DNA of 64,000 bases, taken from contig NZ_PHQQ01000025.1 in NCBI RefSeq assembly GCF_002909235.1, positions 1 through 64,000 of the forward strand, read 5' to 3'. Of this stretch, positions 1 through 64,000 are shown piece by piece. The DNA comes from Arenibacter catalasegens (lineage in GTDB: Bacteria; Bacteroidota; Bacteroidia; Flavobacteriales; Flavobacteriaceae). Position 1 is the stretch's first letter. Every line of letters begins with the position of its first letter. The notes below the pieces were generated by a model, which was not told where the DNA came from, did no database searches, and saw nothing but the letters and a program-made list of their open reading frames with translations. The translations under genes and the position numbers were made by a program.

Positions 1-95
1 CATTCCAAGGCTTCCTGACCATTTTTATCCGGCAAATCCAACCAAGGCCGGTTCTCCGAATGGCTCCGTAAAAACAACCTACTAGGGTCAATATC
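1..95 (-). other. possible coding remnant at window edge
   Basis: The minus strand is open from an in-frame TAA (plus-strand positions 96-98) to the left edge, about 31 codons, with no convincing start codon. The base composition is richer in G+C than the intergenic DNA that follows. I do not recognise the peptide. It could be the decayed start of a gene lying outside the window, or chance. No feature is visible from 96 to the start of the next gene. Confidence 0.15.
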
Positions 96-145
96 TTATA
101 CGTAGAGCACTTCTGCAACGGCCACCAACCATTAAAAGAACCATT

Positions 146-691
146 ATGAAATTTAACAAATTATTCTTGACAATCGCCATAACTATTGGAGTGTGCGTAT
201 CTAGTCAAAATGCATTTTCGCAAACTACAGAAATTGCGGTAGTGGATAGTACCTCCAAAACGGAAAATAGATTGAAATTTGGCTTTGGATTTGGACTAAG
301 TTTTGTTGGGGGCACCAATATTAGCTTAGCTCCCAATTTAATATATGCTGTAAGCAATAAAGTGAGTCTTGGTGGTGGAATCCAAGGGAGTTATTCCGCT
401 ATTAAGGATTTACAGAATACAACCACATTTGGGGCCAATGTAATAACCCAGTATAGGCCTATTAAACAATTGACTACTTTATTGGAATTTGCAGAATTAA
501 AAGTGTCCACCAAAACAGAAACCGACACTGGAAAAATCACTGATAATTATTGGGACTCAGCCTTGTTTGTTGGCTTAGGTTGGAATATTAATGAAAAAAT
601 ATCTGTAGGAGCAAAATATAATCTACTTTATAAGAAAGATGAAAGTGTTTATACCAGCCCTATACTACCGTTTGTAAATATTACTTTTTAA
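146..691 (+). CDS. small outer-membrane beta-barrel-like protein
   Basis: A 181-residue exported protein. Residues 1-25 form a signal peptide (Lys-rich start, hydrophobic core, cleavage likely after NAFSQ). The mature part alternates polar and hydrophobic residues in short Gly-rich strands (FGFGFGLSFVGG near residues 46-57) and ends in an aromatic residue (PFVNITF), as outer-membrane barrels recognised by the BAM machinery do. Size and strand count suggest an 8-stranded barrel. ATG 146 follows an A-rich stretch typical of flavobacterial start sites. No neighbour indicates a substrate. It could be any small porin-like or OmpW/OmpX-like protein; the exact family is not recognised. Confidence 0.6.
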   Translation: MKFNKLFLTIAITIGVCVSSQNAFSQTTEIAVVDSTSKTENRLKFGFGFGLSFVGGTNISLAPNLIYAVSNKVSLGGGIQGSYSAIKDLQNTTTFGANVITQYRPIKQLTTLLEFAELKVSTKTETDTGKITDNYWDSALFVGLGWNINEKISVGAKYNLLYKKDESVYTSPILPFVNITF

Positions 692-932
692 ATGGCTCAT
701 TACCACTCTATGTTTATCGAAACTTTAAGATGAAAGTATCATATTTGTTTTGAACTATGAGGTATACTTAAATTATTTAAAGGCACTAGCAACTTAATTC
801 CATTATGATTAGATGTAGGAATTATTTAACCGCAAACAAGAATGAATTAACTTAATTGTACTCGATATTAACATTTCTATAAGATTCATTTTTATTCTAA
901 GGATAAAATAGTACATAAATTGGAAAATCTAC

Positions 933-966
933 TTGTTTTAATAATAGATACCTCTCTATAATTTTG
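933..966 (+). promoter_or_regulatory. Bacteroidetes-type promoter of gene at 994
   Basis: TAATTTTG at 959-966 is an exact match to the Bacteroidetes -7 box TAnnTTTG. A TTG-containing -33 candidate begins at 933, about 22 bases upstream of it. The predicted transcription start near 971 lies downstream of the alternative TTG start at 964, so the ATG at 994 is preferred. Nothing else is visible in the gap 692-932. Confidence 0.5.
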
Positions 967-993
967 TACGTGTATTATTTAAAATACTTCGTT

Positions 994-1554
994 ATGAAAA
1001 ATATGAATTTTTATCCCAAGACTTGGCAAGTGGTTCCTCATATATCCGACAGGTACCAATTGGACTACGAAGGAAAATGTATAAAGGATTTGGTATTGCG
1101 CAATTCCTATTCCACGGATATGAAAGTGACGGAAATGTATTTGAACATTAATAGGTTTTCTGCCATAGATAATAAGGGGCAAGAGCATTTCATTAGTGAC
1201 TTCCCTGGTCAGGCTTCAATACCCATTAAAGGGATGCATACCGGTCTTTTTCTAAAATCTAAAAGTGTGCTTACTTTGGAGCCAGGTACTTATGTTGCAA
1301 TCCGATTTTATCTTGGTAAATCCGGTAACCGTATTATATATAGCGATCGCTTGGAAGAACGTGTGGACGGAATCAAATTCCTGGATTTTGAGATTGCGGA
1401 CGAACTTATCATAAAAGGGGATGAGTCGCCGGAAGCTATTCTCCGATTTGATTTTGTACCTTTTAATCGAGGTGGACTTTTTAAATGGATTGGACAATTG
1501 GTACAAGGGCCGACTGCCTTTACAGGAAAGCTCGTCAACTCCTTGAGTCACTAA
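994..1554 (+). CDS. hypothetical protein, 186 residues
   Basis: A cytoplasmic-looking protein of 186 residues with no signal peptide and no membrane segment. It has many beta-strand-like stretches in its first 140 residues and a Gly/Phe-rich tail (residues ~157-175, including GGLFKWIGQLVQGP). I do not recognise the family. The start at ATG 994 was chosen over an upstream TTG (964) because the matching -7 box at 959-966 would put the TTG at the transcription start. It is monocistronic: large gaps lie on both sides. Confidence 0.6.
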   Translation: MKNMNFYPKTWQVVPHISDRYQLDYEGKCIKDLVLRNSYSTDMKVTEMYLNINRFSAIDNKGQEHFISDFPGQASIPIKGMHTGLFLKSKSVLTLEPGTYVAIRFYLGKSGNRIIYSDRLEERVDGIKFLDFEIADELIIKGDESPEAILRFDFVPFNRGGLFKWIGQLVQGPTAFTGKLVNSLSH

Positions 1555-1761
1555 TGGAAATGAATTTAGGCTATGGCTTTACTGATTAAAGTGGCCAATT
1601 AATTTAAATTTTCTAGTAAAAAAAATTTTATAATAACAGGAGTGAAGACCTTCCAAGTCGAAATTGGAGGCAGAAAACACTGTAAATATTTCTCTGTAAT
1701 CAGAAAATAGCCTTTTTTATGGGGCTCAACTGAGTTCTAAAAATTAGAGGAAATAGAAAGT
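1555..1761. other. gene-free stretch
   Basis: No supported gene lies between 1555 and 2125. This part shows no recognisable RNA or coding signal. The 51-bp repeat with a hairpin follows at 1762. The DNA from 1813 to 2000 is AT-rich and loosely resembles, on the minus strand, the decayed coding fragment that flanks the second repeat copy at 4912-5030. Confidence 0.4.
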
Positions 1762-1812
1762 AAAGTCTACATAAGTTAACCCTCAAAACAAAGTTTTAAT
1801 GTTTTGAGGGTT
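1762..1812. repeat. 51-bp direct repeat with hairpin, copy 1
   Basis: This 51-bp sequence is identical to 4849-4899. Its second part is a perfect hairpin: AACCCTCAAAAC (1778-1789), 11-base loop, GTTTTGAGGGTT (1801-1812), followed by TTATTATTTT. It can act as a bidirectional terminator. Near the second copy there is also a shorter third echo of the arm. Identity over the core with diverged flanks suggests the end of a decayed mobile element or a small dispersed element. Confidence 0.75.
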
Positions 1813-2125
1813 TATTATTTTATAACAAGCTCTTCATTTGGGAATGGACCAACTACTTCTCAAGTCGATATTTGTTAATTTTTTCCTAATAAAAACAGGC
1901 GAAACCTTCCATTTTAAAAACAAACGAAATCTTCCTTAATTACAATTGCTCATATAAAGGTTCTGGAGCACAAGGTTTTAAGTTAAATAATCTAGTAGAC
2001 ATCCCAAAATAGTATAAAAATTTAGGAAAGACGTTAATAGTCCTATTTTCTAAAAGATGATAATTCTCATATTAGCCTCCTTTATATATCAGGAGTTTTG
2101 CATCACAATACTAAAGAATAATATT

Positions 2126-2710
2126 ATGATGAGATTCAATTTGAGCAGAATCGTAACAGGGGTTTTATTTGTGTTTTTACTTTTTAGCAACAGCCTTACG
2201 GCTCAAAAGTACTATGTATTAAATGGGGAATCGTCCTTATTAGTACTAGGTACTTCAAGTTTACACGATTGGGAAATAAATGCAGAAAACCAGTCGGGAG
2301 TCTTGATATTTAAAAATACTGAGACCGGGGAATTGGAACAGCTAAGTCTAGAGGTAGATTCTGAAAGCTTAAAAAGCGGAAAGTCTTCTATGGACAAAAA
2401 CACCTACAAGGCATTAAAGACCAAGACACATAAAAAAATTGTCTTCCAACTGGTAGAAGTTAAAGAAGTAAAACCCAACGGTAACGGGAAATTCAAAGTA
2501 AATGCTCTTGGAGACCTGACAATTTCCGGCGTAAAAAAAGCTATTTCCCTGGATTTGGAAATGACATTGACAGGCAATAAGGTAACCCTTACGGGAGTAA
2601 AGAAATTAAAAATGACCGATTACAAAATTGACCCGCCCAAAGCATTACTGGGAACTATAACCACAGGTGACGACATCACTATAAAATTTAATACAGTCTT
2701 AACTAAATAG
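2126..2710 (+). CDS. YceI-like periplasmic lipid-binding-fold protein
   Basis: A 194-residue exported protein of the YceI family. These are lipocalin-like barrels that bind isoprenoid-type lipids or participate in periplasmic redox and stress processes; many members lack a known ligand. Residues 1-26 form a signal peptide ending in LTAQ. The body carries the family pattern S-SLHDW-I-A-N-SG early on, then SM-KNTYKALKTKTH, and the closing DDITIKFNTVL strand. ATG 2126 is preferred over an upstream ATG at 2057, which would add 23 hydrophobic residues before the signal peptide. It is probably co-transcribed with the porin 26 bp downstream. A second YceI-like gene follows the porin. Confidence 0.8.
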   Translation: MMRFNLSRIVTGVLFVFLLFSNSLTAQKYYVLNGESSLLVLGTSSLHDWEINAENQSGVLIFKNTETGELEQLSLEVDSESLKSGKSSMDKNTYKALKTKTHKKIVFQLVEVKEVKPNGNGKFKVNALGDLTISGVKKAISLDLEMTLTGNKVTLTGVKKLKMTDYKIDPPKALLGTITTGDDITIKFNTVLTK

Positions 2711-2736
2711 AATTATTATCAATTAAATATACGAAT

Positions 2737-4005
2737 ATGACATCATTTCTTAAAAATGTAATTTGTGCAACACTAGTAGTAACAGGAATAGGTCTAAATG
2801 CACAGGACCGTAAACTGGATAATTTCAGACAACCCGATAAAAGTGGGATCAATGTATTTGAAGCACCAAAGGATACAGTTTCTGTTTTCGATGGGGTGAA
2901 AGTAAGAATAGGAGGGTCATCCACCCTGCAATATCAGGCCGTAGATCATAGCAATTCAGGGGCTGTAGTCCTTAAGGATATCGGTTATAATTTTAATTTG
3001 GCTACCGCTAACTTAGATCTTGATGTTGCTTTGTATGATGGGATAAGAATGCACTTGAGAACATATTTGTCCTCAAGACACCATCCTGAACCTTATGTTA
3101 AGGGAGGGTACTTCCAAATAGACAAGCTGGATTTTATCCGTGAAGGATTTATGGAAAATGTTATGCAGTATGTAACTATTAAGATTGGGCATATGGAGAA
3201 TAACTATGGGGACGCTCATTTTAGGAGAACAGATAATGCCCAGGCCATGTACAATCCTTTTGTAGGTAACTTGATCATGGATGCCTTTACCACAGAGGTA
3301 GGAGGGGAAGTATATTTCCGTAAAAATGGATTTATAAGTATGTTAGGTATTGCAAATGGTAAATTAAATCAGGCGGTCAACAAAACCGACGGATCAACTG
3401 GTGGTGCCTCCTTCTTGGCAAAATTGGGATACGACAAACAAGCCAATGACGATTTAAGATATCGGATCATGGGGTCTGTTTATACCACAGGTTATGTGCC
3501 AAATTCATATTTGTACAGTGCAGACCGTGCTGGATCTAGGTACTATTTTGTTATGGAAGATGAAACTGCTTCCACCAGCGGTAATTTCAGGTCAGGAAGG
3601 TATAATCCTAACATGAGGAACCAAGTAACAGCCGTTATGATCAATCCATTTGTAAAATATAGGGGATTGGAGTTTTTCGGAACTTTTGAGCATACAAGTG
3701 GAAAAGCCGATATTGAAACTTCCAACAGAACGGCAACTCAATACGCCGGGGAATTGATCTACAGATTTGGGAAAGATGAAAATTTATATTTGGGAGGTAG
3801 GTATAATATGGTAAATGCGGAGGAAAGCACTGGGGATGACATTGATATCTCAAGATTTCAATTGGGAGCAGGATGGTTTATGACGAAAAATATCCTCGCC
3901 AAAGTAGAATATGTAAACCAACAGTATGATGATTTCCCAACAACAAGTATCTTAAATGACGGCGAATTTAAAGGATTGATGCTAGAAGCGGTAATTAGTT
4001 TCTAA
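2737..4005 (+). CDS. outer-membrane porin-like barrel
   Basis: A 422-residue exported protein with signal peptide 1-22 (ending LNAQ) and a long run of beta-strands ending in EAVISF, with a terminal Phe as in outer-membrane barrels. Regions such as the aromatic-rich strands at residues ~140-160 and the closing FGTFEHTSGKAD to YLGGRYNMV section resemble phosphate-selective or general porins of Bacteroidetes. It lies between two YceI-like genes in the same direction and ends before a strong hairpin at 4044-4085. The arrangement suggests a small envelope unit in which the porin admits a solute handled by the YceI proteins, but no substrate can be read from the sequence. Confidence 0.75.
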   Translation: MTSFLKNVICATLVVTGIGLNAQDRKLDNFRQPDKSGINVFEAPKDTVSVFDGVKVRIGGSSTLQYQAVDHSNSGAVVLKDIGYNFNLATANLDLDVALYDGIRMHLRTYLSSRHHPEPYVKGGYFQIDKLDFIREGFMENVMQYVTIKIGHMENNYGDAHFRRTDNAQAMYNPFVGNLIMDAFTTEVGGEVYFRKNGFISMLGIANGKLNQAVNKTDGSTGGASFLAKLGYDKQANDDLRYRIMGSVYTTGYVPNSYLYSADRAGSRYYFVMEDETASTSGNFRSGRYNPNMRNQVTAVMINPFVKYRGLEFFGTFEHTSGKADIETSNRTATQYAGELIYRFGKDENLYLGGRYNMVNAEESTGDDIDISRFQLGAGWFMTKNILAKVEYVNQQYDDFPTTSILNDGEFKGLMLEAVISF

Positions 4006-4043
4006 GTATTATAGAGTCTATCCTAAGACTTAAATGATATTAT

Positions 4044-4085
4044 AGTTTGCCCGGGCACAAGAGTGTAATATGGCTCGGGCAAACT
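4044..4085 (+). terminator. hairpin terminator after porin gene
   Basis: AGTTTGCCCGGGC (4044-4056) pairs with GCTCGGGCAAACT (4073-4085) over 13 bp with a single G-T wobble and a 16-base loop. It lies 39 bp after the porin stop codon. The U tract is weak (TTTAAAA follows), so it may also act as an mRNA-stabilising stem that separates expression of the porin from the next gene. Confidence 0.6.
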
Positions 4086-4120
4086 TTAAAAAGCAAATGA
4101 CAAACTCCTAAATACAGATA

Positions 4121-4705
4121 ATGAAAAAAGTATTGGGCTTTACTACAATTTTTTTATTACTTGCTTTTAATTTCAAGGACTCCCCTGTTAACGATTCGGT
4201 AGTTACTATTGCACCTGAAAGTAGCTTGACGATTTCGGGGACTACCAATATAAATTCCTTTAGTTGTGCTTTTGACATTGATAGAATAAAGGAATCTATT
4301 CCTGTTCATTATGAGAATATTGGTGGGAAATATATTTTTAAAAAGGCTGCTTTGGTATTGAACAACATGGGTTTTGACTGTGGTAGTAGAGGAATAAATA
4401 GGGATTTCAACGAACTTTTACAATCTGGAGATTACCCGCAGATATTGTTAAAACTAAAGGAAATTGATGGGAACATACTACAAGATTCATCATTAAACGC
4501 GGGAGTAGAAATTAAGATTGCGGGAAAAACCAATACCTACAAAATTCCAGTATCCATGGACGAAAATAAAACTACATGTGTTTCAGGTGCATTAAAAATA
4601 AGTTTGGGCGACTTTAAACTCAAAGCACCAACAAAAGCTTTAGGCCTTATTGTGGTCCATGACTCCATTACTATTAATTTTGATTTGGTATTACAAATGA
4701 ACTAG
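4121..4705 (+). CDS. second YceI-like exported protein
   Basis: A 194-residue protein with an N-terminal hydrophobic export segment (residues 1-18, MKKVLGFTTIFLLLAFNF) and a YceI-like body: S-LTISGTTNINSF near residue 35, the middle section with RDFNELLQSGDYPQI (the family's small-displacement motif), and a final HDSITINFDLVL strand. It is more diverged than the copy at 2126. The two differ over most of their length, so this is an old paralogue rather than a recent duplication. It shares direction with the porin but is separated from it by the hairpin. Confidence 0.7.
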   Translation: MKKVLGFTTIFLLLAFNFKDSPVNDSVVTIAPESSLTISGTTNINSFSCAFDIDRIKESIPVHYENIGGKYIFKKAALVLNNMGFDCGSRGINRDFNELLQSGDYPQILLKLKEIDGNILQDSSLNAGVEIKIAGKTNTYKIPVSMDENKTTCVSGALKISLGDFKLKAPTKALGLIVVHDSITINFDLVLQMN

Positions 4706-4848
4706 AATACTTTATCTACTAATCGCCCAAAGAAAAAAAATGTATAGATAAGTTCCATGTTCCAATGGAGTCACTTTTATTCCCATTTCTCAGATATGTA
4801 TTTACAACTTTTATAACCATTGGTGAGGACTGCAAAAGTTAACCCTCA

Positions 4849-4899
4849 AAAGTCTACATAAGTTAACCCTCAAAACAAAGTTTTAATGTTTTGAGGGTT
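4849..4899. repeat. 51-bp direct repeat with hairpin, copy 2
   Basis: Identical to 1762-1812. The hairpin arms are AACCCTCAAAAC (4865-4876) and GTTTTGAGGGTT (4888-4899). Immediately upstream, AAAAGTTAACCCTCAAAAG (4834-4852) repeats the left arm once more. On the minus strand the hairpin sits directly after the stop codon of a decayed coding fragment (4912-5030), where it would serve as that gene's terminator. Confidence 0.75.
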
Positions 4900-4911
4900 A
4901 TGTAATTATTA

Positions 4912-5030
4912 TCAAATTGGTTGGAATGGAACAAATACCTTCGTGCCGTCGGGTAACTGATATATATCATTGTTAATCCACCACGATTGCCGAACTTTGA
5001 TAATTGGTCTTATCCTAAAATTGTCAACTA
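4912..5030 (-). pseudogene. decayed C-terminal gene fragment next to repeat
   Basis: Read on the minus strand, this stretch encodes a plausible protein tail without a start, ending in QLPDGTKVFVPFQPI followed by three stop codons in a row. The identical repeat hairpin follows it. At the other repeat copy the equivalent minus-strand DNA (about 1830-1880) shows a weaker, frameshifted version of the same tail (AAGTAGTTGGTCCATTC against AAGGTATTTGTTCCATTC). Together they look like two remnants of one element, possibly a transposase-type gene with its terminator. I cannot name the family. Confidence 0.35.
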
Positions 5031-5034
5031 AAAA

Positions 5035-6453
5035 GTGAGCATGTGGACAGTAATTTTTTTTAGTCTTTATTTATTAATCGCCATATCCATCATTATAAGT
5101 ATCCTTTTGCATGGTGCCAAACCCTCTAAAAGTCTGGCTTGGCTTTTGGCCATTTTCACTATTCCTGTTGGTGGTATGTTTTTATATCTTCTTCTGGGAA
5201 GAAACCGCAGAAAGAATAAGCTGTTGAAATTAAAAAAGAAGGCGTTCCTAAACTTGCCAGAACCCTTAATGCAACATACTGCATCTATGAGCGGGAAGTA
5301 CCGTAAACTAATGACCTTGGTTTACCGTAATTCACATTTTCCTCCCACGGAATACAATGAACTTGGATTGTTAAAAGATGGAAAAACAACCTTCGAATCT
5401 ATTTTCGAAGCTTTGGAAAATGCCCAATACCGTATACATCTTCAATATTATATTTTTGAGGAAGGAGAACTTACAAATCGGTTACTACTTCTCTTTGAAC
5501 GTAAAATTGCACAAGGGGTAGAGGTTAGAATGATTTATGATGGTGTGGGTAGCTTTTCCTTGAGCAAGGCCTATTTAAAGAAATTGATGGCGGTTGGGGT
5601 AGCGGTTTATCCATTTCTCCCTTTTAAGTTCGGGCGTTTTTTTTCATCCTTAAATTATCGAAACCATCGCAAGATCATAGTAGTAGATGGCATAGTGGCG
5701 TTTACAGGAGGAATAAATGTATCGGACAAATACCTGAAAGGAGATGTAGAATTGGGCAATTGGCACGACATGCATTTGAGGCTCGAAGGTACGGCAGCAA
5801 GTCATTTGGATTTTGTATTTGCAATGGACTGGTACCTGGTTTGCCAAAAGACCATATCATTACTACCCTTGGATCTACATTTGGATACCGATGGGCAAAA
5901 TGTAGGAAAACTGGTCCAGATTGTATCCGGGGGTCCAGATGATGATTTTCCATCCTTGGAACAGACTTATTTTACAATTATAAATAAGGCGAAAGATTAC
6001 CTTTTTATTACGAATCCTTATGTTATTCCCGGACATGCCATTATGCAGGCCTTACAGACTGCTGCATTGGGAGGTGTGGATATACGATTGATGGTTTCTG
6101 AGAATGCCGATAACAAAATAGTAAGCTGGAGTGTACGGTCTTATTTTGAGCTTATGCTTAAATCGGGTATAAAGATCTATTTATTTCCTGACGGATTTTT
6201 ACACAGTAAGATTATGGTAAGCGATGATGCCATTACTACTATAGGTACAGCCAATTTGGATGATAGGAGCTTTGAACAGAACTATGAAGTGAATGCCATT
6301 GTTTATGATGAGCCATTTGCGAAATTGTTGAAAGACGATTTTCTAAAAGACGCTAAACTTAGTAAGATGCTCACCTATGAAGAATACCTTCAAAGACCTT
6401 GGGGAGAAAAACTAAAGGAAGGTTTTGGTAAGGTTTTTAGTCCTTTGTTATGA
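5035..6453 (+). CDS. cls: cardiolipin synthase (phospholipase D family)
   Basis: A 472-residue membrane enzyme that joins two phosphatidylglycerol molecules into cardiolipin and glycerol. Two N-terminal membrane segments (residues ~4-26 and ~34-56) match the PLDc_N anchor. Both HxKxxxxD catalytic motifs are intact: H211-R-K213 with D218, followed by FTGGIN, and H390-S-K392 with D397, followed by IGTANLDDRS. The length is normal for bacterial Cls. Translation may start at GTG 5035 or at the ATG two codons later. The gene runs tail-to-tail into a lactate dehydrogenase gene, overlapping by 6 bp. No Fnr-like site is seen upstream. Confidence 0.93.
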   Translation: MSMWTVIFFSLYLLIAISIIISILLHGAKPSKSLAWLLAIFTIPVGGMFLYLLLGRNRRKNKLLKLKKKAFLNLPEPLMQHTASMSGKYRKLMTLVYRNSHFPPTEYNELGLLKDGKTTFESIFEALENAQYRIHLQYYIFEEGELTNRLLLLFERKIAQGVEVRMIYDGVGSFSLSKAYLKKLMAVGVAVYPFLPFKFGRFFSSLNYRNHRKIIVVDGIVAFTGGINVSDKYLKGDVELGNWHDMHLRLEGTAASHLDFVFAMDWYLVCQKTISLLPLDLHLDTDGQNVGKLVQIVSGGPDDDFPSLEQTYFTIINKAKDYLFITNPYVIPGHAIMQALQTAALGGVDIRLMVSENADNKIVSWSVRSYFELMLKSGIKIYLFPDGFLHSKIMVSDDAITTIGTANLDDRSFEQNYEVNAIVYDEPFAKLLKDDFLKDAKLSKMLTYEEYLQRPWGEKLKEGFGKVFSPLL

Positions 6454-7455
6454 ACTGATAATCTCAAGACCTAATTCGTTTTTACATACTTTGCCTGCTT
6501 CCCAACTATTAAGATTCTCAAAAGTAACCTCGGCTATATTGGTCAAAGCTTCCTTGGTTATGAAACCTTGATGCGGTGTAAGTAATACATTGGGTAATGA
6601 CAATAATGTTTTTAATTGTTCATCTTTGATCCCTGTAACGGAATTGTCCCTAAAGAAGGTCCCCTTTTCCTTTTCATATACATCCGTACAGTATCCCCCG
6701 ATTTTATTGTTCTCTAAAGCGATGATTAATTCCTTGGTTTCTACTAGAGCTCCCCGTGCCGTGTTGATCAGAATAACCTCTGCTTTCATGAGATCCAGTT
6801 TTTGTTTATCCATCATTAAATGATTTTCTTGGGTAAGCGGAATATGAAGGCTAATAATATCCGATTTTTCGCATAAGTTCTCCAATGAAGTGTAGGTAAG
6901 ATCGTATAATTGAACCAGTCTGTAATCCGGTTTAATATCGTTGGCCAAAATTTCACACCCAAAACCATGCATTATCTTGGCCATAATACTGCCAATTCTG
7001 CCTGTTCCGATGATACCTACGGTCTTTCCGTTTAAATTGAATCCCATAAGATTGTTTTGCAGAAAATTATAGGAATGTACCTGCCTATCGGCCCATATTA
7101 TCTTTCGATTAAGTGCTTGTAATAGTGCTACGGCATGTTCGGCAATGGAGTGGGGGGAATAATCAGGCACATTGGCAACCTTAAATCCGTATTTTTTTGC
7201 CGTTTTTAGATGCACGTTGTTATGCCCGGCCGAACGCAAAGTAATATAACGCACACCCAAATCCCATAATTTTTCTAGAGTAAGTGACGAGGCATCATCT
7301 CCTGAGAATATGGAAATTGCCTTATGACCAACTGCTTGGATTGCAGTTTCAGAGTCTAGGGCATCTGCGGTATAGGATACCTTGTGAGCATTCTTATTGG
7401 CGCTAATTAAAAAAGGGATTTCAAAATTTTTAGCACTATAGACCAGTAATTTCAT
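6448..7455 (-). CDS. ldhA: D-lactate dehydrogenase family (2-hydroxyacid dehydrogenase)
   Basis: A 335-residue NAD-dependent D-2-hydroxyacid dehydrogenase, most likely reducing pyruvate to D-lactate. The Rossmann motif is GTGRIG (150-155). The catalytic triad is visible as R234 (NTARGA), E263 (in DVYEKE) and H295 (LTPHQGF), almost the numbering of E. coli LdhA (R235, E264, H296). The start overlaps the end of the upstream lipoprotein gene by 20 bp, so the two are co-translated from the promoter at 8194-8236, which carries an Fnr-like site. A second copy lies at 45685-46674, also behind such a site. Control by the site fits a role in redox balancing when respiration is limited. Confidence 0.88.
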   Translation of the reverse strand: MKLLVYSAKNFEIPFLISANKNAHKVSYTADALDSETAIQAVGHKAISIFSGDDASSLTLEKLWDLGVRYITLRSAGHNNVHLKTAKKYGFKVANVPDYSPHSIAEHAVALLQALNRKIIWADRQVHSYNFLQNNLMGFNLNGKTVGIIGTGRIGSIMAKIMHGFGCEILANDIKPDYRLVQLYDLTYTSLENLCEKSDIISLHIPLTQENHLMMDKQKLDLMKAEVILINTARGALVETKELIIALENNKIGGYCTDVYEKEKGTFFRDNSVTGIKDEQLKTLLSLPNVLLTPHQGFITKEALTNIAEVTFENLNSWEAGKVCKNELGLEIISS

Positions 7456-8092
7456 TTTTTTCTTCTTTCATGAAAATTAAATCTTGGTCTTCCATGGCCA
7501 ATACAACAAGCTTTATGTAATCTTTAATCGTTTTTTGGATGTTTTTGGGATCTGCGATATCTATACTACCTCTCCAAATCATTGATCTCTCCTTGCCCTC
7601 GCAGATGCAATATAAAGTGGTTTCAGCGTGGTAGACGGTAAATTTATCATAGTATCCCTGATCATAATAAATGTCTTGGTTGTTTAGATAATCATCATTG
7701 AATCTGCCTTGGTAATTATTCCATCTGGAAATGGATTTTAAAAAACTCTGCCTGTCCTCCGAACCGGTAATTTTAGTAAAAAGTATGGCATCAAAATCTT
7801 TGTCCAGTAAACTTTGTTCCACATCGTCAAGTTCTTTTTCCGTTTTTCTTGAATCGGTAAAGGAGACGTCAAAAACATCAAGACTACGCATGGCTTCAAC
7901 ATTCCTTTTGCTAAACTCATTCTGTAGGTTTGTCTCGAAATCTACCCTGGCTTCAGGGTTTTGGGCCATGCCTACAATCAAAACTTTATTGGCATGGAAA
8001 AGTACAATATCGGGGTTTTTCCAATTTTCTACCAAACTTGTAGAGGTGCAGCCTGTTAGAAGTATTGCGAGTAAAATAAATGCTTTTTTCAT
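7436..8092 (-). CDS. lipoprotein, DUF4136-like
   Basis: A 218-residue lipoprotein with a signal peptide and lipobox LTGC (Cys15). The mature part begins with a W-K-P segment (VENWKNPDI), then KVLIVGMAQNPEARVDFE, a pattern seen in short periplasmic lipoproteins annotated as DUF4136 or similar. The function is unknown. It is the first gene of a two-gene unit with the lactate dehydrogenase, whose start codon lies inside this gene, so its presence upstream of a cytoplasmic enzyme is probably regulatory convenience rather than shared chemistry. The family assignment is tentative; the lipobox is clear. Confidence 0.65.
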   Translation of the reverse strand: MKKAFILLAILLTGCTSTSLVENWKNPDIVLFHANKVLIVGMAQNPEARVDFETNLQNEFSKRNVEAMRSLDVFDVSFTDSRKTEKELDDVEQSLLDKDFDAILFTKITGSEDRQSFLKSISRWNNYQGRFNDDYLNNQDIYYDQGYYDKFTVYHAETTLYCICEGKERSMIWRGSIDIADPKNIQKTIKDYIKLVVLAMEDQDLIFMKEEKNEITGL

Positions 8093-8193
8093 AATGTAAT
8101 TTTTATTGGAATAATAGATGTATTATTTTCCAAGAGAACCAGGTAATAATTATTAATACGCTTTTAATTATTAATTAATATATGGAATGGTGG

Positions 8194-8236
8194 TGAAGAT
8201 AACCGATGTGGTGAAGAAAAAATATGACGTTGGTCA
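8194..8236 (-). promoter_or_regulatory. Fnr-like site and -7 box for lipoprotein-ldhA
   Basis: TGACGTTGGTCA at 8225-8236 matches TGAY-N4-RTCA. On the minus strand TATCTTCA (8201-8194), a two-mismatch version of TAnnTTTG, ends 36.5 bp from the dyad centre. The start codon is 133 bp from the site, giving a leader of about 100 bases. Confidence 0.65.
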
Positions 8237-8248
8237 GTTAGATCATTA

Positions 8249-8653
8249 TTACCCTTCCGAGCTGCGCGTTTTTAAGATGCCTCCGGCATAATTGAAGATT
8301 TCTGATTTAAGATTTTGAAAATGTTCGAGGCACTCGTCCACTTCGGCCTGCAATTTATCACTTCTTTTGTTATCGTCTGAACCAAGAGTAGGGGTGGTAC
8401 GGTCCCAATCGCCTCCCAAATCGTTTTCGTGGATGGATATAGCGGTTTTTATCTCTTGACTTCTTATATTCAGGCTCTCAATGCGGGTCCCATAGTTTTG
8501 AATCCGTTCAAACAGGTTAGGGGTGTTGGTCTTAAAAGCACTGGATTGTAATAACCGGGTTATAAATAAAATTTCATCTTCCATAAACTGAAGGTGTGAT
8601 TTCCATTGCTGGATTCTCCAATGTAATTGGGCCAATTGTTCCTCTTTATCCAT
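8249..8653 (-). CDS. small helical protein, family member A
   Basis: A 134-residue, highly charged, all-helical protein without signal or membrane segment. It belongs to a family with two further members in this window (34465-34863 and 38090-38476). Shared positions include an early LH, then W-x(3)-L-x-F-x(2)-DE-x(2)-F, a middle helix, and a late I-x(2)-HE-x(2)-L. In this copy they read LHWRIQQWKSHLQFMEDEILF and AISIHENDL. The conserved acidic and His residues on helices would suit a metal-binding or ferritin-like bundle, but this is a guess. A degenerate Fnr-like site with a good -7 box lies upstream. Confidence 0.7.
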   Translation of the reverse strand: MDKEEQLAQLHWRIQQWKSHLQFMEDEILFITRLLQSSAFKTNTPNLFERIQNYGTRIESLNIRSQEIKTAISIHENDLGGDWDRTTPTLGSDDNKRSDKLQAEVDECLEHFQNLKSEIFNYAGGILKTRSSEG

Positions 8654-8688
8654 TATTATTTTAATTTTTATTTACGCTGGCTTTTGAG

Positions 8689-8731
8689 TAAAGTTAGCTA
8701 CTATGAAAAAAGTAAGCAATGAGATTTGTCA
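8689..8731 (-). promoter_or_regulatory. degenerate Fnr-like site and -7 box for small helical protein
   Basis: TGAGATTTGTCA at 8720-8731 differs from TGAY-N4-RTCA at one position. TAACTTTA on the minus strand (8696-8689), one mismatch from TAnnTTTG, ends exactly 36.5 bp from the centre, which argues that the site is real. Confidence 0.5.
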
Positions 8732-8738
8732 TCTCCTT

Positions 8739-10109
8739 TTATATCATTATTTCTTGTACTTCGTTTAATTTTGGCAGGTGTACCCTCCATCCATAAAAAT
8801 CCTTAATTTTAACTCTAAAGGCATCCAATGAAGTAGGTTCGCCATGAATAAGGAATACAGTTTCAGGAATATTTTCTATGTCCTTCAACCAATGCATTAA
8901 TTCGCTTTGATCGGCGTGGGCCGATAGACTTTCCAAATGATGGATTTTTGCCTTGACGGGATAGTATTTGCCGAAAAACTTAAGTTCATGGGCACCTTCC
9001 AATAGTTGCCGGCCACGGGTTCCTTCTGCCTGAAAACCAACCAACAAGACCGATGTTGAAGATACATCGATCAACTGTTTTAAATAGGTGAGTACCCTAC
9101 CGCCTGTAACCATCCCACTACCGGCAATAACAATTTTAGGTCTTGGGTCATCAATGGTCTTCCAAGTGTCGGCATAGGATGTTATGATGTTGAAATGGTT
9201 GCACATGGCATGGTACTCGTTCATTGGTAGCTTATGCCAATTAGGAAATTGTTCAAAAACAGATAAAACATTATTGCCCATAGGGCTATCAATAAAAATG
9301 GGAATATTGGGAATTTTGTTTTTTTTGTACATCTGCCAAAGTAAGTACATAATAGATTGCAGCCGCTCCACGGCAAAGGACGGGATGATGAGATTTCCTC
9401 TTTCTTGAACAGTTGTTTTAATGAGGTTACTTAGTATACTTTCCACATCTTCCTTAGGATGTAATTTATTACCATAGGTGCTTTCCATAAATAGATAATC
9501 GGCCCATTTTGGGCGTTCCGGCACCTCTAATAGATTGTCCTTAAGTCTACCAATATCACCAGAAAAAACGAATAATTTTCCGAAGATTTCCAACTCTATA
9601 AAGCAAGCACCAATAATATGGCCGTTAAACCTGTATTTGAAGCGAATGTCTTCCGATAGGGAAATCCATTGGTCCTTGTCTGTGGATTTAAACAAATCAA
9701 CGGTACGCTCCGCTTCTTTTATTGTGTAAAATGGCAATGCGGGCTTATGCTTGCTATAGTCCTCTTTATTGGCTTTTTCAGCTTCTTCTTCATGAATCTT
9801 GGCACTGTCCAATAAAATAATCCTTGTAACCTCCAAGGTAGGTGCAGTTCCTAATATCTTCCCTCTAAACCCTTCTTTTACCAATCTTGGTAAATATCCG
9901 GTATGGTCCAGATGACCATGGGTCAATAGGACCAAATCTATTTTACTTACATCTATAGATAAGGGAATCCAGTTTTGTTGCCGAAGCTCCTTTACACCTT
10001 GGAACATTCCACAATCGATCATAATATTCAAATCCGGTGTTTCCAAATAGAATTTGGAGCCAGTTACGGTTCCGGAAGCCCCTAAGAAATGTATTTTGAT
10101 AGTATTCAT
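8739..10109 (-). CDS. beta-CASP metallo-beta-lactamase RNA-processing nuclease
   Basis: A 456-residue protein of the CPSF73-like class: metallo-beta-lactamase fold with H64-G-H66-L-D68-H69, a beta-CASP insert (residues ~180-370) and a C-terminal RMMBL segment (around residue 390, LESLSAHADQSEL). Such enzymes cut or trim RNA using two zinc ions. Homologues are common in bacterial stress and anaerobic gene sets. It is the last gene of a tight run: the ATP-cone nuclease gene ends 3 bp upstream and MscS precedes that. The grouping of an RNA nuclease with a nucleotide-sensing nuclease suggests a shared response, but the substrate is unknown. Confidence 0.85.
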   Translation of the reverse strand: MNTIKIHFLGASGTVTGSKFYLETPDLNIMIDCGMFQGVKELRQQNWIPLSIDVSKIDLVLLTHGHLDHTGYLPRLVKEGFRGKILGTAPTLEVTRIILLDSAKIHEEEAEKANKEDYSKHKPALPFYTIKEAERTVDLFKSTDKDQWISLSEDIRFKYRFNGHIIGACFIELEIFGKLFVFSGDIGRLKDNLLEVPERPKWADYLFMESTYGNKLHPKEDVESILSNLIKTTVQERGNLIIPSFAVERLQSIMYLLWQMYKKNKIPNIPIFIDSPMGNNVLSVFEQFPNWHKLPMNEYHAMCNHFNIITSYADTWKTIDDPRPKIVIAGSGMVTGGRVLTYLKQLIDVSSTSVLLVGFQAEGTRGRQLLEGAHELKFFGKYYPVKAKIHHLESLSAHADQSELMHWLKDIENIPETVFLIHGEPTSLDAFRVKIKDFYGWRVHLPKLNEVQEIMI

Positions 10110-10112
10110 AAT

Positions 10113-10958
10113 CTAGTGATTACAGAGTTGTTTAATTTCATCCAGAATTTTTTCCTTTCTGGATTGGGAGATGCCTAAATGATCCAAATAGAATTTATCC
10201 TTCCATAATTGTCTGCATAGCACAATATCCCTACTCAACAGAAACTGTTTTTCCCTATTAGTAAGTAGGGCGGAGACCGTAATGGGATATAGCCCTAATC
10301 GATCAATGCGGTCCTTAAGTCCGTCCTTTAAAGGGAGGTCCCAACTTAAAAGATACAAGCCCGCGCATTTGCCATAGGCAATGGCGTCTCCAGTAAAACG
10401 GGTATTGGTTACTAACCAACCATTATCAAGTTTCCTTTTTTCATTTTTCTTGGTGGCCCAATGCGCTTTTACATCATTATATCTGGAGTGGATATAGAGG
10501 GGGATTTTAACATTGCAATTGCGACCCTCTTCTGAATGGAATTTACATTCGATGACAGTGACTGTTCCATTTTTTTCAGCAATTACGTCAATTTCATGGG
10601 TAACGCAGATGCCGTTCATTATTTCATCTACACGTGTCGTGTAACCCGAATATTCCAAGATGGCTGCCACAAAACGTTCAAAAGGAAACCCTGTAGGTCC
10701 CAATTCGTATAAGGCTTTTTTAAGTTTGTATTTTGAGGCAAAAATGGATTTGTTCTTTTTCAAAAGGGCATAGGCCCTATTGTATATTTCATTAGTGGAG
10801 ATGCCTTCATAAAGTTCCTCTTTTACCTGGCCAACAATTTGTTCTACTACATTAAGGTCGGCACCGCTTCGTTTAAGGGAATTTCGAAGTTTATCTAGGG
10901 AAAACTTAGCTCGTTCTCCAGAGGATTTTAGAATTTCAATGTCCAATTCTTTTTCCAT
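10113..10958 (-). CDS. ATP-cone / PDDEXK (Mrr-like) nuclease fusion
   Basis: A 281-residue fusion. Residues ~7-88 form an ATP-cone, the nucleotide-sensing module best known from ribonucleotide reductases and NrdR (pattern KSSGERAKFSLDKLRNSLKRSG). Residues ~95-200 form a PDDEXK nuclease core: E122-I-D124 followed by E137-C-K139, then QGV-like basic strands. The C-terminal ~60 residues include a helix-turn reminiscent of a DNA-binding tail (HLGISQSRKEKI). It should cut nucleic acid in response to the ATP/dATP state. It is not linked to a methyltransferase, so it is unlikely to be a classical restriction enzyme. The neighbouring gene ends or starts lie 1-3 bp away on both sides. Confidence 0.8.
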   Translation of the reverse strand: MEKELDIEILKSSGERAKFSLDKLRNSLKRSGADLNVVEQIVGQVKEELYEGISTNEIYNRAYALLKKNKSIFASKYKLKKALYELGPTGFPFERFVAAILEYSGYTTRVDEIMNGICVTHEIDVIAEKNGTVTVIECKFHSEEGRNCNVKIPLYIHSRYNDVKAHWATKKNEKRKLDNGWLVTNTRFTGDAIAYGKCAGLYLLSWDLPLKDGLKDRIDRLGLYPITVSALLTNREKQFLLSRDIVLCRQLWKDKFYLDHLGISQSRKEKILDEIKQLCNH

Positions 10959-10959
10959 A

Positions 10960-11859
10960 TCATTGTTTTAGATGAATATCCATTTCTGGTATTTTTAGAA
11001 GCTGTAGGGTGCTTGAGGCAAGCGTTACCTTACCATCTGTGGCGATAAGTTCTAGCACTATTTGCTCAAATAATTCATGCTTTGTAACCCGTCTTAATTT
11101 ATAATCTGTGATATACCTTAAATTTATGGCTATCCAGTTGTCAGTTGGGCTAATGGCCAAGGTAGGGGCTAGTTTGGCATTTTCTATATAATATCGCTCC
11201 ACCATTTCCTCCCATTTTGCCAAGGAATTTTTGGTATAATCCGATAGGAGTTCCGTAGCTTTTTCAAGAATCAGTTTCTTGGCCAGAGCAACATCCGAAT
11301 CATAGGTTATAAGTATATTCAGTTCATCCCAAACAAAGGGAAAGTCCATGGAGTAATTCTTAATTGGGCCCTTAAAAACAAAGGCGTTACTGATTTTAAC
11401 GATCCTGCCCGAATAATTGTCACTACTGACCCATTCACCTATTTCCATTAGCGTAGTATAGATGCTATCTATATCAATTACATCTCCTTTAATTCCGTTG
11501 ATTTCAATACGGTCTCCAGGTTTATAGACCCGGACAAAAAAAATATAAAACGATCCCGCAATACTTAATATCAATTCCTGTAAGGTGAAAGTTATTCCTG
11601 CTGTAAACAAACCAATAATAATGGTGTAGTCTTTAAGGTTCTCAACTGTAAATGCCATTAAAACTAGTATGGCTATTAGGATGTAACCAATAATTTCCAC
11701 TCCTTTCTGAGCCTTATATCTAACAGAGACATTTTCTATTCTTTTTTTTAGAATCCTGCGAAAAATGCCTATTAAAAGCACAATGGCCAGTATCCATATT
11801 AAAAGCTTTACAAACCGTAATATAACTGGGTCGCTAATGAAGTCCAGGGGACTACTCAT
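10960..11859 (-). CDS. MscS-family mechanosensitive ion channel
   Basis: A 299-residue membrane protein. Membrane helices lie near residues 13-34, 52-70 and 73-95. The pore helix region is followed by the beta domain with the signature KPGDRIEINGIKGDVIDID and the later SNAFVFKGPIKNYS. The cytoplasmic part is of normal MscS length. It probably releases solutes on osmotic downshift. The stop codon is 1 bp from the start of the ATP-cone nuclease gene, so the three genes 11859-8739 form one transcription unit. A strong hairpin (11877-11911) separates it from the upstream eRF1-like gene, so expression may rely on read-through or an unrecognised promoter. Confidence 0.88.
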   Translation of the reverse strand: MSSPLDFISDPVILRFVKLLIWILAIVLLIGIFRRILKKRIENVSVRYKAQKGVEIIGYILIAILVLMAFTVENLKDYTIIIGLFTAGITFTLQELILSIAGSFYIFFVRVYKPGDRIEINGIKGDVIDIDSIYTTLMEIGEWVSSDNYSGRIVKISNAFVFKGPIKNYSMDFPFVWDELNILITYDSDVALAKKLILEKATELLSDYTKNSLAKWEEMVERYYIENAKLAPTLAISPTDNWIAINLRYITDYKLRRVTKHELFEQIVLELIATDGKVTLASSTLQLLKIPEMDIHLKQ

Positions 11860-11876
11860 GAGTAAATGATTTTATT

Positions 11877-11911
11877 AAGACCGCCAAAACAAAATTTGTT
11901 TTGGCGGTCTT
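11877..11911. terminator. bidirectional hairpin terminator
   Basis: AAGACCGCCAAAACAAA and its exact reverse complement are separated by one base, giving a stem of up to 17 bp in practice closed by a small A/T loop, flanked by A and T residues. It lies 18 bp after the eRF1-like gene and before the MscS gene on the minus strand, and probably attenuates transcription between them. Confidence 0.8.
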
Positions 11912-11929
11912 TGAATTAATGATAACCAA

Positions 11930-12343
11930 CTATTTATTTTGGGCAAAAAAGTCCCTAACCAAGGCTTTGGTCTGGTTTTCTGTCATGCTGTCCGCTTTGG
12001 TGACTGCTTTTAATTTATCCGCCAGCCCTTTATGGTGTTCCAATAATTCTTTTCTAAACTTTTCATTGGTATCCCCTGGGCCAAAAAGCGCGATGGCATC
12101 CGCATTACCTATGGTATCTGCAAGTTTTTTGAAATACGTTTTAAGTTGTGCTTTTTCCCTTTCCAAATAGGTGCGTTCATGCCTAACGTCCTGGGTAACC
12201 CCAGATTTGACCCTAGGTCCCGATGTACCCTTGCGATTAAAAAACTCGACTTCAGAAAAAATGGTTTCCAAGTTTTCTTCATTATTATCCAAACGGACGA
12301 TATGGGCTTTTTCCCTATCTAACCAAATTCCAATATTTTTCAT
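11930..12343 (-). CDS. eRF1-like (baeRF-type) protein
   Basis: A 137-residue protein resembling the single middle domain of archaeo-eukaryotic release factor eRF1, as found in bacterial baeRF families. It opens with a strand IGIWLDREKAHIVRL, has a basic segment in the middle (residues ~44-60) and a late FGPGDTNEKFRKELLEHH, where the family usually has a GP-x-E motif. Bacterial members are proposed to act on stalled ribosomes or in translational stress. No catalytic GGQ is present. It is 12 bp downstream of a USP gene, in the unit driven by the Fnr-like site at 13259. The assignment rests on motif shape only. Confidence 0.6.
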   Translation of the reverse strand: MKNIGIWLDREKAHIVRLDNNEENLETIFSEVEFFNRKGTSGPRVKSGVTQDVRHERTYLEREKAQLKTYFKKLADTIGNADAIALFGPGDTNEKFRKELLEHHKGLADKLKAVTKADSMTENQTKALVRDFFAQNK

Positions 12344-12355
12344 AATACATTGTTT

Positions 12356-13201
12356 TTAAGATTCGTTTAAAGCCAAAATAGGAACTGTAGCATCATAGCC
12401 AATTGCTTTGACCAATGGCTTAGAAAATATACTGTTAAAAAGGAAATGTTTCTTGTTGATGAACGCGATCATATCGCTGTTTCTACTTTCCACAAAGGAA
12501 GTTAATCCGCTAGCCACACCCTTACCCGATAGGGTATGGAAGCTATGGTCAACAATTCCCAGAATATCATTTAAGAGCTGTTTATTAGTCTCTTGATCTT
12601 CGTCTAGTGCAATTTCCTTTTTGAAGTGAAGCACACGTATAGCCGAATTGTGCATTTTCGCTATTTCAATCAAATAATTTAGTTCCTTATGCTTAAATGA
12701 GGATTTATAATTAGTGGGAAAGACAATTTCCTTCGGACTTGAAAAACGCACATCTTCCGGAATAGCCATTACCGGGCATTCCTTAATTTTCTCCATGGCA
12801 TTTACCGTATTACTTCCAAAAATAACCCCTTTGGTACGTGTGGCTCCTTGGGTACCCATGATGACTAGATCTATCTCTTTGTTGGTTATGGTCTGTTTAA
12901 TAGCCTCCGACAGAAAATTGAAAGTTGAAATAGTGTGATAGGTATGTTTGGGGTTGTCGTGGTGAAGCGCCAACATGTTTAATAATTTAGCGAACCCTTC
13001 CTCTGATTCATCTTTGGCCGTTTCATATTCCGCACTTCCCGGCTCTGGCATGGTCAAGGTATTGGTGGTGTAATTATCCAGATGGAAAATGTTTAAAAAG
13101 TAGAATTCGCAGTTGAGCTTTGCATAAAGATCCAAGGCATAGCGCGTAGCATTGATCGCGTTTTTAGAGAAATCGGTAGGAATTAATATTCTTTTGTCCA
13201 T
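12356..13201 (-). CDS. universal stress protein, tandem UspA domains
   Basis: A 281-residue protein with two Usp domains (about 1-145 and 150-281). The first starts with RILIPTDFSKNA and keeps the ATP-binding signature G-x2-G-x9-GS (G116-TQG to S130). The second domain has lost this signature, so only one nucleotide site is expected per chain. Usp proteins of this type are induced on energy limitation and help survival without growth; the molecular action is mostly unknown. It is the first gene of a unit with the eRF1-like protein, 58 bp downstream of a perfect Fnr-like palindrome. Confidence 0.9.
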   Translation of the reverse strand: MDKRILIPTDFSKNAINATRYALDLYAKLNCEFYFLNIFHLDNYTTNTLTMPEPGSAEYETAKDESEEGFAKLLNMLALHHDNPKHTYHTISTFNFLSEAIKQTITNKEIDLVIMGTQGATRTKGVIFGSNTVNAMEKIKECPVMAIPEDVRFSSPKEIVFPTNYKSSFKHKELNYLIEIAKMHNSAIRVLHFKKEIALDEDQETNKQLLNDILGIVDHSFHTLSGKGVASGLTSFVESRNSDMIAFINKKHFLFNSIFSKPLVKAIGYDATVPILALNES

Positions 13202-13227
13202 AACGAGTTTATTTTAGATTGCCTAAC

Positions 13228-13270
13228 TAAATATAATATGCTACACCCACAGTTACTATGACAATTGTCA
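13228..13270 (-). promoter_or_regulatory. Fnr-like site and -7 box for USP at 12356
   Basis: TGACAATTGTCA at 13259-13270 is a perfect palindrome and overlaps the stop codon of the upstream USP gene. TATATTTA on the minus strand (13235-13228), one mismatch from TAnnTTTG, ends 36.5 bp from the dyad centre. It gives the 12356 gene its own promoter inside the USP array. Confidence 0.8.
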
Positions 13271-14116
13271 TTCTAGTGGGGGAAGGATTAAAAATGGAAT
13301 ATCGGAATACATGCTTAAGTCTTTCACTATGGGTTCACGGGTGAGTTTTTCAAAAAGGTTCCGTTTTTCGTGCACCATGGCGTACATATCTACTTTTAGT
13401 TTTTCCAAAAAAACATCTAATACCTTGGCCTTATCGTCATAGTTCTTTATCCATTGGAAGGAATGTCCTAAGGTACTTAGAACTTTCTCCAAATTTTTTC
13501 TGTTCTCCTCCTGGGTCTTGTTCAAAATATGTTGTTCATGAACGTGCACAACCCTAATGGATGCTTGGGATAAGGACGCAATGTAAAGCAGCGGGGCAAG
13601 TGTTTTTTGGTCACAATTCTTTCTCAAGTCGGTCACAAAGGCGATTTCCTTTGGTGGGTGGAAATCCATTTCCCCAGGAATGGCCAACAATGGGCATTCC
13701 TTTAGATTATCGGCCACCTTTATGGTATTGCTCCCAAAAAATATGTCGGCAGTATCTGTTAGCCCTTTATTCCCCATGGTTATCAGGTCAATATTGAGTT
13801 CTTTGACCTTTTGCTCTATGATATCGACCAAGTCTCCTTTTAGGGAAATAGTTTTAAAGGTGTGTAGGGGGTTTTCGTTGTCCAAGACTACTTTGTGCTT
13901 AATATGTGTAATCTTTTCCTGGGATTCCAATTCCAGTTGTTTCAAATATTTTTTAATCCCCAAGACCGGAAACGTTTTATCTGAAGAAATGGTAAGCTCC
14001 GAATAGGTGTTCAAAATGTAAAATGTACAGGACTGGGATGCTAAAAGTTTTGATGCATAGAACAGGGCGCAATAGGCATTGTTAGAAAAATCGGTCGCAA
14101 CTAGTATATTTTTCAT
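13268..14116 (-). CDS. universal stress protein, tandem UspA domains
   Basis: A 282-residue two-domain Usp. Domain 1 begins KNILVATDFSNNA and carries GNKG-x9-GSNT near residues 117-132. Domain 2 lacks the Gly signature and ends with the array's shared closing section (NLFEKLTREPIVKDL, then PFLILPP). It differs strongly from its neighbours in the linker (residues 60-90), so it is not a recent copy. It starts only 6 bp after the USP gene at 14123 and must be co-transcribed with it from the divergent promoter at 14987-15029. Confidence 0.9.
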   Translation of the reverse strand: MKNILVATDFSNNAYCALFYASKLLASQSCTFYILNTYSELTISSDKTFPVLGIKKYLKQLELESQEKITHIKHKVVLDNENPLHTFKTISLKGDLVDIIEQKVKELNIDLITMGNKGLTDTADIFFGSNTIKVADNLKECPLLAIPGEMDFHPPKEIAFVTDLRKNCDQKTLAPLLYIASLSQASIRVVHVHEQHILNKTQEENRKNLEKVLSTLGHSFQWIKNYDDKAKVLDVFLEKLKVDMYAMVHEKRNLFEKLTREPIVKDLSMYSDIPFLILPPLE

Positions 14117-14122
14117 TCTCTA

Positions 14123-14962
14123 TTATTTTAATTGTGGAATAACCATAAAAGGTATGGTGACATGAAAACCAATTTTTTTAATAACGGGTTCAATAAAAAG
14201 TCGCTCGAAAAAAGTATGTTTGTTCTGGACCATGACCAAAAGATTAATTTTTTCTTTGGCTTGGAAGTCATTGATGGCATTTATAATGTCATTGCTGGGC
14301 ACATCGTGGAACAGCGCCTTTTTTGCTAAAATCTTTTGAAGTCCATTCTTTTGTTTTTCTTGATCTGCAGTCAGCTCATATCCTGTGGATACATGCAGTA
14401 CATTAATTTGGGACCCATGCTCCTCTGAGATGTCTAAAAGAGGCGCTAACAATTCCTTATTGTATCCTATTTCAAAATCTGTTGGGAATAATATTTCCAA
14501 TGGTTTCTCGTACTCAAAATTAGGGGGTATAACGAGAACGGGACAATTGGCTTTTTTTAGTACATGTACGGTATTTGTCCCAAAAAAAATTTCCTCCGCT
14601 CCGGTGGCTCCTTTAGTGCCCATAACCACTAGACCGATGCCTTCGGATTCAACGGTTTCCATAACCTCGTTCAAGAGGGTATTAAAGGCTGTATGTACGA
14701 TAAAACTATGCTTGGAATTATTATATTCCTTCTGCAGACGATTTTTTAGTTTTTCCAGTTGCGTCATAGATGTTTCCTGCATTACATCGCCCAGGCCTAT
14801 TAGTCCAGGGCTTCCAATTAAATATTCGGCGTTGTACACTGGGGGTAAATAGGTATGCATGAGGTAAAAAGTACATTCTTTATTTTTGAAACTTTGCAAA
14901 GCGTAATCTATAGCCTTAAAGGAGTTATTGGAAAAATCGGTGGGCAGCAAAATCCGTTTCAT
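14123..14962 (-). CDS. universal stress protein, tandem UspA domains
   Basis: A 279-residue two-domain Usp. Domain 1 opens KRILLPTDFSNNSFKAIDYAL and has GTKG-x9-GTNT (Thr in place of the usual Ser, still compatible with ATP binding). Domain 2 has no Gly signature but keeps LLVMVQNKHTFFERLFIEPV, the segment shared by all array members. It is the first gene of a two-gene unit and is transcribed divergently from thioredoxin, both from one Fnr-like site. Confidence 0.9.
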   Translation of the reverse strand: MKRILLPTDFSNNSFKAIDYALQSFKNKECTFYLMHTYLPPVYNAEYLIGSPGLIGLGDVMQETSMTQLEKLKNRLQKEYNNSKHSFIVHTAFNTLLNEVMETVESEGIGLVVMGTKGATGAEEIFFGTNTVHVLKKANCPVLVIPPNFEYEKPLEILFPTDFEIGYNKELLAPLLDISEEHGSQINVLHVSTGYELTADQEKQKNGLQKILAKKALFHDVPSNDIINAINDFQAKEKINLLVMVQNKHTFFERLFIEPVIKKIGFHVTIPFMVIPQLK

Positions 14963-14986
14963 AATATTATTTATTCTTTAGTTTTG

Positions 14987-15060
14987 TAAAGCTAAATCAG
15001 AAGATTATCGTAAACCATGATATTGGTCAGTTCGAGTTTCTCTTTGTTTTGGTAATTTTA
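14987..15060. promoter_or_regulatory. divergent Fnr-like promoter for USP pair and thioredoxin
   Basis: TGATATTGGTCA (15018-15029) sits between two divergent genes. To the left, TAGCTTTA on the minus strand (14994-14987), and to the right, TAATTTTA (15053-15060), are each one mismatch from TAnnTTTG. Both end exactly 36.5 bp from the same dyad centre. One bound dimer could therefore activate both genes from a class II position. Confidence 0.8.
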
Positions 15061-15079
15061 CTTGTCAATAAATTAAATT

Positions 15080-15379
15080 ATGAAGAATAGTTTTAGTAAT
15101 ATCATCAACTCAGAAACGCCAGTTTTAGTCGATTTTCACGCCGATTGGTGTGGCCCATGTAAAATGTTGGCACCAATTCTGAAACAGGTCAAGGACGAAA
15201 TGGGCAACGCTATAAAAATTGTGAAAATTGATGTGGACAAAAACCAAACTCTAGCCAGCACCTATCAAGTAAGAGGAGTACCCACTATGCTTCTATTTAT
15301 AAATGGAAAACAGGTATGGCGGGAGTCTGGCGTGCTACAAAAGAACGACATCGTAAATGTTATTAAGCAGCATAGTTAA
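15080..15379 (+). CDS. trxA: thioredoxin
   Basis: A 99-residue cytoplasmic thioredoxin that reduces protein disulfides, with active site W23-C24-G25-P26-C27 and the cis-proline loop GVPTMLLF (residues ~74-81). The N-terminus is slightly short for the family, lacking about eight residues of the first helix. It is expressed divergently from a USP pair from a shared Fnr-like site, so it is probably a stress-specific thioredoxin rather than the housekeeping one. It ends 25 bp before the convergent USP gene. Confidence 0.93.
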   Translation: MKNSFSNIINSETPVLVDFHADWCGPCKMLAPILKQVKDEMGNAIKIVKIDVDKNQTLASTYQVRGVPTMLLFINGKQVWRESGVLQKNDIVNVIKQHS

Positions 15380-15403
15380 TTCAAGGTATTCCTTGTGCAA
15401 CGT

Positions 15404-16243
15404 TTACTCGTGTACTATTAGAAATGGAATCTTGGTGTGGTAACTAATTTTTTCTACCGCAGGTTTAAAGAGAATTCGCTCTAGGAAGTTTAAATTTTTC
15501 GCAACCATCACAAGCATGTCTAAGTCCCTGCTTTCTACAAAAGCTTGTACGGCATCATCCAATTTTTTTTCGGTAAGGGTATAAAAGGAGTGCTCGGTTT
15601 CCCTGAAATAGTTTTTCAAAAATTCTTGATTTTTCATCTGTATCTCGCTAAGGTCTTCTCCTTTTTGGGCAACATATAAGAACCGTAACGCTGATTTATG
15701 CATAACGGTAAGTTCCTTTATTTGGTCTAAGACTTTTATATCATAGTTTAATTGGAAATCTGTAGGAAATCCTATTTCCCTTGGGGAATTGTACTCGGCA
15801 TTTTCTGGGACGGCCAGGACCGCACATCTTACCTTGGTGAGTACATTGCCAGTATTGCTTCCCAAGGAAACAGCTTTAAGGCCAGTAGCTCCTTTGGTTC
15901 CCATGATAATCAAGTCGATATTTTTTTCATTAACTATTTGTTTTATGTGATCTGTGAAAAAACCATACCGTGCAGAGGTATGAAAGGTATGTTTGGTGTT
16001 AAGAGGCAAACGTTCAATATCCTTAATTAAATGGTCCAATTTTTCTTGACTTTCCTTTAATAGAGTTTCTTCCAGTAATTCTGGTGTTATATACATAGCA
16101 GCTTCACCACCGGAATTGTAGGAAATGGGATTAACATGAACGATATGAAAAGTGCATCTGGTTTTATGGTACATTGCCGTTCCGTATTTTATGGCGTTCC
16201 AGGCGTTGTCAGAAAAGTCCGTGGGTATTAATATATTTTTCAT
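15404..16243 (-). CDS. universal stress protein, tandem UspA domains
   Basis: A 279-residue two-domain Usp. Domain 1 begins KNILIPTDFSDNAWNAIKYG and carries GTKG-x9-GSNTGNV, with the following Thr-Gly shared only with the USP at 19927, its closest relative here (both also end in a VHE/LHE tail and share MVAKNLNFL). Domain 2 lacks the ATP signature. It is a single-gene unit with its own Fnr-like promoter at 16276-16318. Confidence 0.9.
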   Translation of the reverse strand: MKNILIPTDFSDNAWNAIKYGTAMYHKTRCTFHIVHVNPISYNSGGEAAMYITPELLEETLLKESQEKLDHLIKDIERLPLNTKHTFHTSARYGFFTDHIKQIVNEKNIDLIIMGTKGATGLKAVSLGSNTGNVLTKVRCAVLAVPENAEYNSPREIGFPTDFQLNYDIKVLDQIKELTVMHKSALRFLYVAQKGEDLSEIQMKNQEFLKNYFRETEHSFYTLTEKKLDDAVQAFVESRDLDMLVMVAKNLNFLERILFKPAVEKISYHTKIPFLIVHE

Positions 16244-16275
16244 GATAGTTTTATTATTAATTCAATTCCAATGAT

Positions 16276-16318
16276 TAAAAGTAGAGGCTCTGCAACTGTT
16301 TCCAAATGACAAATATCA
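16276..16318 (-). promoter_or_regulatory. Fnr-like site and -7 box for USP at 15404
   Basis: TGACAAATATCA at 16307-16318 fits TGAY-N4-RTCA. TACTTTTA on the minus strand (16283-16276), one mismatch from the -7 consensus, ends 36.5 bp from the centre. Immediately downstream of the site TGTTGGTC repeats part of the other sites' core. Confidence 0.75.
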
Positions 16319-16354
16319 TGTTGGTCTAATTTGGTGTAAAATGCTATTCCGGAT

Positions 16355-17215
16355 CTAGGATGCTATCAGAGGGAAGATTAAAAACGGAACTTCCGTGTTA
16401 AAGGCCACCCTCTTGATAACATTTTCCTTGATAAGCTTTTCAAAAAAACTATGCCAATAATTGACCATGGCGATCATACCTATATTTTTGTGATCACGGG
16501 CATAGCTATTTATGGCGCCAGAAATATTGGAATACCCATTAATCTCTTCAAAACTGTATTTAATTCCACGAAATCTTTCCGATATAAGATCCTTAGCTGT
16601 TTTTTGATGTGCCAATAATTCCTTCCCCGTATTTATATGAACAATGGCAATCTTGGAGTTCCATAATTTAGCCAAACTTATGAGTGGTATCAATTCTACC
16701 TCACTGTAGATATGTTCAAAATTTGTGGCAAAGGCTATCTCATCGGGAAGGTCAAGATTGTAATTTTCAGGTACGGCGATGATAGGGCAGAAGTCGATAT
16801 TTTGTATCACCTTAACCGTGCTGCTGCCCATAAAAACTTCTTTCAAGGCCGAAGAGCCTTTGGTTCCCATAAAAATGTATTGTATTCCTTTATTGACAGT
16901 GGTTTTACCGATAGCGTTTACTAGGGGATCAGCAATACTTAATCCATCAAAGGTGTGCAGGCTATTTTTATTGGACGATTCCAATTGGCTTATTATTGAT
17001 TTTATGTCTCTTTCGGATTCCTCCTTTATTGCCCTAAATAGACGTGTGTCCTTTGCTTTTCCCATGGTGCTGCTCAGACTGGATGCACCTACTTCAAAGG
17101 CATGTAAAATGTGGAAAACGCATTCCTCCTTTTCAAAGAGGAAAATGGCATAATCTATGGCATTACGTGCATTGGCCGAAAAGTCTGTAGGTAGTAGAAT
17201 ATGTTTTGCTTTCAT
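16355..17215 (-). CDS. universal stress protein, tandem UspA domains
   Basis: A 286-residue two-domain Usp, the most diverged of the array. Domain 1 begins KHILLPTDFSANARNAIDYAI and has GTKG-x9-GSSTVKV. Domain 2 retains only the closing hydrophobic strand (VPFLIFP) and the helix with WHSFFEKLIKENVIKRV. It is the last gene of a four-USP unit (19831 to 16355); the gap to the previous gene is 29 bp, with no Fnr-like site in it. Confidence 0.88.
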   Translation of the reverse strand: MKAKHILLPTDFSANARNAIDYAIFLFEKEECVFHILHAFEVGASSLSSTMGKAKDTRLFRAIKEESERDIKSIISQLESSNKNSLHTFDGLSIADPLVNAIGKTTVNKGIQYIFMGTKGSSALKEVFMGSSTVKVIQNIDFCPIIAVPENYNLDLPDEIAFATNFEHIYSEVELIPLISLAKLWNSKIAIVHINTGKELLAHQKTAKDLISERFRGIKYSFEEINGYSNISGAINSYARDHKNIGMIAMVNYWHSFFEKLIKENVIKRVAFNTEVPFLIFPLIAS

Positions 17216-17244
17216 CTTTCTATAAATTTAAAATAACATTTAGG

Positions 17245-18102
17245 CTATATTGGCAGGGATTGTTGCGGAAGGAACAATACGGGCACCTTGGAATGAAATG
17301 CAATTTTTTTAATTACTGGCTCACCGATAATTCTTTCCCAAAAACTATGTTTATACCTGGACATGGTCAATAGGTCTGCCCGTGTTTCTGTTACATACTG
17401 CTCTACACTCTGGGCTATGTTAGCCTCAAAAATTACCTGGTGAAAGGAATATTCCGTTCCACTTAGACGCTCTTCTAAAATTTTGATGTTTGTTTTCTGT
17501 ACATCACTGAGTCTAAACTCAACGGCCACGTGGATCACTTTTATTGCGGATTTCCAAAGTTTTGCAAATTCAGTCATAGGTAGTAGTTCAAACTTTTGGT
17601 ACAATCTGCTGTAATCCGTTGGAAATACTAAAGACTTTAATTCTTGAAAGTTATAGTCCTTGGGCACCACTAATATGGAATTATTTTTTATTTGTTTAAG
17701 GACTTTCACTGTATTGCTCCCTAAAAAGAATTCTTTGGCACCGGTAGCGCCTTGGGTACCCATAACAATAAGGTCTACGTCTCCAGCAGACACCAATTCC
17801 TTAATGGATTCCTCTAAGGTGCCCAACTTGGAAATCCTTTGAAAAGTATGGTTTGGGTTGTTGTGATTTATATTAAGGTAGTCCAGTATCTTATCTAGTT
17901 CCTGTACTGAATACTTTTCCAAGGAGTCGTAAATGACTCCTAATCTTTGTTGACTTTTCTGTCCTAGTTTATTCAAGGCACTTGGTTCATAAGCATGAAA
18001 TATGAGAAATTTGCACTTCACATGGGCATAGAGTTTTAAGGCCGTAAAAATGGCATTCCATGCATTATCGGAAAAATCGGTGGGCAACAAGATCTTTTTC
18101 AT
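17245..18102 (-). CDS. universal stress protein, tandem UspA domains
   Basis: A 285-residue two-domain Usp. Domain 1 starts KKILLPTDFSDNAWNAIFTAL with GTQG-x9-GSNTVKV. In domain 2 the shared section reads TMSRYKHSFWERIIGEPVIKKI. It overlaps the previous gene by 4 bp (ATGA arrangement), so translation is coupled to the USP at 18099. It is the third gene of the four-USP unit. Confidence 0.9.
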   Translation of the reverse strand: MKKILLPTDFSDNAWNAIFTALKLYAHVKCKFLIFHAYEPSALNKLGQKSQQRLGVIYDSLEKYSVQELDKILDYLNINHNNPNHTFQRISKLGTLEESIKELVSAGDVDLIVMGTQGATGAKEFFLGSNTVKVLKQIKNNSILVVPKDYNFQELKSLVFPTDYSRLYQKFELLPMTEFAKLWKSAIKVIHVAVEFRLSDVQKTNIKILEERLSGTEYSFHQVIFEANIAQSVEQYVTETRADLLTMSRYKHSFWERIIGEPVIKKIAFHSKVPVLFLPQQSLPI

Positions 18103-18968
18103 GTTTTATCTTTTTGAGGGAGACTTATGCCAGTATCAGGTATTACCAAAAAAGGAATCCTCGAGTGGTATCCAATAGCGTCTACCGTAGATCTGGTAAT
18201 TAATCGTTCTAAAAATGAATGCTTACGATTCATTATGGCCAAAAGACCAACCCTATGTTTCTCTACATATAGATGGAGGGCATTGGGCATTATTTCGCCC
18301 TTAACCTGCTCAAAGCAATGATTCACTGGTTTAAGAAACACATCCAGCGCTTTTTTATTTGCCTGTTGATGCTCATTCAACACAAAATCGTCTTTTACAT
18401 TCAACACGATCAATTTTGCCTTTAACAACTTGGACATATTTGCGATGAAGCCCAATACCTGCATGTTATAGGGTGTACCATAATCCGTTGGAAAAACTAT
18501 GGTATGGATGGCTTTAAAGGTATAACCGCAGGGGATGGCCAACACTGGTATACTCGCTTTTCTAATGACATGGACGGTACGGGTTCCTAAAAAGATTTCT
18601 TTGGCTCCAGTTGCTCCTTGGGTTCCCATGGCAATCAGGTCTATTCCTTCTCGTCCGGTGACTTCTTGAATCTCATCGGTCAAAATATTAAAGGAGGATA
18701 GCGTTTTGAACTGATGGTTTTTATTGGGATAGTTATTTTTTATATCTGTGAGCGTTTTTTCCAGACCTTCTTGTGCCAATTCAACGTCCTTATCAGGGAT
18801 GGCACTATTTACAGGACCGCCCATCATATAATCTACCCTATAAAAAGTAGGGGTAAAGGTGTGTAAAATATAGAAAAGACACTTTTCATCTTTAAAATAG
18901 TTGAGTGTATAGTCTATGGCATTACGGGCATTATCGGAAAAATCGGTAGGCAATAAAATTTTTATCAT
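18099..18968 (-). CDS. universal stress protein, tandem UspA domains
   Basis: A 289-residue two-domain Usp. Domain 1 begins IKILLPTDFSDNARNAIDYTL and carries GTQG-x9-GTRTVHV, where Arg replaces the common Asn after the phosphate-binding Thr. Domain 2 ends with the segment IMNRKHSFLERLITRSTVDAI, almost the same as in the neighbouring 18986 gene, which suggests that these two C-terminal domains share a recent origin or exchange. It lies 17 bp after the 18986 gene. Confidence 0.9.
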   Translation of the reverse strand: MIKILLPTDFSDNARNAIDYTLNYFKDEKCLFYILHTFTPTFYRVDYMMGGPVNSAIPDKDVELAQEGLEKTLTDIKNNYPNKNHQFKTLSSFNILTDEIQEVTGREGIDLIAMGTQGATGAKEIFLGTRTVHVIRKASIPVLAIPCGYTFKAIHTIVFPTDYGTPYNMQVLGFIANMSKLLKAKLIVLNVKDDFVLNEHQQANKKALDVFLKPVNHCFEQVKGEIMPNALHLYVEKHRVGLLAIMNRKHSFLERLITRSTVDAIGYHSRIPFLVIPDTGISLPQKDKT

Positions 18969-18985
18969 CTTTGGGTCATTATGGT

Positions 18986-19831
18986 TTATCTAGGCAGATT
19001 CTGCAATACTAAAAAAGGAAGTTTTAACCGTAGTCCAATTTCGTCTACTGTAGATCTATAAAGCATGTCCTCTAGGAAAGAATGTCGGGAGTTCACCATG
19101 ACCAAGAGGTGCATATCGTTTTTGTTGATGAAATCCATGATGGCCTCTGCCTTGTTTGTGGTAGGACATCTTTCAAAATATAATAAGGCGTTTGCCAAAG
19201 TTTCCCTTAAAAAGCGCTGGTTGTCTATTTGTCTTGGGCTTAAATCTTCAAAGTCTGAAATGTATAGGCAGTGTATTTTCGATTTAAATTCGGACGCCAA
19301 GGTGTCCAATAACTTTAATTCCCGACGCTTGTAGGGCAGCATATAATCTGTTGGAAATAGTATTTTCTTTGGTTGATGAAACTTGCAATCCAAAGGAACA
19401 GCCAATACAGGGCATTGCACATATTTAAAAACTTGTACGGTATGGCTACCGAAAGTAATTTTTTTGCTGTCGGTTTGCCCTTTGGTGCCCATAATCACGA
19501 GGTCCACATTTATTTTATTGACCCAATCGTTTACCGCATCAACTAGAGTGTCAAATACGGATAGTGTTTTATAGGTGTGTTTTGGATTATGCTCCCTTGC
19601 AGCCAGGTTTTGGGTTAGGTCTTGCAGGGATTTATCTATATTATTTTTAAGAGTTTCCTTTTGATGTTCAAAAGTGGATTCCCCATTGGTCTTATAGGGG
19701 CCATAAACTTCGTCGGCATAAGCATGTAAAAAGTAGAAATTGGCCCGTTCACATTTATATAGATTTAAGGCATAATCAATAGCATGCTTGGCACTGCTGG
19801 AAAAATCTGTAGGAATCAAAATGGTTTTCAT
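18986..19831 (-). CDS. universal stress protein, tandem UspA domains
   Basis: A 281-residue two-domain Usp and first gene of the four-USP unit. Domain 1 begins KTILIPTDFSSSAKHAIDYAL, with GTKG-x9-GSHTVQV. Domain 2 lacks the ATP signature and carries VNSRHSFLEDMLYRSTVDEIG. The promoter at 19854-19896 has a perfect -7 box and a full Fnr-like site 54 bp upstream of the ATG. Confidence 0.9.
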   Translation of the reverse strand: MKTILIPTDFSSSAKHAIDYALNLYKCERANFYFLHAYADEVYGPYKTNGESTFEHQKETLKNNIDKSLQDLTQNLAAREHNPKHTYKTLSVFDTLVDAVNDWVNKINVDLVIMGTKGQTDSKKITFGSHTVQVFKYVQCPVLAVPLDCKFHQPKKILFPTDYMLPYKRRELKLLDTLASEFKSKIHCLYISDFEDLSPRQIDNQRFLRETLANALLYFERCPTTNKAEAIMDFINKNDMHLLVMVNSRHSFLEDMLYRSTVDEIGLRLKLPFLVLQNLPR

Positions 19832-19853
19832 AGGTTTTCTTTTGGATTCCTAC

Positions 19854-19896
19854 CAAAGTTATTGGTAGTGTCCTATAAAATCTATGACATTTATCA
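19854..19896 (-). promoter_or_regulatory. Fnr-like site and perfect -7 box for four-USP unit
   Basis: TGACATTTATCA at 19885-19896. TAACTTTG on the minus strand (19861-19854) is an exact TAnnTTTG and ends 36.5 bp from the dyad centre. Confidence 0.85.
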
Positions 19897-19926
19897 GTAG
19901 CTCGCAATGAAGGTGTTGGTGATAGG

Positions 19927-20763
19927 TTACTCGTGTAATACCAGCAACGGAACACTAGTTTGAAAACTAATTTTTTTTATGGCAGTGTCCAATAGTAATT
20001 GTTGTAGAAAATTTAGATTTTTGGCCACCATGATAACCATATCGATATTCTCGCTGGTTACAAAACCCGCAATGGCGCTTTTGACACTTTCATCTTTAAG
20101 CTGATGCATAGTATGCGATTTCTCATGTACTTCAAGCAAATAGTCCTGTAAATAAATCATGTTCTGAATTTGAGCAGTATTTAATTTTACCTTGGGCTTA
20201 GAGACATTTACAACATTTAATCGGGCTTTAGAGATACGAAGTATTTTTGTCATGGCTTCCAAAATAGAGTGCGAATAGAAAATATTATAATCTGTGGGAA
20301 AGGCAATATTTTCAGGGATAGCCGGCTCGGCTTTTTCCGGTATCACCAAGAGATTACAGGGTACTTTGGTTATGGCATTTCCAGTATTGCTACCTACTAT
20401 GGCACCTTTAATCCCAGAAGCCCCTTTGGTTCCCATAACTATTAGGTCAACTTTTTTGTCCAATACGGTCTTTCGAATTATATCGATTAGGTTTCCGTAA
20501 TCATGTAGGGTAATAAAATGATGTGCTTTGTTCCTACTAATTGTCTGGATAAGTCTGTGGGTATATGTTAGATTATCTTCAAGGGTTATATCTAAAGTAT
20601 TGGTAGAGATAGCAAACGAATTGTGCATTAAGTCCGATTGGATTAAAGGGTCCACATGGAGTATGTAGAAATTACATGGGACGTCTCTGAATAGCTTTAC
20701 GGCATATTCCATGGCGTTCCATGAATTGTTGGAATAATCTGTGGGAAGCAATATGTTTTTCAT
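19927..20763 (-). CDS. universal stress protein, tandem UspA domains
   Basis: A 278-residue two-domain Usp. Domain 1 starts KNILLPTDYSNNSWNAMEYAV, with GTKG-x9-GSNTGNA. It shares several segments with the 15404 protein (for example MVAKNLNFL and a VHE/LHE-type end), so these two form a subgroup. It is a single-gene unit, adjacent to the regulator gene and transcribed in the same direction from its own Fnr-like promoter. Confidence 0.9.
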   Translation of the reverse strand: MKNILLPTDYSNNSWNAMEYAVKLFRDVPCNFYILHVDPLIQSDLMHNSFAISTNTLDITLEDNLTYTHRLIQTISRNKAHHFITLHDYGNLIDIIRKTVLDKKVDLIVMGTKGASGIKGAIVGSNTGNAITKVPCNLLVIPEKAEPAIPENIAFPTDYNIFYSHSILEAMTKILRISKARLNVVNVSKPKVKLNTAQIQNMIYLQDYLLEVHEKSHTMHQLKDESVKSAIAGFVTSENIDMVIMVAKNLNFLQQLLLDTAIKKISFQTSVPLLVLHE

Positions 20764-20786
20764 TCATTCAATTAACTACATTTCTA

Positions 20787-20829
20787 CAAAATTAGAGCTA
20801 TAGCTATAATTGAAATATGACATTGGTCA
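20787..20829 (-). promoter_or_regulatory. Fnr-like site and perfect -7 box for USP at 19927
   Basis: TGACATTGGTCA at 20818-20829. TAATTTTG on the minus strand (20794-20787) is an exact TAnnTTTG, ending 36.5 bp from the dyad centre. This is the best combined example of the arrangement in the window. Confidence 0.85.
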
Positions 20830-20867
20830 TTTTATGGGAAAAGATACTTTAAGAATCCAAATCAATT

Positions 20868-21920
20868 CTAATTAATAAATTGAAGGGCCTTTAATTCCTT
20901 GATACGTATATTTCGGCCTTCAATCTCGATCAAACCCTCTTTTTTAAAGCCGGAGAGGGTTCGTATAAGGCTTTCCGTGGCAATACCCGCCACACTGGCT
21001 AGGTCGTTACGGGAAATTTTGATAGGGTCTTCTGTTTTAGTATTCATGACTTCTGCAAATTGCAATAAGGTCTGTGCCGTTTTCTTTCGTACAGAACTAT
21101 AGGCCATTTGCAACAATTGCTGTTTAATATCCTTTATATTCCCTGAAAGAAGTTCCATTAGTTCAAAGGAGATATTATGGTTATTCTCTAAAACCTGTTT
21201 TAAACTTTCTTTTGATATTCCGGCAACTTCTACCTCTTCAATGGCCGTAGCCGATTCCTGATATGGAATATTGTCTATAAAAGAGGTGAATCCCAAGAAA
21301 TCATCTGCTCTATATAAGGACGTAATCAGTTCCTTACCATCCTCATCCATGGAATGGGATTTAACCACTCCCCTTAGGATAAGGTAAATTTTATGGCAGT
21401 ATGAACCCTCTTGGTATATAGTACTGCCCTGTGTAAAAGTTGCAGGCTCACCGTTGTCGTCAAAAAAGTTCTTTAGCTCGTTTAAGGTGCGTATGGGATT
21501 TTCTGAGGCTTGTAGATTTAATAATCCTTCTTGCGAGGTACGCCTCAATAGTTCCACTTTCGCCATTCGACTCTCAATGGCACTTATTAAATCCTCTTCT
21601 TCAAAAGGTTTGGTTAGATAGTCGTCCGCACCCAGATCCATTCCCTTTCGTATCTCTTTGTGTTCTGTTTTGGCAGATAGGAATATAAACGGAATATGTT
21701 TGGTCTTTTCATCAGAAGACAGATCTTTTAATACTCCATAACCATCTACCTCTGGCATCATTATGTCACATACCACAATATCTGGTAATTTTTCTTTGGC
21801 CATTTGAATACCAATTTTTCCGTTTGGGGCCGATGTTACCGAATAACCAGAAAGTTCCAAAAGCTCTTCTGTGTTTTCGCGTAATGCCCTATCGTCCTCG
21901 ATCAATAAAATAGTCTTCAT
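20868..21920 (-). CDS. response-regulator receiver fused to Crp/Fnr regulator
   Basis: A 350-residue transcription factor (ATG 21920). Numbering below is from an alternative ATG 8 codons upstream, which overlaps the kinase gene. Receiver domain ~9-125 with acidic pair E16-D17-D18, phospho-acceptor D60, and K112 in TKPF. Cyclic-nucleotide-binding-like domain ~160-265 (fold glycine region YQEGSYCHKIYLILRG). Crp-type winged helix ~285-350 with recognition helix IATESLIRTLSGF, in which E324 and R328 occupy the positions of Fnr Glu209 and Arg213 that read the TGA half-site. No N-terminal Cys cluster, so no Fnr-type Fe-S sensing; phosphorylation by the adjacent kinase is the likely input. It is the best candidate to bind the TGAY-N4-RTCA sites. 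Confidence 0.9.
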   Translation of the reverse strand: MKTILLIEDDRALRENTEELLELSGYSVTSAPNGKIGIQMAKEKLPDIVVCDIMMPEVDGYGVLKDLSSDEKTKHIPFIFLSAKTEHKEIRKGMDLGADDYLTKPFEEEDLISAIESRMAKVELLRRTSQEGLLNLQASENPIRTLNELKNFFDDNGEPATFTQGSTIYQEGSYCHKIYLILRGVVKSHSMDEDGKELITSLYRADDFLGFTSFIDNIPYQESATAIEEVEVAGISKESLKQVLENNHNISFELMELLSGNIKDIKQQLLQMAYSSVRKKTAQTLLQFAEVMNTKTEDPIKISRNDLASVAGIATESLIRTLSGFKKEGLIEIEGRNIRIKELKALQFIN

Positions 21921-21927
21921 TGTTTTC

Positions 21928-23439
21928 TTAAGTTTTGTGTTCAAGTGGGATAATTATCGTGAAATTGGACCCTTTATTTTCTTCACTGGTAAATTGAATA
22001 GTGGCTCCTAGATTCTCCAAATGTTGTTTGGCTATGTTAAGGCCTATGCCTGTACCTTGGTTCAATAAGGCATTTTCGGCTCTAAAATAACGATTGAAAA
22101 TATGTTTTTGGTCTTCAGCAGGAATCCCAATACCATGATCAATGACCTGTATTAGAATATTACCGGCACCATTACTCACAACCAGGTCTATGGTTGAATC
22201 TTCTGGAGAGTATTTAATTGCGTTGTGGATTAGGTTGGACAAGGCTAATTCCAAGGTTTTTTCATCAAAATCGATGAAAATGTCGTCGATGTTTTCTGGA
22301 TACGAAATTTTTTGTCCCGACTTAAGTAGCATATTGGCGCCATAAACCACTTCGTTTATTATTTTACTCAGCGGAAAAATTTCTATTTTGTAATTTATCT
22401 TTCCTGAATCTAAACGTTCTACTGAAAGAAAATCGGTTAGGATGGTATCCAGATACCGTACTTTGTTCTTTATAGTATCTACGTGCTTGTCACGTTTTTC
22501 CTGCTGGTTTCCCTCAGTGTATTTTGCCAACAAAGTTATAGAGGTAAGAATGCTGCTTAATGGGGTCTTAAATTCATGGGAAACCAAGGAAAGGAAACGT
22601 GTTTTCAATTCGTTCAGTTCTTTCTCCTTTGCTAGGGCATCTGTAAGTTGTTTGGTACGTTCCTGCACCGTTTTTTCCAGTTTTTCCGTATAATTTTTTC
22701 GTTCTGTTATATCAAGTATAATAGCAACAAAAACTTGTCTTTCACCAAGAATGGATAATTGAAGGTGTACCTCTACTGGATAAACTGAGCCATCTTGCCG
22801 TTGGTGGTCAGTTTCAAATTTAACCTTATCCAATTCCCCTTTCAATAATGGCTCTATTAGTCGCTGAAATTGTGCTGTATCCATATGGGGTTTAATATCC
22901 AATGGAGTCATGGTTTTAAACTCTTTGAGATCATAGCCCATATTTCGCTGCGCCTCTTTATTGACATTCGAAAAATGTAAGGAAATTGCATCGAACACAT
23001 AAATCTCGTTAAGTGACTCATCAAATATCCTGGCCCAATGGCTAAGTTCCTTTTCCTTGATCTTACGTTCCGTAATATCAATAATCAGGGCCATTACATA
23101 GGTTTCATCATAAAGTTTAAAAGGATTAAGTCCAGCTTCCACAGGAAATTCCTCTCCATTCTTGTGGACCCCATGTAAGTCCCTTCCTTGGCCCATTTGC
23201 CTCCGTTGACTTTTTTCAATAAACTGATCTACATGTTGACCATGGTTATGATGATACCTCTGCGGTATTAAGGTATCCAAGGGTTTTCCTAAAAGTTCTC
23301 CCTTATTGTATCCAAACATCCGATCGGTAGAGGAATTGGTGGCAACAATTAATTGTTCGGTATTGACAACTATAATACCTTCAGATACACCTTCGGCAAG
23401 GAGATTGAATATTTCGCTGTTTTTTTGGAAGGAATGCAT
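21928..23439 (-). CDS. PAS-PAS sensor histidine kinase, FixL-like first PAS
   Basis: A 503-residue soluble kinase: PAS1 ~8-125, PAS2 ~135-248, coiled coil ~250-280, dimerisation helix with phospho-acceptor H288 (SHEFKTPL), and HATPase domain with N box (NLIHNAIKYSP), G1 DHGIGIP and G2 GTGIGLNIAK. No membrane segment, so the signal is cytoplasmic. PAS1 contains H66 and R86 in the context RYHHNHGQHV to GQGRDLHG; their 20-residue spacing equals that of haem ligand His200 and Arg220 in Bradyrhizobium FixL. Many non-haem PAS domains also have this His, so haem binding is an inference. The stop codon lies 7 bp before the regulator's ATG 21920, indicating coupled translation. Confidence 0.9.
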   Translation of the reverse strand: MHSFQKNSEIFNLLAEGVSEGIIVVNTEQLIVATNSSTDRMFGYNKGELLGKPLDTLIPQRYHHNHGQHVDQFIEKSQRRQMGQGRDLHGVHKNGEEFPVEAGLNPFKLYDETYVMALIIDITERKIKEKELSHWARIFDESLNEIYVFDAISLHFSNVNKEAQRNMGYDLKEFKTMTPLDIKPHMDTAQFQRLIEPLLKGELDKVKFETDHQRQDGSVYPVEVHLQLSILGERQVFVAIILDITERKNYTEKLEKTVQERTKQLTDALAKEKELNELKTRFLSLVSHEFKTPLSSILTSITLLAKYTEGNQQEKRDKHVDTIKNKVRYLDTILTDFLSVERLDSGKINYKIEIFPLSKIINEVVYGANMLLKSGQKISYPENIDDIFIDFDEKTLELALSNLIHNAIKYSPEDSTIDLVVSNGAGNILIQVIDHGIGIPAEDQKHIFNRYFRAENALLNQGTGIGLNIAKQHLENLGATIQFTSEENKGSNFTIIIPLEHKT

Positions 23440-23443
23440 TAGC

Positions 23444-23506
23444 CAAAGATAAAATTTTAAAACTGATAATTGTCATAGAACTTAAATAGGTCGTTTTCTA
23501 AATTTA
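23444..23506. promoter_or_regulatory. divergent region: Fnr-like site between kinase and TerB-like gene
   Basis: TGATAATTGTCA at 23464-23475. To the right TAAATTTA (23499-23506), one mismatch from TAnnTTTG, ends 36.5 bp from the centre, so the site can activate the gene at 23542. To the left the kinase's best -7 box is TATCTTTG on the minus strand (23451-23444), an exact match whose end is only 25.5 bp from the centre. There the site would cover the -33 region and block the promoter, suggesting negative autoregulation of the kinase-regulator unit. Confidence 0.65.
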
Positions 23507-23541
23507 ATCAATGGATTCAGGCACAAATTAAAATATAAAAT

Positions 23542-23937
23542 ATGATGAAAACAGCTAAGACGTTCTATGAAAACTTGGGAAAATTGTTCTATTCGGTAGC
23601 TATGGCAGACTCCCGGGTCCATAGAAATGAGATAGTTAAATTAAGAGCTTTTATTCGCCAATTTTGGCTAGATGTGGATGAACTTGAGGATGAATTCGGT
23701 ACAGATGCCACCTTTCAGATAGAATCGGTGTTCGATTGGCTAATGGCTAATGATAAGGACGGGAATGAGTGTTTTGAGGAATTCAGGGAGTTTTATAAGG
23801 AGAATGCTACTATTTTCACCCCATTTATTAAAGTCTTGATTATGGATACGGCCAATGCAATTGCCAATAGTTTTTCAGAAAAAAATAAAGCCGAATTGGT
23901 AGTGTTGGGAAAACTGGAACTTTTATTAAAGCAATAA
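23542..23937 (+). CDS. TerB-like helical protein
   Basis: A 131-residue acidic, all-helical protein resembling TerB/tellurite-resistance-like domains: LFYSVAMADSRVHRNEIVKLRAFI near residues 16-39 matches their first helices with the usual acidic pair missing in part. No signal or membrane segment. TerB-type proteins bind metal ions and occur in stress systems with unclear action. It is divergent from the kinase gene and placed under the Fnr-like site at 23464, and it stops 34 bp before the convergent USP gene. The family assignment is tentative. Confidence 0.6.
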   Translation: MMKTAKTFYENLGKLFYSVAMADSRVHRNEIVKLRAFIRQFWLDVDELEDEFGTDATFQIESVFDWLMANDKDGNECFEEFREFYKENATIFTPFIKVLIMDTANAIANSFSEKNKAELVVLGKLELLLKQ

Positions 23938-23971
23938 TACGGCGCACCTAGTCCAATATTCCAATACGTAA

Positions 23972-24796
23972 TCAGATCTTAAATGTCAATACTGGTAATC
24001 TAGTGTGGTTGGCAATATCCTCACCAATACTTCCGAGCAAGAAATGGTCAATACCTTTTCTGCCATGCGTAGGTAGGGCCATTATATCAAATTTTTCTGT
24101 CTTAGTGAAATTCAGTAAACCGCTTTCCACACTATGATCATTGTAAATTTCCACTTTATAGTTGGTCTCCTGGGTCTTCGACATAAAATCTGCTATACGT
24201 TTCTCGGCTTCAGGGGTACTTAAGAAATCCTCAAAGGGGGTATTGATGTATACCAATTTAAGTTTTGAGGAAAATTTATGCGCTAGTGACTTAACATTCC
24301 TATAGGCCAATACCGTATCCTCAGAAAAACTACAGCCAAATAGTATGTTCTTTATAACAAAATTGGAATTTTGCTGCTTTATTATCAAAACGGGGACATC
24401 GGAAGTGCGTACTACCTTTTCGGTATTGGATCCTATGAAAATCTCGTTGAAACCAGTACTACCATGGGAGCCCATTACGATTAGATCTATATTTTGTTCC
24501 TTGACAACATTGTTAAGTTCACTAAATACCTTATAGTTTTGCACTATTTTATGTATTGTAATATCCTTTAAATAAGGCTTGTCCAAGAAACTTTTAAATC
24601 TTTTTTTGGCCAGTCCCATGAAGTATTTGGCTTCCTCGTACCCTAAAAATTCCTCCTCGGCTATAACCGCCTCCGAAATGCCCATCATATGAATTGCGGT
24701 AATCTTGGCATTCTGCTGTCTTGCTATACTGGCGGCAACCTCTAGCGCATTCGCGGAATGTTTTGAAAAATCTACAGGAACCAATAGGTGCTTCAT
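23972..24796 (-). CDS. universal stress protein, both domains near-canonical
   Basis: A 274-residue two-domain Usp of a different subtype from the main array. Domain 1 begins KHLLVPVDFSKHSANALEVA, with GSHG-x9-GSNTEKV. Domain 2 keeps an almost complete signature (PTHG-x9-GS, first Gly replaced by Pro), unlike the array members, whose second domains have lost it. It resembles the Usp forms found widely in Bacteroidetes and is probably the older stand-alone copy. It has a long leader (about 120 bases) from the promoter at 24926-24968. Confidence 0.9.
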   Translation of the reverse strand: MKHLLVPVDFSKHSANALEVAASIARQQNAKITAIHMMGISEAVIAEEEFLGYEEAKYFMGLAKKRFKSFLDKPYLKDITIHKIVQNYKVFSELNNVVKEQNIDLIVMGSHGSTGFNEIFIGSNTEKVVRTSDVPVLIIKQQNSNFVIKNILFGCSFSEDTVLAYRNVKSLAHKFSSKLKLVYINTPFEDFLSTPEAEKRIADFMSKTQETNYKVEIYNDHSVESGLLNFTKTEKFDIMALPTHGRKGIDHFLLGSIGEDIANHTRLPVLTFKI

Positions 24797-24925
24797 CTTA
24801 GGAGTCTTTATTATTTACTATAATACATGGTCGCTTTGTACGGTCTTTGCCATCTATTATTAAAGGCATTAATGGCTCTATAAGACTTGGATTACAGTGC
24901 CTTGTTCCCATTTAAGTATTAGGAA

Positions 24926-24968
24926 CAAAAGTAAAGAGTATCAAAAACACCTGACATGATATTGGTCA
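24926..24968 (-). promoter_or_regulatory. Fnr-like site and perfect -7 box for USP at 23972
   Basis: TGATATTGGTCA at 24957-24968. TACTTTTG on the minus strand (24933-24926) is an exact TAnnTTTG ending 36.5 bp from the centre. The leader to ATG 24796 is long. The 378-bp gap 24797-25174 also holds the site for the rightward gene at 25175; the rest shows nothing recognisable. Confidence 0.8.
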
Positions 24969-25110
24969 TTCGACATGGATTTTAATTCGGATTTCTTTAA
25001 GAATCTATAATAGCAAGGAAAGCTTCATTCCAAATAGCTATTTAAAAATTCCCTTCCTCACAAGGGAACATTTTTTTTGGAATTAATAATGCTGATTAAT
25101 TATGGGTTAC

Positions 25111-25153
25111 TGACATCGGTCATTTTATAATGATATTCTGTAGCCTACTTTAG
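25111..25153 (+). promoter_or_regulatory. Fnr-like site and -7 box for WG-repeat gene
   Basis: TGACATCGGTCA at 25111-25122, followed by TACTTTAG (25146-25153), one mismatch from TAnnTTTG, ending 36.5 bp from the centre. The ATG is 53 bp from the site. Confidence 0.75.
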
Positions 25154-25174
25154 AGGACACTAAAATTCAAAGTC

Positions 25175-25816
25175 ATGAAAAAATATATTATTACGGCATT
25201 ATTCGTAATGCTTATGCTTCCCAACGTATTTTATTCCCAAACTATTAAAAACATTGATGAAATAGCTCCCTTTAGCGAGGGCTTGGCCGCTATTAGACAA
25301 GGTAATCAATGGGGATTTATTAATGAAGAGGGCACAATGGTTATTAATTTCCGAAGCGATATTTATTGGAACAAGGATGCGGACACCTCTAAAAAAGATA
25401 TTTCTGGGGTACGATATCCTATGTTCAATGAGGGTAGGTGTCTTATAACCAAAGAGGTAGAGGAGGGTGTTCCAGTTTTTGGGTTTATAGATGCCAAAGG
25501 AAATGTGGTGGTTGAGCCCCAGCTACTAAATGTTTATCCCTTTAAAGATGGTTATACCACTGGCGTTCTTTTTGAGAAGTCCTTGAAGGGCGAAAATGAA
25601 TTCAGTCTTAAGATCTACGAGTTCAAATTTCACGATGTCATGATGGACACCTCAGGGGAAATGGTTGAATATTTCAATAAAAGGGACAATATCCAAATGA
25701 CCAAAAAAAGATATCAGATGCCTGCAATCGGGGTAAAAAAGCTTTCGGATGGCCTAGTTGCCGTCTATACCAAGGACCAAGGTTGGGAAATTAGAAAAAT
25801 AACATTAAATAAATAA
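25175..25816 (+). CDS. secreted WG-repeat protein
   Basis: A 213-residue exported protein with signal peptide 1-21 (ending FYSQ) and WG-type beta repeats: FSEGLAAIRQGNQWGFINEEG near residues 33-53 and a second unit FGFIDAKGNVVVEP near residues 107-120. The C-terminal 60 residues are charged and less regular. WG repeats form solenoids of unknown binding partner. It is expressed from a clear Fnr-like promoter. The stop codon is 2 bp before the SDR gene, so the two form an operon. Confidence 0.75.
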   Translation: MKKYIITALFVMLMLPNVFYSQTIKNIDEIAPFSEGLAAIRQGNQWGFINEEGTMVINFRSDIYWNKDADTSKKDISGVRYPMFNEGRCLITKEVEEGVPVFGFIDAKGNVVVEPQLLNVYPFKDGYTTGVLFEKSLKGENEFSLKIYEFKFHDVMMDTSGEMVEYFNKRDNIQMTKKRYQMPAIGVKKLSDGLVAVYTKDQGWEIRKITLNK

Positions 25817-25818
25817 AC

Positions 25819-26580
25819 ATGGAACGATTGAAGGATAAAGTAGCTATAATTACTGGCGGTGCAGGAGGAATAGGAATTGCCACAGCAAAAATGTTTTTGG
25901 AAGAAGGGGCCAAGGTGGTTATTGTAGATATAATCAAGGAAGTTCTGGAAAAAGCCAGCTACGAGTTGGATCATGAGAATCTGTCCTATTGTGTGGCCGA
26001 TGTTTCAAAAGTTAAGGACACCGAGAAATTTGTAGAAACAACCCTAGAGGTTCATGGAAAGATCGATATATTCTTTGCCAATGCAGGTATAGAAGGTACT
26101 TCCAAACCCATTGCCGAATATCCGGAAGAGATTTTTGATAGGGTTATTGCCGTGAACCTAAAGGGGGTATGGCTGGGATGCAAGCATGTAATCCCGAAAA
26201 TGACGGAGGGCGGTAGCGTTATTATTACTTCTTCCGTGGCAGGTTTAAAGGGTTTTGCCGGACTTGGGGCATATGTTACTAGCAAACATGCTGTGGTGGG
26301 TATAATGAGGGTAGCGGCGCAAGAAAATGCGGCAAGAAAAATTCGTGTTAATACCGTTCACCCGGGCCCTGTCAATAATAATATGATGAGACGTCTAGAA
26401 AAGGATATGTCTCCTGGAAGTCCTAATGACATCATGAAGGGCTTTGAAGCCGCTGTGCCCTTAAAGCGATATGCCGAATCTAGCGAGATTGCCGCTATGG
26501 TCCTTTTCTTGGCATCGGACGAAAGCAAGTATATTACAGGTACCACCCATGTGGTAGATGGAGGTATGCTCAGTTCATAA
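25819..26580 (+). CDS. short-chain dehydrogenase/reductase
   Basis: A 253-residue classical SDR that oxidises or reduces an alcohol/carbonyl using NAD(P). Cofactor motif TGGAGGIG (12-19), NAG motif (NAG 88-90), catalytic S138 or S139, Y152 and K156 (YVTSK). D37 at the end of the second beta-strand (VIVDI) favours NAD(H). The C-terminal LFLASDESKYITG-x3-VVDGG is typical. The substrate is unknown. It is co-transcribed with the WG-repeat gene 2 bp upstream and thus lies behind the Fnr-like site at 25111, which fits a fermentative or redox-balancing use. Confidence 0.88.
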   Translation: MERLKDKVAIITGGAGGIGIATAKMFLEEGAKVVIVDIIKEVLEKASYELDHENLSYCVADVSKVKDTEKFVETTLEVHGKIDIFFANAGIEGTSKPIAEYPEEIFDRVIAVNLKGVWLGCKHVIPKMTEGGSVIITSSVAGLKGFAGLGAYVTSKHAVVGIMRVAAQENAARKIRVNTVHPGPVNNNMMRRLEKDMSPGSPNDIMKGFEAAVPLKRYAESSEIAAMVLFLASDESKYITGTTHVVDGGMLSS

Positions 26581-26687
26581 GGTACCTTGTTAATCTTATA
26601 CTAAATCCCGACGGAAAACTATGGTTTTTGGTGCTGTGGTATTTGCTAATTAAGGTGTTGACCGACAACTGCATTCCTACCAACATA

Positions 26688-26730
26688 TGATATTTGTCAT
26701 TGTCAAAGTCGGGCTACGGGAATATCTTCA
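26688..26730 (+). promoter_or_regulatory. Fnr-like site and -7 box for site-2 protease-upp
   Basis: TGATATTTGTCA at 26688-26699; TATCTTCA (26723-26730, two mismatches to TAnnTTTG) ends 36.5 bp from the centre. The same TATCTTCA variant is used at 8194-8201. The site overlaps an alternative upstream start (26694), ruling that start out. Confidence 0.65.
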
Positions 26731-26744
26731 TCAAAATATTAGTT

Positions 26745-27827
26745 ATGAAGGGTTTTTTAAAGTTAGGCAAAGTTGCAGGGATACAATTGGAGGTACATTG
26801 GACATTTGCCTTATTGTTGATTTGGGCCGGATTTGTTGAATTTCAGAATAGCGGTAACTTCGAAAGGGTAGCCATTAATCAGGGATTTATTTTGGTGTTA
26901 ATGGCTTGTGTAGTGCTCCATGAATTGGGACATGCGCTGACTGCCAGAAAATTTAATATAAAGACCAAAAGAATTATTCTTTTGCCTATTGGTGGAGTGG
27001 CAACTTTGGACAAAATGCCAGAAAAACCAGAGCAGGAATTACTAGTGGCCTTGGCAGGTCCTGCAGTCAATGTTGTCATTGCTATTATTTTATCTTTAAT
27101 AATTCCTCTCAAGAGCTATTTTAATTTTGATAATGTGGTTGTGGAAGAGATGCTCTATGAACCCAACTTGCAAAATTTCCTTTTCTATTTGTTTATTGCA
27201 AATGTCATGTTGGTAGTGTTTAATCTTATTCCAGCTTTTCCGATGGATGGGGGCCGGGTATTAAGAGCTTTATTGGCATTTAGATTAAGTAGGGTGCAGG
27301 CTACAAATATAGCCGCAGGTATCGGCCAGACTTTGGCCGTTGTATTCTTTATTTTAGGCTTTTTTGTTAATCCTTTTTTGATTTTGATTGCTTTTTTCAT
27401 ATTCTTTGGTGCGTATGGTGAGAACCAAATGGTGAAGCGAAACTCCTTGTTACAGGGGCACTTGGTAAAGGAAGCCACCTTGACCAAGATTACGGTATTA
27501 CGTCCCGATAATAATGTACAAGAGGTAATAGATATCCTTTTAGCAGGAACTGAAAAGGATTTTGTAGTAGCACTGGACAAGGAAATACTAGGGATAGTGA
27601 CCCAGAATGATGTTATTAAGTATGCCAAGAACCCCTCTATTTTAGTCAAGGACATTATGGATAAGAACTTTACCATTATTGATGAATCCACTGAAATAAC
27701 CAAGGTTCTAGAACTTGTAGGCAAGGAAAGGAAGCACTTTTTTCCAGTGACAGGTAATAAAAAGTTGATCGGAGCCATTGACATGGTAAACATTAGCGAG
27801 TTCATTTTATTGAAATCAGTATCTTAG
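26745..27827 (+). CDS. site-2-type zinc metalloprotease with CBS domains
   Basis: A 360-residue membrane protease of family M50 (SpoIVFB-like), cutting substrates within the membrane. Catalytic H59-E60-L-G-H63 lies in the second hydrophobic segment, and the third zinc ligand motif is AFPMDGGR (D in the MDGG). Membrane helices span residues ~20-210. A CBS pair follows (about 240-355), likely sensing adenine nucleotides and so linking proteolysis to energy state. ATG 26745 is chosen because the longer reading (from 26694) would start inside the regulatory site. It is followed by upp after 17 bp. Confidence 0.85.
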   Translation: MKGFLKLGKVAGIQLEVHWTFALLLIWAGFVEFQNSGNFERVAINQGFILVLMACVVLHELGHALTARKFNIKTKRIILLPIGGVATLDKMPEKPEQELLVALAGPAVNVVIAIILSLIIPLKSYFNFDNVVVEEMLYEPNLQNFLFYLFIANVMLVVFNLIPAFPMDGGRVLRALLAFRLSRVQATNIAAGIGQTLAVVFFILGFFVNPFLILIAFFIFFGAYGENQMVKRNSLLQGHLVKEATLTKITVLRPDNNVQEVIDILLAGTEKDFVVALDKEILGIVTQNDVIKYAKNPSILVKDIMDKNFTIIDESTEITKVLELVGKERKHFFPVTGNKKLIGAIDMVNISEFILLKSVS

Positions 27828-27844
27828 AACAAAATAGATAATTC

Positions 27845-28498
27845 ATGATTATTCATAGCTTAGGGGAAGGTAATTCACTATTGAACAAATTTGTAGCTGA
27901 AATTAGGGATACCAATACTCAGAAAGATAGCATGCGTTTTAGGCGCAATATAGAACGTATTGGAGAAATACTCGGCTACGAGCTGAGTAAGGCGCTAAGC
28001 TATAGGAACTGTACGGTGCAAACGCCTTTGGGGACCAAAGAAATGTCTTTACCGGCTGATGATTTGGTACTGTGTTCGGTTTTGCGTGCGGGACTCCCCT
28101 TGCACCAAGGGCTTTTAAATTATTTTGATGACGCTGAAAATGCCTTTATTTCCGCCTTTAGACACCACCGTGGAGATGAGGATGCTTTTGAAGTGATTGT
28201 AAAATATTTTGCGGCTCCCTCCTTGGAAAATAAGACCTTGATCTTAACAGATCCCATGTTGGCCACAGGAAAAACATTAGAAAATGTTTTAAAGGCCTTA
28301 AAGGATCATGGTGAGCCAAAGCAAATCCATATTATTTCTGTGATAGGATCCCAATCGGGAATAGAGCACCTTATGGAAGTTTTTCCCAAGAATACACATT
28401 TGTGGATCGCGGCAATCGACTTCAAATTAAACCATAAGGGGTATATAATACCAGGCATAGGAGACGCAGGGGATTTGGCATTTGGGGAAAAGCTATAG
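27845..28498 (+). CDS. upp: uracil phosphoribosyltransferase
   Basis: A 217-residue salvage enzyme converting uracil and PRPP to UMP. The PRPP-binding loop LTDPMLATGKT lies around residues 137-147, and the C-terminal uracil-binding segment PGIGDAGDLAFG is intact. Length is normal. It lies 17 bp downstream of the site-2 protease and is likely expressed from the same Fnr-controlled transcript, perhaps serving nucleotide recycling under energy limitation. It ends 11 bp before the convergent ATPase gene. Confidence 0.93.
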   Translation: MIIHSLGEGNSLLNKFVAEIRDTNTQKDSMRFRRNIERIGEILGYELSKALSYRNCTVQTPLGTKEMSLPADDLVLCSVLRAGLPLHQGLLNYFDDAENAFISAFRHHRGDEDAFEVIVKYFAAPSLENKTLILTDPMLATGKTLENVLKALKDHGEPKQIHIISVIGSQSGIEHLMEVFPKNTHLWIAAIDFKLNHKGYIIPGIGDAGDLAFGEKL

Positions 28499-28509
28499 AG
28501 GCTTACTAT

Positions 28510-31014
28510 TTATTTGCCTTTCGCCCTTTTCACCAATTTCACTATTTCATACCATAGTACAGAGATCATGCCTACAAAGACAGAAATTCCCAGTTGCTGC
28601 CCACTTAACCTTTCAAATTGAAAGAAATTGGTCAAAGGAGGCACAAAGAGCAATAGGGTGGCCAAAGCTAAAGTAACGCCAATAATTATTGGCACTAGAT
28701 TGTTCTTATATTTTAAGGTGGTCCAAACGGAATAATAGAAAGAGCGGTTTACCAAGGTTAGAAAGATATTGGCAGATATCAAAACCATAAATACCATAGT
28801 CCTAGTAGTGGATTCATTAGATTCTTCAAAAACAGCATATTGATAAATGAATAAGGCTCCCAAAGTAATTACTAAACCCTGTATGACACTGGTTATCAAC
28901 TCCTTGAATTTGAAAAATGAGGTTGTAAACGGCCTTGGTTTTTTAATCATCGCATTTTTTTCCATGGGTTCGTTTTCGTAAATGATAGAGCAGGTAGGCC
29001 CCATAATCAATTCCAATAAAATAACATGGGAAGGCGAAAATATAGTAGGGTAGGCCCATCCCAGGGCCAAGGGAATAAATACGGTTAAGATGATAGGGAT
29101 ATGAATTGAAATGATATACTGTATGGCCTTTTTTAGATTGCTATAAATTTTTCTACCCATCGCAATAGCATCGACCATTTTGGAGAGGTCGTCATCGACC
29201 AAAATCAGGGATGCCGCTTGTTTTGCAATTTCGGTTCCTTTTTTACCCATAGCAATACCGATATGCGCGGCCTTAAGCGCTGGTCCGTCGTTGACTCCAT
29301 CACCGGTCATAGCTACTATTTCATTATTGGCCTTAATGGCATTTACGATTCTTAGTTTCGCTTCGGGGAACATACGGGTAAAGACTTGGGTAGACTTTAC
29401 CTTTTTTTGCAATTCAGTGTCTTCCAATAGCATAAGTTCATTACCGGTCATTGTTTTTTCGTAGCCAAGAAAGTCTATTTGCTTAGCTATGGCCATTGAA
29501 GTGACAGTATTGTCGCCTGTAACTAGTTTTACTTGGATTCCTGCCCTGTCAAAATCTTTAAGCACCTCTCGAATATTTTCTTTCGGAGGGTCATAAAAAG
29601 CCACAATTCCTTTAAAATTAAACCTAAAATCCTGCTGTATCTTGGGGAAGTCAAACCCTTTAAAATCTGCTTGTCCAACTCCAAGAACGCGGTAACCTTG
29701 GCTTCCCAAATTGTTTAAGATGTCCGTTAGCTGTTTTTTTTCGGCCTGTGTCAATTTAGAAACTTCCATTATGGCTTCAGGGGCACCTTTGGCGGCAATA
29801 ATTCGATTCCCGCTCATATCCTCGAAAATATGGGTCATCATTGGCGGTTTTCCACTCAAGGGATACTCGTGAACCATTTTAAATTGTGGCCTTAGGTCCA
29901 CGGGAACTACCTTGGCATAGGCCCCATGCAAAGCTTTTTCCATTGGATCGAACGGTATGGGCTCGCTTGCCCACATCGCCATGGTGACCAGTTGTACCTC
30001 TGATGTGTCCCCCTGGCCATCTGCAGGACATATCTCTCCTGTTTCCAAGGTGAAAAGTTTGGCCAATTCCATCTTGTTTTGGGTTATGGTACCCGTTTTA
30101 TCGGTACAAATAACAGTAGCAGCGCCTAAAGATTCAACTGTTTTCATTTGTTTTACCACGATACCCATTTTCATTAACCTATAGGAGCCTAAAGCCATAA
30201 AAGTGGTAAAGGCTACCGGTATTTCTTCGGGCAGAATACTCATAGCCAAGGTTAGGGCTTTTAACAAACTGTTTAATACCTCGTATGTTTGGAAATAGTT
30301 TATTCCCCAGACCATTAGAAATATGATACCTCCCCAAATAGACATATTTTTAACGAAACTGGAAATCTGTCTTTCCAAAGGTGTCTTTTCTTCTTGGATA
30401 CTTTCCAAGCTTTTTCCAATTTTACCCAATTGGGTATTGTTGCCAATTTCGGTAACGGTGGCAATGGCAAGGCCACTAGCTACTGTTGTGCCGCCAAAAA
30501 TTTTATTGTCCGATGTTGAGCTATCTTTAAAAACAGAAAGGGATTCACCCGTGAGTATGGATTCATCAATGGAGAAATCGTTGGAATGCACAATGGTTGC
30601 ATCCGCTGGAATAGTATTGCCTTCCTCAACCATCAGACTATCACCTACAACCAACTCCTCACTCGGTATTTCTAGGACCACTCCATTCCTAATGACTTGG
30701 CTATTGGGTTGGGTGAGGTTTTTTAATTTTTCCAAAGCCATTCTACTTTTGGAATCCTGATAAAGTGAAATTGAGGCCACCAAGACAATGGCAGAGACCA
30801 TAAATATTCCATCACCATTATTTCCTGTTATAAAGTAAATGGAGGCAGCCACCATCAAAAGGATAACCATAGGCTCCTGGGCAACACTTTTTAGGGCATC
30901 CAAAAAACTATTTTCCTTTTTGTAGCTCAGGCTATTTTTTCCATGCTGCTTTCTGGAGTGCTCTACAGCCTCATCGGATAGTCCTTCAATACCAAAATCA
31001 CTAGGGTTGATCAT
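28510..31014 (-). CDS. P-type cation-transporting ATPase (P2-like)
   Basis: An 834-residue membrane ATPase. Actuator TGES (155-158), phosphorylation site D305-KTGT, hinge TGDGVNDGPALK, ten predicted membrane helices and an N-terminal cation-ATPase segment. In helix 4 the usual Ca2+-pump motif PEGLP is replaced by PEEIP (262-266), an acidic change at an ion-coordinating position. It therefore may carry Ca2+ with altered coordination or another cation such as H+, Mn2+ or Na+. It is preceded by the patatin gene in the same direction with a 149-bp gap lacking an Fnr-like site. It could be expressed from the patatin promoter by read-through. Confidence 0.88.
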   Translation of the reverse strand: MINPSDFGIEGLSDEAVEHSRKQHGKNSLSYKKENSFLDALKSVAQEPMVILLMVAASIYFITGNNGDGIFMVSAIVLVASISLYQDSKSRMALEKLKNLTQPNSQVIRNGVVLEIPSEELVVGDSLMVEEGNTIPADATIVHSNDFSIDESILTGESLSVFKDSSTSDNKIFGGTTVASGLAIATVTEIGNNTQLGKIGKSLESIQEEKTPLERQISSFVKNMSIWGGIIFLMVWGINYFQTYEVLNSLLKALTLAMSILPEEIPVAFTTFMALGSYRLMKMGIVVKQMKTVESLGAATVICTDKTGTITQNKMELAKLFTLETGEICPADGQGDTSEVQLVTMAMWASEPIPFDPMEKALHGAYAKVVPVDLRPQFKMVHEYPLSGKPPMMTHIFEDMSGNRIIAAKGAPEAIMEVSKLTQAEKKQLTDILNNLGSQGYRVLGVGQADFKGFDFPKIQQDFRFNFKGIVAFYDPPKENIREVLKDFDRAGIQVKLVTGDNTVTSMAIAKQIDFLGYEKTMTGNELMLLEDTELQKKVKSTQVFTRMFPEAKLRIVNAIKANNEIVAMTGDGVNDGPALKAAHIGIAMGKKGTEIAKQAASLILVDDDLSKMVDAIAMGRKIYSNLKKAIQYIISIHIPIILTVFIPLALGWAYPTIFSPSHVILLELIMGPTCSIIYENEPMEKNAMIKKPRPFTTSFFKFKELITSVIQGLVITLGALFIYQYAVFEESNESTTRTMVFMVLISANIFLTLVNRSFYYSVWTTLKYKNNLVPIIIGVTLALATLLLFVPPLTNFFQFERLSGQQLGISVFVGMISVLWYEIVKLVKRAKGK

Positions 31015-31163
31015 ATAATCTAAATTAAGAAATTAATAAAGAATCAAAGTAAGTCCTCATAATCCAACATAACTTCCTTAATAGGGTGACTTAAAAAGCC
31101 CATTTTAAGAATTTCAAGAAGTGAAAAATCTATAGGGTTTACTTGGCCATTAGTTGTCAACGG

Positions 31164-31979
31164 CTAAGTATTTATAGAAAAACCATTCATTGCCTCTAAT
31201 TCAGCTGCTAATAGTAATTCAGAGGAAAGGGTACTTTCTTTCAAGGCTTTCGAGGCGGCCGTATAGCCCAAATGGAAAATGCTATCAATGTTCTTTAGGG
31301 AGAACATACCATAACGATTTATATTTATGGGACGTATCAGTAAATCACAGTCAATAAATTTAAGGCTTGTTTCGTTGGACATCATAACATGATACGTCCG
31401 CTCCAAGACCTTGTTTACATGGTTGAGGTCATCTATGTTTACTTTATTGAACGGATTTACATAAACTCCTACAATTCGATCACAATTCCTTCTTATAAGG
31501 TCTACCGGAAAATTATTAAGGGTACCTCCATCTATATAATAACCATTCTCGATTTTCATAGGTGCAAATAAACCGGGAACGGCAGCAGAGGCTAATACCG
31601 GTCTAATGAGCTCACCACTATCAAATACCTTTAAGGTGCCATCAAGTAGGTTGGTTGCCGTAATATAAAGTCGTTTTTCCAGTAATTCAAAACTGTCATG
31701 TGGCAGGTAGGTTCTAAATTGATCATAGAATTTTTCAGTATCCAAAAATCCTGGTTTTCCCATGGCGTAATTGTTTAAACTGAATATCTGCGTGGTCTTA
31801 AAAAAATCTAACATTTCATTACATGAACAACCTGCTGCATATAGTGCGCCAACTATTGCACCTGCGCTAGTACCTGCAATTTGGGAGGGATAAATACCAT
31901 ATTCTTCCAAAGCTTTTATGGCTCCAATGTGGGCAATGCCGCGAATACCCCCACCGGATAAGACCAAACCTGTAGTCAT
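31164..31979 (-). CDS. patatin-like phospholipase
   Basis: A 271-residue cytoplasmic acyl hydrolase with a Ser-Asp dyad: oxyanion loop GGGIRG (9-14), nucleophile S38 in GTSAG, and D150 in DGG. The size is that of short RssA/YchK-like patatins, without an outer-membrane barrel. It may remodel membrane phospholipids. The promoter at 32005-32047 carries a full Fnr-like site and an exact -7 box, so it belongs to the regulon together with other envelope-related genes. Confidence 0.88.
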   Translation of the reverse strand: MTTGLVLSGGGIRGIAHIGAIKALEEYGIYPSQIAGTSAGAIVGALYAAGCSCNEMLDFFKTTQIFSLNNYAMGKPGFLDTEKFYDQFRTYLPHDSFELLEKRLYITATNLLDGTLKVFDSGELIRPVLASAAVPGLFAPMKIENGYYIDGGTLNNFPVDLIRRNCDRIVGVYVNPFNKVNIDDLNHVNKVLERTYHVMMSNETSLKFIDCDLLIRPININRYGMFSLKNIDSIFHLGYTAASKALKESTLSSELLLAAELEAMNGFSINT

Positions 31980-32004
31980 AAGTCTTCACTTTTAAAGTTA
32001 AACT

Positions 32005-32047
32005 CAAAACTATTCTAAATATAGTAATCCGGACATGACCATTATCA
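32005..32047 (-). promoter_or_regulatory. Fnr-like site and perfect -7 box for patatin gene
   Basis: TGACCATTATCA at 32036-32047; TAGTTTTG on the minus strand (32012-32005) is an exact TAnnTTTG ending 36.5 bp from the centre. Confidence 0.8.
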
Positions 32048-32100
32048 GGTTTTAACGAATCAAGGCCTATCTTATGATCCATATCTTTTCGATTAACTAA

Positions 32101-32379
32101 AGTGACTTTACATTTGCAGAACTTGTAAGTTATCGCGCAAAAGGAATATACCGTAAGCTAGGGACAAAATATTATCGGGTCGGGCTTTCCATTTACTTTT
32201 TGATATGGGCAATTTTGGAACTTTATGACAAAGATGTTTACCAAGACAAACCCAATGGTGGAATAGGAATTCCCTTAGAGGATTTTGCAGTTATTATTGG
32301 AATGGCTACCGAAACGGCGATCCGAACTTAGTCAGATTTTATGAACGAAGTTTTAATGACCACCGATCACACACAATAG
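32101..32379 (+). pseudogene. remnant of a Crp/Fnr-family regulator (DNA-binding part)
   Basis: Read from 32101 in frame 1, this encodes the C-terminal part of a Crp/Fnr regulator: a helix with AILELYDKDVYQDKP, then PLEDFAVIIGMATETAIRT, the helix-turn-helix with Glu and Arg of the recognition helix in place. It is interrupted by TAG at 32329-32331 where the family has Leu (the following SDF is the expected continuation) and ends at TAG 32377. There is no start codon and no sensing domain. It is a truncated, inactivated gene, related in its helix to the receiver-Crp protein at 20868 but not a copy of it. Confidence 0.6.
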
Positions 32380-32458
32380 AAGGATTATTATTTGAAACCA
32401 AAAGTGACTGAGAGCTGTAGCGGATTTTTAATTTCGTTATTTTGAATTTATTTCAAAT

Positions 32459-32686
32459 TTAAGACTCTCGCCTCCTGTTAAAAATAGCCTTAAGCTTTTT
32501 TATAGCAAAGGTCAATAGAATCTTCTGAAAGCTGCCTTTCAGGCTTCCTGCCAATTGCAAAGGTCGAAGATTTGACTTGGCCTGGTTGAGGTTTAATTTT
32601 AAGCTTTCGATTTCAATTTTACGCTGTAATTTTAAGACCATAAGCCTTTCATCAATTTCCTTAAAAGAGTTGTACTGCATCCCCAT
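32459..32686 (-). CDS. small basic protein, DUF6327-like
   Basis: A 75-residue protein, very Lys/Leu-rich, with a coiled-coil-like N-terminal half (YNSFKEIDERLMVLKLQRK) and a basic tail ending FNRRRES. It matches the pattern of the short DUF6327-type proteins found after YtxH and holin-like genes in flavobacteria. ATG 32686 is preferred over the longer reading from 32770, which would overlap the holin-like gene by 80 bp. It lies 4 bp after the holin-like gene. The function is unknown, perhaps a cytoplasmic partner of the two membrane proteins. Confidence 0.6.
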   Translation of the reverse strand: MGMQYNSFKEIDERLMVLKLQRKIEIESLKLNLNQAKSNLRPLQLAGSLKGSFQKILLTFAIKKLKAIFNRRRES

Positions 32687-32690
32687 AATT

Positions 32691-33035
32691 TTAATCAAAA
32701 TAATGTTTGGAAAATTTGCGGAGTAAAGGCGCATTGATCCTATCCCTAATAAAATAACATATGGCCGCAATAAGGATATAGCCCGTACCTATAAACAAAA
32801 ACCCTAGGTAGGCGCTTTCCATGACTTCATTGAGCGCATTGGATGCTGCCCAAGATAATAAAATCAAGGCTAATAGGAGCAAAGCCCCTATTAAAAGAGT
32901 TAGTGCAAAAGTGGTCACAAGCTCCATTAGTACCTTAAATATTTTTAGCTTGGCATACTCCTCGCTATTTTCTAGATAAGACCTTACATCGGCTTCTGCT
33001 TCTGTAAGGTCTTTCTTAAGTTCAGTCAAGGCCAT
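32691..33035 (-). CDS. holin-like / YqjE-type membrane protein
   Basis: A 114-residue protein with an amphipathic N-terminal helix (residues 1-35, EAEADVRSYLENSEEY) and two long membrane segments (about 38-62 and 72-96), the pattern of the putative Holin-X/YqjE family. Despite the family name there is no phage context. Members accompany YtxH proteins and are linked to stationary phase and envelope stress. It is the middle gene of a three-gene unit starting at 33371, with gaps of 4-6 bp on each side. Confidence 0.75.
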   Translation of the reverse strand: MALTELKKDLTEAEADVRSYLENSEEYAKLKIFKVLMELVTTFALTLLIGALLLLALILLSWAASNALNEVMESAYLGFLFIGTGYILIAAICYFIRDRINAPLLRKFSKHYFD

Positions 33036-33041
33036 ATTACC

Positions 33042-33371
33042 TTATTTTTGGAATTGTGCGTTTTTCTTTTTAAGGTCTTCTAATTTGTGCTCCAAGCTAG
33101 CAATAATGTCATCTGCCTTATAGCTCATTGTAGAGATGGCTTCATCCAGTTTACGTTCAAATGCATCTTTTTTCGCGTTTGCAGTTTTAGTAAGTTCCTC
33201 CTTGGCATGTGAAATTCTGTCCGTTAAATCGTGGGTAGTTTCCCCCACCTTTTGTTTAATTTTGTGCCTTGTTTCTATGCCCTTGTCGGGAGCATATAAA
33301 ATTCCTATTCCTGCACCTATGGCAGCCCCGGTCAATAAAGCCAAAAGAATATTTCCATCGTTGTTTGTCAT
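33042..33371 (-). CDS. YtxH-domain protein
   Basis: A 109-residue protein with a Gly-rich N-terminal membrane segment (LLALLTGAAIGAGIGILYAP, residues ~9-28) and a long charged helical tail with periodic Lys/Glu. This is the YtxH domain, common in general-stress genes of Firmicutes and Bacteroidetes. It leads the unit with the holin-like and DUF6327-like genes. The promoter at 33413-33455 has an Fnr-like site, which ties the set to the regulon. Confidence 0.82.
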   Translation of the reverse strand: MTNNDGNILLALLTGAAIGAGIGILYAPDKGIETRHKIKQKVGETTHDLTDRISHAKEELTKTANAKKDAFERKLDEAISTMSYKADDIIASLEHKLEDLKKKNAQFQK

Positions 33372-33412
33372 GATTATTAATTTTAAGTTTATTATAGTGT
33401 TTATTTAATACC

Positions 33413-33455
33413 TAAAATTAAACTGATCTAAATCTATTTCAAATGATTTTAATCA
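33413..33455 (-). promoter_or_regulatory. Fnr-like site and -7 box for YtxH unit
   Basis: TGATTTTAATCA at 33444-33455 has the canonical Fnr core TGAT-N4-ATCA. TAATTTTA on the minus strand (33420-33413), one mismatch from the -7 consensus, ends 36.5 bp from the centre. The gap to the rightward site at 33598 shows nothing else. Confidence 0.75.
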
Positions 33456-33597
33456 TATTGTAAAAGAAAATTGATTTTTAAAATTAGGGACATCTGCAAT
33501 TATGGAGGATGGATAAGGGGATTAAAGCAATATTGGTTGCAATTAACAAGTAATCATAATTAAGAGAGGTAGAAAGGTCGGGTTTGTTTTGTACAGA

Positions 33598-33640
33598 TGA
33601 TATTAATCATTTTATATGAGGGATTAAATTCGCACTTTTG
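33598..33640 (+). promoter_or_regulatory. Fnr-like site and -7 box for sigma-like gene
   Basis: TGATATTAATCA at 33598-33609, also the canonical TGAT-N4-ATCA form, followed by CACTTTTG (33633-33640), one mismatch from TAnnTTTG, ending 36.5 bp from the centre. The ATG is 61 bp from the site. Confidence 0.75.
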
Positions 33641-33669
33641 ACACATAGCAATACTTAAAATATAAGGAC

Positions 33670-34437
33670 ATGGGAGAATCTGTAAATATTTATCAAAGGC
33701 AAAGGGAATTTCACTTATTTGTGGCCAGTAAGTTTTCTGATTTATTAGGCTTTAAAAAGGAAGGTGATGTATCATCCTTTAACAATATTTTGTTAAAGGC
33801 TATGCCAGCCGTGAAACGATATATTCAGAAGAATCTGAACCGTGCCTTGGCAACAAATAAAATGGATAAGAACAAGTATAGGGCAGATGATTTTATCGAC
33901 CAACTTTTTATAGAGGTATATGACCATATCGACGAGATTAAAAATGAAAAAGAATTGCACCTTTGGATGTTCAAAAAGGTAGATGAATTGTTAGGGGATA
34001 TTATGGTAGAAGAAGAATTTGATTCGATTTTTTTTGAGAATATAGACAACTATTCCAAACCGGAATGGGATGCAATGCAGGAAAAATTTTCTACCGACGG
34101 CGATGGTGATTTGGTTATGACCGAGGAATTGGACGATATTTCCTATGCCAAGAACGATTATATTCTGAACCATGTTTTTGTTGAGGATAATGACCAAAAG
34201 ATGATGGATCAATTAGATAAGGAATTGGATGTTGAAAACATTAGAAAGCATTCCGAAATGGTGTTGCATCAATTACCCATACCAATGCAAAAAGTCTATG
34301 AACTTTTTACCGAACACCAGTTTGATGTGGCGGAAATTGCCAAAATACGCAAAAGTACCATTAAAGAGGTGGAATCAATATTGGAAGCTGCCAGAAAAAG
34401 TTTGCGCACTAGTTTTTTAAAAAGATATGTAGGCTAA
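33670..34437 (+). CDS. sigma-70-like factor with long acidic linker
   Basis: A 255-residue protein with two helical modules like those of ECF sigma factors. The first (residues ~45-115, including KYRADDFIDQLFIEVYDHIDEI) matches region 2. The last (residues ~195-255: LHQLPIPMQKVYELFTEHQFDVAEIAKIRKSTI) matches region 4, with a helix-turn-helix that would read the -33 element. Between them is an unusual acidic stretch of about 80 residues, far longer than the ECF linker and without an anti-sigma gene next to it. It could be a sigma factor or a diverged regulator. It is preceded by an Fnr-like promoter and followed after 27 bp by a small helical protein. Confidence 0.65.
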   Translation: MGESVNIYQRQREFHLFVASKFSDLLGFKKEGDVSSFNNILLKAMPAVKRYIQKNLNRALATNKMDKNKYRADDFIDQLFIEVYDHIDEIKNEKELHLWMFKKVDELLGDIMVEEEFDSIFFENIDNYSKPEWDAMQEKFSTDGDGDLVMTEELDDISYAKNDYILNHVFVEDNDQKMMDQLDKELDVENIRKHSEMVLHQLPIPMQKVYELFTEHQFDVAEIAKIRKSTIKEVESILEAARKSLRTSFLKRYVG

Positions 34438-34464
34438 TCAAGGTATAATTTAAAATATAAACTA

Positions 34465-34863
34465 ATGAAGGCCAAATCATCAGGTTCAAAAAAGGAATTG
34501 ATAGTGGACGAAACATTGGACGCGTTACACCAGGAAAGTAGGGAATGGCTGAATACCATTGCCTTTTGGCAAGACGAGTCGAAATTTTTTACTGATTTGT
34601 TGGATAAGGAACAAATAAATACTTCCAAATACGGACAGATGCTCCAATATCTTGACAAAATTCATGAAACCCTATTTGATTATTTGGCGGAAAATATTGT
34701 AGCACATGAAAAGGAGTTGTCCCGTTTAATAAGTGGTGATAAAGGTGTGTCCGATCAGGACTACCGGAAAAAACATGCCACCCTAAAGGAGCAAATGGAT
34801 TTATTTACCAACGACTTTAAGGAATTTAAAAAAATGGTATTTGGATACGCCAAGAAATTGTGA
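34465..34863 (+). CDS. small helical protein, family member B
   Basis: A 132-residue, charged, all-helical protein of the family shared with 8249-8653 and 38090-38476. Conserved segments here are ALHQESREWLNTIAFWQDESKFF (LH, W, FW-DE-FF pattern) and NIVAHEKEL (I-x2-HE-x2-L). It is cotranscribed with the sigma-like gene 27 bp upstream and thus indirectly controlled by the site at 33598. Candidates for its role are an anti-sigma partner or a metal-binding bundle; neither is shown by the sequence. Confidence 0.7.
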   Translation: MKAKSSGSKKELIVDETLDALHQESREWLNTIAFWQDESKFFTDLLDKEQINTSKYGQMLQYLDKIHETLFDYLAENIVAHEKELSRLISGDKGVSDQDYRKKHATLKEQMDLFTNDFKEFKKMVFGYAKKL

Positions 34864-34946
34864 TTATATCTTTTACGGATGTACAGCAGTTAAGTACTAG
34901 ACAAAAAACAACGAAATATTTACAGATTTAAATCAGTGAATTACAA

Positions 34947-34993
34947 AATTACCTTAATGTCTCCTCGAGCACAGTGGAGAGGTAATTATTTTT
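34947..34993 (+). terminator. possible terminator after small helical protein B
   Basis: AATTACC (34947-34953) and GGTAATT (34981-34987) enclose a second arm pair TCTCC/GGAGA (34960-34964 and 34976-34980), separated by a 6-base bulge. It is followed by ATTTTTG. The stem is imperfect. The remaining gap up to 35057 has no visible signal. Confidence 0.4.
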
Positions 34994-35057
34994 GAAATCA
35001 GTAAAAAAATAAGGTCTCAACTCCGCTGGACCGGACACTAAAAAGAGTCTAATAATT

Positions 35058-35081
35058 TATGTCAATTAATAAAGTGACATA
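35058..35081. promoter_or_regulatory. outward inverted repeat upstream of gene at 35094
   Basis: TATGTCA (35058-35064) and TGACATA (35075-35081) form a 7-bp inverted repeat with a 10-base spacer, 12 bp before the ATG. The half-sites are arranged opposite to the Fnr-like sites (GTCA inside-out), so it is probably an operator for another regulator. Confidence 0.3.
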
Positions 35082-35093
35082 GACTAAATACAC

Positions 35094-35468
35094 ATGAAAG
35101 TTATGGAGATCTCAATTTTTAATTCGGACAATAGGACTATAGACAGTATTGCCAATTTTTTGGATTTCTACTATAGTTTTCGCTTAAAGCATTTGGCCAG
35201 TGATCTGCTGGAACAAGGCTTATCTCCCGAACAAATCACGGAAGCCGTGGTCAAGGCCATGACCGTTGGGGGATCTTCGGGTTTGGAAATCGATCAACAC
35301 TTTAGGCCCGTATTCACAGGGATAGAAAAGCATGTGGTTAGCGACTGCAAATTGTCACATCTGGCATATGGTTTGGTACTAATGAACGCGGATGCCGGCC
35401 TCCAGGTTGTAGGGAATTTTCAGTTAAGTGTACTGCAACAATATTTAGGGGATCATGGAGCCTTTTAA
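35094..35468 (+). CDS. hypothetical protein, 124 residues
   Basis: A cytoplasmic protein of 124 residues without signal or membrane segment. It is predicted to be mostly helical: FYYSFRLKHLASDLLEQG, then PEQITEAVVKAMTVGG, and a hydrophobic C-terminal helix pair (LAYGLVLMNADAGLQVVG). I do not recognise the family. A second ATG three codons in (35103) is an alternative start. Its end overlaps the convergent exonuclease gene by 4 bp. The inverted repeat just upstream hints at specific control. Confidence 0.6.
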   Translation: MKVMEISIFNSDNRTIDSIANFLDFYYSFRLKHLASDLLEQGLSPEQITEAVVKAMTVGGSSGLEIDQHFRPVFTGIEKHVVSDCKLSHLAYGLVLMNADAGLQVVGNFQLSVLQQYLGDHGAF

Positions 35469-36229
35469 GATTCTATTTCCATGGCTATAGGGCAGTGGTC
35501 CGATCCAAAATATTCCGATAGAATTTCAACGGATTTTATACGTTCTACCAGTGATTTGCTTACCAAAAAATAATCTATACGCCAACCGGTGTTTCTTTCC
35601 CTCGACTTAAATCGATAACTCCAATAGGTATAGGCGACTACATCCGGATGAAAATGTCTAAATGAATCTACAAAACCGGATTTGATAAAATTATCCATTC
35701 CATCAATTTCAATTTGAGTGTATCCTGCCGTTTTGTTATAATTACTCTTATCGTTCTTAAGGTCAATAGCTCTATGGGCCACGTTAAAATCTCCGCAAGC
35801 AATTACGGGTTTTGTCTGTTCAAGGTTTTTGAGGTAGTTTAGAAAATCGGCATCCCATTGCTTACGGTAGTCCAGACGGTCTAATTGCTGCCCTGAATTA
35901 GGCACGTAGACGTTTACCAAAAAGAAGTCATCGTATTCCGCACATTGTATACGACCTTCGGCATCATGTTCGGAAATATTCATATCACTGGAAATGACAA
36001 TAGGGGCTGTTTTACTCAAAATTGCGGTACCAGAATATCCTTTTTTATCGGCCGAATTATAATTTCTGTTGTAATGCTCCAATTTGGAAAGGGTCTCTTC
36101 AACTTCGTGGTCCTGAGCCTTGGTTTCTTGAAGGCAAAGAATATCAGGGGCCATTTTTTTCACAGTTTCAAAAAAGTCTTTTTTTGCAATGGCCCTAATG
36201 CCGTTGACGTTCCATGAAATTATTTTCAT
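35465..36229 (-). CDS. xth: exodeoxyribonuclease III (AP endonuclease)
   Basis: A 254-residue enzyme of base-excision repair that cuts at abasic sites and degrades 3' ends. The start MKIISWNVNGIRA and the metal-binding ETK (LQETKA near residue 36) are intact, as are GDFNVAHRAIDL (residues ~147-158) and the C-terminal SDHCPI. Length is normal. It is monocistronic, with no Fnr-like site upstream. Confidence 0.94.
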   Translation of the reverse strand: MKIISWNVNGIRAIAKKDFFETVKKMAPDILCLQETKAQDHEVEETLSKLEHYNRNYNSADKKGYSGTAILSKTAPIVISSDMNISEHDAEGRIQCAEYDDFFLVNVYVPNSGQQLDRLDYRKQWDADFLNYLKNLEQTKPVIACGDFNVAHRAIDLKNDKSNYNKTAGYTQIEIDGMDNFIKSGFVDSFRHFHPDVVAYTYWSYRFKSRERNTGWRIDYFLVSKSLVERIKSVEILSEYFGSDHCPIAMEIES

Positions 36230-36401
36230 CGCTTCAATTTTAATTTGGAAATGGGCCGTTAAATAGTGCCGGGAATAAAGATAATAATTAGGTCCTGTTT
36301 AAAAAAACCGATAATTGAAAGTTTTTAAAATCTGACATAGACCATGGTATGGCATATAGCATGGTTTGTTGTTATAGCAATGCAAAATTTAATTTGTCGG
36401 T

Positions 36402-38084
36402 TCATTCTTCTTTATTCCTATGAATGGAAATCAATATAACTAATCCAATAATTGCGGAAAGGATAAAACCTATGGCACCCAATACCGGTATTCCACTAAT
36501 CTTTGGAGGCATATCTGCCATTACCAAAAGGGCAGAACCTATAGATAAGGCAGCAATAATAACGGCATAGACCAAACGGTTAAAGGCTGTCTTAAGGGTT
36601 ATTCTAAATTCATTGAGGCCTTTGTGTTCATGGACAATGACCAATTTCCCGTCTTTGATCTTATCTACAATTTCATTAATGTCGGCAGGTAATTTGTCCA
36701 AAAGCGAATTGTAATCTTGAAATCGATTTAGATTTTTTTGAAAAAGTCGTTTTAACCCAAACCGTTTGCGGGTTATTTTGGCCATATAGGGTTTTAGATT
36801 ATCCGTAATGTTGAATTCTGGATCTAGTTTTAGGCCTACACCTTCAATAATGACCAAAGCCCTAATAAGTATATACAAGTAGTGCGGTATGGTAATCCTG
36901 TTCTCGTAAAGAACATTTTTAAATTGTTCCAAAGTAATTCCCAACTTAATATTTCGAATAGATGTATTGCTAATGCCTTCCACTAATTCATATAAATCAT
37001 ATTCCAACTTTTTTTCATCCGGGATATCATTCTTTAGGGCAATTTTTTTAAGAATTGGAATTATTTTCTTTACATCTTTTTTTAAAAAACAAAGGAGAAG
37101 TTCCATTAATGCTTCCTTGTCATTGGGCATTATGGTTCCCATCATCCCAAAATCTATAAAACAGATTTTTTGAACCTCCGGGAGTACAAATATATTTCCC
37201 GGATGCGGATCGGCATGGAAAAAGCCATGTTCCAAAACCTGTTCCAAATACAAGTCAACCCCAACTTTTGCCACTGCCCTGGAATCAATATTTTGTTCTC
37301 TTAACTTTTCAAGTTCGGATACCTTAATTGCGTCAACCCAGTCCATACAAATAATCTGGTCAGTGCTCAGTTCGCGATATGCCTTGGGAACATATATGGC
37401 ATTGTTACCCTCAAAATTTTTGGCAAAATGTTCCAAATTATCCATTTCCCTTAAAAAACTAAGCTCTTCTGTGATGCTTTTTTCAAAGGATTCTACCAAT
37501 TTTAGAGGCTGAAAGGCCTTTACTTGGTCACTATATTTTTCTAAAGCCATGGCCACTTCTTTCATAATGGAAATATCGGAGGCAATAACTTCCGATATGT
37601 TTAGTCGCTGAATTTTTAACACAACCCAATTGCCATTGAGCAGCTGCGCCTTATGAACCTGTGCCAAGGAGGCGGCTGCAAGTGGTTTGGGTTCAATGGA
37701 CAGGAAATATTGGGAACAATCAATATCCAGTTCTTCCGAAATTATTTTTTCCACTTCAAAATTTGGCAAAGATGGCGCTTGATCTTGTAGTTTTTCAAGC
37801 TCTTTAATAAGACCTGGTGGTAACATATCGTCACGGTTGCTCAGAATCTGCCCCATTTTCACATAGGACGGACCTAGTTCTTCCAGCACCATTCGGATTC
37901 GCTCAAAAGTAGATACTGATAACAGTTTTTCGGTCTCAGGATGTTTTGCTAAATAGTTTTTAGGGATGAACTTTTTGGCTTTACTGCTGGCCATAATATC
38001 CTCAAAACCATATTTCGTAAGCACCCCAAATAGAGTGTTGTATCTTTTGAGGTTTTGTTTCTTGGGAAGTTTTATTCCAAACAT
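36402..38084 (-). CDS. ABC1/UbiB-family atypical kinase
   Basis: A 560-residue membrane-associated protein of the ADCK/UbiB family, linked to quinone biosynthesis and lipid homeostasis. KxGQ motif K76-x-G78-Q79 (with the upstream GPSYV), ATP-binding VVLKIQR, catalytic HADPHPGNIF and metal-binding IDFG are present, and two membrane segments lie at the C-terminus (about residues 505-525 and 530-550). The substrate is unknown. Its stop is distant from the next gene; upstream only 5 bp separate it from the small helical protein C, so it shares that gene's Fnr-like promoter. Confidence 0.85.
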   Translation of the reverse strand: MFGIKLPKKQNLKRYNTLFGVLTKYGFEDIMASSKAKKFIPKNYLAKHPETEKLLSVSTFERIRMVLEELGPSYVKMGQILSNRDDMLPPGLIKELEKLQDQAPSLPNFEVEKIISEELDIDCSQYFLSIEPKPLAAASLAQVHKAQLLNGNWVVLKIQRLNISEVIASDISIMKEVAMALEKYSDQVKAFQPLKLVESFEKSITEELSFLREMDNLEHFAKNFEGNNAIYVPKAYRELSTDQIICMDWVDAIKVSELEKLREQNIDSRAVAKVGVDLYLEQVLEHGFFHADPHPGNIFVLPEVQKICFIDFGMMGTIMPNDKEALMELLLCFLKKDVKKIIPILKKIALKNDIPDEKKLEYDLYELVEGISNTSIRNIKLGITLEQFKNVLYENRITIPHYLYILIRALVIIEGVGLKLDPEFNITDNLKPYMAKITRKRFGLKRLFQKNLNRFQDYNSLLDKLPADINEIVDKIKDGKLVIVHEHKGLNEFRITLKTAFNRLVYAVIIAALSIGSALLVMADMPPKISGIPVLGAIGFILSAIIGLVILISIHRNKEE

Positions 38085-38089
38085 ATAAA

Positions 38090-38476
38090 TTATAGATATT
38101 GGGTCAAAAATCGGAAGAAGTCTCTTTTAAGTTCTGCATAAATCTGTTCTTGTGTCTCCATTTTTTTTCTGAACTCCATGTGCTTTTTTACCATGCTGGT
38201 GTCCATGGCATCCTGTCCCGTTAGGTCTTGTCCGGCCAGGCGGGTTTCGTGGATTTCAATAGCTTCCAGCATATCCTCTATTACTCCTCCGTGTAGGATG
38301 AATTCGTTTTGAAAGTGTTCCAATTGTTTCAGTACCTCTTTTTTGGTCCACCTAGTGACCAATTCACTAAGCCTATTATTGAAAAATATCAATTCATCGT
38401 TCCAAAAAAGGAGTTCGCGTCTCCAAATTTCGTGTTCAAAATGCAGGCTTGAATTATATATAATTTCTTTTTCCAT
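38090..38476 (-). CDS. small helical protein, family member C
   Basis: A 128-residue, charged, all-helical protein, third member of the family with 8249-8653 and 34465-34863. Its conserved segments are SLHFEHEIWRRELLFWNDELIFF (LH, W, L-F-x2-DE-x2-FF pattern) and AIEIHETRL (I-x2-HE-x2-L). It is the first gene of a unit with the UbiB-type kinase 5 bp downstream and has a perfect -7 box and Fnr-like site upstream. All three members being linked to such sites suggests a role in the regulon rather than chance duplication. Confidence 0.7.
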   Translation of the reverse strand: MEKEIIYNSSLHFEHEIWRRELLFWNDELIFFNNRLSELVTRWTKKEVLKQLEHFQNEFILHGGVIEDMLEAIEIHETRLAGQDLTGQDAMDTSMVKKHMEFRKKMETQEQIYAELKRDFFRFLTQYL

Positions 38477-38509
38477 GTTAATTTATATTTTATACGATGA
38501 GGTAGATTC

Positions 38510-38552
38510 CAAATTTATTTAAACCTAAGGACCTCTGAAATGATATATGTCA
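38510..38552 (-). promoter_or_regulatory. Fnr-like site and perfect -7 box for small helical protein C-UbiB unit
   Basis: TGATATATGTCA at 38541-38552; TAAATTTG on the minus strand (38517-38510) is an exact TAnnTTTG ending 36.5 bp from the centre. Confidence 0.8.
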
Positions 38553-38762
38553 TTTGAGGACGTATTTATATCCCTTTCCTTTGGAGTGTTAAATCGAATA
38601 TTTAAAAAATTGGGAAAGGTGTTGGAGCAGTAGTCTTGTAGTGTAGACCAATTCCTATCCAAATAAAGTGTTTAAAATTGAATCAACCATAAAAGGAGTA
38701 TCAGAAGCTATACAAAGTTGCTTGTTGACTCTTTATTTAATGTCTAACTTAAATTTATAATT

Positions 38763-38972
38763 ATGAAGAAAAACATGGGTAATTTAGACCGAACCTTACG
38801 ATTTGTAATCGCTGCGGCATTAGTTGCACTTTATTACAATGGTACTATTTCTGGAATACTGGGCATTGTCCTAGTAGTTTTGGCCATTGTCTTTTTCCTG
38901 ACCAGTTTTATTGGTTTTTGTCCTTTGTACTTTCCTTTTGGAATAAAAACATGTAAAGTGAAAAAAGAGTAA
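38763..38972 (+). CDS. DUF2892-type small membrane protein
   Basis: A 69-residue inner-membrane protein with two membrane segments (about residues 11-28 and 30-50), starting MGNLDRTLRF, the typical opening of DUF2892 (YgaP-like transmembrane) proteins. A Cys in the SFIGFCPLY segment and another in KTCKV near the end are the family's usual positions. The function is unknown. It is monocistronic, with a large gap upstream that has no recognised site. Confidence 0.82.
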   Translation: MKKNMGNLDRTLRFVIAAALVALYYNGTISGILGIVLVVLAIVFFLTSFIGFCPLYFPFGIKTCKVKKE

Positions 38973-39067
38973 AGGTTAGGCCTGTCATTAGTTTTTTTTG
39001 ATTAGTACTAATAATCGGGAACGGTAAAAATTGGATTTCTCCGCTAATGGACTTGGAACATATCGTA

Positions 39068-40264
39068 TTAAAATCCTTGATCTTGAGATAAACTATATGC
39101 CTGTTTCGCTATCTCCAACTCCTCGTTAGTAGGTACTACCAAAATTTTGACCTTGGCCATGGCGTTGCTAATTTCCCGGATGTCGGATGATTTTATATCG
39201 TTTTTACTGGCATCCAGGACTATGCCATAATACTCCATTTCTGAACATACAAGTTTCCTAAGTGTACTGGAATTCTCCCCGATACCTGCCGTAAAGACCA
39301 GGGCATCCAAACCGTTCATGGCAGCAACATAGGCACCTATATATTTCTTTATGCGGTAGGCGTTCATTTCCAAGGCCAATATACATTCCGGATTTCCCGA
39401 TTCGGCTTTTGCTTCTATATCTCTTAAATCACTGTGGCCTGTTAGCCCAAGCATACCACTTTTTTTAGTGAGAAGAGTGTTCACTTTTTCCAAACTATAT
39501 CCCAAACTATTTACCAAATAGAAAATTAGGGCATGATCTATATCCCCACTTCTAGAGCCCATGATAAGTCCGTTGGAAGGAGTGAAGCCCATAGAATGAT
39601 CAACACTTATACCATCTCTTACCGCGGTCATACTGCAACCATGGCCCAAGTGGATGGTAATTATTTTGGAATTATTCAATTGTAGATAGGAAATGGCCTT
39701 TTCGGACACATATTTATGACTGGTGCCGTGAAAACCGTATGCTTGGATACGGCGATCGGTATAAAGTTCATCGGGCACTGCATATTTTTTAGCCTTAACC
39801 GGCATTGTATGATGAAAAGCCGTATCAAAAACAGCAATTTGTTTGGCAGTGGGAAAAACCTCTTCGGCCAATACAATTCCTTCCAGGTTATGTGGATTGT
39901 GCAATGGGGCCAAGACCGACAGTTCTTGTATTTTATCTTTTACCTCCTGTGTAATCAAGGTTGTTTTTGAAAAGGTATTTCCACCATGTACCACTCGGTG
40001 GCCTACAATTCCAATATCGTTGACATTTTGAATAACCCCTTTCTTGGGGTCCATCAATAGCTTTGCCATTTTTAAGAACCCTACATTGTGATTGGGTATT
40101 TTCTCTATTTCCTCAGATTCCACAGTATTGGATTTATACTTCACTGTTGAATTTTTTGAGCCAATGCGTTCTATCACCCCTTTACAGATCAATAGCTCCG
40201 TAGGCATTTGAATCAATTGATATTTTATGGAAGAACTGCCTGCGTTGATGATCAGTATGTTCAT
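39068..40264 (-). CDS. ackA: acetate kinase
   Basis: A 398-residue enzyme converting acetyl phosphate and ADP to acetate and ATP, the ATP-yielding step of acetate fermentation. N-terminal NAGSSSIKYQL, catalytic-region HxG loops (FHGTSHKYV, HLGHGCSM) and C-terminal FTAGIGENS are intact. Length is normal. It is 23 bp downstream of pta, so the pair is expressed together from the Fnr-like promoter at 42434-42476. Confidence 0.95.
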   Translation of the reverse strand: MNILIINAGSSSIKYQLIQMPTELLICKGVIERIGSKNSTVKYKSNTVESEEIEKIPNHNVGFLKMAKLLMDPKKGVIQNVNDIGIVGHRVVHGGNTFSKTTLITQEVKDKIQELSVLAPLHNPHNLEGIVLAEEVFPTAKQIAVFDTAFHHTMPVKAKKYAVPDELYTDRRIQAYGFHGTSHKYVSEKAISYLQLNNSKIITIHLGHGCSMTAVRDGISVDHSMGFTPSNGLIMGSRSGDIDHALIFYLVNSLGYSLEKVNTLLTKKSGMLGLTGHSDLRDIEAKAESGNPECILALEMNAYRIKKYIGAYVAAMNGLDALVFTAGIGENSSTLRKLVCSEMEYYGIVLDASKNDIKSSDIREISNAMAKVKILVVPTNEELEIAKQAYSLSQDQGF

Positions 40265-40287
40265 AGTTTATAATTTATCTTTTTAAA

Positions 40288-42381
40288 TTAAAGGCCTTGT
40301 GCTTGTATGGCAGTTATTACAACAGTATTAAAAATATCATCCACAGTACAGCCACGGCTTAGATCGTTTACAGGCTTGTTCAGACCTTGCAACATTGGAC
40401 CAATGGCCAAGGCGCCTGTTTCCCTTTGTACGGCCTTATAAGTGTTGTTTCCGGTATTGAGGTCCGGAAAAATAAAAACGCTGGCCTGACCGGCCACCTC
40501 AGAATCCGGCAGTTTACTTTTGCCCACATTTATATCTACTGCGGCATCGTACTGAATAGGCCCCTCCACTTTTAGATCTGGACGTTTCATTTTTATTATT
40601 TCTGTTGCCTTGCGCACCCTATCCACGTCCTCACCAACCCCTGAGGTACCAGAGGAATAGGAAAGCATGGCAATTTTGGGTTCAATACCAAAAGCGATAC
40701 TGGTAGCAGCCGAAGAAATAGCAATTTCTGCCAATTGTTCTGCTGTAGGATTCGGATTTATGGCGCAATCCCCAAATATGGTAACTCGGTTGGGGAGACA
40801 CATAAAGAAGACCGAGGAAACTATGGAGACCTCTGGCCTGGTTTTAATAAATTGCAATGCCGGCCTAATGGTATGCTGGGTGGTATGAATAGCTCCGGAG
40901 ACCATACCATCGGCATGGCCTTTGTAGACCATCATGGTTCCAAAATAGGAAACATCCTCCATAAGGTCTTTCGCCATGGCAAGATTAACATTTTTATTCT
41001 TGCGCAGTTCGTAAAGGGTGTCGGCGTAATCCAAAAAATTGGGAGACGAGGTGGGATCTATGATAGTGATGCTGCTGAAATCCAAATTAATATCCAACTC
41101 CGTAATTTTCGCCTTTATTTGCTCAGGGTCACCTAACAATGTAATGGTAACGGCATTGGTATCTATTAGTTTTTTGGTAGCGAATAAGATGCGATCATCC
41201 GCTCCTTCGGGAAGAACAATATGCTTTTTGGCTGATTTAGCCCTTTTTAGAAGATTGTACTGGAACATCCGAGGGGTAATCCCCTCCGCCTTAAAAGTAA
41301 TAAGACGTTCGGCCAATTCATTAATCGGTACATATTTCTCGAATTCCTGTATAGAGGTTGTTATTTTCTCCTTGTTTTCCGCATATATTCTTGGTTTAAT
41401 GGTGCCTATACGGTTGGTTACCGAAAAAGTACCGTCAGCTACGGATATTATTGGAATTATATCGGAGAGTCCTTCAATAAGTTTAATGATAGATTCCTCT
41501 GGCAACAGACCGCCCGTTAATATTATGCCTGAAAGATTTGGATAATTGGTGGAGATATTGGCCTGTAATGCACCTAAAATTATATCTGCCCGATCCCCAG
41601 GAGTTATCACCAAGCTGTCCTTTTTTAAATGGGTGAGATAATTCCGGAGTTGCATGGCTCCCACACTAAATTCTCCGGCCTGATTGTTTATAAAATTCTC
41701 ACCAAACAAAACCTTGCCAGAAAGTTTCTGTGCAATTTCCTTTACGGTAGGATTTCCCAATATTGGGTTAAGGGGAATAGCCCCAACCAAAACTTTTTCC
41801 GGCAATTTTTTCTTGAGACTTGAGACCACTAAATCTATGTTCTCAGGCTGTACTTTATTGGCTACCGTCAATAGTACTTCCACACCTTTTTCTTTAAAGG
41901 AATCATAGGCCATGTATACATTTCCAACTAATTCTTGTAGGGTTTTGCCCATTCCGTTGGCAATGATGACTGCGGGAATCCCCAGGTTTTTTGCAATTAG
42001 AACATTAATGTCCCACTCTATAATGGCACCTTCCCCAGAAAAATCGGTTCCTTCCACCAAGACAATATCGAAACGATCTTCAATAGCTTTATACTTATTG
42101 ATGATTTTACCTATGATTTCATCATCCTTGTCCAAATTTTTGAGTTGTACTACCTCACTTCGTGTATAAGCAAAGGAATCCTCGAATTTTTGGTCCACCT
42201 CAAAATGCTTTAGTATGGTATCTATATGGTCGTCTACATTGTTCTTTTCAAAGTCATCTATAATGGGCCTGAAATAGCCCACTTTGGCCGTTTTTCCCAA
42301 TAATAGTTGCATAAGGCCCAAGGATACGATCGATTTTCCGCTATTGGGTTCTGTAGTGGCAATATAAATGGCTTTACTCAT
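40288..42381 (-). CDS. pta: phosphate acetyltransferase, long form
   Basis: A 697-residue enzyme exchanging CoA of acetyl-CoA for phosphate. It is the long class: N-terminal P-loop-like regulatory domain (EPNSGKS, residues ~7-13) with a DRTGG-type middle domain, and a C-terminal catalytic part (~370-697) with the KRAKSAKKHIVLPEGADDRI opening and SGTSGVGEDVDRV. With ackA it turns acetyl-CoA into acetate and ATP. It is the first gene of the pair, 84 bp after an Fnr-like site. Confidence 0.95.
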   Translation of the reverse strand: MSKAIYIATTEPNSGKSIVSLGLMQLLLGKTAKVGYFRPIIDDFEKNNVDDHIDTILKHFEVDQKFEDSFAYTRSEVVQLKNLDKDDEIIGKIINKYKAIEDRFDIVLVEGTDFSGEGAIIEWDINVLIAKNLGIPAVIIANGMGKTLQELVGNVYMAYDSFKEKGVEVLLTVANKVQPENIDLVVSSLKKKLPEKVLVGAIPLNPILGNPTVKEIAQKLSGKVLFGENFINNQAGEFSVGAMQLRNYLTHLKKDSLVITPGDRADIILGALQANISTNYPNLSGIILTGGLLPEESIIKLIEGLSDIIPIISVADGTFSVTNRIGTIKPRIYAENKEKITTSIQEFEKYVPINELAERLITFKAEGITPRMFQYNLLKRAKSAKKHIVLPEGADDRILFATKKLIDTNAVTITLLGDPEQIKAKITELDINLDFSSITIIDPTSSPNFLDYADTLYELRKNKNVNLAMAKDLMEDVSYFGTMMVYKGHADGMVSGAIHTTQHTIRPALQFIKTRPEVSIVSSVFFMCLPNRVTIFGDCAINPNPTAEQLAEIAISSAATSIAFGIEPKIAMLSYSSGTSGVGEDVDRVRKATEIIKMKRPDLKVEGPIQYDAAVDINVGKSKLPDSEVAGQASVFIFPDLNTGNNTYKAVQRETGALAIGPMLQGLNKPVNDLSRGCTVDDIFNTVVITAIQAQGL

Positions 42382-42433
42382 AAATCAAGTGGATTTCTTA
42401 TACTTTATAATCTAACGAATTATTTTCTGACCG

Positions 42434-42507
42434 CGAAGTTCGGGCTTAGAAAGATTACCTTATATGACAGAAGTCATTTAATGCTCCAACAAAAAGCCCT
42501 AATTTTA
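42434..42507. promoter_or_regulatory. divergent Fnr-like region between pta and USP
   Basis: TGACAGAAGTCA at 42465-42476. To the right TAATTTTA (42500-42507), one mismatch from TAnnTTTG, ends 36.5 bp from the centre and would serve the USP at 42631, with a leader of about 117 bases. To the left the equivalent position holds GAACTTCG (42441-42434), two mismatches, for pta. The site may therefore mainly serve the USP or both. Confidence 0.65.
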
Positions 42508-42630
42508 TTGAACGAACTTTATCCCACAATCAAATTTGCTGTTGGAGTAAACCATCTAATTAGGAATACGGTATAATGTCTAATAATCAATCAGCAAGTT
42601 TAATCTATAATATTTCAATAAATCTTTAAA

Positions 42631-43491
42631 ATGAAAACACTGCTTTATGCTACGGATTATTCAGAAAACTCAGCCTCTGCTTTGAAATATGCATATGCTT
42701 TAAGTAGATTATTAAGTACTCGAATGGTTGTAACCCATGTTTTTGAAGACTCCAATATTATTGATATGGAAGAACTTGATGATCAGCCTCGTTTGGAAGG
42801 GAATATATTTAAATTACACCGGTCCAAGTTGGAGCTATTCTGTAGTAAACACCTGGGTAGTAAATGGGACAATCCTACTATACAATTGGAAGCGGTACAG
42901 AACAAATCAGTGATAAAGGGGATTATTTCCAAGGCAGAAGATTGGCATGCCCAGATGATTTTGGTGGGTACTAAAGGAGGAAGCAGTTTAGACGAATTAA
43001 TTTTAGGCAGTACCACCAAGAAGCTCATTGAAAGGGCCCCATGTCCAGTATTGGCCATTCCAGCCGACGAGGACCGCATTAATATCCGTACCATAGTCTA
43101 TGCCACAGATTTTGAGGAGGAAGATATACATGCCATCCATAAACTAACAGAAATTGCCAAGCCTTTATCGGCTAAGATCAAGGTGGTGCATATTTCCACA
43201 AATGAGGAATATACGGGGGATTTGTTGATGGAGTGGTTCAAGGAAATGCTCAAAACCAAGGTGGATTATCCAGAGATTGAATTTGAGCTATTGTTTTCGG
43301 CGGATGTATTTGAAACCCTGAGAGTATATCTTGGTGTAGTAAATGCGGATATTATTGTTATGTTGGAAAGGGAAAAGAAGGGATTTCTTAAAAAATGGTT
43401 CCATAAAGACCTTGTTAAAAAAATGGAGGACTACGGAAGGGTGAGTTTGATGAGTTTTAATGAGCACAACCATCAGACACTACATTTTTAA
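42631..43491 (+). CDS. universal stress protein, tandem UspA domains
   Basis: A 286-residue two-domain Usp, separate from the main array. Domain 1 starts KTLLYATDYSENSASALKYA, with GTKG-x9-GSTTKKL. Domain 2 starts IRTIVYATDFEEEDIHAI, retaining the opening strand that array members have lost, but without the Gly signature. It is divergent from pta-ackA and shares its Fnr-like region. Its association with acetate fermentation genes recurs in other bacteria. Confidence 0.9.
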   Translation: MKTLLYATDYSENSASALKYAYALSRLLSTRMVVTHVFEDSNIIDMEELDDQPRLEGNIFKLHRSKLELFCSKHLGSKWDNPTIQLEAVQNKSVIKGIISKAEDWHAQMILVGTKGGSSLDELILGSTTKKLIERAPCPVLAIPADEDRINIRTIVYATDFEEEDIHAIHKLTEIAKPLSAKIKVVHISTNEEYTGDLLMEWFKEMLKTKVDYPEIEFELLFSADVFETLRVYLGVVNADIIVMLEREKKGFLKKWFHKDLVKKMEDYGRVSLMSFNEHNHQTLHF

Positions 43492-43512
43492 ACTTATTCA
43501 AAATACCGTTTA

Positions 43513-43546
43513 TTATGTCCCTAACCAATTCTTAATAGGGTCATAA
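43513..43546. terminator. bidirectional hairpin between USP and glucokinase genes
   Basis: TTATGTCCCTA (43513-43523) pairs with TAGGGTCATAA (43536-43546) except for a central T-T, with a 12-base loop. It lies between two convergent genes, so it can terminate both. Confidence 0.5.
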
Positions 43547-43564
43547 TTTCCATTGTTCCTAATC

Positions 43565-44635
43565 CTAGCGAAGTGCCATAGCGCCAAAATAAGCGGCTCC
43601 AAGGAGTGCCGTTTTTTCATTAAGGATAACTTTAACGGGCACCTTTTCCAAAAGTGAGCTTAAACGCCCGGACTGGATAAAATTGTTATAAAAGACTTCC
43701 CTGTTAACACCTGTTAGGATTTTCGGCAAGATGCCCCCACCTATATATATTCCACCTGTAGCCTTAAATTTTAAAGCTAACTGCGCAGCTTCTATGGCCA
43801 AGAACCGTATGAAAAGGTCCAAGGTTTCTACACAAACAGCATCTTTTCCTTCCAATGCAGTCTTGGTAATAGTGGCAGAAGGATTTTCCTGGGATATTTG
43901 ATCACTCAACCATTGCGGTTCCTTTATGCCGCTTATTCCCCGTAAGAACAAATAAAGTGCTAAGATTCCAGGACCAGATAACAATCTCTCCCAACTAACA
44001 TGACCATATTTTTGTTGAAAGTGTTGTAAAATTTTAATGTCCAATTCACTGCGTGGACTAAAATCACAATGACCTCCCTCACAGGCGAAAGGGTGGTAGT
44101 GGAATCCGTCCCAGAACATCCCCGCTTCCCCAAGTCCTGTACCTGGAGATATCAAGGCGGCATTGCCTGGTATTTTGGATCCGTATTTTAGTGTTTCAAA
44201 GTCTTTTTCTTGGAGTGCTGCCAGACCATAGGCATTGGCCTCCATATCATTTATCAAAGAAACGGAACTGATATGTAGTTCCTTACTAATTTCTTCGCTG
44301 TCTATGGCCCATGAAAAATTGGTACCAAATACTTTGCCTTGGGTTACGGGGCCGGCAACTCCTAAACAAACCCCATCTATTCTGGGTAATTCTTTAGTAT
44401 GAAAGGCAGCCACTATCTCCATAAAGGATTTATATTTTTTGGTGGGATACGATTTTTCCTTTAAAGGTTCTAGATCCCCGGCCTCGATTTGAAAAAGGGC
44501 TAAATTTGTTTTTGTACCACCAACATCAGCGGCCAAAATCACCCCTTTGTCGTGGGATGCTTTGGTGTTCATAAATGCCAAGGGTATCTGGCCTTCATGG
44601 ATAGCGGGTAACGAGAATTTTTCAATGTTCTGCAT
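43565..44635 (-). CDS. glk: glucokinase (ROK-independent Glk family)
   Basis: A 356-residue enzyme phosphorylating glucose with ATP. ATP-binding ADVGGTKTNLALF (residues ~35-47), glucose-binding segment GTNFSWAID and LINDMEANAYG, and EGGHCDFSPRS (about 175-185) are all present. The family is the E. coli Glk type, with about 30 extra N-terminal residues as in other flavobacteria. It is probably expressed with the phosphofructokinase gene 85 bp upstream, in the direction of the lactate dehydrogenase promoter. Confidence 0.9.
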   Translation of the reverse strand: MQNIEKFSLPAIHEGQIPLAFMNTKASHDKGVILAADVGGTKTNLALFQIEAGDLEPLKEKSYPTKKYKSFMEIVAAFHTKELPRIDGVCLGVAGPVTQGKVFGTNFSWAIDSEEISKELHISSVSLINDMEANAYGLAALQEKDFETLKYGSKIPGNAALISPGTGLGEAGMFWDGFHYHPFACEGGHCDFSPRSELDIKILQHFQQKYGHVSWERLLSGPGILALYLFLRGISGIKEPQWLSDQISQENPSATITKTALEGKDAVCVETLDLFIRFLAIEAAQLALKFKATGGIYIGGGILPKILTGVNREVFYNNFIQSGRLSSLLEKVPVKVILNEKTALLGAAYFGAMALR

Positions 44636-44720
44636 GCTATTTTCTTTTAGGCAATGATTATGTTATCGTCCAATTTAATGTTATGAATTAGAGGAAGCAA
44701 TTTAACTGCTTCTAAGTGGT

Positions 44721-45662
44721 TTATTTTTGTGTCTTTTGGATCCATTTGTACAACATGTCTGCATCGTCCTTATTGCACAATTGTGTACCTTCATGCATGG
44801 TAGCTGCGGTACCGCAGGCTACACCATATTTTACCATCTCGCTATAGGTTTTGCCCTGAAGCAGACTCACTATCATACCTGCTACCATGCTATCACCCGC
44901 TCCAATGGTACTTTTTTGCAGAACAGTGGGTGCGGGAATATGCTCCATTAGGTTTTTAGTCGCCAAGAGGGCTCCTTTTGCCCCCAAAGAGACAACAAGT
45001 ATCTCACAATCATGTTCATCCAAAAACTTTTTGGCAAGTGTTTCCAGTTCTATCGCGGATATGGATTTTACTCCGCACAAGGAGCTTAGCTCGCCCAAAT
45101 TGGGCTTCAACATAAAAACTCTGGATTTTGTTGCCTTTACCAATGCCTCTCCCGAAGTGTCCAAAACAAACCTAATTTTTTTCTTTTTGGCTACTTCGGC
45201 TACCTGTACGTAAAAATCATCCGGCATTCCCGGGGGTAATTTACCGCTGGCTACTAAATAATCTCCTTCATTTAATTTTTTTTCCAATATCTCTAATACA
45301 ACTTCCCATTCCTTTTTTTCAACCTGTGGCCCCGGTACCCCAAAGCGGTATTGTAAATTGGTTGTGGTATCGGTAACAGCAAGATTATCGCGTGTCCATC
45401 CCTCGATGGGAATCGCTAATTGGTCAATACCTGTCTTGTCCAATAATTGCTTTAAATGTTCACCGGTAGGACCGCCTGCGAGATATATACAGAGTGAATC
45501 CATACCCAACTTTTTAACGGCACGGGATACATTGATGCCACCACCACCTGCATCATAGGTAGGTGAGGAGCATCGTAATTTTGTATTGGGGCTAATGCCC
45601 GCCACTGTTACACTCTTGTCCAGTACTGGGTTCAAAGTAAGTGTTACTATTCTATGGTACAT
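44721..45662 (-). CDS. pfkB: PfkB-type phosphofructokinase
   Basis: A 313-residue sugar-phosphate kinase of the PfkB/1-phosphofructokinase family. N-terminal TLTLNPVLDKSV, GG-rich substrate loop DAGGGGINVSRA, and the C-terminal signature GAGDSMVAGM with the catalytic Asp. Most likely phosphorylates fructose 6-phosphate or tagatose/fructose 1-phosphate; the LNPVLDKS opening fits Pfk-2. ATG 45662 is chosen because a longer reading would overlap the upstream dehydrogenase gene. It lies 22 bp after that gene, in one operon with it. Confidence 0.88.
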   Translation of the reverse strand: MYHRIVTLTLNPVLDKSVTVAGISPNTKLRCSSPTYDAGGGGINVSRAVKKLGMDSLCIYLAGGPTGEHLKQLLDKTGIDQLAIPIEGWTRDNLAVTDTTTNLQYRFGVPGPQVEKKEWEVVLEILEKKLNEGDYLVASGKLPPGMPDDFYVQVAEVAKKKKIRFVLDTSGEALVKATKSRVFMLKPNLGELSSLCGVKSISAIELETLAKKFLDEHDCEILVVSLGAKGALLATKNLMEHIPAPTVLQKSTIGAGDSMVAGMIVSLLQGKTYSEMVKYGVACGTAATMHEGTQLCNKDDADMLYKWIQKTQK

Positions 45663-45684
45663 GTTAATCGAAGTTTTATTAGTT

Positions 45685-46674
45685 TTAGAGGACCTCGTTT
45701 TTACAGGGAAGTCCCTTTTCAAGACAATCCAAATTCTCTATGGTCGTTTCGGCAATATTTTTTAGGGCGGTATCGGTTAAAAAAGCCTGATGACTAGTAA
45801 TCATTACATTGCGCAAGGTCATTAATCGGGCAATCATGTCATCCTGTAGGATGTCTTCCGAATGATCTTCAAAAAACAAGCCTTCTTCCTCCTCATAAAC
45901 ATCCATTCCATAATACCCAATTTGTTGGGATTTAAGGCCATTAATAACATCTTGGGTATTTACCAATCCTCCTCTACCGGTATTGATCAGCATTACCCCC
46001 TTTTTCATTTTGGCGATCTGGGCTTCGTTTACCAGATAATGTGTTTGTTCCTTCAAGGGGACATGTAAGGAAATAATATCGGATTGGTTACACAGGCTAT
46101 CCAAATCGGTATAGGTTGCCTTGCATTCTTCCACTAGGGTTTGGTCTATCACCGTATCGTATGCCAGAATATGACATCCAAAACCATGTAGAATTTTAGC
46201 CGCGATTCTGCCAATTTTCCCAGTACCAACAATACCGACTGTTTTTCCGTTCATATCAAAACCTACCAATCCGTCCAAGGAATAATTCATTTCCATAATG
46301 CGATAATGGCTTCTTATTAACTTGCGGTTTAGAGCTAGAATTATTGCCACTGTAAATTCAGCTATGGAATTGGGCGAATAGTCCGGAACACGGACAATTC
46401 TTATTCCCAGGGATTTGGCGTACGGTATATCCACGTTGTTATAGCCAGCGGAACGCAGGGCAATGTGTTTTACTCCAATCTCATGCAGCTTGTCCAATAC
46501 GGGAGCAGAACCGTTATCTTGTGTGAATATGCAAATGGCTTCACAACCCTTGGCCAAAATCGTGGTATCTATATTAAGATAGGAGTCCAATAATTTTAGC
46601 TCATGTTTATTGTCGTTGGCATCTACTAAATATTCTTTCTCAAATTTGTGTGTATTAAAAACAGCTACTTTCAT
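45685..46674 (-). CDS. ldhA: D-lactate dehydrogenase family (second copy)
   Basis: A 329-residue NAD-dependent D-2-hydroxyacid dehydrogenase with the same layout as the copy at 6448: GTGKIG Rossmann motif, catalytic Arg in NTGRGGL, Glu in DVYEEEEG and His in TSHQAF. The N-terminus MKVAVFNTHKFE aligns with MKLLVYSAKNFE of the other copy, which supports ATG 46674 over the longer reading from 46695. It leads an operon with pfkB and perhaps glk: glycolysis plus lactate formation under one Fnr-like site (46718-46760). Confidence 0.9.
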   Translation of the reverse strand: MKVAVFNTHKFEKEYLVDANDNKHELKLLDSYLNIDTTILAKGCEAICIFTQDNGSAPVLDKLHEIGVKHIALRSAGYNNVDIPYAKSLGIRIVRVPDYSPNSIAEFTVAIILALNRKLIRSHYRIMEMNYSLDGLVGFDMNGKTVGIVGTGKIGRIAAKILHGFGCHILAYDTVIDQTLVEECKATYTDLDSLCNQSDIISLHVPLKEQTHYLVNEAQIAKMKKGVMLINTGRGGLVNTQDVINGLKSQQIGYYGMDVYEEEEGLFFEDHSEDILQDDMIARLMTLRNVMITSHQAFLTDTALKNIAETTIENLDCLEKGLPCKNEVL

Positions 46675-46717
46675 TATTTGTATTATGAAACACATTAAGG
46701 TGTCCTAGTTGCAATTC

Positions 46718-46760
46718 CAAAGGAAGTAATTATGAAGGTGATCTAATATGATATTGGTCA
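46718..46760 (-). promoter_or_regulatory. Fnr-like site and -7 box for ldhA-pfkB-glk unit
   Basis: TGATATTGGTCA at 46749-46760; TTCCTTTG on the minus strand (46725-46718), one mismatch from TAnnTTTG, ends 36.5 bp from the centre. Confidence 0.8.
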
Positions 46761-46886
46761 TTACCCTATGGTAATATCCATTCTATTACAGTATGGATAA
46801 AAAGGGTCAAGGCCTGTATTTATTTAAGAATAAATAGCCAATGAATGAGGTTTGTTTCAATTTATGCGAATGTCTTGGACAAGAGG

Positions 46887-47453
46887 TTATTCAATTTTCA
46901 ATGGAGGTCCCACTACCTGCATTTCATTTTCTGCAAATAGTTGCTTGATCTCTTCTAGACTAGGCTCATGATCCAAAGCGGACATAGAAACAAAAAAGTT
47001 CTCCAATTTACCGGCGGGCTGAAGTGTTACCATCATTTTACCTTTTTCAGATACCTGGCTCCAAGCATGTGGAACTTTTCTAGGTAGAAATATGCTATCA
47101 CCAACGCTTAGATTATAGGTTTCATCCCCGACCTTGAAATAGTATGCCCCTTCTAGAACATAAAATATTTCGTCCTGTTCCAAGTGTATATGCAAAGGAG
47201 TTCCTTTTCCTTGGGAAAGAGAAGTTTGTTCAAATATAGCTAGGGAATTATCGGTATCACTACCGGATATTTTCACATCCAAGACATTAGAGTTTACTCC
47301 CTTTAATTTTATATGTCCATGTATTCTACCTTCCCCTGCATTAATTTTAAAACCTTTGTTCTTTCTTTTTAATACTTTATCCAGTGATGAAAATGAGAGT
47401 AAGGGCAGAGCGGTGATTGTAGATAGGACTGCGATGAAGCTGTTTCTTTGCAT
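46887..47453 (-). CDS. cupin-domain protein with N-terminal export signal
   Basis: A 188-residue protein. Residues 1-22 are hydrophobic (MQRNSFIAVLSTITALPLLSF), fitting an export signal. The cupin core (~60-150) has metal ligands in PLHIHLEQDEIFYVLEG (His-x-His, Glu) and the second motif PRKVPHAWSQ. Monocupins of this form bind a divalent metal; the reaction is unknown. ATG 47453 is preferred over 47492, which adds 13 hydrophobic residues. It is monocistronic, without a clear Fnr-like site. Confidence 0.75.
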   Translation of the reverse strand: MQRNSFIAVLSTITALPLLSFSSLDKVLKRKNKGFKINAGEGRIHGHIKLKGVNSNVLDVKISGSDTDNSLAIFEQTSLSQGKGTPLHIHLEQDEIFYVLEGAYYFKVGDETYNLSVGDSIFLPRKVPHAWSQVSEKGKMMVTLQPAGKLENFFVSMSALDHEPSLEEIKQLFAENEMQVVGPPLKIE

Positions 47454-47692
47454 ATTCCACAAATTAAAGATGAATAGGGGCAGTGGGAACATACCTTGTA
47501 GTTCCTATATCTAAGTTACGGAATAAGTAGATCGAATAAGAGAATTTATTAGGATAAAAAAATAATATAGGTGTAGGTTATGACGAAGCTGAATTTTTAT
47601 GTTTTACTCAATACGGACATACAAATATTATAGCCTTACCTCTTGGTAAATTGCTGTAAAAAATAGGGAACCATTTCAGGTGTTCTCGTATT

Positions 47693-48145
47693 TTAAGTTT
47701 CTTTTCTTTTTCCAGTAATCTCCAATATTTTAATACGATATACTGTCGGATTTCCGCGAGAGTACAATTTGCTTGAAAATTCACTTATAAATTCTGTTTC
47801 CCTATGCTCCTTCCGCAGAATAAGACTTTTAACCCCTTCCGTAAATTGGTGCAATTTAAACTTGGCATCAGTACCTTGTAGTTCTTCAAAGGTTCCATGG
47901 GCCATAACGGATTGCCAATTTTTTGAGGATATAATTTCTTCCACCAATAAGGAAACCGAATGGTTATTACGCATGGCTTCTATTTTATGTCCTTCTGAGG
48001 AATAACTTATTATTGAATGATCTTCTTTGTCATAATAATAGGTGATGGGAAGAACATAAGGCTGGTGTTGGGATATATATCCCAGATGGCCCGTGTAGTT
48101 GTCCATAAGGATACGAATACTCTCGTTAGTTGTTAAATCTATCAT
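47693..48145 (-). CDS. FMN-binding split-barrel (PNPOx-like) protein
   Basis: A 150-residue protein of the pyridoxamine 5'-phosphate oxidase-like fold. The opening SIRILMDNYTGHLGY and the early strand LPITYYYDKEDHSIISYSSEGHKIEAM match flavin-reductase/Nim-like split barrels that bind FMN, haem or F420. No substrate is visible. The promoter with a perfect -7 box and an Fnr-like site (48212-48254) makes it a member of the regulon, probably in redox chemistry. Confidence 0.78.
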   Translation of the reverse strand: MIDLTTNESIRILMDNYTGHLGYISQHQPYVLPITYYYDKEDHSIISYSSEGHKIEAMRNNHSVSLLVEEIISSKNWQSVMAHGTFEELQGTDAKFKLHQFTEGVKSLILRKEHRETEFISEFSSKLYSRGNPTVYRIKILEITGKRKET

Positions 48146-48211
48146 GGGTTATAGTTTTGTAAATCTGTTATTAAGGACCATTGGTTCTGAGGTGTACCTT
48201 TTCATTTAAGT

Positions 48212-48254
48212 CAAATCTATACCCTTCCGTACAGTTAAAATATGACAACGGTCA
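48212..48254 (-). promoter_or_regulatory. Fnr-like site and perfect -7 box for split-barrel gene
   Basis: TGACAACGGTCA at 48243-48254; TAGATTTG on the minus strand (48219-48212) is an exact TAnnTTTG ending 36.5 bp from the centre. Confidence 0.8.
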
Positions 48255-48417
48255 GTCTATAAATTTTTAGAGAATGACATCTATTTAATAATTCCTTTAC
48301 AATTGGTTATTGGGCCAATATGCTTGGGATTTAGTTGAAAGTGAATGAATCATGACTTTCCTCATATTCTTCATAGTTAAATTACCTTTAATTTGAACTA
48401 TCCTATAATTCATATCA

Positions 48418-49500
48418 ATGAGGAAATTCTTTTGGATCTGTTTTCTATTTCTTTTCGTATCCTGTGGAAGCCATCAAGAAAAGTTGCTCCCCCAAAAAAG
48501 GCATTTAACGGAATCCGTATATGCTTCCGTAATCGTGCAACCAGATAGTTTATATCAGGCCTATGCGCCTGTAGGCGGTATTTTGGATTATAATTTGCTG
48601 GAGGAAGGCGATTTAGTAAGAAAAGGAACGCCTATGGTTCAGATTGTTAATAATACACCTAAACTTAATTCGGATAATGCCCGTTTGGCATTAGAATTGG
48701 CGAAGACAAATTATAGTGGAAGTTCGGCGATTTTAAGTTCGTTGGAAGATGAGATCCAATCAGCAACCTTATCTTTTAAAAATGATTCCATGAATTATTT
48801 AAGACAAAAGAGGCTATGGGATCAGAATATAGGGTCTAAAATTCAGTTCGAGAATCGTAAACTTGAGTTTGAAATTTCCGAGAATAGGTTGAAGCAGCTT
48901 AAAAGTAATTATGTCCAGACCAAGAATGAACTCTCTACCCAAGTAAAACAAGCTTTGAATAATTATGCTACCTCCCAGATCACTACACAAGATTTTACTG
49001 TTACAAGCAAGATAAATGGTAAGGTTTATGCATTTTATAAAAATCCGGGAGAAATCGTCAATACCATGGAACCTCTAGCATCGGTAGGTAGTGATTCTGA
49101 TTTTATTATTGAATTGCTAGTAGATGAGGTCGATATTGTAAAACTAAATGTTGGTCAAAAAGCCCTTGTCACTTTGGATGCCTATGGGGATAAGGTTTTT
49201 GAGGCGAAAATTAGCAAGATTTACCCTAAAAAGGATGAGCGCTCCCAGACGTTCAGAGCAGAGGCCACTTTTGATGATCCACCTAAAGCACTTTACCCTG
49301 GATTGGCAGGGGAGGGAAATATTATTGTTGCCGAAAAAGACAATGTCTTGACCATTCCTAAGGAGTTTTTATTAGATGGGAATAAAGTGATGACCAATGA
49401 TGGTCTTATCGATGTAATCATTGGCCTGCAAAATTTGGATAGGGTCGAAATCTTGGATGGTATTAGTGAGCGCACAGAAATTCTAAAACCAGAGGAATGA
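48418..49500 (+). CDS. HlyD-type membrane fusion lipoprotein
   Basis: A 360-residue periplasmic adaptor, lipid-anchored through Cys16 (LFVSCG). It has the split lipoyl domain (GGILDYNLLEEGDLVRKGTPM), a long helical hairpin (~residues 85-190), a second lipoyl half (SKINGKVYAFYKNPGEIV) and a beta-barrel domain. It links an inner-membrane exporter to an outer-membrane channel. The stop overlaps the start of the FtsX-type permease gene (ATGA), so they form a MacAB-like operon. No TolC-like gene is present nearby. Confidence 0.88.
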   Translation: MRKFFWICFLFLFVSCGSHQEKLLPQKRHLTESVYASVIVQPDSLYQAYAPVGGILDYNLLEEGDLVRKGTPMVQIVNNTPKLNSDNARLALELAKTNYSGSSAILSSLEDEIQSATLSFKNDSMNYLRQKRLWDQNIGSKIQFENRKLEFEISENRLKQLKSNYVQTKNELSTQVKQALNNYATSQITTQDFTVTSKINGKVYAFYKNPGEIVNTMEPLASVGSDSDFIIELLVDEVDIVKLNVGQKALVTLDAYGDKVFEAKISKIYPKKDERSQTFRAEATFDDPPKALYPGLAGEGNIIVAEKDNVLTIPKEFLLDGNKVMTNDGLIDVIIGLQNLDRVEILDGISERTEILKPEE

Positions 49501-50759
49501 TCAATTGGAAAGTTATATTGAACATCGCCAAAACCCATCTACTGACCAAGATGAAATCAACGGCCACAGCTTCCTTGGGCGTTACATTTGGCATTGGGGC
49601 TTATATAACCCTGGTGAGTTTTATGACCGGACTTAATGAAATGCTGGACAGTCTTATTTTAAACCAAACGCCGCATATCCATATCTACAATGAAATAGAG
49701 CCCTCGGATAAACAGCCCATTGCCTTATATCAAGAATTTGAGGATGCTTTTAATGTGGTTAGTTCTGTAAAGCCTAAGCAAAGCCAAAAGAAAATTCACA
49801 ATGGACTCCCCATCCTTAATTATTTAAAAAAGGATAAAAATGTATATGGTGCCACCCCTCAACTAAGAGCTCAGATTTTTTATCTCTCGGGATCCATAGA
49901 GCTAGGGGGGAACTTACTTGGTGTAGATATTATGGAGGAAGCGCGAATTTCAAATATTGGTGATTATATTATACAGGGTAGGCCGCAGGATTTAAAAAAC
50001 AGTGAAAATGGAATTCTTTTGGGAGCTGGCCTAGCAAAAAAAATGTCGCTCAAAGAAGGAGACCGTGTACAGATTAGCACCATAAAAGGAGACGTGTTTC
50101 CGCTTAAGATTGTAGGGATATATCAAAGTGGTATTGCGGAAATAGATAATATTCAAAGTTATGCCAATCTAAAGACGGTGCAACGCATCTTGGGAGAGCC
50201 CAAGAACTACCTAACGGATATCAATGTAAAATTAAACAATATTGGTGCTGCCACAACCATGGCAAAAGGTCTGGAAAAACAGTTCCAAATAAAGGCAACT
50301 AGCATAAACGAGGCAAACGCCCAATTTGAGACTGGATCCAATATCCGTAACCTAATTACCTATGCCGTTTCAATAACCTTATTGATTGTGGCTGGCTTTG
50401 GAATATATAACATTCTCAATATGCTTATATACGAGAAAATGAAGGATATAGCCATTCTAAAGGCTACAGGATTTTCGGGAACCGATGTACAACTAATATT
50501 TATGAGCCAAGCCATGATTATTGGTTTAGTAGGTGGTGTACTTGGACTTGTAGTTGGATTTGTACTTTCCAAACTAATAGATAATGTGGCCTTTGAAACA
50601 GAGGCATTACCTACAATTACCACTTATCCTATTAATTTTAATGTGTGGTATTATGTAATCGGGATTTCCTTTGCTCTAATTTCAACTTTTGTTGCTGGCT
50701 GGCTACCTTCCAATAAAGCTAAGCACATAGACCCAGTGCGTATAATTAGAGGAACTTAA
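49497..50759 (+). CDS. FtsX/MacB-type ABC permease
   Basis: A 420-residue permease with one N-terminal membrane helix (~residues 20-42), a large periplasmic domain (~45-280) and three C-terminal helices (about 285-310, 340-365 and 385-410), the standard MacB_PCD-FtsX pattern. It works with the adaptor upstream and the ATPase 9 bp downstream. The substrate (macrolide, lipoprotein, peptide) cannot be told. Confidence 0.88.
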   Translation: MINWKVILNIAKTHLLTKMKSTATASLGVTFGIGAYITLVSFMTGLNEMLDSLILNQTPHIHIYNEIEPSDKQPIALYQEFEDAFNVVSSVKPKQSQKKIHNGLPILNYLKKDKNVYGATPQLRAQIFYLSGSIELGGNLLGVDIMEEARISNIGDYIIQGRPQDLKNSENGILLGAGLAKKMSLKEGDRVQISTIKGDVFPLKIVGIYQSGIAEIDNIQSYANLKTVQRILGEPKNYLTDINVKLNNIGAATTMAKGLEKQFQIKATSINEANAQFETGSNIRNLITYAVSITLLIVAGFGIYNILNMLIYEKMKDIAILKATGFSGTDVQLIFMSQAMIIGLVGGVLGLVVGFVLSKLIDNVAFETEALPTITTYPINFNVWYYVIGISFALISTFVAGWLPSNKAKHIDPVRIIRGT

Positions 50760-50768
50760 AGTACATCT

Positions 50769-51443
50769 ATGAATTTAGTCTTAGAAGCAAAAAATATAAA
50801 TAAGCATTTTTTAAAGCCTAGGGATTTTCACGTGCTCAAGGATATTTCATTTGGTATAAAGTTGGGCGAATTTGTCTCTATTATGGGTAAATCTGGATCA
50901 GGAAAGTCTACCTTACTTTACATACTATCCACTATGGATACGGACTATACAGGTGAACTTTATCTAAACAATACATTAATTACAGGACAAAAACATCAGG
51001 AATTATCGCGAATACGTAATAAACATATAGGCTTTGTATTCCAGTTTCATTATTTGTTGTCCGAGTTTAGTGTACTGGAAAATGTAATGCTACCTGCCAA
51101 AAAATTGGCAGAGAAGTCGTTGGCCGAAATTGAACACGACGCTATGCAAAAATTAATAATGTTGGACATAGAAAAGTTGGCCCATCAACGAGCTTCAAGG
51201 ATATCAGGTGGGGAAAAACAACGGGTGGCCATAGCGAGAGCGTTAATAAACAATCCATCTATTCTGATGGGCGACGAACCAACTGGGAATTTAGATAGCC
51301 ATAATTCCGAAAACGTCTTCAATATATTTAAACGTCTTAAAGAAGAGGAAGGTCTCTCCCTTTTGATAGTAACCCATGATGAGGACTTCGCCAAACGTAC
51401 CGATCGCATTATCCAGATGGAGGATGGTCGTGTTTTGGATTAA
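50769..51443 (+). CDS. MacB/LolD-type ABC transporter ATPase
   Basis: A 224-residue ATPase with Walker A GKSGSGKST (~residues 40-48), Q loop, signature ISGGEKQRVAIARAL, Walker B ILMGDEPT followed by GNLDS, and the H-loop THD. It powers the permease encoded upstream; ATPase, permease and adaptor together form a tripartite exporter. It is the last gene of the unit, converging on an oxidoreductase gene. Confidence 0.92.
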   Translation: MNLVLEAKNINKHFLKPRDFHVLKDISFGIKLGEFVSIMGKSGSGKSTLLYILSTMDTDYTGELYLNNTLITGQKHQELSRIRNKHIGFVFQFHYLLSEFSVLENVMLPAKKLAEKSLAEIEHDAMQKLIMLDIEKLAHQRASRISGGEKQRVAIARALINNPSILMGDEPTGNLDSHNSENVFNIFKRLKEEEGLSLLIVTHDEDFAKRTDRIIQMEDGRVLD

Positions 51444-51481
51444 ATATCCCGTACTATAAACAATAAGAGCTTATTATAGGT

Positions 51482-52858
51482 CTATCTAAAATCATTCGGA
51501 TGGGGATGTTTCCAAGGAGCACGATAATCCCTTTGTAAAAGTGCCGTTGCCTCCGCATCATTTACCACGATAATATTTTTAGGATCATAGATTAAGGGCC
51601 GTCCTGTGGCCATGGCCATATTGGCCAAAATGCAACTAGCAGTAGATACATGTCCTTCACGGATATCAGCAATAGGTAAAGTTCCTTTGTCAATGGCGGC
51701 AAGGAAATCCAACATATGTAACCTAGTAGCTGGAGCCGCATTTAATTCTATATCTTTTTCGGTGAGGTCCTCGGGATATTTATCTTTTTCATAAATAACG
51801 TCCAAATGTATCTTTTCGCCATTCCCATGCGGAACAAAATCGGCTCTCATAGTGCTGCCGGACAATGTTCCTTTTTCTCCATAAAGTTTAAAGGACCATG
51901 GGTAATCGGGGTCGGTAGGGGTTCCCCAGCTTCTATGTTGCCATACGCAGTTGAGGTCTTCATATTCAAATATGGCCGTTTGGGTATCCGCAATATTGGA
52001 TTTACCATCTTTTTGTACATAGATTCCTCCTGTAGAACTAATTCTTTTGGGCCAATCCAGCTCAAGCATCCACCGAACTGTATCGAACATATGTACGCAC
52101 ATATCGCCCATAATTCCATTGCCATACTCCATAAAGGTCCGCCACCACCGTCTGTGGGGAAGTCCGTCATAAGGGCGCATGGGTGCGGGCCCGGTCCACA
52201 TTTCATAATCCAAATAATCCGGAGCCGCTGTTATAGGAGGATTCCCATTGGCACGCATATGGTAATAACAACACATCTCTACATGGGAAACCTTGCCTAA
52301 TAAGCCTGCGTCCACAATATTTTTTTTGGCATCAATAAGATGTGGAGTACTCTTACGCTGGGTTCCCACCTGAACGACCCTGTTATATTTTCTTGCGGCT
52401 GCGACCATAGCTTCGCCCTCAACAACATCAACACTAATAGGTTTTTGAACGTATACATGGGCACCCGATTTTAAAGCCTCTATGGCCTGTAGGGCATGCC
52501 AATGATCAGGGGTGCCAATTAGCACAATATCCAGATCCTTCTCGGCAAGCATTTTTCTATAATCCCTATAGGTCCTGGGAGCTTTTCCTGAAGATTGTCT
52601 AAGTTGTATTAAGTTGGCGGCTTCCTTAAGCAAACGTTCATCCACATCACAAATGGATACCACATTTACCTTGGTTACCTGCATAAGCCTAAAAAGGTCA
52701 CTTTTTCCATACCAGCCCGTTCCGATCAGTCCAACCCGCAGCGGTTTTTCGCGGTAGATGAGTTCCATACCATAAGAACCAAAGGAGGAAAGTGCCAAAG
52801 ATGCCGCAGCCCCCTTTAAAAAGTGTCGTCTATTAATGTTAAAAATCTTGGTGTCCAT
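51482..52858 (-). CDS. Tat-exported Gfo/Idh/MocA oxidoreductase
   Basis: A 458-residue NAD(P)-dependent sugar-type oxidoreductase. It begins with a twin-arginine signal (RRHFLKGAAASLALSSFG), then the Rossmann motif VGLIGTGWYG, the family's HVYVQKPISVD (Lys of the EKP motif position) and a C-terminal alpha/beta domain with GNGIMGDMCVHMFDTVRW. Exported members of this family in Bacteroidetes act on sugars or glycosides, often with a prosthetic cofactor. It is monocistronic. A related gene starts at 63497. Confidence 0.88.
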   Translation of the reverse strand: MDTKIFNINRRHFLKGAAASLALSSFGSYGMELIYREKPLRVGLIGTGWYGKSDLFRLMQVTKVNVVSICDVDERLLKEAANLIQLRQSSGKAPRTYRDYRKMLAEKDLDIVLIGTPDHWHALQAIEALKSGAHVYVQKPISVDVVEGEAMVAAARKYNRVVQVGTQRKSTPHLIDAKKNIVDAGLLGKVSHVEMCCYYHMRANGNPPITAAPDYLDYEMWTGPAPMRPYDGLPHRRWWRTFMEYGNGIMGDMCVHMFDTVRWMLELDWPKRISSTGGIYVQKDGKSNIADTQTAIFEYEDLNCVWQHRSWGTPTDPDYPWSFKLYGEKGTLSGSTMRADFVPHGNGEKIHLDVIYEKDKYPEDLTEKDIELNAAPATRLHMLDFLAAIDKGTLPIADIREGHVSTASCILANMAMATGRPLIYDPKNIIVVNDAEATALLQRDYRAPWKHPHPNDFR

Positions 52859-52977
52859 GGTTGATTGATTATTTGGTCGGTTTTTTAAATTGTTCTCAAA
52901 AAATACGAAATATCTTCACTATTTAGGATAAATTTTTTAGTATATCCTAAATATTAGAGTTTTTATCTAAACAACCC

Positions 52978-53685
52978 TTAGCTTTTCTGTTTCTTTATTT
53001 GGTTCATTATGTCCTCCATCATCTCCACTTGTATTTGCTGAATGTTTAATAGTTCTTGTTGTTGATGAATTATAAGGTGGTCCAATTTCTCGTGAAGGAT
53101 TCGAATTTCCAATTCCGCTTTTAAATTGACCATATAATCTTGTTTGGATCGTTCCCTGTCTTTTTCCTCCTGCCTATTTTGGCTCATCATTATCACTGGG
53201 GCTTGCAAAGCAGCCAAACAGGATAAAATTAAATTCAAAAGTATAAAAGGGTAGGGGTCAAATCCTTTATCCATTAGAAAAATAATATTGATGACCATCC
53301 AAATAAAAATAAAAATGCCAAAAATAATTATGAATCTCCAACTTCCGCCGAAGGTGGCCACTTTATCTGCCAGGCGTTGTCCAAAGGAATATTCAGTAGC
53401 TTCATCCAGACTTTCATTTTGGGTAGTAATTATTTTTTCCTGTTGGATCGTCTTCAGCACATCTTCTTCCAATGTAGACAATTCACCTACCTCCTGGATG
53501 AGGTATTCGGAAAGGTATTTTTGTCTATACAAATTGAGTTCGGATACGGAAATAGATTTTTTGGAATTTATTTCTGGATGTTCCTTATGAATAAGATCCA
53601 TAATGGATTTTCGAATTGTTTTTACAGGAATCTGTTCACTGACCGGATATTCTTTAAGGGAAATGGCACTTACAAAGGTCTTCAT
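52978..53685 (-). CDS. DUF1003 membrane protein
   Basis: A 235-residue protein: cytoplasmic N-terminal ~110 residues, then the DUF1003 core FGQRLADKVATFGGSWRFI with two membrane helices (~residues 116-136 and 145-165), followed by QAPVIMMSQNRQEEKDR and a C-terminal coiled coil. The role of DUF1003 proteins is unknown, though cyclophilin-like association is proposed for some. It is monocistronic. Confidence 0.85.
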   Translation of the reverse strand: MKTFVSAISLKEYPVSEQIPVKTIRKSIMDLIHKEHPEINSKKSISVSELNLYRQKYLSEYLIQEVGELSTLEEDVLKTIQQEKIITTQNESLDEATEYSFGQRLADKVATFGGSWRFIIIFGIFIFIWMVINIIFLMDKGFDPYPFILLNLILSCLAALQAPVIMMSQNRQEEKDRERSKQDYMVNLKAELEIRILHEKLDHLIIHQQQELLNIQQIQVEMMEDIMNQIKKQKS

Positions 53686-53797
53686 GGGTAAGGTATTTTA
53701 TATCTTAAATGTAATGTATTTTATGGCCCTTTTAAACATATGGTTCTTGATTTACACCTATCTTTAATCAAGATTTCTTTTCTCTAATTATCATCCC

Positions 53798-55528
53798 ATG
53801 AAGAAAAAATTGAATCAATTGGAAGCCACGGCCATATGTGGAAACGATATTAGCTCATCCTGTCTATATGTTTCGGCCTTGGCCATAGTCTATTCTGGCC
53901 AGTATGCCTGGATTGCACTTTTGGTAGTGGCCTTTGTATTGTTTCTTTTTAGAAAAATCTATGGAGAGGTGGTCGGGGCCATACCTTTGAATGGAGGTGC
54001 CTACAATGCCTTGTTGAATACCACTAAAAAATCAACGGCATCCTTGGCAGCGGCATTGACTGTTCTTTCTTATATGGCAACGGTGGTAATATCTGCAAGT
54101 GAGGCCGTGAAATATGCGTATAGCATCTTGAATTTCATCCCTATCCTACCAGTAACCATAATCTTAATGTTTTGTTTTATGGGGTTGGTAATCGTTGGTA
54201 TTGGTGAATCTTCCAAGGTGGCAATAATCATTTTTATATTTCATCTACTTTCATTGACATTATTGTGCACCTTTTGTATTTTCTACTTTGCTGAAAATGG
54301 TTTTGAAACCTTGTTCTCCAATTTCAGAAGGCCCGTAGAGGGCGGTGTATTTAGCGCCTTGTTTTTAGGATTTTCAGCCGCGATGTTGGGGATAAGTGGT
54401 TTTGAAAGTTCAGCTAACTATGTAGAGGAACAAAAGGGGGGTGTATTTCCGAAAACCTTGCGTAATATGTGGGTGGTAGTTACTATTTTTAATCCGTTGA
54501 TCGCGTTTTTAGCGCTGGCCATTGTCCCAATTCATTTTATTGAATCCAATCAAGATGCCCTACTCTCCAAAATGGCAGAAGTTTCCGGAGGCAATTGGCT
54601 TTCCTTACTTGTGGGTATTGATGCAGCTTTGGTTTTAAGTGGTGCCGTGCTTACTTCCTTTGTAGGGGTTGGTGGACTTATGGAGCGAATGGCACTGGAC
54701 CGTATTCTACCCAAATTTTTATTGAAAAAAAATAAGGCAGGCAGTTCTTATATGGTATATACCGTATTCTTTTTATTGTGTGTATCCATTTTATTGGTAA
54801 CTCAAGGTAATTTGGCAAAACTGGCAGGTGTTTATACAATAGCCTTTTTATCGGTTATGGCATTGTTCGGGGTCGGCAATATGATGCTCAAAATAAATAG
54901 GGCAAAATTACCACGCCCCGAAAGGTCAAGTTGGTTGGGTCTTATTATTGCTATACTTGCTGTCATGGCTGCGATGGTCGGAAATATTATTCTAAACCCA
55001 TCCTATTTGGCAATCTTTATTGAATATCTAATTCCTACGCTAATGGTAGTGTTTTTTATGCTATACCGCACCTATATTTTAAAGGGATTTCTAGCAATCC
55101 TTAGCTACATCTTTCCCGATAAAGGACATCCTTTTAAAACATTGAACATATATACTAAAAAATTACTGGCAGGGATTAATAAACAGCAATTTGTTTTCTT
55201 CACCAATCATGACGATGTTGCTACCTTAAATAAGGTGATGCTTTATATTAAAAATAATGAATCAACAAGGATTCTTAAAATTGTTGCAATTATTAATGAG
55301 GAGCACGCCATTGTACCCAATTTAAAGATGGACATAAAGGTGTTAGATCGTGCTTACCCAAATATTCATATTCAATTTGTGGAAGAGCAGGGCGTCTTTG
55401 GTCCGGATAAAATTAAGGAACTGTCCAAGCGATGGGGAATTCCCGTTAATTTTATGTTTATAGGTTCTCCTGGCGATAAATTTCCTTATAAGATTCAGGA
55501 GTTAGGCGATGTAAGATTGATTATTTAA
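53798..55528 (+). CDS. APC-family amino acid permease with soluble C-terminal domain
   Basis: A 576-residue transporter. Twelve membrane helices span ~25-430, with the first containing the broken-helix motif ATAICGNDISSSCLY, which holds the substrate in APC carriers. A C-terminal soluble domain (~460-576, KQQFVFFTNHDDVATLNKVM and so on) has alternating strands and helices, resembling a Usp-like Rossmann fold as seen in other APC-Usp fusions, but the Gly ATP signature is absent. The substrate is probably an amino acid or amine. No Fnr-like site is found upstream. Confidence 0.82.
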   Translation: MKKKLNQLEATAICGNDISSSCLYVSALAIVYSGQYAWIALLVVAFVLFLFRKIYGEVVGAIPLNGGAYNALLNTTKKSTASLAAALTVLSYMATVVISASEAVKYAYSILNFIPILPVTIILMFCFMGLVIVGIGESSKVAIIIFIFHLLSLTLLCTFCIFYFAENGFETLFSNFRRPVEGGVFSALFLGFSAAMLGISGFESSANYVEEQKGGVFPKTLRNMWVVVTIFNPLIAFLALAIVPIHFIESNQDALLSKMAEVSGGNWLSLLVGIDAALVLSGAVLTSFVGVGGLMERMALDRILPKFLLKKNKAGSSYMVYTVFFLLCVSILLVTQGNLAKLAGVYTIAFLSVMALFGVGNMMLKINRAKLPRPERSSWLGLIIAILAVMAAMVGNIILNPSYLAIFIEYLIPTLMVVFFMLYRTYILKGFLAILSYIFPDKGHPFKTLNIYTKKLLAGINKQQFVFFTNHDDVATLNKVMLYIKNNESTRILKIVAIINEEHAIVPNLKMDIKVLDRAYPNIHIQFVEEQGVFGPDKIKELSKRWGIPVNFMFIGSPGDKFPYKIQELGDVRLII

Positions 55529-55684
55529 AAATGTTGAGGTATTCACTTTAAAAGTTATGACAATTATAAGTTCTGATCCTTCTTGTTTTTTGTACATTTA
55601 TATAAGGCTTACTATATCTTAATAAATTAATGGGATTTAAGATGAATGGGGCAACTTTCTATTTTTAATAAACAGATAGTAATT

Positions 55685-55942
55685 ATGAGCTTTATATCAG
55701 AAAATGTAATTCCAGGCAATCATGGAAAGGTATTTGGAACAAATGCAAAAGAAGCAAGTGACTTAAAGTGGATTGAGGAGAACTTAGTAAAACTTGATGG
55801 CATAAAGGATATAATTTTCAAAGATGGCTATCCCGTCGAATTTACAGTGCATACGACAAAGATGGTAGAAATAAAGGAAATTGAAAAATTAGTTAGGGCA
55901 TTAGGGTTTCATGCTATTCCCAAGGGACTTTTTGCTTTATAA
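55685..55942 (+). CDS. small HMA-like ferredoxin-fold protein
   Basis: An 85-residue protein with the babb-bab pattern of heavy-metal-associated domains (DLKWIEENLVKLDGIKDI, then EFTVHTTKMVEIKEIEKLVRALGFHAI), but without the CxxC metal motif. It could bind another ligand. ATG 55685 is preferred over 55646, which adds 13 residues of low similarity. A weak half-site, TGACAATTATAA, lies at 55558, too degenerate to be called. It is 117 bp after the APC permease gene. Confidence 0.6.
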   Translation: MSFISENVIPGNHGKVFGTNAKEASDLKWIEENLVKLDGIKDIIFKDGYPVEFTVHTTKMVEIKEIEKLVRALGFHAIPKGLFAL

Positions 55943-55962
55943 TCACATAAATAAAACCTGTT

Positions 55963-57939
55963 TTATTGCTCATTAAGAGTCTGCTTCAAGGTTAAGGCTA
56001 TTTCACTTTCAATTTTGTCCAAACCGTAATCTGCATACAGTTTAATAATGGCCGCAACGGACCAAGCCTGATGAATGCATCCCTTTCCTACTTTTGGACT
56101 GTTACCGTTAAAAACCTCGGAAATGCAGTGGATACCGTTGTGGGAATAGAAGTGCTCTTTTAATTGCCCTAGTTCGAACAGAACCTTTTTTTTAATCTTC
56201 AAGGAAGTTCCATATATGTTAAAATAGGACTGAAAATATTCATAAAGCAAAAAAGGCCAAACCGTTCCTTGATGATAGGCATGGTCACGCGACCATTGAT
56301 TACCTTCATAAAGTGGCTTATATTCAGAATCATTCTGGTCCAAGGTGCGAAGTCCAAATGGTGTGTATAGCTTCTCTTTCACAGCTTCAAAAATTGATTT
56401 TTGTTGATCAGTACTCAAAACTGTAAATGGTAGGCTTAGGCAATACATCTGATTGGGACGGAAGGAGTTGTCTTGCGAAATCCCCGGTATGATTACATCA
56501 AATAAAGTACCTTGGGGGTTGGTAAAATAGGTAGTGAAATTAGATTCAAACTTGCTAATTAAATTCAAATAACAATCTTCATTTGCGACTCCCATAATTT
56601 CACAGAAATACTCATATATTTTAAGAGCATTATACCATAGTGCATTAATTTCTACGGGGCAGCCAATTCTCGGGGTAATTACCTTTCCACTTACTATCGC
56701 GTCCATCCATGTAAGCTGTACATTGGCCTCCCCACCATAAAGAAACCCTTCCTCTGTAACGTGAATATTGTAGCGGGCACCTGAAATATGGTGGTCCAAT
56801 ATGTTCTTCAATATTGTAATATGACTTTTTAAGAATGTAAGATCCTTGAATTTTTGATGGTAGTCATAGCTCGCTACAAAAAGCCATAAGGTGGCGTCTA
56901 TGGTATTATAATGAACTGGGTCTTTGGCGTTATCTGGAAATCTGTCTGGAATCATGCCTTGATCAACACTTTTGAAAAAGGTGTTCAATATAGATTTGGA
57001 TAGCTTTTTGTTACCTGTGGCTATCGTCAATCCACGCATGGCGATCATGGTATCCCTTCCCCAATCCGTAAACCAGTGATATCCCGCAATTATAGACATG
57101 CTATTGGTAGATTTTCTTTGAACTAAAAATTGCTCTCCGGATGCCATTAGGTCTTTGAGAAATCCGGCCGGAAGCTTGTCCTTGTGGGATGTTGTTTTTT
57201 TGTTTTTAGCAGACAGGATATTTTTTATTCCCTTATTCACTATTTCTTCTTCCATTGTAAAGTAGATAGTAATATCCTCTCCAGGAAGAAGCTTTTGAGC
57301 AAGATATCCAATTCTATAATAGTCGCATTGAGAGCCTAACCCCCGGGCTTTTCCTTTTGAAAGGATAATATTTTTAAACCAACAACGTGCTTCAAAATAT
57401 TGTCCCGAGGTCCAGCCGGTATAAACCGGCCGACTTCCGTATTGTGGGAATGTTTTTAAATGCTCCTTATTGAATTCTGTATAAAAATTAAAACAGGAAT
57501 CTTCTTGAAAAGTAGTATGAAAGTCATTGTAGGCATAGAGTGGGTGTAATTCCAAAACTACGGGTGATTTTCCATTGTTGGTATAGGTCACCACTGTAGT
57601 GTTAGATCCAGCTACCATTTTTACATTTTTATGGAGTTCCCAATTGCTATCGGCAAATTGCCAGGAAGGAGAGGGGTTAACATCAAAACTCTTTAAATAG
57701 TGACCACTCTCGGGAAAAACAACTTTGGGATATTGATTGGCAGAAAGATTATAATATTGGCCATTTACAAGAGCACGTTCTTCGATTTTCGCAACTATCA
57801 CCATCCGATCGGTAGGCGGTTCAAGAGCAGCAACCAAAAGACCGTGGTACTGTCTAGTATTGGCGCCGTTGATGGCCCCAGAGGCATAACCGCCCAGTCC
57901 GTTGGTAGCTAACCATTCCTTTTCAAATAAATTTTCCAA
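55963..57939 (-). CDS. amylo-alpha-1,6-glucosidase (glycogen debranching)
   Basis: A 658-residue glycoside hydrolase of the GDE family. The N-terminal domain opens KEWLATNGLGGYASGAINGANTR, and the catalytic (alpha/alpha)6 barrel (~270-650) includes TDWGRDTMIAMRGL with the acid/base-region Asp. It removes alpha-1,6 branches of glycogen. It is 7 bp downstream of the GH63-type gene, forming a two-gene glycogen-degradation unit. Confidence 0.9.
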   Translation of the reverse strand: MENLFEKEWLATNGLGGYASGAINGANTRQYHGLLVAALEPPTDRMVIVAKIEERALVNGQYYNLSANQYPKVVFPESGHYLKSFDVNPSPSWQFADSNWELHKNVKMVAGSNTTVVTYTNNGKSPVVLELHPLYAYNDFHTTFQEDSCFNFYTEFNKEHLKTFPQYGSRPVYTGWTSGQYFEARCWFKNIILSKGKARGLGSQCDYYRIGYLAQKLLPGEDITIYFTMEEEIVNKGIKNILSAKNKKTTSHKDKLPAGFLKDLMASGEQFLVQRKSTNSMSIIAGYHWFTDWGRDTMIAMRGLTIATGNKKLSKSILNTFFKSVDQGMIPDRFPDNAKDPVHYNTIDATLWLFVASYDYHQKFKDLTFLKSHITILKNILDHHISGARYNIHVTEEGFLYGGEANVQLTWMDAIVSGKVITPRIGCPVEINALWYNALKIYEYFCEIMGVANEDCYLNLISKFESNFTTYFTNPQGTLFDVIIPGISQDNSFRPNQMYCLSLPFTVLSTDQQKSIFEAVKEKLYTPFGLRTLDQNDSEYKPLYEGNQWSRDHAYHQGTVWPFLLYEYFQSYFNIYGTSLKIKKKVLFELGQLKEHFYSHNGIHCISEVFNGNSPKVGKGCIHQAWSVAAIIKLYADYGLDKIESEIALTLKQTLNEQ

Positions 57940-57946
57940 ATTAAAG

Positions 57947-60583
57947 TTATATTTCTTCCATTAAATTAGCAACCAAAGCGGTCCATCCGGTTTGATGTGA
58001 AGCCCCGACACCTCTACCGCTATCGCCATGGAAATACTCATAGAACAGGATGAGATCCTTAAAATGGGGGTCTTGGTATTTGTCTTTGTGCAAGAGGTGA
58101 ATAGGCCTATTGCCATCTACATCTTTTTCAAAAAGTAGTATCAACCTCTTGCCAATTTCATCACTGATTTCCTTTAAATTCATCATGTTTTCGTTCCCGG
58201 TTGGATAGGTGAATTTCAGCTTGTTATCAAAGTAGCTATGATATTCCCTTAAGGAATTGATAAATAAATAATTCATAGGCATCCAAATTGGTCCTCTCCA
58301 ATTAGAGTTTCCTCCAAAAAGGCCAGTTGAGGATTCAGCCGGTTCATAATTAATTCCAAAGGTTTCACCGTTTATGTTGATCGTGTATGGGTTTTCATGC
58401 ACTTTAGAAAGAGACCTAATACCGTATTGGGAAAGAAATTCCTTCTCGTTTAAAAGGCTTCCAATTAATTTTTGTAATCGTTCCTTAGGTACTAGGGACA
58501 ATAGTACATCTTGGTCTTCGCTGTATTCTTCCATCACCTGATATTTTACATTTTCAATACGATGTTTTCGAAACCATTCCATACTTTTTCTAAATCTTGG
58601 AAGTTTGTCCAGATACTCTTTTTTTATATTCAATACCGCTGTAAGCGATAACAACCCTGATATGGACCGTACCTTTATAGGGACTGATTCTCCTTGCGGC
58701 AAGATTAATTTGTCATAAAAAAAGCCTTCACCTTCATCCCATGACCCATTATAATCCTGACCTATATTGTTTAAGGCTTCCGCTATAAAGACAAAATGCC
58801 CAAAGTACTTCATGGTCATATCTTCGAACGACTCGTCTACAAGAGCAATTTCTAAAGCCATTTCCAACATGTTTAGGCAGTACAGTGCCATCCAGGAGGT
58901 TCCGTCTACCTGTTCCAGGATTCCGCCACCGGGAATACCGTGACTTCGGTCGAAAACTCCGATATTGTCCAGGCCTAGAAATCCTCCTTCAAAAACATTA
59001 TTCTCAAGGCTGTCTTCCCTGTTTACCCACCACGTAAAATTAAGTGCCAATTTGTTGAACATTCGTTTTAGAAATGCTATATCTCCAATACCGGTCCTCT
59101 TTTTTTCCATTTGATAAACCTGTAGGGAAGCCCATGCCTGTACAGGTGGATTAACATCGCTAAAATTCCATTCATAAGCTGGAATCTGTCCGTTGGGCGC
59201 CATGTACCATTCCTTGGTAAATAACAACAATTGTTCTTTGGCAAAATTGGAATCTACAAGAGCCAGGCTAACACAATGAAACGCGGTATCCCATGCTGCA
59301 AACCAAGGATATTCCCATTTGTCCGGCATAGCAAGAATATCATGGTTTCTCAAGGTTTTCCATTCGCGGTTTCTGCCAAGTTTCCGTTCTTCTGGGGGTG
59401 GCATTTCTTTATGGTCACCCAACAACCATCTTTCCACTTCATAATTGTAATATTGTTTGGACCATAATAGACCTGCAATGGCTTGTCTTTGTATTTCTAG
59501 CCCTTCTTTGGAGGCTGTTTTAAAAGTGGCTTCCAAGAATTCTTGTGACTCCTTGATTCTTTGATCGAAGGTAATATCGAATTCTTCATTGAAAGGGGCA
59601 TTTAAGGAAGCGGCAGTTAACCTTAGTTTAAAGGTTTTGGATTCTCCACCCTTTAGTTGCATCTCATACAATGGTGAGAATTTGGTGCCTTCTATTTTTC
59701 CTGTACCAAGCACATAATCATTGTTCAATACAGCCTCATGGAAAAGGTCTTTTTTATAGGGGTGATCATTGGGTTGAGCATAGATCTTTTCCATATTGGT
59801 CTCATTTTCTGTAAATAACAGTTTAGAAGCCTCTTCAAAATAAAAGTTATAGTCGCCTACATAGGCATGCGAAATGGAAGCATAGGGTGTGCCTTTATGA
59901 AATTCTTTTTTTATTACAGGTTTAGATGATACTTTTTTGAAATCCCAATGATTCCTGATCCAAAGGGTGGGCAACAGGAAGAGAGGTGCCGGCTTCGAAT
60001 TTCTATTTCTGACGGTTATTTTTATTAGAATGTCTTCGTTGTCTGCCTTGGCATACTCCGTAAAGACGTCAAAATATTCATTGTTATCAAAAACACCGGT
60101 ATCCAAGAGTTCATACTCCAATTCGTTTTTACCCCGCTTCCCATTTTCTTCCATCAGTGGTATGTACGGAAATTCATTCTGTGGATATTTGTAAAGATGC
60201 TTCATGTAGGAATGGGTAGGGGTATTTTCCAAATAGTAATACAATTCTTTCACATCCTCACCGTGGTTACCTTGTGGCCCGGTTAAACCGAATAGTCGCT
60301 CTTTTAATATACCATCCTTACCATTCCATAAAGTAATTCCAAAACAGATATTGCAATAGCGGTCAGAGATACCAGCTATACCATCTTCCCCCCATCTATA
60401 GGCTCTACTTCGCGAATCGTCATGGGAGAAGTAATGCCATGCATCCCCATTGGGACTATAATCCTCTCGTACTGTGCCCCATTGCCGCTCGCTTAGATAT
60501 GGGCCCCATTTTAGCCAATCTTTGGTTTTCGATTGGTTATCGTCCAATCGTATTTGTTCTTTAGATGCTTTAATTTTAGTCAT
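57947..60583 (-). CDS. GH63/MGH1-type glucosidase
   Basis: An 878-residue cytoplasmic-looking glycoside hydrolase. The N-terminal part (WLKWGPYLSERQWGTVREDYSP) and the barrel segments YPWFAAWDTAFHCVSLAL and FGGNSNWRGPIWMPMNYL match the MGH1/GH63 alpha-glucosidases, with acidic residues in the expected positions (AWDT and the GRGVGASHQTGWTA end). Its substrate is probably an alpha-linked glucoside such as trehalose-like or glucosylglycerate compounds. It is the first gene of the pair with the debranching enzyme. Confidence 0.85.
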   Translation of the reverse strand: MTKIKASKEQIRLDDNQSKTKDWLKWGPYLSERQWGTVREDYSPNGDAWHYFSHDDSRSRAYRWGEDGIAGISDRYCNICFGITLWNGKDGILKERLFGLTGPQGNHGEDVKELYYYLENTPTHSYMKHLYKYPQNEFPYIPLMEENGKRGKNELEYELLDTGVFDNNEYFDVFTEYAKADNEDILIKITVRNRNSKPAPLFLLPTLWIRNHWDFKKVSSKPVIKKEFHKGTPYASISHAYVGDYNFYFEEASKLLFTENETNMEKIYAQPNDHPYKKDLFHEAVLNNDYVLGTGKIEGTKFSPLYEMQLKGGESKTFKLRLTAASLNAPFNEEFDITFDQRIKESQEFLEATFKTASKEGLEIQRQAIAGLLWSKQYYNYEVERWLLGDHKEMPPPEERKLGRNREWKTLRNHDILAMPDKWEYPWFAAWDTAFHCVSLALVDSNFAKEQLLLFTKEWYMAPNGQIPAYEWNFSDVNPPVQAWASLQVYQMEKKRTGIGDIAFLKRMFNKLALNFTWWVNREDSLENNVFEGGFLGLDNIGVFDRSHGIPGGGILEQVDGTSWMALYCLNMLEMALEIALVDESFEDMTMKYFGHFVFIAEALNNIGQDYNGSWDEGEGFFYDKLILPQGESVPIKVRSISGLLSLTAVLNIKKEYLDKLPRFRKSMEWFRKHRIENVKYQVMEEYSEDQDVLLSLVPKERLQKLIGSLLNEKEFLSQYGIRSLSKVHENPYTININGETFGINYEPAESSTGLFGGNSNWRGPIWMPMNYLFINSLREYHSYFDNKLKFTYPTGNENMMNLKEISDEIGKRLILLFEKDVDGNRPIHLLHKDKYQDPHFKDLILFYEYFHGDSGRGVGASHQTGWTALVANLMEEI

Positions 60584-60672
60584 TTAAATATGGCCGTTTA
60601 AAAAGTTTAAAGCTGCTGACCTAAGGTGGTGTGCATTTTATAACCTCTTACTTATACAATTAAAGATAAGAT

Positions 60673-60828
60673 ATGTTTAACACATATGTGCCAACAAATA
60701 GTTGTCGTTTTGTAAATTATTTTCAGAAGGTAGACTACCAGACGCTCTATTTTGAACTAGAGACAAGTACAAGTAGTTTTAAGGAAATTCTTTTAATAGA
60801 AATATTGATTCGCTTAATACGAGTGTAG
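60673..60828 (+). pseudogene. possible remnant of an AraC-family regulator
   Basis: A 51-codon frame from ATG 60673 to TAG 60826 holds YQTLYFELETSTSSFKEIL and LLIEILIRLIR, which resemble the linker between the arabinose-binding-like and helix-turn-helix domains of AraC-family proteins. The rest of such a gene is absent. Similarity is judged by eye only and could be chance. The other bases of the gap 60584-60896 show no clear signal. Confidence 0.25.
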
Positions 60829-60896
60829 GGCAATAGCTATTTTGGATATAGCATGCGGTTAAGCTACCTCATTTACCTTTGAGTAATGGCTTACAA

Positions 60897-62165
60897 TTAT
60901 TCCTTTCTATTGTATGGTCTTATAATGAGGCCCAAAGGTCTGTCATAGGTAAAGTAATTGGACATCCAATCCAGGAAGGCAACGACCTTATTTCTATAAC
61001 CAACCAAGGACATAATGTGGATCAACATCCATACGATCCAGGCAAATGTTCCGTGAAATTTCCATTTCGGCAAATCCACGACAGCCTTCTTTCTACCTAC
61101 AGTGGCCATAACACCTTTGTCATGATAAACAAATGGCTGGAGGGGCTTGTTGTTGATTATATTTAATATGTTCTTTGCTAAATGTTCTCCCTGTCGTTGA
61201 GCTACTGGGGCCAACATGGGAAGGCCTTTAGGATTTATCGTGTCTATGTGCACTGCGACGTCACCAATGGCAAAAACACTTGTAGTATTTAATACCCTAT
61301 TAAATTTATCCACCGAAATCCTATTTCCAGATATAATATTTTCCTTGCTTATACCTTCAATAGGCGCCCCTTTTACGCCAGCGGTCCATATCACGGTTTT
61401 AGTTAAAAAAGTGGTGCCATCGGCTAATTTGATTGTACTGCCGTTGTATTCATTTACCAAGGTGTTTAGATGCACTTGGACACCCAATTTCTGTAAATAT
61501 TCCAAGCTTTTGGTCGAAGCGTTATCGGACATTGCAGAAAGCAGTTTTGGCGCAGCTTCGTATAAGTTGATCGACATTTTATCAAGATCAAGTTCCGGAA
61601 AGTCTTTGGGTAAAACATAGCGTTTCATTTCTGCCAGTGCCCCTGCCAATTCCAAACCTGCAGGACCACCTCCGATTATAGCTATATTCATAATTTCCTC
61701 CAGTGGTTCTCCATCAGTATTGGCCAATGCTTTTTCCAAATTTTGAAAAATGAAACTTCTCATGTTGAGGGCATCAGGAATCGACTTTAAAGTCAATAAT
61801 TTGTCTTTAACGGGTTCAAAATTGAAAAAATTGTTTTGGCTCCCTGTAGCGATTATCAAGAAATCATAGGAAACCGGTCCTATTGTAGTCAACAATTGAT
61901 TGTCCTTTTGTTCTATCGATGTCACTTCTGCCAATCTGAAAGAAATGTTGCTGTTAGTTCTGAATATCCTTCGCACGGGATAGGCAATACTATCCGGTTC
62001 CAACCCACCGGTCGCGACTTGATACATAAGGGGCTGAAAATTGTGATAATTATGTTTATCGATCAACAGCACATTTACTTTTTTATGTCTAAAGGACTTT
62101 GCTATGGCTATACCACCAAACCCAGCTCCAATGATTACTATTTTGGGTATATTATTGTCTTTCAT
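60897..62165 (-). CDS. ndh: type II NADH dehydrogenase
   Basis: A 422-residue membrane-associated flavoprotein that passes electrons from NADH to quinone without pumping protons. FAD-binding GAGFGG (residues ~12-17), NADH-binding GGGPAGLELAGALAE (~165-180), and FAIGDVA near residue 297. The C-terminus (residues ~360-400) is a membrane-binding amphipathic/hydrophobic section. Its start overlaps the small pore-like gene upstream by 4 bp, indicating coupled translation. Confidence 0.92.
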   Translation of the reverse strand: MKDNNIPKIVIIGAGFGGIAIAKSFRHKKVNVLLIDKHNYHNFQPLMYQVATGGLEPDSIAYPVRRIFRTNSNISFRLAEVTSIEQKDNQLLTTIGPVSYDFLIIATGSQNNFFNFEPVKDKLLTLKSIPDALNMRSFIFQNLEKALANTDGEPLEEIMNIAIIGGGPAGLELAGALAEMKRYVLPKDFPELDLDKMSINLYEAAPKLLSAMSDNASTKSLEYLQKLGVQVHLNTLVNEYNGSTIKLADGTTFLTKTVIWTAGVKGAPIEGISKENIISGNRISVDKFNRVLNTTSVFAIGDVAVHIDTINPKGLPMLAPVAQRQGEHLAKNILNIINNKPLQPFVYHDKGVMATVGRKKAVVDLPKWKFHGTFAWIVWMLIHIMSLVGYRNKVVAFLDWMSNYFTYDRPLGLIIRPYNRKE

Positions 62166-62512
62166 TTGTCCTGAAGATGTAAAATATGAAGTAATCTGTG
62201 AGCGATCGGGGCAAAAATAACGGCAAAAATACTTAGAAAAGCTATTCCACTATACAGTGCGTAGAATGATGAAAATAGTTTGGCCCCGACCGTTTTCATT
62301 TCGTTCACAGGTCCCATGCCAGTCAGAATCATAGCCGCATTATAGAAGGCATCGACCATATTTAATCCGTTAAAATAATGATAGCCTATGGTTCCTAACC
62401 CCAAAGAAAAAAGAATTAGTAAGAATGAGAAAAGAAAGTAAGTCAAGACCCTAATTATAAATTTGCCTAAAGGCAATATTGGGGATGTTTTAGGTTCAAG
62501 TTGTATGGACAT
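62162..62512 (-). CDS. small two-helix membrane protein with pore-like loop
   Basis: A 116-residue membrane protein: two membrane helices (about 20-42 and 84-106) flank a re-entrant stretch YNAAMILTGMGPVN (residues ~57-70), placed like the selectivity loop of a two-helix K+ channel (TVGYG in the classical case). Here it reads TGMGP, so it is not a normal K+ filter. The layout (coupled to NDH-2 with a 4-bp overlap) suggests a partner of respiratory electron flow. The function is unknown. Confidence 0.65.
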   Translation of the reverse strand: MSIQLEPKTSPILPLGKFIIRVLTYFLFSFLLILFSLGLGTIGYHYFNGLNMVDAFYNAAMILTGMGPVNEMKTVGAKLFSSFYALYSGIAFLSIFAVIFAPIAHRLLHILHLQDK

Positions 62513-62743
62513 TATATAGGTGCCTTTAATTTTATTGGGGTACTTTAAAAGTACGGTTTATACTTTAAATCGAAGTATCCTAGATGAATTAACAATCGGT
62601 GAATTTCGAATAATATATTAAAATTTTGTCCACTAATGTTTAACATCTTTTTAACCTGACAATCACTTAATTATCAGTGCTGTTGGCATTTTTTTTGTGG
62701 TTGATAATCTAAAAAAAAGGAAGTTTAATTAAAATTCATTCAG

Positions 62744-63253
62744 ATGAAAAAAATTGTGTTTACCCTTTTGTTAGGTTTTATGGTGACTGGATGCCAGGCA
62801 CAGAACGACCGAACTAAAACCATAGATGATTTAGTAGAAAAAAAAACGGACAGTCTTGGTGTAGATGAACCAAAAATAAGCTGGAAAGTGGATAAAAAAT
62901 ATGACGAGAAGGGAAACGTTATAGGGTATGATTCCATTTATTCCTACTCCTATAACAATCTTGGCAACTTGGCCAAGGGGATGAATCTTGATAGTATTAT
63001 GAATTCAATGAAGTTTTTTTCCTATGACAATTTCTCTTCCTATAGGGAAGACCAGTATTTAGGTCGGATTTTTAATGAGGATTCTCTGTTGAACGTCAAC
63101 CCATTTTTTGATGATTTCTTTGAAAAGCAAAGGGCCAATAATTTTTCGGATATGCGGCAATTATTCCAACAAATGGACTCCCTTCAGAATATGATGATGG
63201 AGAAACATCGGAATTTTATGCCGGATGAAACCAAAAGTAAATCCAAAATATAG
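62744..63253 (+). CDS. lipoprotein, hypothetical
   Basis: A 169-residue lipoprotein with lipobox VTGC (Cys17). The mature part is charged, with an Asp/Asn-rich middle (YSYNNLGNLAKGMNLD) and Met-rich C-terminus (QQMDSLQNMMMEKH). The family is not recognised. No partner is evident. AT-rich DNA upstream holds no clear regulatory site. Confidence 0.6.
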   Translation: MKKIVFTLLLGFMVTGCQAQNDRTKTIDDLVEKKTDSLGVDEPKISWKVDKKYDEKGNVIGYDSIYSYSYNNLGNLAKGMNLDSIMNSMKFFSYDNFSSYREDQYLGRIFNEDSLLNVNPFFDDFFEKQRANNFSDMRQLFQQMDSLQNMMMEKHRNFMPDETKSKSKI

Positions 63254-63496
63254 GGAAGCTACCGTATTGAGGGAAAGAATTTAAGGAGGCTATTTTTTGA
63301 TGTAAAATAATTTAATCTCTGCTATTTTAAGATAATAATGAATATTTAACATAATTCATACCATTCTGTAAAAATGTACATTGTACGTTTCCAAATTAAT
63401 CTCTATCTTGACCTCCCGTACTTGTCCTCAATATTTTTGAACAAGGTAATGCACAATTAATTTTTAACTTTAAAAACTAATCAAACAAGTAGAGCC

Positions 63497-64000
63497 ATGA
63501 CCAATATTAAAAATAGTAGAAGAGATTTTGTTAAGAGCAGTGCTTTGGTATCAGGGGCATTGATTTTACCTACCATGCAGATGAATGCTATGGTAAATGT
63601 AGCCAACGATAAGAAACTAAAGATAGCTTTGATCGGTTGTGGGGGTCGTGGTACAGGTGCGGCACAACAGGCCTTGCAAGCAGACCCCAATGTAGAATTG
63701 GTGGCTATGGCAGATGCTTTTGAAGATCGGTTGCAAGGCAGTCTTATGAACTTGCAAAAGGAATTTAAGGACACTAAAAAGGTTAATGTTCCCAAGGCAA
63801 ATCAATTTGTTGGTTTTGATGGAGCTGAAAAAGCCATCAACCTGGCAGATGTGGTTATTTTGGCCACTCCTCCAGGATTTAGACCACAACATTTTGAATA
63901 TGCTGTTAATGCAGGCAAGCACGTGTTTATGGAAAAGCCCGTAGCTACCGATATTCCAGGGGTAAGGAAGGTATTAGCTGCGGCACAGGTTGCTAAGGAT
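63497..64000 (+). CDS. Gfo/Idh/MocA oxidoreductase, Tat-exported (partial)
   Basis: 168 codons of a larger gene that continues past the window. It begins with a twin-arginine-type signal (SRRDFVKSSALVSGALIL), then the Rossmann motif ALIGCGGRGTGAA, the ILATPPGFRP strand and EKPVATD with the family's Lys. This is the same class as the gene at 51482 but not a close copy. Start ATG 63497 follows an A-rich leader. It is expected to oxidise a sugar or glycoside in the periplasm. Confidence 0.85.
   Translation, partial: MTNIKNSRRDFVKSSALVSGALILPTMQMNAMVNVANDKKLKIALIGCGGRGTGAAQQALQADPNVELVAMADAFEDRLQGSLMNLQKEFKDTKKVNVPKANQFVGFDGAEKAINLADVVILATPPGFRPQHFEYAVNAGKHVFMEKPVATDIPGVRKVLAAAQVAKD

Follow-up and report, generated by a model that had tools for sequence, protein, structure and literature searches.

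Class II operator geometry in a candidate low-oxygen and energy-stress regulon of Flavobacteriaceae with two kinds of putative regulator

Across a 64,000-nucleotide stretch of the Arenibacter catalasegens genome (positions 1 to 64,000 of contig NZ_PHQQ01000025.1, referred to here as the window), many genes are preceded by palindromes resembling FNR binding sites, which raises the questions of how far the underlying regulon extends and which proteins read it. A sequence-only reading had proposed a cluster-wide Fnr-like regulon with a constant distance between site and promoter and a regulator encoded at 20868. In our analysis, it appears quite probable that the sites are class II operators of a low-oxygen and energy-stress regulon of Flavobacteriaceae, in which a shortened FixL-FixJ-FixK cascade and an FNR-like sensor work on one operator and can replace each other.

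The window contains 19 exact matches to TGAYNNNNRTCA, while 100 dinucleotide shuffles yield a mean of 3.97 sites (sd 2.08, largest 13), close to the four or so that the sequence-only reading had expected by chance. Recounting returned the same 17 sites within 8194-48254 and the same additional site with a single change (8720); the remaining two TGAY-N4-RTCA matches, 4958 and 56855, have no box at 23-bp spacing, the former showing a one-mismatch box one base off. All six exact -7 boxes (19854, 20787, 24926, 32005, 38510, and 48212) and all eleven one-mismatch boxes were found where they had been claimed. The constant distance postulated for nearly all sites holds for 15 of the 17: on one side or both, a -7 box with no more than one mismatch lies exactly 23 bp from the site. 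Sites 15018 and 38541 are boxed in both directions, giving 17 site-box pairs, and sites 8225 and 26688 have two-mismatch boxes only. When the flanks of all 19 sites are read in their orientations (38 flanks), the 23-bp offset has 17 boxes with no more than one mismatch, while the best other offset has 3 and the others average 0.39.

Universal stress protein genes recur behind these pairs, i.e., on the minus strand at 13228..13270 (gene 12356-13201), 14987..15029 (14123-14962), 16276..16318 (15404-16243) and, with exact boxes, 19854..19896 (18986-19831), 20787..20829 (19927-20763, directly downstream of the fused regulator gene described below), and 24926..24968 (23972-24796), as well as on the plus strand at 42465..42507 (42631-43491). 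The flank of the last site that faces pta-ackA (40288-42381 and 39068-40264) has only a two-mismatch box. The site at 14987..15029 also serves the divergent plus-strand promoter 15018..15060 of a thioredoxin gene (15080-15379). Further plus-strand pairs precede an uncharacterised 131-aa gene divergent from the kinase operon (23464..23506; 23542-23937), a WG-repeat gene with the short-chain dehydrogenase gene that follows it (25111..25153; 25175-25816), and gene 33670-34437 together with the helical 34465-34863 (33598..33640); the product of 33670-34437 has a weak sigma-factor match below NCBIfam cut-offs. On the minus strand, the site with one change and its one-mismatch box (8689..8731) precede 8249-8653, and pairs at 32005..32047 (exact box), 33413..33455, and 48212..48254 (exact box) precede genes for a patatin-like phospholipase (31164-31979), a YtxH-like protein (33042-33371), and a PNPOx-like flavoprotein (47693-48145). 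The exact-box pair at 38510..38552 (minus strand) leads into 38090-38476 and an ABC1-kinase gene (36402-38084), and the oppositely directed one-mismatch box at 38541..38583 (plus strand) has no gene called close downstream. Finally, 46718..46760 (minus strand) precedes a D-2-hydroxyacid dehydrogenase gene (45685-46695) and its neighbour 44721-45722. The latter encodes a PfkB-family kinase and not a second lactate dehydrogenase, so that among the genes scanned we found one lactate-dehydrogenase-like gene (45685) instead of the two proposed.

The pattern extends far beyond this cluster. In the organism's own genome, a search allowing one mismatch found 57 site-box matches vs. 12 for the reversed control, and an exact search over spacings 8-38 gave 17 matches at spacing 23 vs. 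19 at the other 30 spacings combined. This genome scan had been set beforehand as a refutation test, and the pattern proved not to be equally frequent inside genes: of the 51 matches inspected among the 57, a heuristic ORF call places 46 between genes (one overlapping an 85-aa ORF at a laxer cut-off) and five inside ORFs, one of which has a length of just 70 aa. Targets outside the window include further universal-stress-protein islands, the cbb3 oxidase, and a HemN-like gene. In 80 named flavobacterial loci (1.5 Mb), 423 boxes with at most one mismatch occur at the fixed spacing vs. a mean of 12.4 elsewhere (next best 41), with 141 vs. 0.69 (next best 7) for exact boxes. There, 401 of 425 site-box pairs fall between genes even though coding calls cover 87% of the DNA, which together with the placement in the own genome rules out a coding-sequence artefact; the median distance from box end to start codon is 25 bp. 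Across 149 family genomes, we counted 1161 exact site-box matches. The regulon is thus genome-wide and family-wide in the Flavobacteriaceae, and the idea of a single regulon stands, though not its confinement to the cluster, as the genome-wide matches rule out strictly cluster-local regulation. It could still be argued that AT-rich intergenic DNA gives rise to random palindromes and boxes, the more so as one-mismatch boxes are frequent (1.05% of positions, both strands of the window). This reading has a negligible probability. Spacing and control counts in the window, the 80 loci, and the 149 genomes refute it, with a single spacing exceeding the mean about 34-fold across 1.5 Mb from other genomes and only 22 reversed-pattern controls beside the 1161 matches.

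The sites define an operator, AAA(C/A)TGAY-N4-RTCATWTTT, separated by 23 bp from a -7 box of the form TAnnTTTR, and both operator and geometry are well supported. While the FNR/FixK core TGAY-N4-RTCA is present, the outer T of the TTGAT half-site is mostly C or A instead (upstream A 0.35, C 0.51, T 0.11; downstream T 0.93, i.e., A on the other strand). The TGTGA extension of the cAMP operator of CRP (TGTGA-N6-TCACA) is absent from the logo of 423 sites, which were chosen on the TGAY-N4-RTCA core. Class II activators usually bind at -41.5. A start-site map of Flavobacterium places TAnnTTTG at -12 to -5 (excerpt of PMC9723704), so that by arithmetic the fixed spacing centres the sites at -41.5 as the sequence-only reading had suggested, with the starts of the genes studied here extrapolated from this relative. 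We infer activation, and it is very unlikely that the sites instead serve repression, being occupied in the absence of the signal: this would fit the kinase operon, at whose own box the site is centred at -30.5 (seen in the window as well as in five loci from Arenibacter and Pricia), but not the class II position, the T-rich site-to-box DNA without a conserved G near -33, or the induction of cbb3 oxidase, alongside heme biosynthesis, by oxygen limitation in a relative (excerpt of PMC9723704).

Which proteins may read this operator? The gene at 20868..21920 (minus strand; open frame extending to 21944) encodes, from its ATG, a 350-aa fusion of a receiver (REC), a cNMP-binding domain, and a Crp-type helix-turn-helix (Pfam Response_reg, E 1.2e-29; cNMP_binding; HTH_Crp_2), and homologs of about 350 aa are among the matches listed. 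Ten aligned orthologs share invariant acidic residues, Asp60, and a recognition helix ATE(S/T)-x-IR, and their sole invariant cysteine is C59 in the receiver domain. Having a Response_reg domain and neither a cysteine cluster nor the four-Cys ligand set, the regulator is not FNR proper as had been assumed. The genome harbors two fused-regulator genes, and sites cluster around both.

The operon partner of the window's fused regulator is a PAS-PAS histidine kinase identified with Pfam (21928..23439, minus strand). Of the 77 named loci that have the kinase, 73 encode it upstream of the regulator at a distance of no more than 120 bp. The best solved-structure match of its FixL-like first PAS domain is FixL (1d06, E 2.9e-12), followed by DosP. 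The residue aligned to what we take to be the heme His of FixL is kept in 73/76 kinases, and that aligned to its presumed distal Arg is kept in 57/76 and replaced in 19/76; the window's kinase has both. Sites are found in 56 of 74 kinase upstream regions, where 50 boxes lie at offset 29 (the fixed spacing) in the divergent direction; no fixed autoregulatory geometry of the kinase operon was found in these 74 regions, where boxes facing the kinase vary in offset, most lying at 16-19 or 29-32. We infer that the kinase senses oxygen through heme and would phosphorylate the receiver fused directly to the CRP/FNR-type DNA-binding module, i.e., a putative FixJ and FixK merged in one protein that may directly bind the operators in this genome.

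Alternatively, the kinase might mainly sense another signal (energy state, redox, NO, or nutrient limitation), with the operator overlap merely adding an input to low-oxygen genes. We regard this as less likely than not, as the best PAS1 matches are heme oxygen sensors and the cbb3 oxidase stays under the same operator in genomes that have only the fused regulator (see below), even if the distal Arg is not universal and, near the regulator in the 80 named loci, universal stress proteins and not respiratory genes are the commonest targets. Genes best matching the window's universal stress protein 15404-16243 have a site in front in 53 of these 80 loci. The oxygen- or energy-limitation logic that had been proposed for the targets fits the wider set, which comprises a multicopper oxidase-cytochrome c besides the cbb3 oxidase and the HemN-like gene.

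A better FNR candidate is encoded on contig C23, an FNR-like protein with four conserved cysteines that aligns with Aliivibrio FNR (9qlt, E 3.8e-22) over most of its length. It keeps the CxxC and the last ligand and lacks the third FNR cysteine, with another cysteine invariant in 20/20 proteins; an ATES-x-IR helix is found in 19/20 (no pattern match in L099). The protein with its rearranged four-cysteine set very probably reads the same operators. A site is present at the genes for a CcoI-like ATPase, ccoNO, and the HemN-like protein and, by eye, at the FNR-like gene itself if read from the ATG before the cysteines. A third reader is possible because E-x-x-x-R helices also occur in two CRP-family proteins encoded on contig C1.

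The FNR-like alignment and these targets would suit an ordinary FNR regulon in which every site is read by the C23 protein on its own, the fused regulator being a bystander that acts on a different target. We consider this unlikely given the clustering of sites around both fused-regulator genes and the distribution of regulators, since family genomes carry one regulator, the other, both, or neither. Exact site-box pairs average 13.97 per genome with both regulators (n = 36), 8.87 with the fused one only, i.e., without an FNR-like ortholog (n = 30), 6.51 with the FNR-like one only (n = 55), and 1.21 with neither (n = 28), in a correlational comparison over 149 genomes whose means ignore kinship. 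Among genomes of 2.9-3.6 Mb and at least 95% completeness, the same order is seen (13.3, 9.2, 6.2, and 0.67; n = 12, 18, 17, and 6). In five fused-only genomes, a CRP-family protein of greater distance matches the FNR-like query at E 1e-32 to 1e-39. Few matches despite a regulator are found in G098 (2) and G100 (1), and genomes with neither regulator that still have matches are G048 (9; 82% complete), G147 (7; 73%), and G138 (5; 99%, unexplained). Among 149 genomes from outside the class, 38 have at least one exact match and no fused regulator.

The ccoNO gene is present in 28/30 fused-only, 27/30 FNR-like-only (30 of 55 sampled), and 1/28 neither genomes, and has the site-N23-box pattern (at most one mismatch) upstream in 26/28, 26/27, and 1/1, respectively. 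The cbb3 oxidase operator is thus kept whichever of the two regulators is present. Where both regulators are missing, the average genome is smaller, and the cbb3 target is absent from nearly all of these genomes.

How does this compare to known systems? The core of the FixK box is TGAY-N4-RTCA, and the cbb3 oxidase is a target of FixL-FixJ-FixK in rhizobia and Burkholderia; the system described here shares both, together with a PAS kinase structurally nearest to FixL, a response regulator, and a CRP/FNR-type output. It differs in joining receiver and CRP module in one protein, which leaves no intermediate transcription step, in an output of cNMP_binding and HTH_Crp_2 instead of the LuxR/GerE type of FixLJ, in the outer half-site base (C/A, not T), and in its TAnnTTTG promoters. 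With FNR, it shares the core site, the -41.5 class II position, and a separate FNR-like protein keeping the CxxC and last cysteine, but this protein has no third FNR cysteine, a cysteine cluster is missing from the window regulator, and the recognition helix carries Ile at the position of the FNR Ser. Mycobacterial DosRST also places many universal stress proteins under two-component control of the hypoxia type; its DosR is a LuxR/NarL-type regulator, unlike the CRP/FNR-type module and palindromic FNR-like site seen here. In Pseudomonas, universal stress proteins are likewise under FNR-type control by Anr, a single regulator without phosphorelay fusion. According to excerpts of PMC6127331, Anr senses oxygen and controls universal stress proteins under hypoxia, 10 of the 48 genes of the DosRST dormancy regulon encode universal stress proteins, and Burkholderia FixK is discussed as a possible central oxygen-response regulator beside a low-oxygen locus with six of them; Burkholderia FixLJ induces fixK in low oxygen (excerpt of PMC5234846). 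A CRP/FNR homolog from a MAG of the Flavobacteriales was instead predicted to have carbon-sensing, MalR-type roles (excerpt of PMC8510549). Our search of the open-licence literature (subscription papers were outside its scope) found no FNR-type regulon or operator for Flavobacteriaceae.

We give roughly even odds to the full picture of a Flavobacteriaceae low-oxygen and energy-stress programme on one operator with two unrelated, interchangeable sensors, a receiver-CRP fusion with a FixL-like heme kinase and an FNR type with rearranged four cysteines. Flavobacteriaceae form a large, predominantly marine family that abounds in soil and freshwater as well as in the sea, and the defined operator with its fixed geometry would allow the prediction of low-oxygen regulons in many of their genomes. 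TAnnTTTG promoters would have a compact activator in the fused regulator, and the replacement of regulators on a conserved operator represents a clean and testable case of network rewiring. If the full picture is true, each promoter in genomes with both regulators would integrate two inputs in its response.

The sequence TGAY-N4-RTCA occurs 19 times in the window against 3.97 expected, and a -7 promoter element TAnnTTTG with at most one mismatch lies exactly 23 bp past it on 17 of the 38 oriented flanks (6 of these boxes are exact), with no more than three such boxes at any other offset. The genome-wide scan for this combined pattern that the sequence-only reading had proposed gave 57 occurrences with at most one mismatch in the 5.45 Mb (82 contigs) of Arenibacter catalasegens, compared to 12 for the reversed pattern that served as control for site-box counts; exact matches number 17 at the spacing of 23 bp versus 19 summed over 30 other spacings. 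The earlier observation of sites at a fixed distance from their boxes is sound and larger than had been stated, and it is nearly certain that the regulon and its geometry hold.

The protein encoded at 20868..21920 (-) joins a receiver (REC) domain, a cNMP-binding domain and a Crp-type HTH, and a 10-row alignment of this fused regulator was used to search for related loci, of which we kept the best 80 of at least 576 confirmed. Their titles are nearly all flavobacterial (one reads Bacteroidetes only), and the Arenibacter members among them share 85-88% identity with the window's fused regulator. Carriers of the fused regulator include Dokdonia pacifica, Nonlabens ulvanivorans and Arenibacter algicola. 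Across the 1.51 Mb of these best 80 loci, 423 boxes with at most one mismatch lie at the 23-bp spacing compared to a mean of 12.4 at 93 other offsets, the highest of which (41 boxes at offset 6) is inside or adjoining the site. For exact boxes, the count is 141 versus a mean of 0.69 and a runner-up offset with 7. In the same loci, 401 of 425 site-box pairs (under a slightly different edge rule) are intergenic, even though a heuristic ORF caller assigns 87% of this DNA to coding sequence; the start codon follows the end of the box at a median distance of 25 bp. The logo of these loci shows AAA(C/A) ahead of the site, a nearly invariant T (0.93) immediately 3' of it followed by a T-rich stretch, and a box ending in G or A.

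A study of Flavobacterium psychrophilum provides a start-site map that places TAnnTTTG at -12 to -5 and reports that oxygen limitation induces cbb3 oxidase and heme biosynthesis; neither Fnr nor Crp is named in its main text (PMC9723704). Together with the 23-bp spacing, this box position would put the site centre at -41.5. The sequence-only reading, a class II regulon of FNR-like character linked to oxygen or energy, is right in kind; the regulator assigned to it is of another type, being the REC, cNMP-binding and Crp HTH fusion.

The sites form a regulon and not a cluster: what had been described as cluster-wide extends to islands on other contigs, into which the genome-wide matches are grouped. 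In the window, the targets are universal stress proteins, thioredoxin and PNPOx, alongside patatin, YtxH, an ABC1 kinase, a D-2-hydroxyacid dehydrogenase with a PfkB kinase, one protein that weakly matches sigma factors and others of unknown family. The pta-ackA genes, previously counted among the targets, do adjoin a site (42465), but the box on the flank facing them has two mismatches. On contig C7 (15-33 kb), another copy of the fused regulator gene (56% identity to the window's) is accompanied by sites before universal stress protein, DUF308 and aconitase genes and by one 437 bp away from an amidohydrolase gene. The C23 island holds the gene of a separate four-cysteine CRP/FNR protein ("FNR-like protein"), a CcoI-type copper-ATPase, ccoNO, a HemN-like radical SAM gene and a universal stress protein gene, while C28 carries L,D-transpeptidase, MlaE (site with one change), OmpA-like (two-mismatch box) and universal stress protein genes. 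The C78 island comprises a porin-like gene and a multicopper oxidase-cytochrome c protein that we infer to be nitrite-reductase-like, and among the isolated targets are a DnaJ-like gene and cytochrome c. Site-bearing units also encode three small proteins that look helical and have no known function (8249-8653, 34465-34863 and 38090-38476); two of their three pairs were compared, and each shows similarity at 25% identity (E 2e-6 and 1e-5). An ATP-cone and Mrr-type nuclease-like protein (10113-10958), encoded downstream of universal stress protein genes, neighbors a mechanosensitive-channel-like gene and a beta-CASP nuclease (8739-10109).

The fused regulator likely reads the operator. Its relatives are mostly named response regulator or CRP-like protein (best 120 of 7902 database matches), and its gene is preceded by that of a PAS-PAS histidine kinase (21928..23439 (-)), adjacent in 73 of the 77 named loci where this kinase was found. 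The first PAS domain of this kinase matches FixL best (1d06, E 2.9e-12), followed by DosP. Of 76 kinases, 73 keep the residue aligned to the heme-ligating His of FixL, which is His66 of the PAS domain, and 57 keep the one aligned to its distal Arg, which is Arg86. The kinase is a predicted and probable oxygen sensor. In the window (23444-23475), as in four loci of Arenibacter and one of Pricia, the site shared with the divergent promoter has its centre at -30.5 relative to an exact box before the kinase gene, whose transcript would begin at its ATG and be leaderless. This position suggests self-repression in the window and these five loci; in other genera, the upstream box of the kinase lies at other distances. 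Divergent from the kinase, 23542-23937 encodes a 131-aa protein with no Pfam, NCBIfam or PADLOC match; a homolog (E up to 1e-5) is encoded in 49 of the best 80 of at least 576 loci.

The FNR-like protein aligns with Aliivibrio FNR (9qlt) and keeps its CxxC and last ligand, while the third ligand is absent and an extra cysteine is invariant in 20 of 20 orthologs. The FNR-like protein at L071:5662-6408 has four cysteines that are invariant, one of them off the FNR ligand positions; such a pattern may reflect a rearranged Fe-S cluster. In place of the VETISR of FNR, the motif is ATES-x-IR in 19 of 20 FNR-like proteins and ATE(S/T)-x-IR in the 10 aligned fused regulators, which fits the absence of the outer T in the half-site. 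A tree built from 41 CRP modules (those of 20 FNR-like proteins, of 18 of the 80 named loci, of the C7 paralog and of two other CRPs) places the fused and FNR-like proteins in separate groups with support of 100/99 and 99/99.

Among 149 Flavobacteriaceae genomes, 66 have the fused regulator (E up to 1e-50), and the FNR-like protein was found in 102 at E up to 1e-25, of which the 91 with E up to 1e-40 entered the counts. All 149 genomes together contain 1161 exact site-box matches versus 22 controls, with means per genome of 13.97 where both regulators are present (n = 36), 8.87 with only the fused regulator (n = 30), 6.51 with only the FNR-like protein (n = 55) and 1.21 with neither (n = 28). 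Size-matched genomes show the same order, and a Poisson fit on 126 genomes gives factors of 2.5-fold (fused regulator) and 1.7-fold (FNR-like protein); all these comparisons ignore kinship between the genomes. Exceptions are G048, G147 and G138 with 9, 7 and 5 matches but neither regulator found, as well as G098 and G100 with one regulator and only 2 and 1 matches; G138 is 99% complete and has no ccoNO. In a phylum-wide sample of 198 genomes (at least 90% complete), the fused regulator occurs in 12 of 19 from the family, 0 of 2 from the rest of the order and 20 of 28 from the rest of the class, and in none of the 149 that lie outside it. The exact pattern is present in 84 of the 198 genomes, 38 of which belong to those 149; by hand count, the 28 other genomes of the class have 91 matches versus 7 controls. 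The FNR-like protein (E up to 1e-30) is present in 42 of the 198, including 10 outside the class.

The FixLJ-FixK, FNR, Anr and DosR regulons work in like manner. Low oxygen leads to induction of fixK by FixLJ (PMC5234846), and a low-oxygen locus of Burkholderia that encodes six universal stress proteins has been discussed along with FixK (PMC6127331); another study assigns carbon sensing to a CRP/FNR homolog of a Flavobacteriales genome (PMC8510549), on which our data do not bear directly. Searches of an open-licence library gave no report of the operator or the fused regulator.

The cbb3 oxidase genes ccoNO were found in 28 of 30 genomes with only the fused regulator, in 27 of 30 tested (out of 55) with only the FNR-like protein and in 1 of 28 with neither, the last being an 82% complete assembly. 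Upstream of ccoNO, the site-N23-box pattern with at most one mismatch is present in 26 of 28, 26 of 27 and 1 of 1 cases, respectively; the promoters missing it are L203 (no pattern), L208 (two mismatches) and L235 (site without box). At the cbb3 promoters (L181-L235), the box is exact, with a terminal G, more often in FNR-like-only genomes (23 of 26) than in those with only the fused regulator (12 of 26), with a Fisher p of 0.0025 (kinship ignored). Replacement of one regulator by the other is most strongly indicated by this presence of the same operator at the same respiratory gene when the regulators differ.
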